From Coptis chinensis (Eukaryota; Streptophyta; Magnoliopsida; Ranunculales; Ranunculaceae): 64,000 bases of DNA. Position numbers and translations under genes: made by a program. Where the stretch lies: assembly GCA_015680905.1 (NCBI GenBank), contig CM027385.1, positions 21,024,501 to 21,088,500 on the forward strand. The letters run 5' to 3'. Positions 1 to 64,000 of the stretch are shown one piece after another (position 1 is the stretch's first letter; the number at the start of each line of letters is the position of its first letter). The notes beneath the pieces are model-generated. The model saw nothing but the letters and a program-made list of their open reading frames with translations, was not told the origin of the DNA and did not search any database.

Positions 1-500
1 ACTCCACTAACACTCCTACCACTCATGCTCTCAAAATTTCTCCCCTCCCTCTGTTGTTCTCGTTAGGTTAGTCTTGAGTCACCCACAAAATTGTTGTTAT
101 TCCCACCAAATTTTCACTTTAAGAATGGACTCATGTCTTTGGAAGCAACGCTCAAGATAAATTCTCCGCCAAAATCAAAATGATAACTTTGATTAGTGTT
201 AAAAGTGACATGGAGTCACTTTTAACACTACCGCAATCAAATTATTATTCCGATGATGAACTTTACAACAATGTTGAAATTAGCTATCCCGATATGACCA
301 ATCATTTACAACAATTGAGGTAATAATGTAATTTGAAAGCTTGTATTTTTATTTATTTTATCAATAACTTAGCAAAACAATTTTCGCCAATAGTATCTAA
401 GATCAAGGGTTTACGCAGGTCTTCAAGATCGCCACTCGTTGATCCGATGGTGTTCGACAGTTGGTATGACTGTTGGAGTTGTGGTTGTGATATCAAGGTC
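1..500. other. 5' flank of MULE-OTU gene, non-coding
   Basis: This is AT-rich sequence upstream of the MULE gene, matched at 59150-59604. It contains a short inverted repeat, AAAGTGACATGGAGTCACTTTT, around 205-227. I see no credible ORF on the plus strand. A 98-codon minus-strand ORF at 353-649 is a shadow of the transposase N-terminal exon. Confidence 0.5.
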
Positions 501-2284
501 TGATAATTTAGGACTTGGGGCGAAGACCTAGAGTTTTCTTGAGTTGCGAAAAGGAGTGGAAAATTTAGACCATCCGTAAAGCCGAAAAAATATTGAACAA
601 AAAACCAAAGAATATAGGCAATCCAGTTCCAAGAAATGTGGTCGTCCATTTGTGTTGAAAGGGGAATTACTTAAACGAAGGTGGATGGATACCGAAAGTG
701 TTATGTGTGGAACTCATAATCATACTATTGGGGAGCATCTTATAGGTCGCGGCATTAAATAGGAAGGTTAAAAAGTGAAGAAAAATTGATTGTTCAGATT
801 TGTCTTTGAGTGGTGTTAAACCGCGTGATATTTTACCCCTTGAAAGAGAGATGACAATAATTTGTCAAACAAAAGCACTTTATACAATTATCGTCACAAG
901 AATCAGTTGGTTCGGTTGAGTGGAAGAAACCAAATGCAAGAATTTCTAAGAAATTTAGAAGAATTTGGGTACACAGAGTTTCATAGGGATAATCCAGTAA
1001 CAGGTGAATGTAGAGATTTGTTGTTTGCACATCCCCAATCAATTCATTTGGCAAAGTGTTTTCCCGAGGTCATTGTCATGGATTGCACGTACAAGACGAA
1101 TCTGTTCAAGATGCCATTGTTTGAAGTTGTTGGGTTCACATCCACGATGAAGACATTCTGTATTGCTTTTGGGTATTTGGAGAGTGAGAAAGAAGGTTCT
1201 TACCTATGGGTTTTGAAGAGGTTGCGTGATATTCTGGACTACAAAGCTACTTCTGTAAAGATAATTACGACTGATTGTGAGTTGGCACTTATGAATGCGA
1301 TAGCTATAGTGTTTCCTGAAGCTGCACACTTCTTGTGTCGAAGTTCACATCGAGGAACATCGAGACAAAGGCCAAAAACATTTGAGAAATTTGTTGAGTA
1401 TGAACAATTTATGTTTATTCAAAAACAGTTGATAACAAAATTTCGTCTTGAAGTTGAGTACTTGGAACACCTACGTTGTTTTAAACTTGAGTACGGAGAT
1501 CATTATGGTGTTGTGGAATACATAGAAGACCAAATGGCTTTCAAGTACAAAGAAAGGTTTGTCTCGGCTTTGATAGATCTCCATATGCATTTTGGTACTT
1601 CGAAAGCAAGAATCGAATTGAAAGTATGCATTCCTCTTTGAAGAGGCATTTTGCGTTCTAGCAATAATGGTAACTTCGCGAAACTTTAATTTGATTAATA
1701 ATCTCCCGACAAACCAAGTGACGTAAATTGAAAGTTCTTTTAATAGGAGCTTGAATCTCTGGGATCATCGTTACAAACAAAACACATATGTGCAACTTAG
1801 AGGGTACATTTCTAGAGATGCATTGGATTTGATAGCAAAAGAGCTAATAAGGTCTGTTAGAGTTGGGACAGATGAAATTCGTTGTCGTTGTGTTTACAAG
1901 AGTATGTATGGGCTTCCTCAGGCGCATGAGTTATGTGAAATTGTTCTAATTGGTAGGGGAAGCATCCCCTTATCTTTGATACACCCTAGGTGGAGACAGC
2001 TTAGTAGCACTCCGATTGATCTTCCTAATGGGTCCTTTGATATTCAGCCCGAGCTTGCACAGATTCAGAAGAAGTTTCAGTCGCTCTCAGATGAACAAAA
2101 GGTTTTGATGCTGAAAAAGTGTGTAGAACTAGGTGATCCAAAGGCAACTTTCAGGCGAGAGCCTCGGGTCAACACCAATGTGAGGGGTAGGCCACCTGGA
2201 ATAAAAATTGGTGTGAAGACTTGTAAAGATAAAAGGGACACAAAGAGAGAGCCTTCAACTTTCGAGTGCACAACAAACAGTTGA
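500..2284 (+). pseudogene. MULE transposase (FAR1-DBD/MULE/SWIM), left copy
   Basis: This is a Mutator-like element transposase that would act in the nucleus to cut and paste the element. A FAR1-type DNA-binding remnant lies at about 620-760 (KCGRPFVLKG, then CGTHNHTIGEH). It is followed by a long ORF at 862-1641 with the first catalytic Asp in VIVMDCTYK (codon 1081) and the second in ITTDCELALM (codon 1273). The third catalytic residue, the Glu of the NRIESMHSSLK motif, is disrupted in this copy near 1600-1640 by a frame change. An ORF at 1751-2284 carries the SWIM zinc finger (CRCVYKSMYGLP.AHEL), in which one expected Cys is Gln. The N-terminal part is also out of frame with the core, so the copy is inactive. 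The right-arm copy preserves the Glu motif. Family assignment is firm; exon limits are estimates. Confidence 0.88.
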
Positions 2285-2330
2285 GGAACAAATTGTAACT
2301 CAAGAAAGCAAGAATAGTAAAGCCAAGAAG

Positions 2331-2974
2331 TTGGTACCATGCAAAAGAAAACCAAGAAGAACTCATATTCAAGTGTTTGTAGATTTACCTGAAATTGAGT
2401 CTAAATGGGATGATGGGCTACGTGACTTAAATCCATTGATACGAGACTTCATTGTGGATTGGCAAGATGTTGAACCGAATGGACATTGTGGATTTAGCGA
2501 TTGCACGATGCTTAGTGGTCTAATGGAGGTGATGCATGGATTACCGTGGAGGGCTCTTATGTTGACAGAGTTGATTTCCCATGAGGCAGATTATACTTCA
2601 ATGATGGGTGGAGAAGAACGAAAAGAAGTTTATCAAGACAAATCTACGATGTACGTTCCATATCGATGAACCCCAAAGAATGGTTTGAACTTCCTTCAAT
2701 GGGATTTTTAGCCGCTAATACTTTTCGGTGTGTCCTTGTCGTCATTGGGGAGAAAGAATGTATGTCATACTTTCCTTTGTGGATCGCTCCTGATCCAACT
2801 CGTGTCCAGATAGCGGCAATAGGCCACATTGGAGGAGGCACACATTTTGTGAAACTCGTGCTTGAAGATGATAGTCCTATTCCGCCACTTGCTCCAGGGT
2901 GGGAGTCATTTGCATGGACAGAAGCTTGGGATTGGGCAACTATAATGGAACCAAGGATCGCGGAAGTGGTATAA
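2331..2974 (+). pseudogene. OTU-like cysteine protease domain of the MULE protein, left copy
   Basis: This is the C-terminal domain of the MULE gene. OTU proteases are papain-like deubiquitinases. The Cys loop is visible as WQDVEPNGHCGF (Cys codon 2487), matching the D-G-x-C-G-F pattern of OTU domains. The general-base region is GGTHFVKLVL (His codon 2843), followed by a P-I-P-P-LAPGW tail also seen in plant MULE/OTU-type proteins. Reading frame changes between the two ORFs near 2660, so this copy is broken. The gap from the transposase ORF (ends 2284) is only about 46 bases, which supports a single fused protein. OTU identity rests on motif recognition without a profile search. Confidence 0.72.
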
Positions 2975-3640
2975 AAAGGGTTCCAAAAAATGTTATGGAT
3001 TTAGACCTTTCGTGAACTATCCTTGTAATCGACGGGTTTTTGGCTTTAATATCTATTTTGTGTATGTGTATATACCGCCATAAATTGCAGAATGTATTAG
3101 AATATGTCAAAATGGTATTAACTAGTTTTTGTTAAGTGCTCAGTAAATAGCATTAAAATGCAAGAATATATATGGTAAGTGCTTTGTCGGTTTAAGGTAG
3201 GAACCAAAGGCGATCGAGCCGGGTGAGCTTTATCACTTGTGTTGTGACAAAAGAACACCAACTGCCTTTACAAAGACAAAGTGAACGAGGGACTGATGGG
3301 TTCTAGAACAAGCTATCTTAATTGTAATAAGAATTCGTGGATTTGCTTAACTAGCAAGGATATTCTGTCATCGCCATACCAATGCAAAGAGATTTTTTTT
3401 CTCTTGTAAATAAACATAAGTCGAGTATGTTTATGATGCTCGCAGATGTACTCTGAATCTCGCTTTTTATAGCTAATTTTGGCACTTGTTTGAACTTGCA
3501 TTAATTTAGTGAATTGGCAATGGAACGAGCAACCCAGAGTCCAATACACATCTTAATCTCTGACAAATGTTTCTTAATCACGTTTTGCACAAACTTTTGT
3601 TTTTCAAACATTCTCTTACAACATTTTTTATAAAGAAAAT
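2975..3640. other. 3' flank of MULE-OTU, non-coding
   Basis: Non-coding, AT-rich sequence matched at about 55990-56640 in the right arm. It would hold the 3' UTR and terminal region of the MULE. I see no RNA gene and no convincing terminal inverted repeat. The minus-strand ORF at 3313-3549 has no recognisable domain. Confidence 0.4.
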
Positions 3641-3960
3641 GTAACGGTGCCACCAATTCCCATTGTTGACAACTCCTCCACTAGAAATTTCATTGCCAAC
3701 CATCGTAGGCTTAGAGTAAGTTCATCTCTTTCATTTTGATTTAGTTATGACATTTTTCATGCTTGTCGAAGTGAGCGGAGTTTTAACGATCTTTGCGTAA
3801 GGGGTATGCGGACAAAACAAAGTTGGTTGGTTTCGCCTCGCCCTCAACTTCTCTCTCATTTTTTCTTCCCCAATACCCTTTCTCCTTCACCCACTCTCTC
3901 TCTCCAAGAGACTCTGGCCACTCCCCCACCGCCATGCAAGATACTACTTGAATGTTCTTA
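3640..3960 (+). pseudogene. N-terminal exon-like fragment before FAR1-like gene, left copy
   Basis: This region matches the right-arm minus-strand ORF at 55506-55877, whose start reads MPPRNEEDQAPKPKKRKC, a basic nuclear-localisation-like stretch. The left copy keeps the part after the basic stretch (PIVDNSSTRNFIANHRRLR) but is interrupted. After GGCTTAG comes a GTAAG-like donor, so it could be exon 1 of the FAR1-like gene 1.3 kb downstream. I do not recognise it as a known domain; the link to FAR1 is inferred from position and strand. Confidence 0.4.
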
Positions 3961-4059
3961 GAATTTGTTGTTTCTCGCCAAAATTTTATAACGGGTCTAA
4001 ATATATTTTATACCCTTATCTTATCTTCTTTTAATGCTACTCTATTGTCCTCCATACTA

Positions 4060-4330
4060 CATAGTGGACTTTAAGTGTTCATACTCCTAGTGGCTCAAAC
4101 AGGGGGTATCTCAAATTGACCCATGAACATTCAGTGTTCATACTCCTAGTGGACTATGAACACCGAATGTTCATACTTTTGTTGGACTATGAACATTCAG
4201 TTGTTCATACCATTGAATTATGAACAGTGAATGTTCATACTCTTTGTCGGACTATGAACAATGAATGTTCATACTCTTGTCGGACTATGAACAACTAATG
4301 TTCATACTCTTGTTGGATGCCTTATACATT
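4060..4330. repeat. Tandem palindrome array, TATGAACA...TGTTCATA (left)
   Basis: Six to seven units contain an imperfect palindrome, TATGAACA, 3-6 bases, then TGTTCATA, separated by a linker like CTCTTGTTGGAC. The two cleanest adjacent units are 33 bp apart. The right-arm partner is 55200-55360. The same palindrome recurs in five other places in the window. Its regular spacing and two-fold symmetry suggest binding sites for a dimeric protein, but no function is shown. Confidence 0.8.
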
Positions 4331-5100
4331 GTCGTGATGTAAACTTTCTTTGTTATATAGTGTTGTGCATAGCTTATTCGTCCGGCCCATATAATGTCGA
4401 TATAAGCTCATGAAAGTAGATATGACACTATAACTGCGCCATACTTATATGTTATGTCACTTCTTACAAAACTTCGGTATGTCACTTACTTTAAGTGACA
4501 TACTTTCGCAAGGTAAAACTCCAATCGTTGACATCATTAATCGCATATGTCGTGATGCTTCCACAATGCCATTTCTAGTTGCATATAATTTGGCATAAAG
4601 TATGATACTTTTCTGTTTATAAAACTATCCTTAATTCTTATGTACCGGTAGTAGACCACGACTCAGACTCTATCAAATTTTGCATAACATACTATACTAT
4701 GTTAATTAAAAGCAGATTTACAATTATGTTTACATAATAATACATTCGCTGCGTTGGGTATGTACTTTGTTATGTATGACGGTATGCTATGATATTTTCC
4801 ATGACATACTATACTATGTATGTTATTTATAATCACATACATCATTATTTTTACATAGTACCTTCAGAAGGTGTTACTTATGACATACTTTCTTGGCTAT
4901 GGACTATTCGATGACATACTATCATCAACATAATGATATAGACAATTATTTGTTTATGGCTCTTTGTTTATACTAATTTTTTTAGTGAAGCGCTTTTAAT
5001 GACATACTTTACTACGTATGAGCTAGGATTTTTGGTGAACACGGTTTTACCCGGCCGGGTAAAGTTGCTGCTGTTTTAGTGGGGAAGAAGTTAGCATTAG
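4330..5100. repeat. AT-rich block with ATGACATACTATACTATGTATG palindromes
   Basis: Intergenic sequence between the GAACA palindromes and the FAR1-like ORF. It is dominated by short palindromic words such as GACATACTATACTATGT and runs of TATGTCA/TGACATA. Its downstream end (4870-5040) matches parts of 8110-8300 and 13285-13450, so it looks like the 5' region of a repeat family. Right-arm partner: 54480-55150. Confidence 0.6.
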
Positions 5101-7100
5101 CATTAGGATTGCTGGAACCATCATTATGGTTTGACTAGAAAGATGCCTAAAGAAGGTGATGCAACCGCCCGCTTTAAATATTTTATGCGTAAGAGTGCCG
5201 AGAATCCCCAGTTTTACTACGCTTATTGATCTAGATCAAAATGGGACTGCAGTAAACTTTTTCTCGGGTTGATGGGAGGTCTCGAGTGCAAGATGAGTAT
5301 TTCGGGATGTTGTCTCTTTTGATACCACATAACGCATTTAATGCATACTCTATGCCTTTTGCCCTTTTCCCGAGTCAATCAAAGATGCAGTCGATTCAGC
5401 TTATTTGGTTCGCTGTTACTGTTATTTGATGAGACGTAAGATACATTCATATGGTTGTTTAATTAAGGCCCGGCTTGCAGCCATGGGTGGTCAGGTCGCC
5501 AACCGCAAATCATCACTTACCGTGATAGAGCGATGATCGCAGCCATTGCAAAAGTGTTCCCCGATACTCGCCATCAAGCATCGCTCTTTGGCATATTATG
5601 CAGAAATTTCAAGAGAAGCTATCCTTTACTAAAATTGATCGAGACAACGGTAACCGACTGAATAACACTTTTTCTCTCCTCATATTTTTTTTGGCTTTTT
5701 TTTTCGGGAAGGGTAATTGTATTAGATAGCAAAGAAAAAAACAAGATACATTTTGTGAGGGCCCGGTAGACCACTCCAACATACATTTCCTAAATTTTAA
5801 GAAATAAATCTGAAATAAGTAGAGTGTTGATTCTCTAACCTATAAACAAAATTGGGTCTATTCTCCCACCATTGCTTCCGCCTTTTGCTAGTGGTCTCTC
5901 CTCGATAAGATTGCTGGTTTTGAAAGAAGATGGTGTACAATAATAGAGAAGAATGAGTTGTCCGCAAATCCTTGGTTGTCGAAATGTATAATATGCGGGA
6001 GAAATGGGTTCCTTGTTATCTCTCGCTGACACATTTTTGCCGGTATGCATAATGACCGGGAGGAGTGAATCGATGAATTCTCGCTATTTAACCAATTCGT
6101 GAAATTCGAAAGCACTATGCTGATGGAGTTTGTACATGGTAATGAGAGATCTTTGGCTTTGATTGCTAGGAATGAAAGAGATGCCGACACCGCGACCGAA
6201 AGCATAGTTCACTTAATTGTGGCTAAAGATGCTTTCCTCCTTATGCATGCCGCTAAGGTCTATAATGATTAATGCATTCAATATATTTAAGGAGCAATTA
6301 GAGAAGGCAAAGATGGAGTACAAAATTGATGGGGACGAGATTGTCAACAATGGAACCGAAGCTACTTGGTGAAATTCAGAGACCCCAGAAGAAGTCCGCT
6401 TGGAAAGTGAGTTTCAATAGAGGAACCTTAGAGGAGACCGGAATGTAAGTATTTTCAGTTTATCGGGTTACTTTGTGGTCACATGTTAAAGATTTTTCAG
6501 CTGCTATTTAAATCAAGAGATTCCAAGGCATTTTCTTTTGAAGCGGTGGATGCAAAAGGCACACACGATAGAGCGGAGTTTCATAATCGATTAGTGGTCG
6601 CCATGAAAACCATGAACTTTTGAGAGTGGCTCATTGTATCAAGGTTGCTTCTCAAGTGGCTTACGACGCGGGAGTAGTGTTGAGGCTTATTCATATTTTA
6701 TAGAAAAGATGGATGAAATGGCTAAGCATGTCTCAACGTTGAATATAGCTTCGAACGAAGGAGACTAAGATAATGAAGTTGAAGAGTCTTTCTTTGATAC
6801 CTCACAGGTTATGATTGTGATATTAATGTTTAATTTGATGGCATATAGGTTTAGTGTTTAATGTTATTTGATTTATTATAATGTTTAATTTGATAAAAAT
6901 ATATATATAATATATATTTTGACTTCCAAATCTTTATTTCAGATATTGATTTTGAATCCCAACATTTCTCAAACAAAAGGGAGGAAGAAGAAAGCAGAGA
7001 GATGGAAATCCCCCAGAGAAATAGCCCTAAACAATCCAGGAAGAATGTGTAGAAACTGTGGAAAATAAGACTCGAGAAATTGTCCAGAGAAAAATAAGAC
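5100..7100 (+). pseudogene. FAR1/FRS-like MULE transposase, left copy
   Basis: This is a FAR1-type transposase-derived protein with a nuclear DNA-binding/transposase role. In order along the plus strand are KMPKEGDAT (about 5140), the FAR1 core YAIDLDQNG...FFWVDGRSR, the first-Asp region SFDTT (around 5310-5340), the second-Asp region ITYQDRAM.AAIAKVFPDTRH (about 5510-5575), the Glu motif RSESMNS (about 6065), the helical region with FVHGNERSLALIARNERD, SWIM remnants at about 6440-6490, and a C-terminal zinc-knuckle exon at 6950-7090 (GRKKKAERW...CRNCGK..SRNCPE). Introns probably separate the exons. Multiple frame changes and stops make it a pseudogene. An in-frame TAA within the zinc knuckle is shared with the right arm, so it predates the duplication. 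The FAR1 DNA-binding domain expected at the N terminus is not visible. Confidence 0.85.
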
Positions 7101-7239
7101 GTAATTTGTGAAATAATGTAAGTATTTTTGGTTGCTAGGTTGCTTGGTTTGTAGGTTAATACATAATCTATGATATGTTAGAAGGGTGCACATGCTTTGT
7201 GCATTTTGGTATTTTTCTGACCCTCTACTTGATATATGA

Positions 7240-8000
7240 AAGTGATTATGCTGTGGTTGTTCATACCTATTTGGGGTATGAACAATCACCGCTCAAACCC
7301 CAATATGAGCTATGAACACTCATTGTTCATATCTTAACATGACCTATGAACACTCATTGTTCATGTGAACAACCATTGATGATGCATTAGCCAATGCATA
7401 TGTCATTGAACTTGGCATATGTGATGCAAGACAAGTTGCCAATGCATATGTCAATGAACTTGGCATATGTCAATGAACCGGAAAATCGGGCAACAAAGTC
7501 GGAAAGACATGGACGCCGCCATATTTGATCGTAAACGCCAAAATAAGCATAACCCATCGCTTTGTCGTGGGCACCACCCTCTCGGCCTTAAATCCATCGC
7601 TTAGGCATTCAAAATCACGCTTTTTTTGCCGCTTTTAGGAAAGTTTTGTTTTTGCTATATCTTTGATAGGAGAGTCCGCTTTTTATTTGGCCACTGTGTT
7701 AGTTATATTTTGATTAGTAGTTTCTTAATATGTGGTTATCCCAAAACTTTCCATTTTGAAAATTTTCAAGTTTTGTGGTAATCGGTATTTCGCCTATATA
7801 AAGGCCGGTAGTCTCAGATTAGAGTTTTCAGTTTTGGTTTTGAGTTAATCATATTAAGAGTTACCACAATTGGACCATGAACAGTTGATATTAAGAGTTA
7901 ATCATATTATGAGCTATGAACATTCTTTGTTCATATCACAATTGGACTATGAACAAAGCTGATTGATCATAGTTCGAGTGTGACGAAAGTATTACTCTTA
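7240..8000. repeat. GAACA/TGTTC palindromes and CATATGNCATTGAACTTGG repeats (left)
   Basis: At 7255-7370 several copies of GAACAnnnnnTGTTCAT follow one another. At 7380-7470 a CATATGTCAATGAACTTGG unit is repeated. At 7860-7975 further TATGAACA/TGTTCATA pairs lie near a stretch resembling a promoter (GCCTATATAAAGGCC at about 7793). Right-arm partner: 51500-52250. I see no gene here. Confidence 0.65.
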
Positions 8001-8109
8001 TTTATAAGCCCATATAAACTACAGACAATTAAGATCTAACAATTAATTATCCTCTTAATTATCGCCTCCATTAATTATTTTTACATAATACATCTGCATC
8101 TGGCGTTGG

Positions 8110-8720
8110 GTATGTAGATACTATGTATGTTCTTTATAATCACATATAACGTTATGAAACATAGTACCTTCGAAAGGTGTTACTTATGACATACTTTCTT
8201 GATGACTATTCGATGACATACTATCATGTATGTCAAACAGTAATGATATATATACATTTGTCTATACTAATTTTTAGTGAATTTTAATCACATACTTTAC
8301 TACGATAATGCTTTGTGAGTTTTGAGATTTTATGCCCCCTTGGAGCCTTGGAGGAATGAATGTTGCACGCCAATGAATGGTACGAAGTTAGGAAAATTTT
8401 CTAGTAGGGTGGAGTCCAATACAATAGCTAACACAATAGCATTTTGGATAGTGATGGATAAATATGATGATCTATTTTGGATGATACTTAGGCACCTAGC
8501 TTTTCGGATAAGTGTGTAACTTCTAACTTATAAATAACTATAAATAATTCCAAAATATAGTATTTGGTTGAATATGGATTTTGTTAGTTGGTTCAAATTT
8601 TCGCTTCATATGATTCTCTTAGGAAATTCAAGAAAAGAGTGGAACTGTAAAAAAAGAGAAGCAATGAAATCTCATGTAATGGCATCTAATTTAAGAGAGA
8701 GAGTGAAAAATGACTTTTTT
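8110..8720 (+). repeat. ~600-bp dispersed repeat, copy 1 (left)
   Basis: Shares with 13285-13810, in the same orientation, a run from GACATACTTTCTTGA through GGAGCCTTGGAGGAATGAATG to AAGAGAAGCAATGAAATC and ATGGCATCTAAT. The upstream part also matches 4870-5040, in front of the FAR1-like gene. It is probably the end region of a FAR1-type element left as a fragment. The short ORF at 8322-8519 inside it has no recognisable domain. Right-arm partner: about 50790-51400. Confidence 0.75.
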
Positions 8721-8879
8721 CGCTGAGAGAGAGTTAGATATGGCATTTTCTTTCCTTTGTGAGAGAGAGTTAGAGAAAACTTTTAGATGGTTTCTTTTGA
8801 GGTTTTTTGAGAGAGAACATAACAACAAGAAGTACCAAATCCAAAATAAATTCTAACTTCATTAAGTCATGACCCAATA

Positions 8880-9990
8880 ATTACATAGTCATAAAAACCA
8901 AAGCACCTAATGAGTAATCAAATCCTCATGAAATTATCCTTAACAAAATTGACATTTTCAAAAAATGGACAAAATGGATCATCTCTTGTCCCCACATTCT
9001 AAAATCTAAAGTATTTGTTATTTTAATTTTGTTTATTTTTGGCAGACTTCACAAAAAAAACTATTATTACAAGTGTGCCATTGGTCCAAAAAAAAAAAAA
9101 AAAAAAAAACAATTATTACAAGTATGCCATTGGTCCCAAAAAGTTGAATCAAAAACCCTTAAAACTTAAAACGATCCAAGGATAGGTCGTTTGGGACTTA
9201 TTACAAAACGACTTGGCCACACCGCTTGGGACTTGGTCCAAACAAACCAAACGTGGCCATTTGTCGCTTGGGAAGAAGTCCAAAAAAGAACTTCAAAAAG
9301 TTTTTTCAAAGTTCAAAAAACTTTAAAACGACAATGGCGACATGGCCATATTCGGATCGAAGTCCAAAACGATGTGGCCATGTTGTTTGGGATTTGGACT
9401 TAGAAAAAATTCCCTTTAGAAAAACAATATGGCCACACCGCTTGGACTAAGTCTCCATCGATATGGCCACACCATTTGGACTTAGTCCAAAACGATGTGG
9501 CCATGTCATTTGGGATTTGAACTTTGAAAAAATATAAAGTTCTGTTTTTTTTTGGGCGCTTCTTCCCAAACGGTGTGGGTCGTTTGGGACTTAGTACCCA
9601 AACCACCTATCCGGTCGCTTAAGTTTGGGATTTCAATTCAATTTTTGGGGACCAATGGCATACTTGTAATAATGGTTTTTTTTTAGATTTTTGAAACCAA
9701 TGGCACACTTGTAATAATTGTTTTTTGGGAGTCCGCCCAACACAAATTGGGGTCCCAGTCATCTAAATGGGACTCATAAACAACCAAAGCAACTAATGAT
9801 CCAACAAAATATACATTTTCAAAGACCATATACAATGGATAATCACATTAGCATCCAAGATCCACATTCTAAATTTATAGGCAAAAACTAACTAAAGCAA
9901 TCAATGACCCCCGAAAAAAGATATGCAGTTTCAAAGAACAAACACAAAATGGATCACCACTTTAGTTCCCACATTCCAAATCATTTTTGG
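8880..9990. repeat. ~105-bp degenerate repeats flanking the palindromic MITE
   Basis: A motif ACCAAAGCAACTAATGA ... ACATTTTCAAA ... AAATGGATCA ... CCACATTCTAAA occurs at about 8895-9005, 9785-9875 and 9890-9990. The copies on either side of the MITE suggest that the MITE inserted into, or was bracketed by, an older tandem repeat. No coding potential is visible. Confidence 0.5.
9040..9757. mobile_element. Palindromic MITE related to MULE at 61.9 kb
   Basis: The two halves are inverted copies. Each end has a doubled terminal motif (ATTACAAGTGTGCCATTGGT, then ATTACAAGTATGCCATTGGT), and the far end reads CCCAACACAAATTGGGGTCC. The interior is made of repeated GTGGCCA(C/T) and GTTTGGGACTTAGTCC words. 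The same terminal motif (TACAAATGTGCCATTGG at about 61895) and interior words (62400-62690) are found at the 5' end of the MULE beginning near 61854. This is therefore probably a non-autonomous derivative of that MULE family. In the left arm the halves are adjacent; in the right arm they are separated by 2.3 kb. Confidence 0.72.
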
Positions 9991-12020
9991 CTAGATGATA
10001 TAGCAACCATTCCCTACTCTCCAAATTTTAACACCATGAACACCCTTTGCTTTTTGTCATCATCAAGGAGCTCTAAAGCTTTAATGAAAGTAATGCTATC
10101 TAGGTCGCACATTTTCTAATTCAAAGAATGATCTTTGCTTCTTTCCTCAGATGTTCAACACTAGAACCGTAATTTGTTTCTTCATATTACTTAACCCTTT
10201 TCAGAAACCGCACAGTTTCCATGCCATGAATTGCCTCTTCCATACCCTCTCCGTTGATTTTTTCGCAGTTTCCTAGCATTGATTGATTGCTTGATCGCTG
10301 CGTTGATCGATTCCTCTTAGCATTAGTTGATGGGACTTGAACATTGTTCATCACCTTTTGCCTTCGCTCTAAATAAAAGACATATTTATTTTTAATCGAT
10401 CGGTTGATAACCTTAATACCGACAAGAGTACGACATAGAAAATGACGCCAACAATACATGTTTACCAAGTTACCAACTAAGTCCAGTATAGTTCATTTAT
10501 CCTATTCATAATCCATAAACCAAAATGACAACTGAAAAGGACTGACCATTTTGATCCCTACCATGGCCCAAAGCAGCCTAATTCTTCATCTACTAAGTTG
10601 TTTCATCACAGATTTGGGGAGGAGTCACAAGTTGCCTCCTCGCTTCAGCGGGCCGCTTTTGCTGCCTCTATCCGATATATTGATTCAAGAAGAAACCCGC
10701 TACTGCATACCTAGACTGCCTAGAACGACGATGATAACGCATGATACGCTGATTTCTTTCTTGAAAGTTCAGACCATTTCCACTTCGATTTGTCCGAGCC
10801 ATATGAAACCTGAAATAAAAAGTTTTATAACTCTCTCGAGGTACCAATCAACCACCCTACTCTCTACTAAAGCCTCAGATAAGAATCGCTACCGCTTTGA
10901 AGAGCTTAGTAGTGAGTAGGTGTAATCGGTCGGGATTAATTGGATGATTTTTCATAACACTACATTTCTTTACAAATAATTATTAAATATATTTAACTTT
11001 GAAATACCAACATAATGAAGCCAATTAAGAACCCAATCAATCAATAAACAATTAAAACACTCAATCAACTAAAATAAATATGATTAAAGTGTAGAACTTT
11101 ACATAATCGAGGGTTGGTCGAATCAGCAAAATGTTGAGTTCAATGTTTAACATTGAAATAGTGAACACAATTACCGGCTAATCGAGCCATTAGCCTAATC
11201 GGCCGAAAGTACTTGGGAGTTTTTTTGAGCCCGACAGATCGGGATTAAATTGTTAGTCGGGTCGGCTAAGCAGCGAGTTGCGAGTACTCACTGATTACTC
11301 GGGGAGTACTCAACGATTTAATAGCCCAGACTAAAGCTCTATAAAGATGTACAAATGCTCCAAAATAAAATGATTTCCAAAATGATATATTACTTAAGTT
11401 TGGTGACGGTGGAGACCGAGAGAGAGAGGAGGAAATTTCAGTGATTTCGTGGGAATGAAATTTTGCTAAATTATCACGCGGTCGAGGGGGGTGGGGAAAT
11501 CAAGCGTTGGTTAATGGAAGAAAATTTACCCCGAATTTTTGATTATTGATTTAATCCCGTGAGTTCGAAGATCTAAAAATTATTGTGAATATACCGCCGG
11601 TTCCTCCTCGTAGGATGAGGACTTGCCCGATTAGTACCAATGGCAAAGACGATGAAGCCTCACCTCCACTACTTAACCCTAACATCTTCATCACTCAAAG
11701 TTCTCTCAATCCATCGATCAACATAAACTTCCCCACTCAAACTATCACCGGTCATTGACATTGCAAAATAAAAAGAAGAAGAAAGATCAATTTTTATTAA
11801 AAGCACGCGACTGATAGCAAAGGATGGAAAAAATTTCTTTCTTTCTAGCCTCGCCTTTCCTTTGATTGAAGAATGAAGGGACGAAAACCTTTCACAAACC
11901 GAAAAGGCAAAACCCTTACCCGCACAAACCCTCAAAACCGACAAAACCTTTCGTGATTCCCATGACAAAGAATGATAACTCGCCCACAAACCCGTCCAAC
12001 ACGTGTTCCAAAACTTTATT
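9757..12020 (-). pseudogene. Unrecognised split-gene fragment (left copy)
   Basis: Exon-like ORFs lie on the minus strand. 11669-11989 ends SMTGDSLSGEVYVDRWIERTLSDEDVRV. A segment after a TTTATTTCAG acceptor near 10811 reads MARTNRSGNGLNFQERNQ. 10187-10468 contains RQKVMNNVQVPSTNAKRNRS. The copy at 48.3-50.1 kb has the same ORFs on the same strand, although the arms are otherwise inverted. A piece of this gene (around 11560-11650) recurs twice at 60.37-60.45 and 61.14-61.24 kb. I do not recognise a domain. A host gene fragment captured by a MULE, or the second gene of a transposon, are both possible. Confidence 0.4.
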
Positions 12021-12029
12021 TTGGCTTTA

Positions 12030-12290
12030 TTTTAGGCTAAATCTCGCAGGCGCTGAGATGTATCGTATAGCCATCACATCCGGGCCACTCACACACAAGG
12101 AGTGAGTGTATTGCATCAATGGCATCGTGATCTATGGTCTCTAAGATGTATCGTGCGCAGGATGTGGGGCCTTTGGATCAGTACTTCGTGATGCAATACA
12201 CACACAACCCCTGTGGATGAGTGGCCCAGATGTGAGGGCGTACCATACATCTCGCGCACAGTAGATTTAGCCCAAAAATAAAGGGAGCTT
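12030..12290. mobile_element. GGCTAAATC-family MITE, two tandem/nested copies (left)
   Basis: Begins GGCTAAATCTCGCAGGCGC and ends CTCGCGCACAGTAGATTTAGCC. The two internal landmarks, GGGCCACTCA and GATCCAAAGGCCC (the latter on the other strand as GGGCCTTTGGATC), both occur, together with a second internal terminus near 12140-12165. It is a composite of two family members. The right-arm partner at 47095-47337 is inverted as expected. Confidence 0.75.
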
Positions 12291-12439
12291 TGTGTAAGTA
12301 CTCCGCTCTACACCCAAGCACACACGGTCCACACATCGTCGTGGTTCCACCAGCCATATCAAGTCATCGTGTCGTTGTCCCCTAAACACCAAACCTCTAC
12401 AATTGATTAGGCTATTTCATTATGAGTGCTATTTGATTA

Positions 12440-13300
12440 GGACTGCTACAAACAAACAAATTGATTATGTTCTCGCTTAATTGCAAAGATAACCGCATTA
12501 CATTGGCGATAAACTAAACTACATTGTTTATTTAAAGAACAAGCATAAGAAACCGTAATCGATAATAAACTAGAAAGATTGATGTCCGACATGAATGGGA
12601 GAATGGAGTGATTGCCGATGGTTGGGATTCTTTTGACAAATAACAACTTCTCTTCATGAAATCGCATCCAAGGATACCGCCGCTGCATTCAAAAACTGCA
12701 ATATTTTTCGTGGGAAGGTCAACTAAAAAACGGGTGACGGTAATGTAGTGAATAGTGAATACAATTTGTCCAACTAATACGCCCTCGGTTCACTCCACAA
12801 CCCGTTGTCGAATCATGTAAAACCCTAAATTCTAATTTCTCAAGAGCATTGTTCCCTCACCCCTTAACCCGAACATAATAGCAATAGTACCATTAAACCT
12901 AAAACAGTTTGTAACGACTTTGGTGGGGATTTAGTCGCGGTAGCCCAATCCTCGCCCAAGATTCGAGGGCAATGTTAAATACCAATATGCCTTCCTCATA
13001 AAGAGACCAGTGAAGATATCCTTTTGCAGCCACCGCTGGTCGCTCCCCGACGCTGCTCATCATAAAATGCCAAGTCCAAGTCGCTCAACCTTCTCCATTC
13101 CAAACTGGGAATCAAACAATTCAACATACTTGATGTAGATAGTTTCATTTTTTTATCTGCTCGGGTAGGCCTTACAGAGTTGAATTTGGGATCCGACAAA
13201 ATAAAACATAATGGTTCCATTGAATTCACCAACATTCCATGGGATTTTGCAAAGAATCTAACCCTAGGTGTATGATTTGATACTCTTGACATACTTTCTT
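12440..13300 (-). pseudogene. Unrecognised ORF pair, left copy
   Basis: Two minus-strand ORFs, 12996-13292 (FAKSHGMLVNSMEPLCF, then a region with EWRRLSDLDLAFYDEQR) and 12446-12688 (EKLLFVKRIPTIGNHSILPF), are conserved in the right arm as plus-strand ORFs at 46020-46259 and 46411-46839. Conservation at protein level across both arms suggests exons of one gene, but I recognise no domain. It lies immediately upstream of the 600-bp repeat and could be element-encoded or captured host sequence. Confidence 0.4.
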
Positions 13301-13810
13301 GATATGACTATTCATATGACATACTATCATGTATGTCAAACATATTGATATAGACAATTATTTGTATATACTAATTTTAGTGAAGCCGCTTTTAATGGCA
13401 TACTTTACTCACGATAATGCTTTGTGAGTTTTGAGTGTTAATGAAGTGAGCTAGGATTTTGCAGCTTCCATGGAGCCTTGGAGGAATGAATGTTGCACAC
13501 AAAGACACATAATGAATGGTACGAAGTTAGGAAAAATTTTCTAGTAGGGTGGAGTCCAATAGCTACACAATAGCATTTTGATAGTGATGGACAAATATGA
13601 TGATCTATTTTAGATGATACTTAGGCACCAAGCTTTTGGATAAGTGTGTAACTTCGAACATAAATAATTCCAAAATATAGTATTTGGTTGAATGTGGATT
13701 TTGTTAGTTGGTTCAAATTTTCGCTTCATATGATTCTTAGGAAATTCAAGAAAAGAGTGGAACTAAAAAAGAGAAGCAATGAAATCCCAAGTAATGGCAT
13801 CTAATCTCGA
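13285..13810 (+). repeat. ~600-bp dispersed repeat, copy 2 (left)
   Basis: Same orientation and order as 8110-8720. It includes the CATACTATCATGTATGTCA palindrome, a GAGCTAGGATTTTGCAGC stretch also present before the FAR1-like gene (5020-5040), and the GGAGCCTTGGAGGAATGAATG block. Right-arm partner: 45585-46090. Confidence 0.75.
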
Positions 13811-15180
13811 GTCCAAGTAAACAATTAGTAGTTAATCTTACTTATCGATTTTGTTTACAATCATTATCTCAATCGCTTTTTTATTGCTCTACCTATCACT
13901 AGTCCGCAACGCTTTGCAACATATTAATTCTTGAACATGAACTAAGTAAAATACTTTACTCCATGTAACTAATTGAAGTCATAACCATGGAAATTCCTCG
14001 CTCAAGAGTCTTGAGCTAGACCTAATGCCCTAGTAGGTCTACGGTTTAGCTTAATCAACATTTAGAAGAACATATGAAATGTGCATGTTTAGAATCAATA
14101 GTAAGAGCTCACCAACACCGATGCAAAGACAATAGTGTTAAGGTATTACAAATCTAAAGGCTACATTCTATTGACTTGTTCAATAACCCTAGAAACCTAA
14201 CACAAATATATACATACCCCAAATATATGCCCCGCAGCTTGATTACAATACCCTTACAGAATGACCTAAATATCCTTATTATCGTGAACAAAGGTAATGC
14301 AAGGAAAGATGCAAGCAATAAGCATTTCAAGTTTTTCTCGATTCCATAGAGATGGAGGTAATCAAGACAATGCTATGATGCAAAGAACACTCGTGCAAGC
14401 AATTAAATTACGTTGAGAGCGTAAATGGGAAAGGCTTAGTCAAAAATGCAGTGTTAAGAGATCCGACCTCTTATTTTCTTATAGTTAACTAAACTGCAAG
14501 AAATCTGAAAGCACCACAAAGAAGCTCCAAAGCTTGTTTAAGAAGTGTGAATGCAGTAAATGTAATGTTTTTGTTCTTTTTGTTATGAAAAGGTTAGGGT
14601 TCTGTATGCTTACCCAAACCCGCATTCAATGAGTTGTATCCCAAGACAGTCTTTTTCCACAATACACTGTAGGCTTTCATTCAGTGGAGAGTAGAGTACA
14701 AAATTGCATCCCCAGGCATACTCAAATACATTACAAATTGAAAAAGAGATGAACGATATGGAAGATAATATTTATAAGCAATATTGAGTATTTGATAGTT
14801 TAGTACGCATGACAATAGAGCATTAAAGCTTATTGTTTTTAATACCCATTTTCTACCAATGTAGAATCACTTGCCTTTAGTTAGAGCTATACCAAGCAAA
14901 AGCCCCGACCTAGCATTGTTCCCAAAACACTATCCTCCAATATCATCAATTTACCTTTTAAGTCCTGTTTTTGAAACCCTAACTACTCTAGTAAGTTAGC
15001 CACATATCCCAAATGATTGGTATGAGATACTAGGAACTGCCCAAGGATTAAAAAGAAAAGAAAAAGGTAACTTAAGTTAAAGAGAATGTACATCAAAATC
15101 AAGAAATTTAGATACAATTCAAACAAATGGGGATATTATATCCAACCATAATTGGGTCAACCATCCCGTGTGTCTCAATT
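13810..15180. other. Unassigned non-coding stretch (left)
   Basis: AT-rich sequence without a recognisable gene or repeat family; it matches about 44280-45585 in the right arm. Short ORFs on either strand are not conserved between the arms. It might contain introns of the unrecognised genes on both sides. Confidence 0.35.
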
Positions 15181-15227
15181 GTCTGCCTCCCACATTCTTT
15201 TTTTTTCTCTCAAAAAGAGACAACTCA

Positions 15228-15437
15228 CTAACAAGACAAGTAAACAAACCTAATCTCACCTTCACAAACTTGAGACGTGGCTATATGCAATGCAACACAC
15301 ATCCCCGCACCTAGTATAAAATGTTTGGTGCGAGAGTGGTATTGTATCCCCGACATGGATATAACACCATGACATAACCGATGTGTACCAACCGGGTCAA
15401 CATATGGGGATTGGGTCACCTGTAGCAATGAAATCAC
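15228..15437 (-). pseudogene. Exon-like ORF, left copy
   Basis: A 69-codon minus-strand ORF (QSPYVDPVGTHRLCHGVIS...) is conserved on the plus strand of the right arm (about 43980-44160). There it follows TTGCTACAG, an acceptor-like site, and precedes a GTGAG donor-like site. Both arms keep most codons. No domain is recognised. It is best described as an exon candidate of an unknown gene fragment. Confidence 0.35.
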
Positions 15438-15487
15438 ATAACATGGAACAATCTATTTATTTTCCATGACTCTTAAGCCTAAGCAAT

Positions 15488-15769
15488 TTATGCATCATTT
15501 ATATAGAAAAAGTTATCGTGGTCCCTTTGGGGCATACCGGGTTGTGGAACGACCTGTGGTGACTCGATGACACGAGTCCTCCCGAACAAGCCAAGTTGCC
15601 ACCCACAACACAAAAGAAAAGATAACACAAGTGCGAAAAGCTTTGTAACAAAACTAAACACCACCGCTTCATCGCGGTGGTGCCATTTACACAAGTTAAT
15701 ATATATAACAAACTTAAAGAAACTACAAATTGTCCAAAATACATGATGAACAACAACAAAATTATACAC
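15488..15769 (-). pseudogene. Unrecognised ORF with hydrophobic stretches, left copy
   Basis: A 93-codon minus-strand ORF (MYNFVVVHHVFWTICSFF...) matches the right-arm plus-strand ORF at 43639-43902. The N-terminal ~40 residues are hydrophobic and the rest is Cys-rich and frame-shifted between arms. It sits just upstream, on the minus strand, of the exon-like ORF at 15228-15437. I do not recognise a family, and it may be non-coding. Confidence 0.25.
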
Positions 15770-16127
15770 CCACTTAATATTTAATGTAGTCCTACTCTAA
15801 TTACTTAAAGCTAGTATGGTCGGACACGAATGAACACCTAAGTGTAAACACACTAACAAACAAGATGACCAAGTGAAGTAGTCCTAGTCCAGATCGGACT
15901 CGGCCCCGCATATATATAGCGTTTTTTTTTAATTATTGGCTAAATATTGTAGATATTTTTGGTAGTACCCCTACGCTGGTTGCATATTTATTTTTGCTAT
16001 GTATACTTTGGACAAATTTATCTAGTTTTCATGGAATTTAAACCTTTGTACCATATATGTAGAATGTATATGACATGATTTGGTCGATGGTGAATTTTAA
16101 CTAACTTAAATACCGACACATTTTAAT

Positions 16128-16370
16128 ATGGCTAAATCCATCAGACATTTTCTTTACCATGGGTTGCAAGTGAATAAGTAAGTAGATGTATGGTACTACT
16201 CACATCTCGCCACTCATCTCAGGAGGTGTGTGTGTATTGCATCACAAAGTAATCGATCCAAAGGCCCTCTCACATCAAAGACGATACATCTCAGCAAGAC
16301 TACTATTTTAATATATGGCTAAATCCCACATTTTCTTTACCATGGGTTGCAAGTGAATAAGTATTTGGTT
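16128..16370. mobile_element. GGCTAAATC-family MITE flanked by ~45-bp direct repeats (left)
   Basis: A ~140-bp MITE core (ATGTATGGT..., GCCACTCATC, CGATCCAAAGGCCC) is flanked by two copies of a longer direct repeat, from GGCTAAATCC to ACCATGGGTTGCAAGTGAA, at about 16131-16180 and 16318-16365. The repeat is much longer than the 9-bp target duplication seen for the family elsewhere. Right-arm partner: 43060-43290. Confidence 0.6.
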
Positions 16371-16379
16371 CTACTATCT

Positions 16380-17159
16380 TGAGGCCTCGTTCTTGTGAGT
16401 GAATAGGTCCGCTCCAGCACCAATGCTCCAAAGTGGGTCGCTTTGAGGACGCATTTAAAACCAACCAAACTCCCCTTTTGTCCCCGTGAAAAAATTTAGA
16501 TCGCTCTCGTCTCGGCCACTTGAAAATACGCCCAATTTACTCAAGAAACAAGACTTTTTTTTTTTCGCTCTATTATTTTTAGAGTTTATGAAATTGAAAC
16601 ACCCCCATAATTTCAAACTTAAATAAAATCATTGTGAAGTAAACACCCTTGAACCAACCAAAATTATAATAAAGATGAAGATACTAATTTCAAACAAATA
16701 AGATAAAAATAAAGTATCTTCAAACCAAGCAAAACCGAACAAGATCGATATATATTAAATTCACATCAATAACTAACAAAATATAAAACATCCTCGTAAA
16801 ACATACCTTTGAAGCAAGAAAATCAAAGCAGAATCAATGCAAGCAAAATCTAAGCAACAGAAACGAAAAACCATAAATTAAGAATGAGATGAAAAACAAA
16901 TTGTTAACAATTAATGGAGAGATGAGTGGAGTATTCTACTTACCCTAGCTAGTTTAGAATATCGCACAGCAGCAGTTAAAAAATAGTGTGTACTAGCCAG
17001 TGAGGGAGAGAGGAGAGAAAGGGAGGTTTTGTTTCCTCATATATGAGCGATTGCAGGTGCCGACTAGCAAAGTCGGTAAAACCTTTGGGTGATGAGAGGT
17101 CTGGGGAGAAAAGGGAGCCAAAGATCAAAGAGTTACCGATCTTTTGCTTACCAATCAAA

Positions 17160-17160
<1 letters not shown>
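16380..17160. other. Unassigned non-coding stretch (left)
   Basis: AT-rich sequence with no recognisable gene; it matches about 42230-43040. It includes CT- and AAAT-rich stretches that resemble a promoter or UTR. The only long ORFs cross the AT microsatellite and are low-complexity artefacts. Confidence 0.35.

Positions 17161-17220
<60 letters not shown>
17161..17220. repeat. (AT)n microsatellite, left
   Basis: About 60 bases of uninterrupted AT dinucleotides. The right-arm counterpart at 42181-42222 is shorter and interrupted, as expected for a microsatellite that has changed length since duplication. Confidence 0.95.
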
Positions 17221-17223
<3 letters not shown>

Positions 17224-17229
17224 CGATTG

Positions 17230-17812
17230 AGCGGGGATATTGAGGTTTCCAAAAGGATTCAAAATAATGATAGAGCGGGATTTTTTGGTTTCCAAATTTC
17301 GCCAAATTTTCGGGTTGCTTTGGTTTCCCTCTTTCGCAAAATTTTGAAATTTGCATTGACCAAGAAGATGACCCTATGAAATTTGAGTATCAGAAGTCAG
17401 AACCGATGGAAATTTGACTAAATTTCGTCAACCTTACCCGATATGGGTCAAAGTCAGAACTGGTTTTTTGACCGGATCAGGTTAGACCACTAGTTCAAAT
17501 AAAACCAGAGCGGTTCTTTGTTACTTAAGGTTTTTGAAAAAAAGGTTAGACCACTAGTTAGAGAAAAATCGCGCACCATTAGTTTTGGTACAGCCCGCAC
17601 CCACAGGCACATCGTAGATTTAGCGATATGATTATAACCTGTAATTATAATGGCTCAATTATAATTGAGGCAACTAAAGGAAGTATTTGGTTGAATCAAC
17701 ACGGCCAGGTTAATTGAAAACTCCAAAGTTAAACACGTTTTTTAACATTTGAACAACCGAGTTGACCGGTTCACCAGTTCATAACTTGAATCGGGCAGTT
17801 CAAACTTCAAAC
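17230..17812. other. Unassigned non-coding stretch (left)
   Basis: Contains repeated words such as GGTTAGACCACTAGTT (about 17484 and 17544) and the phrase GCGCACCATTAGTTT, which also occurs at about 61645. Matched at 41600-42170 in the right arm. No coding sequence is visible. Confidence 0.35.
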
Positions 17813-18345
17813 CATAGTACAAAATATCAGGATATGAGTGTTTATCGATACTCAATTTCTTGATATGTATCGTGGATATATCCCCATCTTTGGGGACATT
17901 TTACATTGTTTGATGGGAGGGGTTCAAGGTACATATCTTATCTTAACACTTAAACAAACTCAAAATTGTTAGGGCATTTATAAGTTTTGGATTAGGCTAA
18001 TTTTTTGTGGATATGATTTTCTAACTATTTTAAACATTGTCACAAATATTTTAAAAAATATATATATATTATAAACTTGCTAAATACAATATCAACAATG
18101 GTGAAAATGAACGGTCTACAATTAGCCAAATTTTGTAAATTGTTAACTACATTAAACAAGTTTTGAATTTTTGAATTTTTTTATTATTTGTGAGAATGTT
18201 TAGAATAGTTAGGAGATCATATCAACAAAAAATTAGCCTAATTCAAAACTTATAAATGCCCTAACGATTTTGAGTTTGTTTACGTGTTAAGCTAAAATAT
18301 GTCCCTAGAACCCCTCCCTTGTTTGATATGCAAATATCGTAGATA
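17813..18345 (-). mobile_element. hAT-like MITE fragment, split by a later MITE (left)
   Basis: Starts with the terminus CATAGTACAAAATATC and then matches the reverse complement of the 3' half of the complete element at 23558-23985. It is interrupted at 17915-18318 by another MITE and ends where a Helitron-like terminus begins. Only one terminus is present. Right-arm partner: 41070-41610. Confidence 0.7.
17915..18318. mobile_element. Foldback MITE with 9-bp target duplication (left)
   Basis: A 404-bp element with long terminal inverted repeats of about 170 bp, starting GGGAGGGGTTCAAGG and ending CCTAGAACCCCTCCC. It is flanked by the perfect 9-bp duplication TTGTTTGAT (17906-17914 and 18319-18327). 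A 9-bp duplication with long inverted repeats is typical of Mutator-type MITEs. It lies inside the hAT-like MITE fragment. Right-arm copy at 41096-41502, with the same duplication. Confidence 0.9.
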
Positions 18346-18357
18346 TATCTAAAGCAA

Positions 18358-18790
18358 TCTACTATCTATATACTAAAGCAGAGACCTATTGTATTTTCTA
18401 TCCTACAATCCCACGTACATGGGATCTCTTTGGAAGGTTTGAGTATATTTCCAATTCTTATATTTGGAGAGTTTGAGTGTATTTCCAATTTTTATCTATT
18501 TGATTAAATAAAAAAAAAATACTAGAAAATATGTGATTTGTAGAAGGTAATTTCCTATTACGAATCAAACACTTTTAGTGTTCCAATTCTTATATATTTG
18601 ATCAAATAAAAAAAATACTATAAATTAGGTGATTTGTAGAAACTAATTCCCTATTACAAATCATACAATTTTAGTGTCTATGATAAAGCACCGACATATT
18701 TTGAATATATCCTTAACATGGCCTCAAAACATAGTTATTATACAAAAAATAACATCACAAAATAACAACAAAACAATAATGACAAATATT
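18358..18790 (+). mobile_element. Helitron-like 5' terminus (left)
   Basis: At 18358 the sequence reads TCTACTATCTATATACTAA, preceded by A. It resembles plant Helitron 5' ends, which begin TC and insert between A and T. A direct repeat of about 130 bp follows (TTTGATCAAATAAA...TGATTTGTAGAA, at about 18500 and 18600). I could not find a matching 3' end (hairpin plus CTRR), so the extent is unknown. The 55-bp array begins directly after this block and may be internal to it. Right-arm copy begins at 41056 on the minus strand. Confidence 0.4.
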
Positions 18791-19226
18791 TTAAAATATG
18801 TATTCTAAATGAAACTAACGTCGAAAAACAATTAATGGGGAATCGAAAACTGGATGCAAATGTATCGAACTAACCTCAAATAATATTTAACAATAAATTG
18901 AAACCGGATGCAAGTGCAAACATTAAACTAATCTTAAAAAGTAATTAATATAAAACCGAATATGGATACAACTACATTAAACTAACCTCAAAGAATAATT
19001 AATGTGAAATCAAAACTTGGATGGAAATACATCAAACTAACATGAAAAAATAATTGTTGGAAAATCGAAAATTGGATGCAAATGCATTGAGCTAATCGCT
19101 AACCCTCAAGATTAAATTAACGGAAATTGGAAATTGGTTGCAACTGCATTGAACTAACCTCAAAGAAAATTAATTATAAATTGGAAACATATAATGCAAA
19201 TGTGTGGAACTAATCTTATAAAATAA

Positions 19227-19382
19227 GAGTTAGTCTTCAAGGCGCATGTTTGTATGGTATGCATGCAAGATGGGCCTTTGGATCAAGATTTCTTTGATGA
19301 AATACACCCACCCTCGCGGTGTGATCGAGTGGCCCAGATGTATCTCACAAGACGATACATCTCGCGCACCATAGATTTAGCC
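19227..19382 (-). mobile_element. GGCTAAATC-family MITE with 9-bp TSD (left)
   Basis: A 156-bp element ending ...CGCACCATAGATTTAGCC, flanked by the perfect duplication ATAAAATAA (19218-19226 and 19383-19391). It sits in the 55-bp array. The right-arm copy 40027-40184 has the complementary duplication TTATTTTAT, so the insertion precedes the arm duplication. Confidence 0.92.
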
Positions 19383-19839
19383 ATAAAATAATTAACGGGA
19401 AATCAGAAACCGGATGCAACTGCACTGAACTAATCTAAAAAAAATACACTAGATGCAAAACCTCAATAAGTAATTAATGGGAAATCGGGAACTGGTTGCA
19501 AATTAATTTAACTAACCTCAAACAATAACTAACCTCAAATAATAATTTACATTTATTGAATTTGGATTAATACAATAATTATTTGGATGCAAGTGCATGG
19601 AACTGACCTCGAAGAACAATTAACACAAAATTGAAAATTGGATGCAAATGTATTAAACTAACCGAAAAAAGAATATATAATTAACGATAAATCATAAATT
19701 TGATGCAAACCGCATTGAACCGCTTCTCAAAAAATAAATAACGGAATTGAAATTGGATGCAACCGCATTGAACTAACATCAAAATATAAATAACGGAAAT
19801 CATAAACCTGGATGCAAATACATTGAACTAACCTCAAAA

Positions 19840-20340
19840 CATAGTTGGGTTATATGTTGTGGGAATATCTCGATAAGTATACAGTTTGCATTTAAAATGG
19901 TGTTTATCTTATCTCTTTCCCAGATGTTTGGGATATCCTTGCTATTCAAGTAGCTTCAATATATATGAACTTCGCCTTATTAGGTAATCTCACAAAACTT
20001 CAATCAAACTTCTATTATTAAACAACAAAATGAAGTTGAGGGGTTTTATCAAAGGTGAGTTATTTTTTTTTAATGGAGAGTGAGATTTTTCACGTTATAA
20101 GAAATTTGGTCGAGTAATCAATATAATTTTAATATATAATAGTTATGCATATTTGCAAATATTTTTTAGAATAATTAATATAACAAACCCCCTTGTAGAT
20201 AATATTTGAAGATTCCACATAGCGAGCCATGCATAATTTAAAGAATAATTAACGGAAAATCGGGAACTGGATAATCTTCGCTGATCCCACATAGTAAATT
20301 AAGCATAATTTATTTTTTATGTCATGTTTGCAAGGGCATG
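19840..20340 (+). other. Conserved block interrupting the 55-bp array (left)
   Basis: Non-coding block with AGTAGCTTCAATATATATGA and CTCACAAAACTTCAATCAAA. A diverged copy accompanies the third array piece at 26700-27180, so block and array form one repeat unit. It also contains two near copies of a phrase around CATAGCGAGCCATGC and CATAGTAAATTAAGC. Right-arm partner: 39060-39560. Confidence 0.6.
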
Positions 20341-20917
20341 TACTACAAATGGATTAGTAGAAGTTGGTATTACACACCACATTGGATAATTATAAGAAAG
20401 TCGGAAACTCGATTCAAATACATAACTAAGCTCAAAGAGTAATTAACGGGAAATCGGAAACTTTATGCAAATGCAATAAACTAAACTCAAAAAGTAATTA
20501 ACTAGAAATCGGAAACTGGATGCAATTGCATTAAACTAACGCCGAGAATAACTAACGGGAAATCATAAATTGGATGCAAATCCTTGAAAATATATTTAAC
20601 GGGAAATCGGAAACGGTATGCAAATACATCAAACAAAGTTCAAATAATAATTAATGGGAAACCGGAAATTTGATACAAATGTATTAAACTTAACTCAAAA
20701 AATAATTAATATAAAATTAAAACCTGAATGCAACTGCATTGAACTAACCTCATAGAATAATTAGTGGGGAATCAGAAACTAAATGCAAATGCATTTAAAT
20801 AACCTCAAAGAATAGTTAACGGGAAATAAAAAATCGGATATAATTGTATCGAACTAATCTCAAATCATAAATAATCAGAAACTAGATGCAGATCTATTGA
20901 TCTAACCTTAAAAAGTT

Positions 20918-21056
20918 GAGCATGTCTTTAGTGCTAAAGGTCGATGGGCCTTTGGATCAAGATTTTGCATTGCAATACACACTCACCCCCGCCTGTGTAT
21001 GAGTGGCTAGATGATGTGATGGCACACCATACATCACGCGCACCATAGATTTAGCC
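20918..21056 (-). mobile_element. GGCTAAATC-family MITE with 9-bp TSD (left)
   Basis: A 139-bp element flanked by TAAAAAGTT (20909-20917 and 21057-21065), ending CGCACCATAGATTTAGCC. Right-arm copy 38355-38492 has AACTTTTTA on both sides. Confidence 0.92.
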
Positions 21057-21519
21057 TAAAAAGTTATTAACGGAAATCGAAACCGGATCCAAATGCAATG
21101 AACTAATCTCAAAGACTAATTAACTAAAAATTGAAAAATGGATGAAACTGCATTGAACTAACCTAAATGAATAATTAACGGGAAATTATAAATTTGATGT
21201 AACTACATTGAACTAACCTCAAAAAATAATTAACGGGAAATCGGAAACTTGATGCAAATGCATTAAACTAACCTCAAAGAACAATTAACATTAAATCTGA
21301 AATTGGATGCAACTGCATTGAACTAGCCTCAAAGAATAATTAACAGAAAATAAAAAACTGGATGCAACTGTATTAAACTAAAATTAGAGATTAACTAACG
21401 GGAAATCAGAAATTGGATGCAAATGCATTGAAATAACCTCAAAAAATAATTAACTATAAATCGGAAGTCGGATGTAATTGCATCGCACTGACCTCAAAAC
21501 ATAAATGTATACTGTTTCG

Positions 21520-22060
21520 GCAGTAAACTGCTTCAACACAACGAGAGCAATGGTAAATAATGAACTAAGAAACAGAGGAATTTGATGTTGGGGGAGATGA
21601 AACTGAACCAAATAATGGTTGCCTACGTACCCAAGATCTATTATCTAGGGATCAAGTTTCAACGTAGTTCCTTATGAAAAATAATGTGGTATTTATATAG
21701 GTAGAGTAGAGAGTCCTTGTAGCTCAAGTAATCTTGTTGCTTGAGTAATTGTGATAGAATATAACTGTCAACTGATAATTATCTCTTTGATAAGAAATGA
21801 ATCTGGACATAAATCAATGTACATTAGTGGCAAGCCATGTGGCTAAGGTTCAGCCTTAGACACATGAGTTAATGGGTCTGTATATTGATCCATGATATAG
21901 CTTAATCGGGCTTTAATTGATTAAACGAATAAAATGGAGACCCCTAATAATGGACGTTTGCCACGTATGTGGGGGTCGAAACATATACCTTTTTAGCCTT
22001 CTCACATGAGTAATTAGGAACCCAAAATGAAAGTGAGTTTATGTAACCCCGTGATTTAAA
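21520..22060 (-). mobile_element. LTR-like fragment (left)
   Basis: Read on the minus strand, it shows a TATA-like CTATATAAATACC followed by a segment with GGTACGTAGGCAACC, a phrase common in the downstream part of plant LTRs. No internal coding domains are nearby. It could be a solo LTR or remnant of an LTR retroelement; family undetermined, age older than the arm duplication because both arms share it (37345-37890). Confidence 0.35.
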
Positions 22061-22062
22061 AT

Positions 22063-22160
22063 GGCTAAATCCATCGTCGGGCGCCGATGTATGGTATTCA
22101 CATCCGGGCCACTCACACACGAGGTGAGGGTGTATTGCATCAAAGAAGTATCGATCCAAA
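22063..22160 (+). mobile_element. GGCTAAATC-family MITE, truncated (left)
   Basis: Starts GGCTAAATCCATCG and keeps CCGGGCCACTCACACAC and ATCGATCCAAA, but lacks the far terminus. Right-arm partner: 37240-37343. Confidence 0.7.
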
Positions 22161-22429
22161 AAATATGTATTTATTTATTAATTAATTAATTTAATTATTT
22201 ATTTAAAAATTCACCTGGATTGATTTGGGATATGTGGGCCCGATTTATGGGCCCGAAGTCGGTGGTTGGGCTTGGGTTTCAAACCCAAATATATATTCAT
22301 ACTTTTCCAGATAATAGGGTTCTTAGAAAAATAAAATAAAATAAAAAAGAGAAGGGAGATAAAAGCTTGTTGGCTAGAGCGTTGGAGCGCGACGATTCGG
22401 ATTAGGAGGGATTCATCGAGCTTTTAATA

Positions 22430-22677
22430 CAGGTGAGTGGTTATATTGATGGTGCGCAGGTAATGTGGGCCTTTGGATCACTATTTTTTGCCAAAAGTGA
22501 CTCTTGGTATGAGTGGCCCAGATTTTTGTTACATTGATAATCGACTGGCGATGGTAGATTTAGCCTATTTTTAAGGCTAAATCTACCCTACGCAGGTCGT
22601 ATGGTGCGCCATCACATCTCGGCCACTCATACCAAGGGGTGCGTGTGTATTGCGAGGTGAGTGGTTATATTTTTAAA
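22430..22677. mobile_element. Head-to-head pair of GGCTAAATC-family MITEs (left)
   Basis: Two copies meet at TAGATTTAGCCTATTTTTAAGGCTAAATCTA (22553-22583; shown here as the junction between the two termini). The pair is bracketed by a direct repeat, AGGTGAGTGGTTATATT, at about 22431-22447 and 22660-22676. Right-arm partner: 36725-36970. Confidence 0.75.
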
Positions 22678-23557
22678 TTGGACTCGAGATCTCTACAACC
22701 GGTACGAGATCATCTCAGAAACCGTGTTATCTCGCCGTTGATCCGAACCGGAGATGTGTGTGTGCTCGAGATAAGAGATGTGTGTGTGGTACGCATCACG
22801 AGATCAATCTCGTACCGGTTATAGATTAAATCTGAAACTATGTTGTATTGATCGGTCGGGCTTTATGGGCGTTAATGGCGCTTAAAGCCCAACATAAAGA
22901 AATCGCATGTTTGTCCGTTTGAACTTTTTCTTTGCCGTGGTTTGGAATTTATTGATTGATGTCGGGGGGAGTAAGGGTTTTATGTTTGGTTATGGAGGTT
23001 TGAATGGGTGGGCTGTTGAAGCTTTAAAAAGGGCTGTAATGGCGTCGCAAGATCGAAACCGTCCGGATTATTGTTTGAACTCTCTTTTTTGTTGGGTATG
23101 GTTGGTTGTTGATGTATGATTGAAATGCGGATTGGGTGGGCTGTCAAGCCCGTGGAAGTCGTTAAATGGCGCGAATTCTAGATCTAGTTTTGATGAAGTA
23201 TATGAATTGAATGATTTGAGGTTTTTGGTTTTGTTAAAGTTGTAGGGGTTTTTATGGGGGTTAAAATCGGTTGGTTGAAATGGGTGGGCGATTGGAACTT
23301 GATGGTGATCGATTTGGTGGCTGGTGGAGGGAGCTGGTGGTAGCTGATGGAGAAGATGACCGGCTGGGTCTTGGGCCGGTTTCAGTTTTTGGACTTTAGT
23401 TTTTAGTTGTTTGGGCCAACATTAGATTGTTTTGTTTGGGCCGGTCCACATTAGTTTAAGTTGTTGGGCCAGTTAGTTTAAGTGTTTGGGGCCAATTTAT
23501 AATATTGTTTGGGGCCAGTCCATAGGACTTAATAGAGATCCAAATGGGTCTTTCAAC

Positions 23558-23985
23558 CATAGTACAAAATATCCCGATATATCCCGATATTTGGGGATAT
23601 CTATCCATATTCCAGAAAAAGATATATAAATATCACGATATGTTCAGAGATATATACGACTGCAAATATCGGTGATATTTCAACGATATTTGTAATATTT
23701 GCGATATTTGGGGATATTTGGATATATTTTGCGATATTTGGGGATATTTTGTGTATATAATAATTTTATTTAATATTTACCATTATATTTCAAATAAATA
23801 TAAATAATGTATCATGATATATCAAGAAATATCCACAATATCCACGATATTTTTCGATATTGGATATAATACGATATTTGCATGTGAAACAATGTCAAAT
23901 ATCCCCAAAGAGGGGGATATATCCACGATACATATCCAGAAATTGAATATCGATAAATACCCATATCCTGATATTTTGTACTATG
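23558..23985. mobile_element. hAT-like MITE, complete, left arm only
   Basis: A 428-bp element with a perfect 16-bp terminal inverted repeat CATAGTACAAAATATC, rich in GATATTTGGGGATAT words. It is flanked by the 8-bp duplication CTTTCAAC (23550-23557 and 23986-23993), the size typical of hAT elements. The right arm lacks the element and has a footprint-like sequence instead (35808-35822). Confidence 0.92.
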
Positions 23986-25424
23986 CTTTCAACATTTAGA
24001 CTTTTGGGTTATAAGGTTTGGGGTTTGGGCTTGGCTAGTGGGTCCGAACCATGAATTTTAACTTATGACCTTAGCCATGAGCCCATGAACCATGCACTTT
24101 GCCCTTTGAACCATGGCTATGACCCTGAACCTGTTGAACATGGAAACGACAGTTTGACTTTGACAATGACGGGTTGACTTTGACCGTTGACTATGAAATG
24201 TTTACTTTTTATAGATTTTCACGTATTTAAGAATATGGACAAATGTAGTAATAAAATGTTGTTGAAATTGTATGGACTATGGACAAATCAAATGATAGAA
24301 TGTTGTGGAAGCTTGTATAAACTTGGTTGTCATTATCTAAGATAGATGTGACGTTGATAGTTTGTATTTTTGACCTGTGACAAGAGTGAAATTTTAGGAG
24401 ATATAATATTCCTAAAACGCTATAAAAATGTTATGCGGTATGTTTGGAGCTATTGTGATGTTATGGGGTATGTTGAAATTGTTGTTCTGGTAAAGGATAT
24501 CATATGATAAGATATCGATTAATTGCAATATCTTTGAGAAATTTATATAAACGCTCTATTATTATGTATGTGAGATGCTACTATGAGGTAGTATAGTATT
24601 GGTGAATATTTTCCCACGGGATTGTGGCTTAGTGCAATAATATATTGGCACGTGAAATGATGAAAGGTGTTATGAGATATATTGAGATATTTCTAAATAG
24701 TGTGGCTTAGTGCAATAATTAATTGGCATGCACGTGATATAGTGAAATTATTATGAGTCATGAATGTATGACACTTGAATAAATTACGTAACGAAAATCA
24801 TAAAACCTAGCTACCACAACTCATGTGATTTGGCCCGGCCTAGTGATGGGCATATGTGATATGATTGTCCCTTCCAGGCGTTTTCAGTTGAATCTGAATG
24901 GCCCTTCCGGGCGTAAGTAATGTGATTGGCCCTTCCGGGCGTTTCAGTGAATCTTAATGGCCCTTTTGGCGAATTTTAATAGTGGCTTGATTATTCCGTT
25001 CGCAAAATTAGAATCCAGACGACGCCGATAGTTTATGCCGAATAGTGGCAGTACTTACATAATGGCTTTCGTGTGAGGGTTACTTGGTGTGCGGCATCCC
25101 GCTCAGGGTAGTTACGCACGGAGTGGTTCATTATGTAAGGGGAGGCATGTGGATGTACATGTTCGACGTTGGGAAGTGATTGTGGTAGCCAAGGAAACTA
25201 GGTAAGACATAGATACGACGTGATTTTAGGGACACGCAAAGAAAGTCTTAATTAATATAATCATGGTAATATGTTGGTTAATGATATATCTTTAGATAGA
25301 TTATTATATATGGTTTTGCAGAAGGGTGGGTCAAACTAATTACTTGTGCAGAGACGACCCACTCTGTAATTGAGCATGGAATGAGATAAGTATAGAATAT
25401 GTTTGGCTGGTTATTAGTTCAGTT

Positions 25425-25620
25425 AGAACCTAAGGCGCCTCGGTGGAGGAACTAAATTCCTTTTATTATGTGTATGGTTTGTTGTGTGGTTATTGGGAAG
25501 CTAAGGTACCTCAGTGGAGGAACTACCTGCCTTAATTATGGTACTTAAGGATGTTGTATTATTCGTTGGAGGTTAAGGTGCCTCGGTGGAGGAACTACCT
25601 GCCTTATTTATTGTGTATAT
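25425..25620 (+). repeat. Three ~70-bp tandem repeats
   Basis: The phrase AAGG(C/T)(G/A)CCTC(G/A)GTGGAGGAACTA occurs three times, at about 25433, 25503 and 25573. It lies inside the LTR-like block and beyond the arm boundary, so the window has only this copy. Confidence 0.85.
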
Positions 25621-26149
25621 ATATGTATAAGTCTAATTTGTATTTTAGAGCTACTCACACCAGTATTTTTATAATGCTGTCCCGATTTGCATGTTTGCTT
25701 ATCGGATGTGTTCATTAAATGAACATAGTCGATAAGTCTTGACAGATTTAGTGTTGAAGAAGGTTGGTTGTTGGTTGTGGTTTGCGTTAGCATCACATTT
25801 CAAGATAGGTTTTGTTTTCCCTTGAGGTGATATAGATTTTCAGTTGAGACAATGTTATTTGTATTTTCATTTGTAATTTTAAATAAAGAGTTATTGAAAA
25901 GAGATTTGTAACCTAATCTTATTTGTGAATTTTTGTAATGAAGATGACTTTTGTTTAATTGAAAATTTTATTGGTTTTAATTATCCGCATATGTAAACTG
26001 TTTATGGGTTTTTGGAAGTGGAGAGTGTGTCACACCTCGGAAATCGAAGAGTCGAGAACAAATATTGTTTTTTGAATTCAATCGAAATTTGGGGTGTGAC
26101 AGGTTTATAAAACATACTCTTACATGTATGCAAAGTGTATAGAAATTGT

Positions 26150-26560
26150 AAACTATCGAACTAACTTAGACAAACAATTAACGGGAAATATGAAACTAGA
26201 TGCATATGTATTGAACTAACCTCAAAGAGTAATTAATGGGAGATTGGAACTTGGATGCAAATGCAATGAACTAATCTCAAAGACTAATTAACGAAGCATC
26301 GAAAACTGGATGCAAAATGTACTGAATTAATCTTAATGAATAACTAACGGGAAATCATAAAGTGAATGCAATTGAATTGAACCAACCTCAAATAATAATT
26401 AACGGGAAATCGGAAACTTATGCAACTACATTGAACTAACCTCAAAGAATAATTAATGAGAAATTGGAAACTGGATGCAACGTACTACATTAAACTATCC
26501 TCAAAGAATAATTAATGGAAAATTAGAAATTTTATGCAAATGCATTGAACTAATAACCCT
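26150..26560 (+). repeat. 55-bp minisatellite array, third piece
   Basis: Seven to eight diverged units of the same 55-bp repeat in the same orientation as the left-arm array, e.g. GAACTAACCTCAAAGAATAA at about 26435. It lies in the single-copy spacer and has no right-arm partner. Confidence 0.88.
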
Positions 26561-26578
26561 AAAACATATTTGTATTAT

Positions 26579-26698
26579 GGCTAAATCTATGGTGCGCCAT
26601 TACATCTCGGCCACTCATACCAAGGGGTGCGTGTGTATTTAATGGCAAAAGTACTAATCCAAAGGCCCATATTACCCAAGCAAGACCAAGACATGCTA
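26579..26698 (+). mobile_element. GGCTAAATC-family MITE with 9-bp TSD (spacer)
   Basis: A 120-bp element starting GGCTAAATCTATGGTGCGCC, with CATCTCGGCCACTCATACC and ATCCAAAGGCCCAT. It is flanked by TTGTATTAT at 26570-26578 and 26699-26707. It is not shared with the arms. Confidence 0.92.
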
Positions 26699-26699
26699 T

Positions 26700-27180
26700 T
26701 GTATTATATGTGGGGAATAAATGTCTCGACAAATATAGTTTTGCATTTTAAATAGTGTTTATTATAAATTTTTAGGGCTAAATTCTAAGTGAGATGAATC
26801 GCGGCCCTCACAGAACACACACAGAGGTGTGGGTGTATTTCACCAAAGAAGTACTGATCCAAAGGCCCATACAATTTGTGCACCATACAACATGCGCACA
26901 ATTGCGATTAAGAATGCCTTGCTATTCAAGTAGCTTCAATATTATCTTCGCCACATTGGGCATTCTCACAAAACTTCAATCAAACTTCTATTATTAAACC
27001 TAACAATAAAAAGAAGACGACGAGTTTTATCAAGGTTTGGTGCTTCCTTTTTATAGAGAGCGGTGTGAGAAATTTAAATGAGTAATTAATATAATTTTTA
27101 TATATCGTAGCTATGCATAATTGTTAATATTTGTCAGAATAATTTAATATAATGGCACCCGTTTGTAGGACACGTTCGTG
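26700..27180 (+). other. Diverged copy of the array-associated block, with a MITE
   Basis: Matches 19850-20200 (GCTATTCAAGTAGCTTCAAT, TCTCACAAAACTTCAATCAA, TTCTATTATTAAAC). A MITE of the GGCTAAATC family lies at about 26772-26908 (GGGCTAAATTCTAAG, GATCCAAAGGCCCAT), with weak ends. It supports the idea that the array and block belong to one older repeat. Confidence 0.65.
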
Positions 27181-27584
27181 TGATAAATCTTTTCAAGTGG
27201 GAGTAGTGTAATCTTTGAGGATATGAAAACAATCAATCTGTTTTAGTGATTTGTACACATTAGTACGTAAGCCGAACGGTGATGATCTGATTTACCGCTA
27301 AATCACCATAAATCTAATAAAACTATTATACAATAAAAAACTATTATATCAAGCTAGACATGCTCTTAAGATAATTCTATTTGAAAATTACAGATTAATA
27401 TCCTAAACCACAAAGTGATGATGCTATCTCAATTTGATCCCTTAGTTTACAAGTACTTATGCACCATAATCACTTGTCATTAACGTATTTCTGTTTATTT
27501 TCAATAAAAATATATTCTTATTCGAAAATTTGTGTGAGAATTTTATAAAGAGGAAAAGCCTTTTCAACACATAAAAACCATACG

Positions 27585-27765
27585 ACCTGCGCAGGGTAGA
27601 TTTAGCCTAAAATCTATATTAACAAGGCTAAATCTATGGTGCGCGAGATGTATGGTGCGCCATTACATCTCGGCCACTCATCCAAAGGGTGCGTGTGTAT
27701 TTAGTGGCAGAAGTACTGAATCCAAAGGCCCATACGACCCACCATACCATGACGACTGCTTGTTG
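27585..27765 (+). mobile_element. GGCTAAATC-family MITE and adjacent tail (spacer)
   Basis: At 27585-27617 is a family 3' tail (CGACCTGCGCAGGGTAGATTTAGCC). A fuller copy follows at 27626-27765 (GGCTAAATCTATGGTGCGC, CGGCCACTCATCC, ATCCAAAGGCCCAT). Possible TSDs resemble ATTAACAA and ATTAAACA but are imperfect. Confidence 0.75.
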
Positions 27766-28825
27766 CTCTATTAAACATCTGAAGCTTGATGTAGGGCAGC
27801 AGGGCCCCCCATCCTAGGGCTACAAACTTCTTTTCTCGCTTATGACGTGGACAATCTAAGTGAGAAAGCCCCGTCTGTTGCTTTTTACGGCAACATCCGA
27901 CAAGCGTTGGATTTAATCTAATCTAACTCTCAATAATCTCTCTCTCTTTGGCTCTCTTTTAGTTGCTACCACTCCTCACTCTCTCTGTTTTTAAAACAAC
28001 CTTAAATAATCTCAGTGTGTAAAAAAAAAAACTTTATAGAGTTGTAGATCCAACAACAAATAATCTCTGTTTGTTTTTATAAAGTTTTTTTTTATAAAGT
28101 TGTAACGTGAGATCCGATCGGTCATTATCCGACTTTCTTCGTTTCTGAGCTGCTTATTTCTATTTAGTCTCGGCGGTTTCTCATTTTTCGAGGTGCATTT
28201 ATTTTCCTTATTGTATTTCTATTTTCATATGGACTCAAAACTTCAATACACATTTCTATTAAAGCTACTCTTCTCATTTGAAAGTATAGATTTGTTTTGT
28301 TAGTAATGTACATGTACTAATGGGTTGAAATTTTGTTGAGTAATCGTGGCAATATCTTGTACGCTATCGATTGTGGAGCTAGCTGAGCTTGATGGCCAAA
28401 TCACTATTTTTCCGAGCTTTATCGAAGAATTTTGTTTCCATTTGGCATAATTTAAACTGTTAACAACATGCAATGTAATAATCTTGTACTTATTACAAGT
28501 TGGTTGTAGAAATGTCAAATGTATCCATGTCATTAGTCTCAGTTTTCATGTAAGTCTTGGACTATGGGTTTTAATATTGGTTGTCCCATTTCCTGAAAAA
28601 TAACAAATATTGTAACCAGTCCCATCCCATGCATTCATATTAGAGCCTTCATATTATCTATAGTTTCATTTTTGTGAAGTGGGTCCATGTTTTTCTAGGA
28701 CTTTCTTAAAGCATTTTCAACTTTTGACAGAGCCAACCAAATAACTCTCCATCATTTATTCACCGAGGTATCATGTTTTCTCAATTCCTACTTTTTTTTT
28801 TTTCTTTGAATTTAAAATGATTGTT
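27765..28825. other. Unassigned spacer sequence
   Basis: No gene is recognised. A CT-rich run (27938-27990) and two inverted T/A tracts (AAAAAAAAAACTTTATA at about 28022 and the reverse at 28080) resemble a 5' leader or promoter. ORFs are short and without domains. Confidence 0.3.
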
Positions 28826-28829
28826 CTCG

Positions 28830-29035
28830 CTATCTTGTGCTTTATGATATTTTCGTGTCATCACATCTATGCACGATAATATTAAGGTACTTTCTCAATA
28901 ATTTCAGTTTCGTCTTTTGTTTCATTATTAATTGCTATCTTGTGCTTTATGATATTTCGTGTCATCACATCTATGCACGATAATATTAAGGTACTTTCTC
29001 AATAATTTCAGTTTTGCGTCTTTTGTTTCATTATT
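28830..29035 (+). repeat. 105-bp tandem duplication
   Basis: CTATCTTGTGCTTTATGATA starts at 28830 and again at 28935; both copies run to a TTTTGTTTCATTATT end. They differ at only a few positions, so the duplication is young. Confidence 0.93.
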
Positions 29036-29039
29036 GTGG

Positions 29040-29320
29040 TGGGTTTCCTTTCTCACGCAAAATGTGCAAAAGGGTATTATTCATTTTGTAAAATAAGTTT
29101 TTATTCTTATTTTAATTTGAATTTAAATTCTTCATATGGAGCAGAATGCGTAATTGACAAAAGAAAGCAAAGGGAGATTATCTTGGAAAAACAATACAAG
29201 TTAGTTCAAACGCTTTAATTGTCACCAACTCATTATGCTCTATGGATATCGGAGAAATTTTTTCTAATTTTCTTCTCAAGGACCGAATTTCGCGGCCATT
29301 GTCATGTGCTTCTAGGTAGT
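29040..29320. other. Unassigned spacer sequence
   Basis: AT-rich, with only a 60-codon ORF (29036-29218) of no recognisable family. Confidence 0.3.
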
Positions 29321-29324
29321 TATA

Positions 29325-29470
29325 TGTTCATTGATTGTTCATACCCAAAACATATATGAACAATAAATGTTCATACCCAAAATGCACATGAACATTGATT
29401 GTTCGATCTAAAACATATATGAACAATAAATGTTCATACCAAAACATATATGAACATGATTGTTCATTTT
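29325..29470. repeat. TGAACAATAAATGTTCATACC palindrome array (spacer)
   Basis: Four to five alternating units of GAACAATAAATGTTCATACC and CATATATGAACA-type sequence. It belongs to the same palindrome class as 4060-4330 and 60270-60970, but uses a CCCAAAACATAT linker. Confidence 0.8.
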
Positions 29471-29869
29471 TCGGTAGCTCCCCTTGGCCTGTTTGATATA
29501 TAAATCATAGTCTTTGCGAAATATCAGCTAATTAACATTCAACTCATAAGTAAGTTGCATTTTCAACGTTTTGCCTTAGGCATTCCGTTTCAAAAGTAAG
29601 GCAGGCTTTGGTGTATTTACGAGAAATACAGATCGTAATTGAGATGTGTGGGCAATTTTAAACTTTTAGTCATTGGCAAAGCACGCCATACATATATCAT
29701 CACCATCTATAATATTTGGCAAGATAATAAGATAATGGGAATCTTGAATCAATCTCATCGAATTCAGCGGTACAAATTAATAATACAAATGATCGAAAGA
29801 GAATACTTGGAAACCAAAATTAGTTATATATGTCAACCATTGTGTCAATAAGAAGAATAATACCCGGAG

Positions 29870-30700
29870 AAACAACCTCGATTATAGTCCATACTCCATA
29901 GAGTCTAGGAATTCAAACATAAGTGCACCTCAAAAACTAAAATAAATAAAAGCCTAAAGGATAACCGGATAACTAGATGTCTAGATGGGTATGTATAATG
30001 TGCAAAAGATAGGGATTTCATGAGAAACAAAAGAGATGTACACTTTCCTACACTATGTACTAAGCAAAGAGATAGATAGATCTAAGTTGACACCACGCTT
30101 TGGGAGAATGAGAGCAGTCTTTTGAATTGATCATGGAGGAAGACGAAAATGCTTCTTCACTAATCTCGCTAGTCGACGAGGCATTGCTCCTATGAGTAGA
30201 AAAGCAACGAGTGATAATGAAAGCACGAACCACCTACTTCTTCATCATCGATTGATGCTCAACTGTATTTGATCACCATTCTCCACGGTGCTTATTATGT
30301 TCTTCCTTCGGATGAAAACATTTTCTTCATCTTGCATAGGGCCTGTGGAATAAAACGATTTAGCATAAGACCGTTAAGCCCGCATTAATCAGTATTAATG
30401 AAGAGGGAGACAATTCATTTTCATGGAACAATACCAACAAGTACTAGTAGAGAAATTGAACTACAGTATAATAATGAGTACTTCTCTGTATAACATTTAA
30501 GTGCACCTTACTTTTGTATTGGGTTAAAGTGAAGCAGGTTCGATAACTTCTCTTTTCACAATTGTTCTGCAAGTCGTTGTTTTTTTAATCAAAATACACT
30601 TAAAACCCACAAAATCTAAAAACACACCATCCATTGAATAGCACAGAGGATCTACAGTCTCAACTAAAATGAAACAAATAAAGGGTAATAGTGCTTGTCG
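29870..30700. other. Non-coding 3' region of the PIF/Harbinger element
   Basis: AT-rich, no domain-bearing ORF; lies downstream of the minus-strand Myb/SANT-like gene and likely holds its 3' UTR and the element end. Confidence 0.35.
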
Positions 30701-30710
30701 AACAAAACGA

Positions 30711-31739
30711 TTATAGATTGATTGGTTGTTCTGCAAGTTGTTTGGCAGAGGCTTGCACTTCTTCCATGTCAGAATCAGGATCCGATATCTCACCGTGATC
30801 TTCTTCATCACTTTTGCCTCACCTGAATCTCCCTCGTCTTAATATGGACCATAGACGAAATTTCTTCAGCAGCAAAAGTCTTCTCTTCACCCTTGTAATT
30901 TGTCCATCATGATCCCTGCAAATCACAGCTTGAGTACCTGATTAGCCATAGTAGCAAAAATCCAAAAGAACTGCCTTAAACCAGACAAGTGCATTACATG
31001 TACCATAATAGCAAAAATCCAAAAGAAGTGCCTTAAGCCACTGGAAGGTTGTCCAAAAGCCACTCCTTCCTAAGATCTTCATCATCAAAACTCAAAAAGA
31101 TTTCACCCATGTTTGGGCTATTTCCAAGGAAGGTCATTCCAAGCTTAAAATTTTCTTTAGACAACTCAAGACCTTTCAAGGCATCATGAACTTTTTGCAT
31201 CATGCTAGGAGGTCGCCTCAACTTGTTGCAATGGGTGAGCCTACAATGATAATGTGACTCACGGTTAGTCCTCTAGGAAGCTAGCTTCTCTTCAATGACA
31301 AATATATTAAAATGAAATATATATAAAATGGCTAAATCAAGATCATTTACCTGAATATACCTCTCCCATACATCGGCATCAGCTTGAATGTACTTAGTTT
31401 GATGGTTAAAGGAGAAGCCACTCTGGCCTAGCAACTCTGCGAAAGAATCGTAGGCACCCCTTAATGACCTTAGCCTAGAGCAGCATGATTCCAATCCACT
31501 TTTTGAGAACCAGAATTGGTTACCACACTTGCAACTTGAACTAGAGTATCTTTCTTGGAAACGTTAGAATTCTGAGAACCCTTCCCTAGAACAGTAATGA
31601 TGTCAAACAAAGTTCCGACAAGGATCTTGTCCATTCCATCGTTCCAACGTATTTGACGCTTCCCCTGAACAACTTCTGGAATTGGCGGAGGCGGGGGTGG
31701 AGGACGTGGTGCTTGGCTTCTAGCATTGTTATGTGACAT
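30711..31739 (-). pseudogene. Myb/SANT-like ORF1 of PIF/Harbinger
   Basis: This is the DNA-binding partner protein that plant PIF/Harbinger elements encode next to the transposase. The start MSHNNARSQAP at 31739 is followed by a proline run and then KRQIRWNDGMDKILVGTLFD, the first helix of a Myb/SANT-like domain. The next segment (RLRSLRGAYDSFAELLGQSG ... ADADVWERYIQ, about 31340-31480) completes the domain and ends at a GTAAAT donor. A later exon is at 31033-31221 (EIFLSFDDEDLRKEWLL). An acidic tail (SDEEDHGEISDPDSDMEE) lies near 30720-30800. Exons are in different frames with at least one frame change inside the SANT region, so I call it a pseudogene. Confidence 0.75.
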
Positions 31740-32039
31740 TGTTCTGAATATAATAAACCAAAAGAGAATAATATAATAATCGGTGTTCTATATCGACCGC
31801 GAAACCAAAATGTGATAGTGAACTTCGTGAAGTGGTAGGACTTGAAACCAAAACAAGGTTTAGATATTCATACAAATCTAAATCTAAACAAAGAGTTACT
31901 AATATAAGGAAGGCTATAAGAAACCATATTGTCATATAGATTAACAAAAGTCATAAGCCATAATAATACAAGTATCCCGAGGCAAAACACATCATTCAAC
32001 ATTGCCAAAGCCAAGGACAACAAAAACATAAAATTAAAC

Positions 32040-33470
32040 CACTATTGCCAACAAACACACACTAGTTATTCTTCTCCATTTCGTTCATCTCGACGCTCCC
32101 ACATGTCCGCCATCAACCCATCTCTCCATCGCTGTCCAACCATCACTTTCGGAGTCATGGTTATCCCCACATCATCGCCTACTTCTCCATTTCCTTCCTC
32201 TTCAATAGTCTTTCTTCTTCCCATATATCATCATTATTATCGAGCAAAAAGTTATGCAACCCACAACATGCACAAATTATCTTTGCTTGTGTCTCAACAT
32301 CATGGTGTGGAGCGTGCCTAAGATATCATAAAATCTTTTCTTCAACACACCAATTGTCCTTTCAACAACATTCCGCAAAGATGAATGACGGAAGTTATAC
32401 ATTTCTTTTGCATTACGGGCACCGTTGTATCTAGAGTTACGTTGTTGGTCACTAAGATGATATCTTCTGACCCGCGATATGGTGTAAGGAAGTGTGGAAC
32501 TAGCGGAACCCAAAGATCGGCGAGATAATACTTACCTATGTGAAAAAAATTAATTAGAATGATTGATGAATTTTAATAATACTCCAAAACAGTTGGGATT
32601 TGAAATGTTTTAAGGATACGCACCATGTGGTACGCTTAGTTTGTGCCCCTGGCCGACTCATCGCGACATCTCAAAGAACGACCATCATGGGAGGAACCCT
32701 CCCAACCGGTAAATGCGTAGGTGAATCTCATACCAAATGTACATGCCACTAAGACATTCGAGTAACTCGCCCTTTCGATTCACGATACCTAACTTGATCT
32801 TGAGGTGGTACGTAAGCTTCAAAGTGGGTGCCATCAATTGCACCCACAAAGATCCTAATTAATATAGCATCATCAGTAAAAGAATTACTAATTAACATTA
32901 TGTACATTAGATATATAGCTAACAAACCTGGAAAAAATGGTGCCAAGATTTAGGTGTTCCACCACAGTCGGCTGGAGAGTTTTCTATGGTGGCAGGTCGT
33001 ACCTCGTCTCTATGTAGCCTAAGCGATTGCATTTAAGACTTCGGTGGAAGTACCGGTTAATTGTTTCTGTTGATCTAAAAAATTGAAGCTCAAAAGTCCG
33101 ATTCCTTAAATCGTGCCCAACTGTGTGTAAGAAAATGGCTACTTGTTCTTCAACCTTAACGGACCGACTATCAACTAACCCATAACCCCTTGTCGAGTGC
33201 ATAGACGCGTTCAAATGTAAATATCCTCATTCTCAACTGTTAAGTAGCATATCACGGTCACTACACCCTGAACATTCGCGTGAAAACAATGTTTCTCTGA
33301 GCATCCCAATTTCTAATGAGGGCCCTAGGAACTATAACCCTTCGCTTATTTCTCCTATACCATTGGTACCACATCATAGCCTTGCATGATTGTTAGCATC
33401 ATGGTAACTGCAGCTAATTTACGTTCTTCTTCTTTAGTTGGCATTCTACCTAATTAAATGGACAATCATG
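32040..33470 (-). pseudogene. PIF/Harbinger (HARBI1-like) transposase
   Basis: This is a DDE nuclease of the DDE_Tnp_4 family. The N-terminal helix region with KVEEQVAIFLHTVGHDLRNR is at 32984-33214. The first catalytic Asp is in GAIDGTH (32826-32845), the second in GWEGSSHDGR (about 32680-32700), and the third residue, Glu, in RHSSLRNVVERTIGVLKKRF (about 32340-32400). The C-terminal ACCGLHNFL segment and an EEE-rich tail end near 32040. Stops and frame changes separate these motifs, so the gene is dead, although all three catalytic positions are still legible. It lies upstream of, and co-oriented with, the Myb/SANT ORF. Confidence 0.88.
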
Positions 33471-34617
33471 CATGAGGCGAAATAAGACAAAACAAAACAT
33501 AGAATGAGCAAAGAATGACAACAATTTAATTTACCATAAAGAAACCAAATTCATAACTCAATCAAAAGCATGTCAACTAGATTACTAACACACAAGACAA
33601 AAAATAGATTTATACCAAATGCAACTACAATGAATCCAAATCTGATGAATTATCCAATTACTTATTAAATTGAACAAAAAGGCAGAAAAATATTATTTGG
33701 GCATTCAATATTTGACTTTGTACATGAATTAATTATCAAAGTTATTAATTCCCATAGTTCGCAACCCTTCATCTTATTTCAGAAATCACAATTCATAGTG
33801 TTCAGTAGTTCACAGTAACATTGTATACAAAATAAATCCAAATATTTTTACGATCTATTTTTCATTTCCTTTTTGAATAAATAAAAACAGAGCCAAATAC
33901 TCAACAATCATGCACTTGAATTAACAATCTAAATAAACAAAAAAAAAAAAAAATTGAAATCATTTTATATACTTGAACCCTAACCCTAACATAAAAGAAT
34001 GAGAGAATGAAAATTAACATGCACACACATGAGAGAGATTGAGAGAGAGAAAGAGATGAACAAACCTCCTCCGTCAAGTTGTGCAAGTCGATGATTATAT
34101 ATGTTGCTTGTCTCCAAATCAATACACAACTCTCCAAATCAATACACAACTGTATGAGGAGAGAAATTAATGAGAGTGTGAGAGAAGAAGAAGTTAATGG
34201 CAAATAGGAGAGAAACTAATGAGAGTAGAAAGAGGGATTGAGAGAAAATGGGAAGAAGACGAACCTGGTTGAGCGCTCCAGTGAGAGTTTTTTTTTTTTT
34301 GGGGTCGGGCTCTTTTTTTTGGTGGCAAATCCACTTATTTTGGTGGCAAATTTGTGTACAAATTTGTCGTGGTAAAATTTACTCAGCTCCCCCCAGAGTA
34401 AATTTTGCCACCAAAATCATGGCAAATGACAACTTGATACACCCCACCCCCTGGTATGAGTGGCTGTGATTACACAGCGCACCATACGCCTTGCGCACAG
34501 ATTTAAGATTTAGCCAAAAAAATTTGTCATGACACAAAAAACACATCAAACAGTGCCAAACAAGTGAATAGTGCCATTTATTTGCATTTGCCATGACAAA
34601 TGGGGCTATCAAACACA
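33470..34617. other. 5' region of PIF/Harbinger with low-complexity tracts
   Basis: Holds A/T tracts (33940 region), a GA/CT-rich stretch (34020-34245) and a T tract (34290-34320). GGTGGCAAAT words are repeated in both orientations at 34320-34410 and 34560-34600. No coding sequence is convincing. Confidence 0.4.
34440..34516 (-). mobile_element. GGCTAAATC-family MITE, 3' remnant
   Basis: Only GGTATGAGTGGC...CGCACCATACGCC...GATTTAGCC remains. It lies within the 5' region of the PIF/Harbinger element. Confidence 0.6.
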
Positions 34618-35807
34618 AGTTTCCCTGGCTACCACAATGCTCCCAACGAACATGTACATCCACATGCCTCCCCTTACATAATGAACCACTCCGTGCGTAA
34701 CTACCCCGAAATGGGGATGCCGCACACCAGGTAACCCTCACACGAAAGCCATTATGTAAGTACTGCCACTATTCGGCATAAACTATCGCGCGTCTCATTC
34801 TAATTTTGCGAACGGAATAATCAAGCCACTATTCGGCTACGCCAAAAGGGCCATTAAGATTCACTGAAACGCCAGAAGGGCCAATCACATTACTTACGCC
34901 AGAAGGGCCATTCAGATTCACTGAAACGCCCGAAGGGACAATCATATCACATATGCCCATCACTAGGCCGGGCCAAATCACATGAGTTGTGGTAGCTAGG
35001 TTTTATGATTTTCGTTACGTAATTTATTCAAGTGTCATACATTCATGACTCATAATAATTTCACTATATCACGTGCATGCCAATTAATTATTGCACTAAG
35101 CCACACTATTTAGAAATATCTCAATATATCTCATAACACCTTTCATCATTTCACGTGCCAATATATTATTGCACTAAGCCACAATCCCGTGGGAAAATAT
35201 TCACCAATACTATACTACCTCATAGTAGCATCTCACATACATAATAATAGAGCGTTTATATAAATTTCTCAAAGATATTGCAATTAATCGATATCTTATC
35301 ATATGATATCCTTTACCAGAACAACAATTTCAACATACCCCATAACATCACAATAGCTCCAAACATACCGCATAACATTTTTATAGCGTTTTAGGAATAT
35401 TATATCTCCTAAAATTTCACTCTTGTCACAGTCAAAAATACAAACTATCAACGTCACATCTGTCTTAGATAATGACAACCAAGTTTATACAAGCTTCCAC
35501 AACATTCTATCATTTGATTTGTCCATAGTCCATACAATTTCGACAACATTTTATTACTACATTTGTCCATATTCATTCTTAAATACGTGAAAATCTATAA
35601 AAAGTAAACATTTCATAGTCAACGGTCAAAGTCAACCCGTCATTGTCAAAGTCAAACTGTCGTTTCCATGTTCAACAGGTTCAGGGTCATAGCCATGGTT
35701 CATGGCTAAGGGCAAAGGTGCATGGTTCATGGGCTCATGGCTAAGGTCATGGTTCGGACCCACTAGCCAAGCCCAAACCCCAAACCTTATAACCCAAAAG
35801 TCTAAAT

Positions 35808-35822
35808 GTTGAAACTTGAAAG
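35808..35822 (-). other. Footprint-like scar at the hAT MITE site
   Basis: On the minus strand this reads CTTTCAAGTTTCAAC where the left arm has CTTTCAAC-element-CTTTCAAC. Both target copies are kept with altered bases at the junction, the pattern left by hAT excision. An untouched site would have a single CTTTCAAC. Confidence 0.8.
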
Positions 35823-36724
35823 ACCCATTTGGATCTCTATTAAGTCCTATGGATATTTCCCAAACAATATTATAAATTGGCCCCAAACACTTAAACTAAA
35901 TATCCCAACAACTTAAACTAATGTGGACCGCCCAAAACAAAACAATCTAATGTTGGCCCAAACAACTAAAAACTAAAGTCCAAAACTGAAACCGCCCAAG
36001 ACCCAAAAGTCATCTTCTCCATCAACTAACCTACCACCTAATGGACTCCCAAACCACCAGCCACCAAATCGATCACCATCAAGTTCCAATCACCACCCAC
36101 CCATTTCAACCAACCGATTTTAACCCCCATAAAACCCCTACAACTTTAACAAAACCAAAACCTCAAATCATTCAATTCATATACTTCATCAAAACTAGAT
36201 CTAGAATTCGGCGCCATTAACGACTTCCACAGGTTTCGACACGTTTCCACACCCAATCCCGCATTTCAATCATACATCAACAACCAACCATACCACAACA
36301 AAAAGGAGAGTTCAAACAATAATCCGGACGGTTTCGATCTTGCGACGCCATTACAGCCCTTTTTAAAGCTTCAACAGCCCACCCATTCAAACCTCCATAA
36401 CCAAACATAAAACCCTTACTCCCCGACATCAATCAATAAATTCCAAACCACAAAGAAAGAAAAGTTCAAACAGACAAACATGCCGATTTCTTTATGTTGG
36501 GCTTTAACTGCCATTAACGCCCATAAAGCTTCGACAGTCAATACAACATAGTTTCAGATTTAATCTATAACCGGGTACAGGAGATTGATCTCTCAGAGTC
36601 TGTACACACACACACACATCTCAGATCTCGAGCACACACACATCTCGGATTCGATCAATCGGCGGCGAGATAACACGGTTCTGAGATGATCTCGTACGGT
36701 TGTAGAGATCTCGAGTCCAATTTA

Positions 36725-36970
36725 AAAATATAACCACTCACCTCAGAATACACACGCACCCTTGGTATGAGTGGCGAGATGTGATGATGACCATACACCA
36801 TCGACTGCGTGGGTAGATTTAGCCTTAAAAAATAGGCTAAATCTACCATGCGCAGTCGTATGGTGTGCTAACAAATCTGGGCCACTCATACCAAGGGTGC
36901 GGTGTATTGCATGGCAAGAGTAGTGATCCAAAGGCCCACATTACCTGCACCATCAATATAACCACTCACC
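36725..36970. mobile_element. Head-to-head pair of GGCTAAATC-family MITEs (right)
   Basis: Partner of 22430-22677, with the flanking direct repeat ATAACCACTCACCT at about 36729 and 36957 and the central junction near 36820-36850. Confidence 0.75.
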
Positions 36971-37239
36971 TTTGTATTAAAAGCTCGATGAATCCCTCCT
37001 AATCCGAATCGTCGTCGGCCCAACGCCTAGCCAACAAGCTTTTATCTCCCTTCTCTTTTTATTTTATTTTATTTTTCTAAGAACCCTATTATCCGGAAAA
37101 GTATGAATATATATTTGGGTTTGAAACCCAAGCCCAACATGCACTTCGGGCCCATAAATCAGCCCACATATCCCAAATCCAATCCAGTTGAATTTTTAAA
37201 TAAATAATTAAATTAATTAATTTAATAAATAAATACATA

Positions 37240-37343
37240 TTTTTGGATCAAGATTTTTTTTGATGCAATACACCCTCACCTCTCAGTGTGTGGCCCCCAT
37301 GTGAGGGCGCACCATACATCATCTCACAAGATGGATTTAGCCA
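37240..37343 (-). mobile_element. GGCTAAATC-family MITE, truncated (right)
   Basis: Partner of 22063-22160; ends GGATTTAGCC and keeps the CATGTGAGGGCGCACCATAC region. Confidence 0.7.
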
Positions 37344-37344
37344 T

Positions 37345-37890
37345 TTTAAATACGTTACATAAACTCACTTTCATTTTGGGTTCCTAATTACTCAATGGAG
37401 AAGGCTAAAAGGTATATGTTTCACCCCCACATACATAAGGCAAACGCCCATTATTAGGGGTCTCCATTTTATTCGTTTAATCACCAACGGGGCTAAAGCC
37501 CAATTAAGCTATATCATGGATCAATATATGTATCCCATTAACTCATGTGTCTAAGGCTGAACCTTAGCCACATGGCTTGCCACTAATGTACATTGATTTA
37601 TGTCCGATTCATTTCTTATCAAAGAGATAATTATCGGTTACAGCTATATTCTATCACAATTACTCAAGCAACAAGATTACTTGAGCTACAAGGACTCTCT
37701 ACTCTACCTATATAAATACCACATTATTTTTCATAAGGAACTACGTTGAAACTTGATCCCTAGATAATAGATCTTGGGTACGTAGGCAACCATTATTTGG
37801 TTCAGTTTCATCTCCCCCAACATCAAATTCCTCTGTTTCTTAGTTCATTATTTACCATTGCTCTCGTTGTGTTGAAGCGGTTTCTTGCAA
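37345..37890 (+). mobile_element. LTR-like fragment (right)
   Basis: Partner of 21520-22060, here reading forward. Shows CCTATATAAATACC and GGGTACGTAGGCAACC. Remnant of an LTR element, no internal domains, family undetermined. Confidence 0.35.
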
Positions 37891-38354
37891 AAAACATAGA
37901 TACATTTATGTTTTGAGGTCAGTGCGATGCAATTACATCCGACTTCCGATTTATAGTTAATTATTTTTTGAGGTTATTTCAATGCATTTGCATCCAATTT
38001 CTGATTTCCCGTTAGTTAATCTCTAATTTTAGTTTAATACAGTTGCATCCAGTTTTTTATTTTCTGTTAATTATTCTTTGAGGCTAGTTCAATGCAGTTG
38101 CATCCAATTTCAGATTTAATGTTAATTGTTCTTTGAGGTTAGTTTAATGCATTTGCATCAAGTTTCCGATTTCCCGTTAATTATTTTTTGAGGTTAGTTC
38201 AATGTAGTTACATCAAATTTATAATTTCCCGTTAATTATTCATTTAGGTTAGTTCAATGCAGTTTCATCCATTTTTCAATTTTCGTTAATTAGTCTTTGA
38301 GATTAGTTCATTGCATTTGGATCCAGTTTCCGATTTCCCGTTAATAACTTTTTA

Positions 38355-38492
38355 GGCTAAATCTATGGTGCGCGTGATGTATGGTGTGCCATCACATCTG
38401 GGCCACTCATACACAGGGCGGGGTGAGTGTGTATTGCAATGCAAAAGTACTGATCCAAAGGCCCATACGACCTACGCACTAAAGACATGCTC
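38355..38492 (+). mobile_element. GGCTAAATC-family MITE with 9-bp TSD (right)
   Basis: Starts GGCTAAATCTATGGTGCGCG, flanked by AACTTTTTA (38346-38354 and 38493-38501). Partner of 20918-21056. Confidence 0.92.
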
Positions 38493-40026
38493 AACTTTTT
38501 AAGGTTAGATCAATAGATCTGCATCTAGTTTCTGATTATTTATGATTTGAGATTAGTTCGATACAATTATATCCGATTTTTTATTTCCCGTTAACTATTC
38601 TTTGAGGTTATTTAAATGCATTTGCATTTAGTTTCTGATTCCCCACTAATTATTCTATGAGGTTAGTTCAATGCAGTTGCATTCAGCTTTTAATTTTATA
38701 TTAATTATTTTTTGAGTTAAGTTTAATACATTTGTATCAAATTTCCGGTTTCCCATTAATTATTATTTGAACTTTGTTTGATGTATTTGCATACCGTTTC
38801 CGATTTCCCGTTAAATATATTTTCAAGGATTTGCATCCAATTTATGATTTCCCGTTAGTTATTCTCTGACGTTAGTTTAATGCAATTGCATCCAGTTTCC
38901 GATTTCTAGTTAATTACTTTTTGAGTTTAGTTTATTGCATTTGCATAAAGTTTCCGATTTCCCGTTAATTACTCTTTGAGCTTAGTTATGTATTTGAATC
39001 GAGTTTCCGACTTTCTTATAATTATCCAATGTGGTGTGTAATACCAACTTCTACTAATCCATTTGTAGTACATGCCCTTGCAAACATGACATAAAAAATA
39101 AATTATGCTTAATTTACTATGTGGGATCAGCGAAGATTATCCAGTTCCCGATTTTCCGTTAATTATTCTTTAAATTATGCATGGCTCGCTATGTGGAATC
39201 TTCAAATATTATCTACAAACGGGTGTTGTTATATTAATTATTCTAAAAAATATTTGCAAATATGCATAACTATTATATATTAAAATTATATTGATTACTC
39301 GACCAAATTTCTTATAACGTGAAAAATCTCACTCTCCATTAAAAAAAAATAACTCACCTTTGATAAAACCCCTCAACTTCATTTTGTTGTTTAATAATAG
39401 AAGTTTGATTGAAGTTTTGTGAGATTACCTAATAAGGCGAAGTTCATATATATTGAAGCTACTTGAATAGCAAGGATATCCCAAACATACGGAAAGAGAT
39501 AAGATAAACACCATTTTAAATGCAAAACTGTACTTATCGAGATATTCCCACAACATATAACCCAACTATGTTTTGAGGTTAGTTCAATGTATTTGCATCC
39601 AGTTTATGATTTCCCGTTATTTATATTTTGATGTTAGTTCAATGCAGTTGCATCCAATTTCCAATTCCCGTTATTTATTTTTTGAGAGCAGTTCAATGCA
39701 GTTGCATCAAATTTATGATTTATCGTTAATTATATATTCTTTTTTCGGTTAGTTTAATACATTTGCATCCAATTTTCAATTTTGTGTTAATTGTTCTTCG
39801 AGGTCAGTTCCATGCACTTGCATCCAAATAATTATTGTATTAATCCAAATTCAATAAATGTAAATTATTATTTGAGGTTAGTTATTGTTTGAGGTTAGTT
39901 AAATTAATTTGCAACCAGTTCCCGATTTCCCATTAATTACTTATTGAGGTTTTGCATCTAGTGTATTTTTTTTAGATTAGTTCAGTGCAGTTGCATCCGG
40001 TTTTCGATTTCCGTTAATTATTTTAT

Positions 40027-40184
40027 GGCTAAATCTATGGTGCTTAGATGTATCGTCGTCTTGAGATACATCTGGGCCACTCGATCACACACGAGAGGGT
40101 GGGTGTATTTCATCAAAGAAGTATCTTGATCCAAAGGCCCATACTGCATGCATACCATACAGCATGCGCACTGAAGACTAACTC
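40027..40184 (+). mobile_element. GGCTAAATC-family MITE with 9-bp TSD (right)
   Basis: Starts GGCTAAATCTATGGTGC, flanked by TTATTTTAT (40018-40026 and 40185-40193). Partner of 19227-19382. Confidence 0.92.
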
Positions 40185-40639
40185 TTATTTTATAAGATTA
40201 GTTCCACACATTTGCATTATATGTTTCCAATTTATAATTAATTTTTCTTTGAGGTTAGTTCAATGCAGTTGCAACCAATTTCAATTTCCGTTAATTTAAT
40301 CTTCGAGGGTTAGCAGTTAGCTCAATGCATTTGCATCCAATTTTCGATTTTTTCCAATTATTTTTTCATGTCAGTTTGATGTATTTCCATCCAAGTTTTG
40401 ATTTCCTGTTAATTATTCTTTGAGGTTAGTTTAATGTAGTTGTATCCATATTCCGGTTTTATATTAATTACTTTTTAAGATTAGTTTAATGTTTGCACTT
40501 GCATCCAGTTTCCAATTTATTGTTAAATATTATTTGAGGTTAGTTCGATACATTTGCATCCAGTTTTCGATTCCCCATTAATTGTTTTTCGACGTTAGTT
40601 TCATTTAGAATACATATTTTAAAATATTTGTCATTATTG

Positions 40640-41056
40640 TTTTGTTGTTATTTTGTGATGTTATTTTTTGTATAATAACTATGTTTTGAGGCCATGTTAA
40701 GGATATATTCAAAATATGTCGGTGCTTTATCATAGACACTAAAATTGTATGATTTGTAATAGGGAATTAGTTTCTACAAATCACCTAATTTATAGTATTT
40801 TTTTTATTTGATCAAATATATAAGAATTGGAACACTAAAAGTGTTTGATTCGTAATAGGAAATTACCTTCTACAAATCACATATTTTCTAGTATTTTTTA
40901 TTTTATTTAATCAAATAGATAAAAATTGGAAATACACTCAAACTCTCCAAATATAAGAATTGGAAATATACTCAAACCTTCCAAAGAGATCCCATGTACG
41001 TGGGATTGTAGGATAGAAAATACAATAGGTCTCTGCTTTAGTATATAGATAGTAGA
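40640..41056 (-). mobile_element. Helitron-like 5' terminus (right)
   Basis: Minus-strand start TCTACTATCTATATACTAA at 41056, partner of 18358. The 3' end is not found. Confidence 0.4.
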
Positions 41057-41095
41057 TTGCTTTAGATATATCTACGATATTTGCATATCAAACAA

Positions 41096-41502
41096 GGGAG
41101 GGGTTCTAGGGACATATTTTAGCTTAACACGTAAACAAACTCAAAATCGTTAGGGCATTTATAAGTTTTGAATTAGGCTAATTTTTTTTGTTGATATGAT
41201 CTCCTAACTATTCTAAACATTCTCACAAATAATAAAAAATCAAAAAATTCAAAACTTGTTTAATGTAGTTAACAATTTACAAAATTTGGCTAATTGTAGA
41301 CCGTTCATTTTCACCATTGTTGATACTGTATTTAGCAAGTTTATAATATATATATATATTTTTTTAAAATATTTGTGACAATGTTTAAAATAGTTAGAAA
41401 ATCATATCCACAAAAATTAGCCTAATCCAAAACTTATAAATGCCCTAACAATTTTGAGTTTGTTTAAGTGTTAAGATAAGATATGTACCTTGAACCCCTC
41501 CC
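41096..41502. mobile_element. Foldback MITE with 9-bp target duplication (right)
   Basis: GGGAGGGGTTCTAGG ... TTGAACCCCTCCC, flanked by ATCAAACAA (41087-41095 and 41503-41511). It is nested in the hAT-like MITE fragment whose terminus GATATTTTGTACTATG is at about 41590-41606. Partner of 17915-18318. Confidence 0.9.
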
Positions 41503-42180
41503 ATCAAACAATGTAAAATGTCCCCAAAGATGGGGATATATCCACGATACATATCAAGAAATTGAGTATCGATAAACACTCATATCCTGATATTTTGTAC
41601 TATGGTTTGAACTGCCCGATTCAAGTTATGAACCAGTGAACCGGTCAACTCGGTTGTTCAAATGTTAAAAAACGTGTTTAACTTTGGAGTTTTCAATTAA
41701 CCTGGCCATGTTGATTCAACCAAATACTTCCTTTAGTTGCCTCAATTATAATTGAGCCATTATAATTACAGGTTATAATCATATCGCTAAATCTACGATG
41801 TGTCAAAGTGCGGCCGTACCAAAAACTAATGGCTAATTTTCTCTAACTAGTGGTCTAACCTTCCGTCAAAAACAGTTCTAACAAAGAACCGCCTCGGTTT
41901 TATTTGAACTAGTGGTCTAACCTCGATCCGTCAAAAACCAGTTCGACTTTGACCCATATCGGTAAGGTTGACGAAATTTAGTCAAATTTCCATCGGTTCT
42001 AACTTATGATACTCAAATTTCATAGGGTCATCGGGTCAATGCAAATTTCAAAATTTTTCTGAAAAGAAGGAAACCAAAGCAACCCGAAATTTGGGCTAAA
42101 TTTGGAAACCAAAAAATCCGCTCTATCATTATTTTGAATCCTTTTGAAACCTCAAATCCTCAATATCCCCATATAATCGC

Positions 42181-42191
42181 TATATATATAT

Positions 42192-42222
<31 letters not shown>
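42181..42222. repeat. (AT)n microsatellite (right)
   Basis: Shorter, interrupted partner of 17161-17220, followed by a T tract. Confidence 0.9.
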
Positions 42223-42223
<1 letters not shown>

Positions 42224-43059
42224 AAATTTTTTTTTTTTGGTAAGCCTGTTTTTTAAATGAGATCAGTAACTCTTTGATGTTGGCGGGGTTCGAGCCCCAG
42301 ACCTCTGGTATCATCACCCAAAGGTTTTACCGACTTTGCTAGTCGGCACCTGCAATCGCTCATATATGAGGAAACAAAACCTCCCTTTCTCTCCTCTCTC
42401 CCTCACTGGCTAGTACACACTATTTTTTAACTGCTGCTGTGCGATATTCTAAACTAGCTAGGGTAAGTAGAATACTCCACTCATCTCTCCATTAATTGTT
42501 AACAATTTGTTTTTCATCTCATTCTTAATTTATGGTTTTTCGTTTCTGTTGCTTAGATTTTGCTTGCATTGATTCTGCTTTGATTTTCTTGCTTCAAAGG
42601 TATGTTTTACGAGGATGTTTTATATTTTGTTAGTTATTGATGTGAATTTAATATATCGATACTGTTCCGGTTTTGCTTGGTTTGAAGATACTTTATTTTT
42701 ATCTTATTTGTTTGAAATTAGTATCTTCATACTGTATTATAATTTTGGTTGGTTCAAGGGTGTTTACTTCACAATGATTTTATTTCGCTTGAAATTATGG
42801 GGGTGTTTCAATTTCCGCATAAACTCTAAAAAATAATAGAGCGAAAAAAAAAGTCTTGTTTCTTGAGTAAATTGGACGTATTTTCAAGTGAGCGACGAAC
42901 GATCTAGGCTGGGGGTGTTACGCGGGACAAAAGGGAGTTTGGTTGGTTTCTGTCAGTCCTCAAGCGACCCACTTTGGAGCATTGGTACTGGAACGGACCT
43001 ATTCACTCACAAGAACGAGGCCTCAAGATAGTAGAACCAAATACTTATTCACTTGCAAC

Positions 43060-43290
43060 CCATGGTAAAGAAAATGTACAATAGATTTAGCCATATATTA
43101 AGAAGTAGTCTTGAGATGTATCGTCGGCGATGATGGGGCCTTTGGATCAAGACTTTGTGATGCAATACACACGCACCTCCTCGTGATGAGTGGCGAGATG
43201 TGAGAGCGTACCATACATCTCGCAAGACAAGATACTTTATTCACTTGCAACCCATGGTAAAGAAAATGTACAAGATGGATTTAGCCATAT
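43060..43290. mobile_element. GGCTAAATC-family MITE with long flanking repeats (right)
   Basis: Partner of 16128-16370. The flanking direct repeat TTCACTTGCAACCCATGGTA occurs at about 43050 and 43239. Confidence 0.6.
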
Positions 43291-43638
43291 TAAAATGTGT
43301 CAGGTATTTAAGTTAGTTAAAATTCACCATCTGACCAAATCATGTCATATACATTCTACATATATGGTACAAAGGTTTAAATTCCATGAAAACTAGATAA
43401 ATTTGTCCAAAGTATACATAGCAAAAATAAATATGCAACCCGCATAGGGTACTACCAAAAATATCTACAATATTTAGCCAATAATTAAAAAACGCTATAT
43501 ATATGCAGGACGAGTCCGATGCACTAGGACTACTTCACTTGGTCATCTTGCTTAGTGTGTTTACACTTAGGTGTTCATTCTGTGTCCGACCATACTAGCT
43601 TTCGTAATTAGAGTAGGACTACATTAAATATTCTGGTC

Positions 43639-44180
43639 GTGTATAATTTTGTTGTTGTTCATCATGTATTTTGGACAATTTGTAGTTTCTTTAAGTTTGT
43701 TATATATATTAACTTGTGTAAATGGCACCACACGATGAAGCAGTGGTGTTTAGTTTTGTTACAAAGCTTTCGCACTTGTGTTATCTTTTGTGTTGTGGGT
43801 GGCAACTTGGCTTGTTCGGAGGACTCGTGTCATCGAGTCACCACAGGTGCGTTCCACAACCAGGATGCCCCAAAGGGGACCCTGATAACTTTTTCTATAT
43901 AAATGATGCATAAATTGCTTAGGCTTAAGAGTCACGGAAAATAAATAGATTGTTCCATGTTATGTGATTTCATTGCTACAGCTGACCCAATCCCCATATG
44001 TTGACCGGACTGGTACACATCGGTTATGTCATGGTGTTATATCCATGTCAGGATACAATACCACTCTCGCACCAAACATTTTATACTAGGTGCACGGGAT
44101 GTGTTGCATTGCATATAGCCACGTCTCAAGTTTGTGAAGGTGAGATTAGGTTTGTTTACTTGTCTTGTTAGTGAGTTGTC
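43639..44180 (+). pseudogene. Unrecognised ORFs, right copy
   Basis: Partner of 15228-15769. The plus-strand ORF 43639-43902 begins MYNFVVVHHVFW. The exon candidate at about 43980-44160, after TTGCTACAG, encodes LTQSPYVDP-like residues before frame loss. No family is recognised. Confidence 0.3.
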
Positions 44181-44279
44181 TCTTTTGAGAGAAAGAAAAG
44201 AATGTGGGAGACGGAGCAATTGAGACAGACCTGGGATGGTTGACCCAATTATGGTTGGATATAATATCCCCATTTGTTT

Positions 44280-45585
44280 GAATTGTATCTAAATTTCTTG
44301 ATTTTGATGTACATTCTCTTTAACTTAAGTTACCTTTTTTCTTTTCTTTTTTAATCCTTGGGCAGTTCCTAGTATCTCATACCAATCATTTGGGATATGT
44401 GGCTAACTTACTAGAGTAGTTAGGGTTTCAAACAGACTTAAAAGGTAAATTGATGATATTGGAGGATAGTGTTTTGGGAACAATGCTAGGTCAGGGCTTT
44501 TGCTTGGTATAGCTCTAACTAAAGGCAAGTGATTCTACATTGGTAGAAAATGGGTATTAAAAACAATAAGCTTTAATGCTCTATTGTCATGCGTACTAAA
44601 CTATCAAATACTCAATATTGCTTATAAATATTATCTTCCATATCGTTCATCTCTTTTTCAATTTGTAATGTATTTGAGTATGCCTGGGGATGCAATTTTG
44701 TACTCTACTCTCCACTGAATGAAAGCCTACAGTGTATTGTGGAAAAAGACTGTCTTGGGATACAACTCATTGAATGCAGGTTTGGGTCGCCCTGAACCCC
44801 TAACCTTTTCATAACAAAAAAGAACAAAAAACATTACATTTACTGCATTCACACTTCTTAAACAAGCTGTTGGAGCTTCTTTGTGGTGCTCATTTCTTCT
44901 TGCAGTTTAGTTAACTATAAGAAAATAAGAGGTCAGATCTCTTAACACTGCATTTGACTAAGCCTTTCCCATTTACCGCTTCCACGTAATTTAATTGCTT
45001 GCACGAAGTGTTCTTTGCATCATAGCATTGTACTGATTACCTCCATCTCTATGGAATCAGAAAAACTTGAAACGCTTATTGCTTGCATCTTTCCTTGCAT
45101 TACCTTTGTTACGATAATAAGGATATTTAGGTCATTCTGTAAGGGTATTGTAATCAACTGCAGGGCATATATTTGGGGTATGTATATATTTGTGTTAGGT
45201 TTCTAGGGTTATTGAACAAGTCAATAGAATGTAGCCTTTAGATTTGTAATACCTTAACACTATTGTCTTTGCATCAGGTGTTGGTGAGCTCTTACTATTG
45301 ATTCTAAACATGCACATTTCATATGTTCTTCTAAATGTTGATTCGCTAAACCGTAGACCTACTAGGGCATTAGGTCTAGCTCAAGACTCTTCGTATGTGA
45401 ATTTCCATGGTTATGACTTCAATTAGTTACATGGAGTAAAGTATTTTACTTAGTTCATGTTCAAGAATTAATATGTTGCAAAACGCTATGCACTAGTGAT
45501 AGGTAGAGCAATAAAAACAATTGAGATAATGATTGTAAACAAAATCGATAAGTAAGATTAACTACTAATTGTTTACTTGGACTCG
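44280..45585. other. Unassigned non-coding stretch (right)
   Basis: Partner of 13810-15180. No gene recognised; the short ORF at 45015-45206 is not conserved in the left arm. Confidence 0.35.
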
Positions 45586-46090
45586 ATTAGATGCCATTAG
45601 GGATTTCATTGCTTCTCTTTTTAGATTTTTCATTGAATTTCCTAAGAATCATATGAAACTTTTTGAACCAACTAACAAAATCCACATTCAACCAAATATA
45701 TTTTTGGAATTATTTATGTTCGAAGTTACACACTTATCCAAAAAGCTTGGTGCCTAAGTATCATCTAAAATAGATCATCATATTTGTCCATCACTATCCA
45801 AACTGCTATTGTGTAGCTATTGGACTCCACCCTACTAGAAAATTTTCCTAACTCGTACCATTCATTATGTGTGCTGTGTGCAACATTCATTCCTCCAAGG
45901 CTCCATGGAAGCTGCAAAATCCTAGCTCACTTCATTAACACTCAAAACTCACAAAGCATTATAATGTAGTAAAGTATGCCATTAAAAACGCTTCACTAAA
46001 AATTAGTATATACAAATAATTGTCTATATCAATATGTTTGACATACATGATAGTATGTCATATGAATAGTCATATCCAAGAAAGTATGTC
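45585..46090 (-). repeat. ~600-bp dispersed repeat, copy 2 (right)
   Basis: Partner of 13285-13810 and related to 50790-51400 in the same orientation. Confidence 0.75.
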
Positions 46091-46840
46091 AAGAGTATCA
46101 AATCATACACCTAGGGTTAGATTCTTTGCAAAATCCCATGGAATGTTGGTGAATTCAATGGAACCATTATGTTTCGATTTGTCCGATCCCAAATTCAACT
46201 CTGTAAAGGCCTACCCGAAAGCAGATAAAAACGGCTATCTCTCGCATCAAGTATGTTGAATTGTTTGATTCCCCAAGTTTGGAATGGAGAAGGTTGAACG
46301 ACTTGACTTGGCATTTTATGATGAACGATCGCAGCTGGCTGCAAAAAAGGATATCTTCACGGGTCTCTTTATGAGGAAGGCATATTGGTATTTAACATTG
46401 CCCTTGAATCTTGGACGAGGATGGGCTACCGAGACTAAATCCCCACCAAAGTCGTACAAACCGTTTCAGGTTTAATGGTACTATTGCTATTATGTTCGTT
46501 CTCCGAGGTGAGGAGAACAATGCTACCGAGAAATTAGAATTTAGGGTTTTACATGATTACGACAACAGGTTGTGGAGTGAACCGAGGACGATTCGTTGGA
46601 CAAATTGTATTCACTATTCACTACATTACCGTCACCCGTTTTCGTTGACCTTCCCACGTAAAAATATTGCAGTTTTTTTTGCAATGACGGCGGTATCCTC
46701 CTTACGCGATTTCAGTGAAGAGAAGTTGTTATTTGTCAAAAGAATCCCAACCATCGGCAATCACTCCATTCTCCCATTCATGTCGACATCAATCTTTCTA
46801 GTTTATTATCGATTCGGTTTCTTTATGCTTGTTCTTTAAA
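46084..46840 (+). pseudogene. Unrecognised ORF pair, right copy
   Basis: Plus-strand partner of 12440-13300. ORF 46020-46259 carries FAKSHGMLVNSMEPLCF, and 46411-46839 carries EKLLFVKRIPTIGNHSILPF, with an extra N-terminal part (MFVLRGEENNATEKLEF, then a GLWSEPRTIRW-like stretch) open in this arm only. No domain recognised. Confidence 0.4.
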
Positions 46841-47094
46841 TAAACAATGTAGTTTCGTTATATCGCCAATGTAGTACGGGTTATACCGCAATTAAACGAG
46901 AACATAATCAATTTGTTTGTTTGTAGCAGTCCTAATCAAATAGCACTCATAATGAAATAGCCTAATCAATTGTAGAGGTTTGGTGTTTAGGGACAACGAC
47001 CGATGACTTGGTACGAACCGGTGGAACACGACTGATGTGTGGACACGTTATCGGGTGTAGAACGGAGAGTACTTACACAAGCTCCCTTTATTTT

Positions 47095-47337
47095 TGGGCT
47101 AAATCCATCGGCGCGAGATGTATGGTCGCCCTCACATCCGGGCCACTCATCCACCGGGGGTTGTGTGTGTATTGCATCACGGCATCGATCCAAAGGCCCC
47201 ACATCCTGCACAAGACGATACATCTTAGAGACCCATAGATGCAAAGATTGCGATGCAATACACGCCACTCCTTGTGTGTGAGTGGCCCAGATGTGAGGGC
47301 GACGATACATCTCGCCGCGACAAGAGATTTAGCCTAA
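47095..47337. mobile_element. GGCTAAATC-family MITE, two copies (right)
   Basis: Partner of 12030-12290 in inverted orientation; starts GGGCTAAATCCATCGGCGCG and ends GAGATTTAGCC. Confidence 0.75.
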
Positions 47338-47519
47338 AACTAAAGCCAAAATAAAGTTTTGGAACCATCCTAAGTCGGGTTTGATTGGCGAGTGTATCAT
47401 TGTTTGTCAGAGAGGAGATAGAGAGAGTTTAACTTGTTATTTTATTTCTACCAACCAATCACGGTTTTGCCTTTTCGGTTTTTGAAAGGTTTTCATCCCT
47501 TCATTCTATCCTAAAAATC

Positions 47520-47850
47520 CCCAAAGGAATGGCCACACCGTTTGGGAAAGAAATTTTTTCCATCCTTTGGCCATCACCATTTGGACTTAGTCCAAAAATT
47601 GATCCATGTCATTTTTTATTTGAACTTTGAAAAATATAAAGTTTGAGTTTGGGGAAGTTATCTTAGGTTGGGACTTAGGATTGAGGTCAACTTTGAGTAA
47701 GTCCCAAGATGTTATCCGGTCAGTTTAAGTTTGGGGTTTCAATTCAATTTTTTGGGGACCAATGGCATACTTGTAATAATGGTTTTTTAGATTTTTGAAA
47801 CCAATGGCACACTTGTAATAATTGTTTTTGATCTTCCTAACACAAATTGG
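47520..47850 (+). mobile_element. Half of the palindromic MITE (right, flipped side)
   Basis: Carries GGCCACACCGTTTGG, GACTTAGTCC and the doubled end GACCAATGGCATACTTGTAA / AACCAATGGCACACTTGTAA. It matches left 9480-9757 in the same orientation. Confidence 0.7.
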
Positions 47851-48299
47851 ATTAAATGGGACTAATAAAAAACCAAAGCAACTAATGAACCAACAAAATA
47901 TACATTTTCAGCACCATATACAATGGATAATCACATTAGCATCCAAGATCCACATTCTAAATTTATAGGCAAAAACTAACTAAAGCACCGAATGACCCCA
48001 CGCCACCAAACTTAAAGAATAAACACAAAATGGATCACCATTTTAGTTCCTACATTCCAAATCATTTTTATAGAGATGATATAGCAACCATTCCCTACGC
48101 CTCTCTAGCCTTTTAACACCATGAACACCCTTGCTTTTTGTCATCATCAAGGAGCTCTAAAGCTTTAATGAAAGTAATGCTATCTAGGTCGCACATTTTC
48201 TAATTCAAAAATGATCTTTGCTTCTTCCGATTAGGGTTCAACACTAGAACCAGTAATTTGTTTCTTCATATTCAATGTTAAACATTTTCAGAAGTCAAC

Positions 48300-50065
48300 A
48301 TTTCATGCCATGAATTACCTCTTCCATACCCTCTCCACTTTTTCATATTTTCCTTTAGTTGATTGATTGTTTTAATTGTTTATTGATTGATCGATTCCTA
48401 ATAGCATTAGTTGATGGGACTTGAACATTGTTCATCACCTTTTGCCTTTGTAAAGAAATAAAAAAAACATATTTAATTAATCGATCGATTGATAACCTTA
48501 ATACTACTCGACTCTTCAAAGCGTACGACATAGAAAATGACGCCAACAATACATGTGTTTACCAAGTTACCAACTAAGTCTCAGATAGTTCATTTATCCT
48601 ATTCATAATCCATAAACCAAAATGAAACTGAAAAGGGACTCGACCATTTTGATCCTACCATGGCCCAAAGCAGTCTAATTCTTCATCTACTAAGTTGATC
48701 AATCGCCGATTTTGGGGAGGAGTCACGAGAGTTCTCCTCTGCTTCAGAAGCGCTCTTGTTTCCCTATCCGATATATTGATTCAAGAAGAACCAAGCCTGC
48801 ATCTAGACTAGAGGCTGCCTACGACCTCGAAAATCGATACGCTTGATTTCTTTCTTGAAAGTTGAAGATTTCCAGCTGATTTGTCCGGGCCATATATGAA
48901 ACCTGAAATAAAAAGTTTTTAACTTCTCTCGAGGTACCAATCAACCACCCTAAATGAAAAGCACAGATTAGTTGGTAACTTGGTAAAGCACATGTATTGT
49001 GAGTAGGTGTAATTTCTATGTCGGGATTAATTGGATGATTTTTCATAACACTACATTTCTTTACAAATAATTATTTTAATATATTTAACTTTGAAATACC
49101 AACATAATGAACCAATTAAGAACCCAATCAATCAATAAACAATTAAAACACTCAATCAACTAAAATAAATATGATTAAAATGTAGAACTTTACAATCGGA
49201 GGGTTGGTCGGGCAATCATGGAAAATGTTGAGTTCAATGTTTAACATTGAAATAGTGAACAAATTACCGGGTTCTAGTGTTGAACATAGCCATTAGCCTA
49301 ATCGGCCGAAAGTACTTCATTTTTGAATTAGAAAAATTGTTAGTCGGTCTAGATAGCATTACTTAGCATTACTCATTGATTACTCGGGAGGAGTACTTGA
49401 TGATTTAAAAAGCCGGACTAAAAGCTCTATAAAGATGTACAAATGCTCCAAAAATAAAATGATTTCCAAAATGATATATTACTTAAGTTTGGTGGAATGT
49501 GGGAACTAAAGTGAGAGAGGAGAAAATTTGTGATTTCGGGGGAATGAAATTTTGCAAATTATCTTTTCGAGGGGTCATTGGGGAAATTAGTTGGTTAATG
49601 GAAGACCATTTTAGAATGAATTTTTGATTCTTGATTTAATCCATTGTAAGGTGCTAAAATTATTCTCAATATACCTTGTTGGATCCTCCTAGTTGGATGA
49701 GGACTTGCCCGATTAGTACCAATGGCAAAGACGATGAAGCCTCACCTCCACTAAACCCTAACATCTTCATCACTCAAAGTTCTCTCAATCCATCGGATCA
49801 ACAAAACTTCCCCACTCAAACTATCATTGGTCATTGACATTGCAAAATAAAAAGAAGAAGAAAGATCAATTTTTATTAAAAGCACGCAAGTCCCATAGCA
49901 AAGGATGGAAAAAAAACTTTCTTTTATATTTTTTCCTTTGATTGAAAGAATGAAGGGACAAAACCTTTGACAAACCGAAAAAGGCAAAACCCTTACCCTT
50001 GGACTAAGTCCAAAACCGACAAAACCTTTCGTGATTCCCATGAGACAAAGAAATGATAACTCCAA
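48300..50065 (-). pseudogene. Unrecognised split-gene fragment (right copy)
   Basis: Same orientation as the left copy at 9757-12020. ORFs 49751-50065 (MTNDSLSGEV...WIERTLSDEDVRV), 48819-49046 (MARTNQLEIFNFQERNQ) and 48355-48549 (RQKVMNNVQVPSTNA) keep the same order. No family recognised. Confidence 0.4.
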
Positions 50066-50099
50066 ACGGTGTCGTCTAACACGTGTTCCAAAACTTTAT

Positions 50100-50460
50100 T
50101 TTGGCTTTCTAAGTCAAATCCCAAAACAACATGGCCACATCGTTTTGGACTCAAATCCGCATGGTATGGCCATGTCGTTTGGGATTTGAACTTTGAAAAA
50201 ATTTAAAGTTCTGTTTTTGGGTTCTTGACCGGTGGGCGGGTCGTTGGACTAAGTCCCAAACGGTGTGGCCAAGTCGCTTGTAATAAGTCCCAAACGACCT
50301 ATCCGGTCGCTTAAGTTTGGGGTTTTCGAATTCAACTTTTTGGGACCAATGGCATACTTGTAATAATTGTTTTTTTTTTTTGAGATTTTTTTGAGACCAA
50401 TGGCACACTTGTAATAATAGTTTTTTTTGTGGGAGTCTGCCCAACACAAATTGGGGTCCG
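50100..50460 (-). mobile_element. Other half of the palindromic MITE (right)
   Basis: Matches left 9040-9400 inverted. Its outer end is better preserved than in the left arm: AACACAAATTGGGGTCC at about 50443-50459. Confidence 0.7.
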
Positions 50461-50789
50461 TAAGTAACAAATACTTTAGATTTTAGAATGTGGGGACAAG
50501 AGTGATGATCCATTTTGTCCATGTTGCTGAAAATGTCAATTTTGTTAAGGATAATTTCATGAGGATTTGATTACTCATTAGGTGCTTTGGTTTTTATGAC
50601 TATGTAATTATTGGGTCATGACTTAATGAAGTTAGAATTTATTTTGGATTTGGTACTTCTTGTTGTTATGTTCTCTCTCAAAAAACCTCAAAGAAACCAT
50701 CTAAAAGTTTTCTCTAACTCTCTCACAAAGGAAAGAAAATGTCATATCTAACTCTCTCACAACTAAAAGTCATTTTTTTCACTCTCTCT

Positions 50790-51400
50790 CTCTTAAATTA
50801 GATGCCATTACATGAGATTTCATTGCTTCTCTTTTTTGGATTCCACTCTTTTCTTCGAATTTCCTAAGAATCATATGAAACGAAAATTTGAACCAACTAA
50901 CAAAATCCATATTCAACCAAATACTATATTTTGGAATTATTTATAGTTATTTATAAGTTCCAAGTTACACACTTATCCTAAAAGCTAGGTGCCTAAGTAT
51001 CATCCAAAATAGATCATCATATTTATCCATCACTATCCAAAATGCTATTGTGTTAGCTATTGTATTGACTCCACCCTACTAGAAAATTTTCCTAACTTCG
51101 TACCATTCATTGACGCGTGCAACATTCATTCCTCCAAGGCTCCAAGGGAGCCGAAAATCTCAAAACTCACAAAGCATTATATCGTAGTAAAAGTATGTGA
51201 TTAAAATTCACTAAAAATTAGTATAGACAAATGTATATATATCATTCTCGTTTGACATACATGATAGTATGTCATCCTAATAGAGTCATCCAAGAAAGTA
51301 TGTCATAAGTAACACCTTTCAAGGTACTATGTTTCATAACGCTATATGTGATTATAAAGAACATACATAGTATCTACATACCCAACGCTGCACCTAATGT
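50790..51400 (-). repeat. ~600-bp dispersed repeat, copy 1 (right)
   Basis: Partner of 8110-8720. Confidence 0.75.
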
Positions 51401-51499
51401 ATTATGTAAAAATAATTAATGGAGCGATAATTAAGAGGATAATTAATTGTTAGATCTTAATTGTCTCAGTAGTTTATATGGGCCTATAAATAAGAGTAA

Positions 51500-52250
51500 T
51501 ACTCGTCACACTCCGAACTATGATCAATCATCGCTGATAGTCCAATTGTGATATGAACAAAGAATGTTCATAGCTCATAATATGATTAACTCTTAATATC
51601 ACTGTTCATAGTCCAATTGTGGTAACTCTTAATATGATTAACTCAAAACCAAAACTGAAAACTCTAATACGACTACCAGCCTTTTATATAGGCGAAATAC
51701 CCCCGATTACCACAAAACTTGAAAATTTTCAAAAATGGAAAGTTTTGGGATAACCACATATTAAGAAACTACTAATCAAAAATATAACTAACACAGTGGC
51801 CAAATAAAAACGGACTCTCCTATCAAAAGATATAGCAAAAACAAAACTTTCCTAAAATGGCAAAAAACGTGATTTATGAAATTTCCTAAACGATGGATTT
51901 AAGGCCCGAGGGTGGTGCCCACGCAAAGCAGTGGGTTATGCTTATTTTGACGTTTCTGATCAAATATGGCCGCGTCCATGTCTTTCCGACTTTGTTGCCC
52001 GCTTTTCCAGTTCATTGACATATGCCAAGTTCATTGACATATGCATTGGCAACCTGTACTGCATCACATATGCCAAGTTCAATGACATATGCATTGGCTA
52101 ATGCATCATCAATGGTTGTTCACATGAACAATGAGTGTTCATAGGTCATGTTAAGATATGAACAATGAGTGTTCATAGCTCATATTGGGGTTTGAATAGT
52201 GATTGTTCATACCCCAAATAGGTATGAACAACCACAACGCATAATCACTT
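51500..52250. repeat. GAACA/TGTTC palindromes and CATATGCC repeats (right)
   Basis: Partner of 7240-8000. Units such as GAACAATGAGTGTTCATA occur at 52125-52230, and CATTGACATATGCC units at 52015-52090. Confidence 0.65.
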
Positions 52251-52384
52251 TCATATATCAAGTAGAGGGTCAGAAAAATACCAAAATGCACAAAGCATGT
52301 GCACCCTTCTAACACATATCATAGATTATGTATTAACCTACAAACCAAGCAACCTAGCAACCAAAAATACTTACATTTTTCACA

Positions 52385-54361
52385 AATTACGCCTTTATTT
52401 TTCTCTTGGACAATTTCTCGAGTCTTATTTTCCACAGCTTCTACACATTCTTCCCCGGATTGTTTAGGGCTATTTCTCCTCTGGGGATTTCCATCTCTCT
52501 GCTTTCTTCTTCCTCCCTTTTGTTTGAGAAATGTTGGGATTCAAAATCAATATCTGAAATAAAAAGATTTGGAAGTCAAAATATATATTATATATATATT
52601 TTTATCAAATTAAACATTATAATAAATCAAATAACATTAAACACTAAACCTATATCAAATTAAACATTAATATCACAATCATAACCTGTGGAGGGTATCA
52701 AAGAAAGACTCTTCAACTTCATTATCTTCGCCTCCTTCGCTCAAGCTATATTCAACGTTGAGACATGCTTAGCCATTTCATCCATCTTTTCTATAAAATA
52801 TGAATAAGCCTCAACACTACTCCCCGCGATCGTAAGCCACTTGAGAAGCAACCTTGATACAATGAGCCACTCTCAAAAGTTCATGGTTTTCATGGCCGCC
52901 ACTAATCCAAAGATGAAACTCCGCTCTATACGCGTGTGTGCCTTTTGCATCCACCGCTTCAAAAGAAAATGCCTTGGAATCTCTTCGATTTCGGAACGCT
53001 GAAAAATCTTTAACATGTGACCACAAAGTAACCCCATAAACTGAAAAATACTTACATTCACAGTCTCCCTCTAAGGTTCCTCTATTGAAACTCACTTTCC
53101 AAACGGACTTCTTCTGCGGGTTTCTGAATTTCACCATGTAGCTTCCGGTTCCATTGTTGACAATCTCGTCCCCATCAATTTTGTACTCCATCTTTGCCTT
53201 CTCTAATTGCTCCTTAAATATATTGAATGCATTAATCGTATAGACCTTCGCAGCATGCATAAGGAGGAAAGCATCTTTAGCCACAATTTGTGAACTATGC
53301 TCGGTCATGTAATCAAGATCTCTTTCATTCCTAGCAATCAAAGCCAAAGATCTCTCATTACCATGTACAAACTCCATCAAAGATAGTGCTCGAATTTACT
53401 TAATTGGTCGTGAACGAGAATTCATCGATTCACTCCTCCCAATCCAGATGCATACCAAAGAAAAAAATGTGTCACCGAGATAACAAGGAACCCATTTCTC
53501 CCGCATATTATACATTTCTGTCAACCAAGGATTTGCAGACAACTCATTCTTCTCTATTATTGTACACCGTCTTCTTTCAAAACCAGCAATCTTATACGAG
53601 GAGAGACCCTAGCAAAAGGCCAGAAGCAATGGTGGGAGAATAGACCCAATTTTGTTTATAGGTTAGAGAATCAACACTCTACTTATTTCAGATTTATTTC
53701 TTAAAAATTTAGGAAATGTATGTTGGAGTGGTCTACCCAGGGCCCTCACAAAATGTATACTGTTTTTTCTTTGCTATCTAATACATACAATTACCCTTTA
53801 GCAAAAAAAAAATACGAGGAGAGAAATAGTGTTATTCAGGTCAGTTACCAGTGTCTCAATTTTAGTAAAGGATAGCTTCTCTTGAAATTTCTGCATAATA
53901 TGCCAAAGACAGTAACGATGACGAGTATCAGGGAACACTTTTGCAATGGCTGCAGTCATCGCTCTATCCTGGTAAGTGATGATTGATTGCAGTTGGCGAC
54001 GACCACCCATGGCTGCAAGCCGGCCTTAAAAACAACCATATGAATGTATCTTCTCGTCTCATCAAGTAACGGTACAAGAACCAAATAACTGAATCGACCG
54101 CATGATGCCGATTGACTCCGGTAAAAGGGCAAAAGGCATAGAGTATGCATTCGTGACGCGTTATGTGGTATCAAAAGAGACAACATCCCCGAAATACTCA
54201 TACTGCACTCGAGACCTCCCATCAACCCAGAAAAAGTTTACTGCAGTTCCATTTTGATCTAGATCAATAGCGTAGTAAAACTGGGGATTCTCGGCACTCT
54301 TTTGCATAAAATATTTAAGCACGGCAGTTGCATCACCTTCTTTAGGCATCTTTCTAGTCAA
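52385..54361 (-). pseudogene. FAR1/FRS-like MULE transposase, right copy
   Basis: This copy is better preserved than the left one. 54161-54361 encodes KMPKEGDATAVLKYFMQKSA, YAIDLDQNGTAV, FFWVDGRSRVQYEYFGDVVS and FDTT (first Asp). 53798-54010 encodes SIITYQDRAMTAAIAKVFPD and CLWHIM (second Asp, CxxH-like). 52817-53380 is a 187-codon ORF with FVHGNERSLALIARNERD and the SWIM-type CECKYFSVYG (the second Cys-His pair lies in a shifted frame). The C-terminal zinc-knuckle exon is near 52385-52540, with the same in-frame stop as the left copy. Introns and several frame changes separate the parts. Confidence 0.87.
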
Positions 54362-54479
54362 ACCATAATGATGGTTCCAAAGAATCCTTATTTGTAATGC
54401 TAACCCAACTTCTTCCCCACTAAAAACAAATTTAACTTTTTACCGACAGTAAAACCGTGGTTCACCAAAAATCCTAGCT

Positions 54480-55150
54480 CATAATGTAGTAAAGTATGTC
54501 ATTAAAAACGCTTCACTAAAAATTAGTATAAACAAATAATTGTCTATATCATTATGTTGATGATAGTATGTCATCCTCCTAATAGTCCATAGCCAAGAAA
54601 GTATGTCATAAGTAACACCTTACGGAAGGTACTATGTAAAAATAATGATGTATGTTATTATAAATAACATACATAGTATAGTATGTCATGGAAAATATCA
54701 TAGCATACCGTCATACATAACAAAGTACATACCCAACGCGGTACGAATGTATTATGTAAAAATAATTGTAAATATGCTTTTAATTAACATACATAGTATA
54801 GTATGTTATGCAAAATTTCATAGAGTACAGAGTACGTGGTCTACTACCCGGTACATAAGAATTAAGGATAGTTTTATAAACAGAAAGTATATCATACTTT
54901 ATGCCAAATATATGCAACTAGAAATGGCATTGTGGAAGCATGCGACATATGCAGTGAGATGTCAATGATTGGAGTTTTTACCTTGCGAAAGTATGTCACT
55001 TAAAGTAAGTGACATACCGAATTGGCCGCGATTTTTGTAAGAAGTGACATAACATATAAGTATGACAGCTTATAGTGTCATATCTACTCATGAGCTTATA
55101 TACCGACATTATATGGACGACACTGAATAAGCTATGCACAACACTATATA
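54480..55150. repeat. AT-rich TATGTCA/TGACATA palindrome block (right)
   Basis: Partner of 4330-5100; includes ACATACATAGTATAGTATGT words at 54668 and 54788. Confidence 0.6.
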
Positions 55151-55194
55151 ACAAAGAAAGTTTATATCTACGACAATGTATAAGCTGTCCAACA

Positions 55195-55365
55195 AGAGTA
55201 TGAACATTCGTTGTTCATAGTCCGACAAGAGTATGAACATTCATTGTTCATAGTCCAACAAGAGTATGAACATTCACTGTTCATAATTCAATGGTATGAA
55301 CATTGAATGTTCATGGGTCAATTTGAGATACCCCCTGTTTGAGCCACTAGGAGTATGAACACTTA
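55195..55365. repeat. Tandem palindrome array TATGAACA...TGTTCATA (right)
   Basis: Partner of 4060-4330. Units at about 55200, 55232 and 55264 are spaced 32-33 bases apart (AGAGTATGAACATTC, TTGTTCATAGTCC). Confidence 0.8.
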
Positions 55366-55505
55366 AAGTCCACTATGTAGTATGGAGGGACAATAGAGTA
55401 GCATTGAAGATAAGATAAGAGAGTGAAGATAAGATAAGGGTATAAAATATATTTCACCCGGTTATAAAATTTTGGCAGAGAACAACAAATTCTAAGAACA
55501 TTCAA

Positions 55506-55877
55506 CTAGTATACCGCATGGCAGTGGGGGAGTGAGCGGAGCCTTGGGGGAGAGAGAGAGTTGGGTGAAGGAGAAAGGGTATTGGGGCTTAAGAAAAAAA
55601 TGAGAGAAGTTGAGGACGTGAGACGAAAACCAACCAACTTGGTTTTGTCCGCATACCCCCCCTTCGCTAAGATCGTTAAGCTCCGCTCACTTTCGACAAG
55701 CATGAAAAATGTCATAACTAAATCAAAATGAAAGAGAGATGAACCTACTCTAAGCCTACGATGGTTGGCAATGAAATTTCTAGTGGAGGAGTTGTCAACA
55801 ATGGGAATTTGTGGCACTTCGTTACATTTTCTTTTTTTCGGTTTGGGTGCTTGATCCTCCTCGTTTCGTGGAGGCAT
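55506..55877 (-). pseudogene. N-terminal exon-like ORF before FAR1-like gene (right)
   Basis: A 123-codon ORF starting MPPRNEEDQAPKPKKRKC. A basic KPKKRK stretch suggests nuclear import. After FIANHRRLR a donor-like AGTAGGTT occurs, and the rest of the ORF is probably intron. It is co-oriented with the FAR1-like gene 1.1 kb downstream and could be its first exon. No FAR1 DNA-binding domain lies between them. Confidence 0.4.
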
Positions 55878-56639
55878 GTTTAAAATGACGGTTTAGAACA
55901 TTGATAGTTAGGGTTTAATGATAATTGTAATCTCCATGAAGTCATTGCTACATATGATATCCCAAACTTTATAAAAAATGTTTGAAAAACAAAAGTTTGT
56001 GCAAAACGTGATTAAGAAACATTTGTCAGAGATTAAGATGTGTATTGGACTCTGGGTTGCTCGTTCCATTGCCAATTCACTAAATTAATGCAAGTTCAAA
56101 CAAGTGCCAAAATTAGTTATAAAAACAGGATTCAGAGTACACTGCAGAGCATCATAAACATACTCTGACTTGTGTTTACAAGAGAAAAAAAAAATCTCTT
56201 TGCATTTCTTCAGATGACAGAATATCCTTGCTAGTTCGCCGATCCACTGAATTCTTATTACTTAATTAAGATAGCTTGTTCTAGAACCCATCAGGTCCCT
56301 CGCTCACTTTGTCTTTAAAAAGCAACCGGTGTTCTTTTGTCACAACACAAGTGATAAAGCTCACCGGCCTGAAGCTCGATACGCCTTTGGTTCCTACCTT
56401 AAACCGACAAAGCACTTACCATATTCTTGCATTTTAATGCTATTTACAGAGCACTTAACAAAAACTAGTTAATACCATTTCTGACATATTCTAATACATT
56501 CTGCAATTTATGACAGTATATACTATATACACATACACAAAATAGATATTAATGCCAAAAAACCCTGTCAGTACAAGGATAGTTACGAAAGGTCTAAATC
56601 CATAACATTTTTTGGAACCCTTTTATACCACTTCACGAT

Positions 56640-57240
56640 CCTTGGTTCCATTATAGTTGCCCAATCCCAAGCTTCTGTCCATGCAAATGACTCCCACCCT
56701 GGAGCAAGTGGCGGAATAGGACTATCATCTTCAAGCACGAGTTTCACAAAATGTGTGCCTCCTCCAATGTGGCCTATTGCCGCTTATCCGACACGAAGTT
56801 GGATCAGAGTCCACAAAGGAAAGGAAAGTATGACATACATTCTTTCTCCAAATGACGACAAGGACACACCGAAAAGTATTAGCGCTAAAAATCCCATTGA
56901 AGGAAGTTCAAACCATTCTTTGGGGTTCATCGTGATATGGAACTCAGTACATCGTCGTAGATTTGTCTTGATCGCTTCTTTTCGTTCTTCTCCACCCATC
57001 ATTGAAGTATAATCTGCCTCATGGGAAATCAACTCTGTCAACATAAGAGCCCTCACAAGAATCCATGCATCACCTCCATTAGACCCTAAGCATCGTGGTA
57101 ATCGCTAGCTTAAATCCACAATGTCCATTCGGTTCAACATCTTGCCAATCCACAATGAAGTCTCAGATCAATGGATTTAAGTCAATGAGCCCATCATCCC
57201 ATTTAGACCCAATTTTAGGTAAATCTACAAACACTTGAAG
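56640..57240 (-). pseudogene. OTU-like protease domain of the MULE protein, right copy
   Basis: Partner of left 2331-2974. ORF 56784-57056 keeps MRALMLTELISHEADYTSMM and EWFELPSMGFLA in one frame, unlike the left copy. The Cys-loop (about 57105-57135) and the THFVKLVLEDD motif (about 56725-56760) lie in other frames. The gene is broken. Confidence 0.7.
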
Positions 57241-57348
57241 ATGAGTTCTTCTTGGTTTTCTTTTGCATGGTACCAACTTCTTGGCTTTACTATTCTTGCT
57301 TTCTTGAGTTACAATTTGTTCCTCAACTGTTTGTGTATACTTTCGAAG

Positions 57349-59157
57349 TCAAGGCTCTCTCTTTGTGTCCCTTTTATCTTTACAAGTCTTCACACCAATT
57401 TTTATTCCAGGTGGCCTACCCCTCACATTGGTGTTGACCCGAGGCTCTCGCCTGAAAGTTGCCTTTGGATCACCTAGTTCTACACACTTTTTCAGCATCA
57501 AAACCTTTTGTTCATCTGAGAGCGACTGAAACTTCTTCTGAATCTGAGCAATCTCGGGCTGAATATCAAAGTTAGGAAGATCAATCGGAGTGCTACTAAG
57601 CTGTCTCCACCTAGGGTGTATCAAAGATAAGGGGATGCTTCCCCTACCAATTAGAACAATTTCACATAACTCATGCGCAAGGAAGCCCATACATACTCTT
57701 GTAAACACAACGACAACGAATTTCATCTGTCCCAACTCTAACAGACCTTATTAGCTCTTTTGCTATCAAATCCAATGCATCTCTAGAAATGTACCCTCTA
57801 AGTTGCACATATGTGTTTTGTTTGTAACGATGATCCCAGAGATTCAAGCTCCTATTAAAAGAACTTTCAATTTCTGTCACTTGGTTTGTCAGGAGATTAT
57901 TAATCAAATTAAAGTTTCGGCAGAAGTTACCATTATTGCTAGAACGCAAATGCCTCTTCAAAGAGGAATGCATACTTTCAATTCGGTTACTGCTCGAAGT
58001 ACCAAAATGCATATGGAGATCTATCCAAGCCGAGACAAACCTTTCTTTGTACTTCGAAAGCCACTGGTCTTCTATGTATTCCACAACACCATAATGATCT
58101 CCGTACTCAAGTTTAAAACAACGTAGGTGTTCCAAGTACTTAACTTCAGTACGAGCTATTATCACTGTTTCGAACATAAACATAAATTGTTCATACTCAA
58201 CAAATTTCTCAAATGTTTTTTTGGCCTTTGTCTCGATGTTCCTCCTGATGTGAACTCGACACAAGAAGTGTGCAGCTTTAGGAAACACTATAGCTATCGC
58301 ATCCATAAGTGCCAACTCACAATCAGTCGTAATTATCTTTACAGAAGTAGCTTTGTAGTCCAGAATATCACGCAACCTCTTCAAAACCCATAGGTAAGAA
58401 CCTTCTTTCTCACTCTCCAAATACCCAAAAGCAATACAGAATGTCTTCATCGTGGATGTGAACCCAACAACTTCAAACAATGGCATCTTGAAGACATTCG
58501 CCTTGTAATGCGTGCAATCCATGACAATGACCTCGGAAAACACTTTGCCAAATGAATTGATTGGGGATGTGCAAACAACAAATCTCTACATTCACCATTC
58601 TTTGGATTATCCCTATGAAACTCGTGGTACCCAAATTCTTCTAAATTTCTTAGAAATTCTTGCATTTGGTTTCTTCCACTCAACCGAACCAACCGATTCT
58701 TGTGACGATAATTGTATAAAGTGCTTTTGTTTGACAAATTATTGTCATCTCTCTGTTTCAAGAGGGGTAAAATTTCACGCGGTTTAACACCACTCAAAGA
58801 CAAATCCTGAACAATCAATTTTTCTTCAGCTTTTAACCTTCCGACGAATGCACGACCAATAAGATGCTCCCCAATAGTATGATTATGAGTTCCACACATA
58901 ACACTCAAGATCCATCCACCTTCGTTTAAGTAATTCCCCTTTCAACACAAATGGATGACCACATTTCTTCGAACCGATTGCCTATATTCTTTGGTTTTTT
59001 TGTTCAATATTTTCGGCTTTATGGATGGTCTAAATTTTCCACTCCTTTCGCAACTCAAGAAAACTCTAGGTCTTCGCCCAAGTCCCGAATTATCAGACCT
59101 TGATATCACAACCACAACTCCAACAGTCATACCAACTGTCGAACACCATCGGATCAA
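57349..59157 (-). pseudogene. MULE transposase (FAR1-DBD/MULE/SWIM), right copy
   Basis: The 290-codon ORF 57671-58543 holds the whole catalytic core: VIVMDCTHYK (first Asp), ITTDCELALM (second Asp), FLCRVHIRRN, and NRIESMHSSLKRHL (Glu), then most of the SWIM region (CRCVYKSMYGLPCA). The last SWIM His continues in ORF 57349-57735 (AHELCEIVLIGRGS). 58447-58908 carries the N-terminal part, including CGTHNHTIGEHLIGRAFVGRL and SLSGVKPREI. The FAR1-type N-terminal segment is at 58942-59157. Breaks near 58530, 57680 and 58930 separate these pieces, so the copy is not functional as it stands, but the core is the best preserved in the window. Confidence 0.9.
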
Positions 59158-59630
59158 CGAGTGACGATCTTCGAAGACCTGCGTAAACCCTTGATCTTAG
59201 ATACTATTGACGAAAATTGTTTTTTGCTAAGTTATTGATAAAATAAATAAAAAATACAAGCTTTCAAATTACATTATTACCTCAATTGTTGTAAATGATT
59301 CGGTCATATCGGGATAGCTAATTTCAACATTGTTGTAAAGTTCATCATCGAATAATAATTTGATTGCAGTAGTGTTAAAGCTGACTCCATGTCACTTTTA
59401 ACACTAATCAAAGTTATCATTTTGATTTTGGCGGGAGAATTTATCTTGAACGTTGCTTCCAGCACATGAGTCCATTCTTAAAGTGAAAATTTGGTGGGAA
59501 TAACAACAATTTTGTGGGTGACTCAAGACTAACCTAAGAGAACAACAGAGGGAGGGGGAGAAATTTTAGAGAGCATGAGTGGTAGGAGTGTTCGTGGAGT
59601 AGTAAGTACGGTGAAGAGCTCGTTTGAATT

Positions 59631-59760
59631 ACAATGGGGTGTGGAGAGAGTTTTTTAAGGTTATAATGGTCATATTAATAAAAATGGGGTGTGGAGAGAG
59701 TTATTTAAGGTTATAATTGTCATATTAACAATGGGGTGTGGAGAGAGCACCAGTTTTTTT
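59631..59760 (+). repeat. Three ~49-bp tandem repeats
   Basis: AATGGGGTGTGGAGAGAGTT occurs at about 59633, 59683 and 59731, each followed by TTTAAGGTTATAAT in the first two. It lies just past the visible end of the right arm and may be the terminal region of the outer MULE. Confidence 0.88.
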
Positions 59761-60248
59761 TGGAATAAACGTCGTGTGTGTGTAGAGAGAAATCGGGGTG
59801 TGACGAGTTTTTACAAATGTTAAGAGTAACATAGGGTACGTGACCTACTACCCCGTATTGCATTGTAAAAAGCATGGATATATGTTATAAAAATGTCATA
59901 TAGGATGTAGTATAGCATACTTTATGGTATATCATACTCATGTTCTATAAACAGAAAGTATATCATACTTTATGGGTGGTCCAATTGTTTAATTCAATAT
60001 AAGAGTTTTACGCTTGGTAGTATGTCATAAGCTACAATCACTCGATATGACTATACTCATAAATGTCATACTTTTATACGAATGTTATTTCACTTTTATT
60101 TGATATGTCAATAAGAGTTTTATATGTTGGGTCTAATCACAGATAGATATGACACTATATATATCATACTCGAATATTATGTTACTAATATATGATATTA
60201 TAATATATGCTACTAAGAGTTTTATATGATAGATATGACACTATATAT

Positions 60249-60511
60249 GTATACAGAAACATACCGGAAAGTAGAATTGTTCATAGTTCGGTAGCTATGA
60301 ATAATGAGATGTTCATAGTCCCTTTCTCCCCACGCATTACAATCAAGAATTGGTTTCTTAATCTCATTACTGTAATTAGTACTAATCAGGCAAGTCCTCA
60401 TCATACGAGGAGGAGTATATTCACAATAATAATTTTAGATCTTCCGACCTCCTAGGAGTTATGTCAGATAATTTTAGATACTCACTGATAGATATGACAC
60501 TATATATGTCA
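60249..60511 (+). repeat. ~265-bp direct repeat, copy 1
   Basis: Starts GTATACAGAAACATACCGGA and ends in GACACTATATATGTCATACT. It is repeated at 61016-61292. Contains TAATCAGGCAAGTCCTCATC, homologous to the reverse complement of 11600-11650. Confidence 0.93.
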
Positions 60512-61015
60512 TACTCAATTTTTATGTCACTATTTATAATATATGCTAATAAGAGTTTTATACTTTTGGTAGTATTAATAGCGCTAGAATCGCTGATAGA
60601 TATGACACTATATATGTCATACTCGAATGTTATGTGAGTTTTTATAATATATTCGTTCGGTAGTATATCATAAGAATCACAGATAGATATAGCACTATAT
60701 TTGTTGTCATACTAGAATGTTATGTGTTATTAACATATGACATATTCCTCTGCAAGCGCTCCAACCTTCTGTTATGTTCATAGTCCAATTGTGGTATGAA
60801 CAAAGAATGTTCATAGCTCATGACTATGAACAATCATTGTCATAGTCAATTGTGGTATGAACACTCATTGTTCTTAGCTCAACACTCATTGTTCATAGCA
60901 TTGAGTGTTCATAGCTACCGAACTATGAACAATCATTGTTCATAGTCGAATTGTGGTATGAACAAAGAATATTCATAGCTCATGACTTCCACATTGATTG
61001 TTCGTAGTACGTACA

Positions 61016-61292
61016 GTATACAGAAACATACCGGAAAGTAGAATTGTTCATAGTTCGGTAGCTATGAATAATGAGATGTTCATAGTCCCTTTCTCCCCAC
61101 GCATTACAATCAAGAATTGGTTTCTTAATCTCATTACTGTAATTAGTACTAATCAGGCAAGTCCTCATCATACGAGGAGGAACCAGCAGGTATATTCACA
61201 ATAATAATTTTAGATCTTCCGACCTCCTAGGAGTTATGTCATATAATTTTAGATACTCACTGATAGATATGACACTATATATGTCATACTCA
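61016..61292 (+). repeat. ~265-bp direct repeat, copy 2
   Basis: Near-identical to 60249-60511, but keeps an extra AACCAGCAG-like insertion at about 61182 that is also present, in similar form, in the split-gene fragment. Copy 2 is therefore the more ancestral. Confidence 0.93.
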
Positions 61293-61639
61293 AATGTTAT
61301 GTTACTTTTTATAATATATGTCAATTAGAGTTTTATACGTTCAGTACCAACAACCACAGATAGATATGACACTATATATGTCTTACTCGAATGTTATCTC
61401 ACTTTTTATATGACTGATAATGTTATCTCATATATGATACTATATATGTCATATTAGCACTCGAATCACTGATAGATATGACTCTATATATATCATACTC
61501 GAATGTTATGTACTTTTTGTTACTTTTTGGTTGGATTAACTTGTTGACCCGGAATAGTAGTTTATGTGATTTTTTTGTTGCATTGACTTGTTCACCCGGT
61601 TTGTTCCGGTTCTACCCTCACAAATGTGTGGCTAGAAAA

Positions 61640-61690
61640 CGCGCGCACCATTAGTTTCAGTACATCTCGCGCACGGTAGATTTAGCCTTT
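61640..61690 (-). mobile_element. GGCTAAATC-family MITE, terminus only
   Basis: CATCTCGCGCACGGTAGATTTAGCC-like end preceded by GCGCACCATTAGTTT, the same combination as at 17570-17625. Confidence 0.55.
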
Positions 61691-62069
61691 TAATATATCG
61701 TGCGAAAACTTAATTTAAAATTTTCAAAGGAAACGCTTTAGATTAACTCTACTTACGTAAATCTGATGGGATGTTGGATATTAAGGGTGGTCGACCTCAT
61801 GTATGTTATATATCCACATAGTATAATAATATAAGGTATTCGTTACTGCTAGACCCCATATTGTGTTGGGAAGACCCTAAAAACAAAAACAAGTATTACA
61901 AATGTGCCATTGGCCCCAAAAGTTGTTTTGTGTTGGGCACCCCCAAACCAATGTGAATTTGACTTGTTGCAACTTTTTCAGCCCTTCTCTTATATTCTAT
62001 TCTCTTGCACCATCAAAAACCTTAAACCCCTAAAGAAAAACTATATCCTAACACTAACACTAAACACTA

Positions 62070-64000
62070 ATGGAATAGCCCAACCCCATTTTAGAACATG
62101 AAGATGAAGAAGAAAATGTGATGCATCATGACCCCATTCAAGAAGAAAATGCAGAACAAGTTCCAAGTGATCCCATTCAAGAAGAAAATGTAGAACAAGT
62201 TCCAAGTGACCCCATTCAAAAAGAAAATGTAGAACAAGTTCAAAGTGAAGAAAATAGAGAAATGGATGATGATGCATTTAATAAGAATAAGGTAAATCTA
62301 AATTAAACGTAATTATGCATGTAGTAATTATGCATGTGTACAGTGATATATAGGACTGAAAGAGAAAATTTGAACACCTGAGGCTTAAATGACCCGGCTA
62401 GGTCGTTCGTATTGCACACCAAACGGTCTAGTCACACCGTCTGAACTGAGTCCAAAACGATGTGGCCATGTCGTTTGGGATTTGGACTTAGAAAAAAAAA
62501 CTTACCGGTGTGGTCACACCGTTTGGACTAAGTCCCAAACAAAAAAAACTTACCGGTGTGGTCACACCGTTTGGGACTTATTCCAAATGGTGTGGCCATG
62601 TCATTTTAGGATTTGAACATAGAAAAACACAAACAGTGGTAAACGGTGTGTTTGTGGCATTTGGTACTTAAGCCAAACAGTGTGGCTATGTCTTTACAGG
62701 GTCCATAATACATCAATTAACAACTGTTCTTCATTTAGGATCCTTCGGTGTGTTTCAAGAACTCTGGAAACTTGAATGACGTGGATGACGATCAACCATT
62801 TTCAATGGATACAACATAAATATTTACTACGGAAGAGGTACATAATAGGCATTGTTTTCACTTGTTTTTATTTTCTAAATGAAATTATATTAGTTTATTG
62901 ATTGCTGTTTTCTTTCATATCTTTAGGTATTTCATACACGTAATGACGTAATTGGTTGGGCAACTGCTCGGCGAAAACAATGTAATGTGGTTGTGGTAAT
63001 TGGGAAGTCGCAGAATGTTAACGGGAACCGAGTACCAAGGTTGGATTTAGCTTGTGAGAGTTCGGGCGTGCATCATTCACACAAAAAGGTAGAGAAGGTT
63101 AATAAAAGAAATACGGGAACCAAGAAACGTGGATGTCCATTTAAGTTAAGATGTATTTTCCAACGTGGCACTGTCGATAGTTGGAAAATTGCCATTCTTA
63201 ATGTTGTTCACAACCATCCATTGGCGAAGACCTTTGAAGGACATGCATTTGCTACTCGACTGATCGTTCCATAATTCGAGTTCTTGTCAGAGGTGACTCA
63301 AAATGGAGTTAAGCCTAAAGAGGTTTTCAAGTCCATCAGACATAGGTTTCCTGATGACCTATCTAGCATATGTCAAGTCTACAATACCAGGCACAAGGTG
63401 AGGACATTGGATATGAACGATCGCTCGCAAATGCAGAGATTGCGTGAGTTGTTAGCAGAAAACCATTATTTCGAGGAGGTGAGAGAGGATACGAATACGG
63501 ATGAGATAACGGGATTGTTATGGGCCCATCCGGACAGTGTTAAAATGGCTTGGACTTTTCCAAAAAAATTCATCATAGACGCCACCTACAAAACCAATAA
63601 GTATCGGTGGCCTTTTGTACAGTTTGTGGGGGTGACTTCAACCTAGAAGTCTTTCACGGTCTGTCAAGTGTTGCTTCAGTCCGAAACAGCGATAGACTAT
63701 GAGTGGGCTTTGCGTTAGTTTAATGGCTTGCTGGGTGAAGAAAGGCCATCTGTGATCGTGTCTGACAGGGACTTGGCCTTAATGAGTGCCGATGATATTG
63801 TGTTTCCTGACGCGCACAAGCATCTTTGTAGATGGCATATCTCTATGTGCGTCCTTCAGAAATGTAATGATTTTTTTCCCACCACAGAACTTGTAGATAA
63901 ATTCCACTTCTCGTGGAACACTGTAGTGAAATCGAGGACTGAAGATATCTTCAACCGTAGAATTGCTGCTTTGGAAAAACATTATAGGGTTGAGTACTCC
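62070..64000 (+). pseudogene. MULE transposase, second family, 5' part
   Basis: This MULE transposase is related to, but clearly distinct from, the MULE-OTU protein. A probable first exon (from ATG at 62070; third codon TAG) encodes three repeats of DPIQEENVEQVPS in an acidic stretch and ends at a GTAAAT donor near 62292. After the repeat-bearing intron and a short exon (about 62740-62840), the exon from 62927 reads VFHTRNDVIGWATARR and then the FAR1-type DNA-binding domain (KRGCPFKLRC...VVHNHPLA). 63284-63646 encodes GVKPKEVFKSIRHRFP and the first catalytic Asp region FIIDATYKTNKY. A frame stop follows GVTST. Further on, VSDRDLALM (second Asp) and HLCRWHIS are visible at 63760-63850. A stop between exons and others downstream make this copy doubtful as a functional gene; the Glu motif is outside the window. 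Confidence 0.82.
62400..62690 (+). repeat. GTGGCCA/GGTGTGGTCACACC repeats in MULE intron
   Basis: About five units built from (A/G)(C/T)GATGTGGCCATGTCG, TTTGGGATTTGGACTTAG and GGTGTGGTCACACCGTTTGG. The last contains a perfect palindrome, GGTGTGGTCACACC being nearly symmetrical. The same words fill the interior of the MITE at 9190-9600. Confidence 0.8.

What the first reader, a model, noticed from the sequence alone, without database searches (positions are those of the whole stretch)
1..59604. A ~25 kb inverted duplication with a 9.4 kb spacer
Two arms of about 25 kb face each other around a single-copy spacer. Both arms contain the same nested MITE insertions with the same target duplications (e.g. 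TAAAAAGTT at 20909/21057 and its complement at 38346/38493), so they are copies of one locus. The scale is far beyond ordinary foldback elements, and the single-copy spacer argues against a simple read-level foldback artefact. Possible origins are template switching, a break-fusion event, or recombination between oppositely oriented elements. An assembly join of two haplotypes in opposite orientation is also possible.
Basis: seen in the sequence. Interest (0 to 1): 0.8.

Follow-up and report, generated by a model that had tools for sequence, protein, structure and literature searches.

The report
Head-to-head copy of a plant locus
A stretch of transposon-rich, apparently plant DNA appears twice, facing itself across a 9.4 kb middle piece; the two copies seem nearly the same once likely sequencing errors are discounted, and whether the mirror structure exists in the chromosome or was made by the assembly cannot be settled from the sequence alone.

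Summary
The inverted repeat is in the sequence: 1-25199 pairs with 59600-34618 on the other strand in five collinear blocks of 87-95% raw identity, around a spacer with no arm-scale partner. Three corrections. (1) The left arm is cut by the window start, so 25 kb is a minimum and the outer breakpoints are unseen. (2) Most differences look non-evolutionary: they sit at CG and CHG sites, come in clusters with ts:tv near 1, and leave exact runs up to 500 bp; isolated substitutions are 66 of 12185 sites, 0.54%. This looks like methylation-linked long-read consensus error. (3) 47529-50108 is reversed relative to its arm and is a superposition of both orientations in register, best read as a consensus error. 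One difference looks biological: a 428 bp hAT-type MITE at 23558-23985 is replaced in the other arm by a footprint-like 15 bp, so the arms are separate descendants of one locus. A genomic inverted duplication (foldback or inverted template switching) and a misjoin of two alleles are about equally likely; I lean by a hair to the former. Reads across 25.2, 34.6, 47.5 and 50.1 kb would decide. Known kind of structure; modest interest.

The parts
1..25199 (+). Left arm (visible part; continues beyond the window start)
   Evidence: Self-blastn and alignment
34618..59600 (-). Right arm (visible partner of the left arm)
   Evidence: Self-blastn and alignment
25200..34617 (.). Spacer with no arm-scale partner in the window; holds a weak DDE_Tnp_4 (PIF/Harbinger-type) transposase remnant on the - strand
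   Evidence: PF13359 E 8.4e-05, 22.7 bits against a cut-off of 24.8, at 32280-32531
26091..26101 (+). GGGGTGTGACA, resembling the 3' end of a plant LTR (recalled motif); if so the left copy runs on past the arm boundary to a natural end
   Evidence: no primer-binding-site pattern found
9429..12028 (+). Left version of the 2.6 kb internal block; next to no superposition (24 bases on the band)
47529..50108 (+). Right version of the block: direct orientation, with 15 exact runs (11-24 bp) of the collinear orientation inside 47600-49880
23558..23985 (+). 428 bp hAT-type MITE, left arm only: 16 bp TIR CATAGTACAAAATATC, 8 bp target duplication CTTTCAAC at 23550-23557 and 23986-23993
   Evidence: positions counted by hand
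35808..35822 (-). CTTTCAAGTTTCAAC, footprint-like remnant at the same site in the right arm
20909..21065 (+). MITE with TAAAAAGTT target duplications, shared by both arms
38346..38501 (-). Partner of the shared MITE in the right arm
862..2284 (+). MULE transposase pieces, left arm
   Evidence: PF10551 E 1.2e-22 for 862-1641; 1751-2284 had no Pfam hit; frame breaks seen by eye in the alignment
57349..58908 (-). MULE transposase pieces, right arm
   Evidence: PF10551 E 1.3e-20 for 57671-58543; 57349-57735 and 58447-58908 had no Pfam hit
5467..6269 (+). Second MULE-derived (FAR1-like, name recalled) gene remnant, left arm
   Evidence: PF10551 22.7 bits, below its cut-off of 27.6, for 5467-5658; 6069-6269 had no hit
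52820..54439 (-). Partner of the second MULE-derived remnant, right arm
   Evidence: PF10551 42.9 bits for 53801-54025; no Pfam hit for 52820-53395, 53959-54237, 54164-54439 or 53399-53608
55837..55972 (-). Stretch of 136 bp of which 123 bp are gapped in the left arm at about 3616-3630
   Evidence: Gaps of 77 and 46 bp
4135..4201 (+). 67 bp (two units of a 33 bp tandem repeat) present in the left arm only

Best explanation
Two descendants of one transposon-rich, probably heavily methylated plant locus lie head to head around a 9.4 kb single-copy loop. By a narrow lead this is a genomic inverted duplication: a broken or stalled strand folded back or switched to the opposite strand about 9.4 kb away, copied the arm in reverse, and left the loop single-copy; the left side is the original and the right side, which stops inside a repeat at 34618, is the new copy. 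Afterwards a hAT-type MITE left the right copy and both copies gained small changes. The 6-13% of differing columns in the collinear blocks is mainly basecall/consensus error at methylated CG and CHG sites, and the reversed block at 47.5-50.1 kb is a consensus error. Shown: copies of one locus, the MITE difference, the CG/CHG signature, the superposition. Inferred: that the signature is methylation-linked error, that the structure is in the chromosome, that fold-back or template switching made it, and which side is original.
For: Shared nested insertions. The arms are not the same molecule read twice: MITE with TIR and 8 bp target duplication in one arm, CTTTCAAGTTTCAAC in the other, plus indels of 123 and 67 bp. 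The two inner flanks show no match over 150 bases to each other beyond 25199/34618, as expected at a rearrangement breakpoint but needing a coincidence if the arms were plain alleles. No N at any junction. Error signature: CGC/GCG, CCG/CGG, CAG/CTG, CGA/TCG, ACG/CGT lead the enrichment (log2 1.87-3.34) and the other 27 of 32 trinucleotide classes are below 1 (all five blocks); 796 of 1832 CG/CHG motifs in the collinear blocks differ (43%) against 11.7-20.3% for six control motifs. Precedent: inverted repeats 30 kb apart fold back in ssDNA in yeast (PMC10164571, abstract); foldback loops can be many thousands of nt (PMC7467729, passages).
Against: No read data. The outer breakpoints are outside the window, so allelic homology without end is not excluded. 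Isolated divergence of 0.54% and one MITE difference is also what two alleles would show. The right arm contains an evident consensus artefact, so the assembly there is unreliable. No junction microhomology can be tested because the pre-duplication sequence beyond 34617 is unknown. A test for a cleaner outer flank failed: on a hand-chosen first part of a direct duplication at 60249/61016, 3 of 25 CG/CHG motifs differ (p 0.0017), but on the whole pair 9 of 33 do (p 0.076). The LTR reading that makes the left copy the original rests on a recalled motif and no primer-binding site was found. Substitutions more than 8 bp from any CG/CHG are still 1.18% with ts:tv 59:59, so either error reaches there too or the true divergence is higher than 0.5%.
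Confidence: 0.47

Rival explanations
1. Assembly misjoin: left and right arms are two alleles (or two paralogues) of one locus, joined head to head at 34618 by a chimeric or foldback read or through a repeat; no inverted duplication exists in the chromosome.
For: Allele-like divergence (66 isolated substitutions in 12185 sites) with one MITE presence/absence; error-like consensus; chimeric consensus inside the right arm; outer ends unseen; ONT genomic foldback reads at about 0.55-0.6% and one example with about 2 kb between halves (PMC12870357, Results).
Against: The inner flanks show no match over 150 bases right from the boundary, so a false join must fall exactly where homology stops; no N.
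Confidence: 0.45
2. Pure read-level foldback: the same molecule read on both strands.
For: Arm-loop-arm would fit a read whose second strand starts at a nick (my inference); foldback reads occur in ONT data.
Against: The arms differ by a MITE with target duplication against a footprint-like remnant, and by indels of 123 and 67 bp, which one molecule should not carry; the passages I read show no foldback with a 9.4 kb gap.
Confidence: 0.03
3. Transposition-driven origin: sister-chromatid transposition of hAT-type elements made the inverted copy.
For: Apparent hAT-type MITE mobility at the locus; sister-chromatid transposition of Ac can give flanking inverted duplications (PMC3744419, passages).
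Against: I saw no TIR or target duplication at either inner boundary on reading the sequence and its inverted repeats (25 of 89 pairs listed); the MITE sits 1.2 kb inside the arm.
Confidence: 0.05

Closest known systems
Foldback inversions / inverted duplications with a single-copy loop (yeast, cancer)
   Same: Arm, single-copy loop, inverted arm; wide spacing and loops of many kb are on record
   Different: Outer ends and junction homology unknown here; TE-rich, apparently plant, diverged copies; genomic reality unproven
Large palindromes of mammalian sex chromosomes
   Same: Long arms of high identity (PMC8981503, start of abstract in a search listing)
   Different: Gene conversion was not shown here and the arms are transposon nests
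Long-read foldback and false-duplication assembly artefacts
   Same: Inverted repeat of one locus in an error-rich consensus, with a chimeric block
   Different: The arms carry a biological-looking difference (MITE against footprint-like remnant), so a single-molecule artefact does not suffice

Membership tests
Genomic inverted duplication (foldback type) | Two copies of one locus in opposite orientation | tested here: met
   in the assembled sequence
Genomic inverted duplication (foldback type) | Single-copy loop between the arms | tested here: met
   Within the window only
Genomic inverted duplication (foldback type) | Short inverted homology at the loop ends of the parent sequence | not testable with these tools
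   Parent sequence beyond 34617 is not available; the 21 bp at 25179-25199/34618-34638 is part of the arms
Genomic inverted duplication (foldback type) | Present on single DNA molecules / in the chromosome | not testable with these tools
   No reads, depth or map; no genome held
Genomic inverted duplication (foldback type) | Finite outer breakpoint | tested here: inconclusive
   Left arm cut by the window; indirect test on the right flank 3 of 25 on a chosen part, 9 of 33 and p 0.076 on the whole pair
Allelic misjoin (false duplication) | Allele-level divergence between copies | tested here: met
   0.54% isolated substitutions, 66 of 12185 sites; 0.46-0.70% with flanks of 10 or 5 bp
Allelic misjoin (false duplication) | Homologous sequence on both sides beyond the inner boundary | tested here: not met
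   No match over 150 bases between 25200+ and 34617-, only short MITE-type inverted matches such as 26588-26629/34445-34486; a chimera at the junction would still be possible
hAT-type MITE with excision footprint | 8 bp target duplication, short TIRs, altered duplication left after excision | tested here: met
   TSD CTTTCAAC, 16 bp TIR, remnant CTTTCAAGTTTCAAC; assignment to hAT from TSD length is recalled knowledge

The most novel reading that the evidence does not exclude
A real inverted duplication with arms of at least 25 kb and a 9.4 kb loop in methylated plant heterochromatin, in which the 2.6 kb block at 47.5-50.1 kb exists in both orientations in the sampled plant (a flip-flop segment), so that the consensus is a blend of the two states.
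Probability: 0.07. Interest if true: 0.55.

Novelty: new member of a known kind. Interest (0 to 1): 0.25.

Why it matters
If real, it is a fairly recent kilobase-loop inverted duplication in transposon-rich DNA, marked by a MITE that left only one copy; such loci could feed long hairpin RNAs and instability (general knowledge, not tested). If an artefact, it is a worked example of how methylation-linked long-read errors can inflate divergence (6-13% of columns differ while isolated substitutions are near 0.5%), and of an internal sign, in-register superposition of both orientations, that exposes a doubtful inversion without reads.

Tried and rejected
Sequence evolution as the main source of the 6-13% differing columns: rejected because, counting each gap once, 55-70% of runs between differences in the four collinear blocks are 0-2 columns long (12-26% expected) while 25 runs of 100 or more occur in all (1.75 expected) (the earlier count gave 67-70% but counted every gap column as an event); because ts:tv is 604:583 in clusters against 47:19 for isolated changes; and because CG/CHG motifs carry them.

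Local template-switch mutations as the source of the clusters: of 239 cluster sequences of 8-60 bp, 6 had an inverted and 2 a direct match of 12 bp or more within 2 kb, against 8 whose best of 20 shuffles reached 12; the four strongest were all in the right-hand reversed block, which led to the superposition.

A clean biological inversion of the 2.6 kb block: rejected as the likeliest reading, because the collinear sequence shows through across the block. A first test with too narrow a register band (plus or minus 80) missed part of it. The excess difference of this block (14.9% substitutions against 3.2-7.6% in the collinear blocks; 5.5% against 1.2% far from CG/CHG) is therefore not taken as age, but I did not separate the patches from the rest, so real extra divergence is not excluded.

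A cleaner outer flank as a sign of a finite duplication: first seen on a part that I had chosen, not borne out on the whole pair. I lowered the duplication from 0.50 to 0.47 and raised the misjoin from 0.42 to 0.45 for that.

Flanking inverted repeats in the left arm that could drive a flip: none at E 0.01. MULE terminal inverted repeats bounding the arm: the 12 best matches shown in each comparison were short tandem-repeat families. LTR primer-binding site: 0 matches with up to 2 mismatches, 3.2 expected by chance; no convincing 5' LTR end. Rfam 0 hits at gathering score, tRNA 0, no PDB relative of one fragment. Genome search: no genome held, so no organism, read depth or upstream sequence. 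Pfam hits to E2F, dioxygenase and AvrE models at E 0.02-0.09 are taken as chance. Two literature searches (listings only) did not lead me to a paper on CHG-linked nanopore consensus errors; that link is my inference.
Full report
Observation. Self-comparison confirms a long inverted repeat: five collinear blocks pair 1-9406 and 11870-25199 with 59600-50106 and 47507-34618, at 87-95% raw identity. The spacer 25200-34617 has only short MITE and satellite-type matches elsewhere in the window (listing matches over 150 and over 100 bases). The match stops at 59600 only because the left arm runs off position 1, so the outer ends of the repeat are not in view and 25 kb is a lower bound.

The arm is not collinear throughout. 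Left 9608-12028 matches right 47713-50108 in the direct orientation, extending to 9429-12028 and 47529-50108. At first this looks like an internal inversion. But inside the right block all 12 exact inverted self-matches of 12 bp or more share a centre between 48734 and 48797: 327 bases are covered on one band, against at most 24 in the left block and in five control stretches, and a whole-window scan puts this centre first by far (501 bases in 12 runs; next 172 in 4). Mapped against the left arm, R 47600-49880 is covered by 1512 bases of direct-orientation match and 219 bases of collinear match, 174 of them collinear only, in 15 exact runs of 11-24 bp on diagonals 59403-59471, between those of the flanking collinear alignments (59366-59377 below, 59512 above) (the scan admitted diagonals within 260 of 59430, and two of the 15 runs are low-complexity). 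Of 20 matches of the right block to the opposite-orientation left sequence, 17 lie where the right block is not identical to the left in direct orientation. Two sequences laid over each other in register is what a consensus program could make from pieces in both orientations; I know of no biological process that would. I therefore read this block as a consensus artefact.

The differences between arms. In the aligned blocks the four collinear ones have 3.2-7.6% substitutions and 6.4-12.7% differing columns. They are not spread like mutations: counting each gap once, 55-70% of runs between differences are 0-2 columns long where 12-26% is expected, yet exact runs reach 500 bp. Substitutions with no other difference within 8 bp are 66 of 12185 sites (0.54%), ts:tv 47:19; 0.70% and 0.46% with 5 and 10 bp; the clustered ones are 604:583. 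By trinucleotide, over all five blocks, the five most enriched of 32 classes are the four CG classes and CAG/CTG (log2 1.87-3.34); the rest are below 1. Of 1832 CG/CHG motifs in the collinear blocks of both arms 796 differ in the partner (43%; 26-55% by block), against 11.7-20.3% for six control motifs. The substitution rate more than 8 bp from such motifs is 1.18% (118 of 9999, ts:tv 59:59) and 9.7% nearer. Difference rate rises with G+C (Spearman 0.45, 147 bins). On the window's + strand an arm has C where its partner has T, or the equivalent on the complement, 372 times against 280 the other way (binomial p 0.0004), so the differences follow the strand of the assembly. CG and CHG are the main methylation contexts of plants; deamination would give transitions, not clusters with ts:tv 1. 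The best reading is basecall and consensus error at methylated cytosines in a long-read assembly, with true divergence near 0.5-1%. That the platform is nanopore is inference. Inverted duplicates are themselves known to lower nanopore accuracy (PMC7229812, abstract and Results read), but nothing in what I read ties that effect to CG/CHG.

Both arms seem to carry errors. In the MULE stretch (about the first 2.7 kb of the alignment) some clusters break the frame in the left arm and some in the right, while each arm still gives a MULE domain hit (PF10551 80.7 bits left, 74.1 bits right). I judged the sides by eye against conserved MULE motifs (partly recalled) and made no formal count.

A difference that error is unlikely to make. 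The left arm holds a 428 bp element at 23558-23985 with 16 bp perfect terminal inverted repeats and 8 bp target duplications CTTTCAAC. The right arm has CTTTCAAGTTTCAAC at 35822-35808: both copies of the duplication, one base lost and one altered at the joint. That is the form of a hAT excision footprint (recalled knowledge; small footprints are described for Ac/Ds in PMC3744419, passages). So the element was probably in the ancestor of both arms and left one of them. With indels of 123 bp and 67 bp this speaks against one molecule read twice.

Inner boundaries. The left copy runs on past 25199 to what looks like the 3' end of an LTR (GGGGTGTGACA, 26091-26101), while the right copy stops at 34618 against sequence with no match over 150 bases to the left flank. 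If that reading holds, the left side is the original arrangement and 34618 the new junction. It rests on a recalled motif; no primer-binding site or 5' end was found.

Duplication or misjoin. For a genomic duplication: unrelated inner flanks and no gap. Against: unseen outer ends, allele-like divergence, an assembly evidently wrong inside the right arm, and no reads. I looked for a sign that the flank just outside is cleaner, as a finite duplication might predict. On the first part of a direct duplication at 60249/61016, which I had chosen after seeing the alignment, 3 of 25 CG/CHG motifs differ (p 0.0017); on the whole pair 9 of 33 do (p 0.076), so the test is inconclusive. In a direct pair strand-specific errors would cancel anyway. 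Three open stretches of a MULE at 62927-64000 lie in one frame, so that flank has stops but no frameshift there; the stretch is short. Foldback reads make up about 0.55-0.6% of ONT genomic reads, one shown with about 2 kb between halves (PMC12870357, Results and Discussion read). In vivo, inverted repeats 30 kb apart can fold back in single-stranded DNA in yeast (PMC10164571, abstract), and foldback loops of many thousands of nt are reported (PMC7467729, passages). I put a genomic duplication at 0.47 and a misjoin of alleles or paralogues at 0.45.

Content. Both arms carry MULE transposase remnants, MITEs and a 55 bp tandem repeat; the spacer has a weak DDE_Tnp_4 hit (below cut-off). The organism is not known; plant is inferred from the CHG signature and the element types.

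Noticed in passing
47529-50108: Consensus superposed from both orientations of one 2.6 kb block, detectable by in-register inverted self-matches.
   Followed up: yes
23550-23993 and 35808-35822: hAT-type MITE kept in one arm and apparently excised from the other, leaving a footprint-like 15 bp.
   Followed up: yes
17813-17911 and 41506-41604: A truncated relative (93% over 99 bp) of the same MITE is present in both arms.
   Followed up: no
18812-21498, 26176-26553, 37912-40601: A 55 bp tandem repeat in both arms and in the spacer, in several separate arrays.
   Followed up: no
60249-60646 and 61016-61410: Direct duplication just outside the right arm; the first 166 of 406 alignment columns are identical and the rest diverge.
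   Followed up: partly
62927-64000: Another MULE, three open stretches in one frame, running to the window end.
   Followed up: no
17163-17220 and 42181-42223: AT dinucleotide array, 58 bp in the left arm and 43 bp in the right.
   Followed up: no
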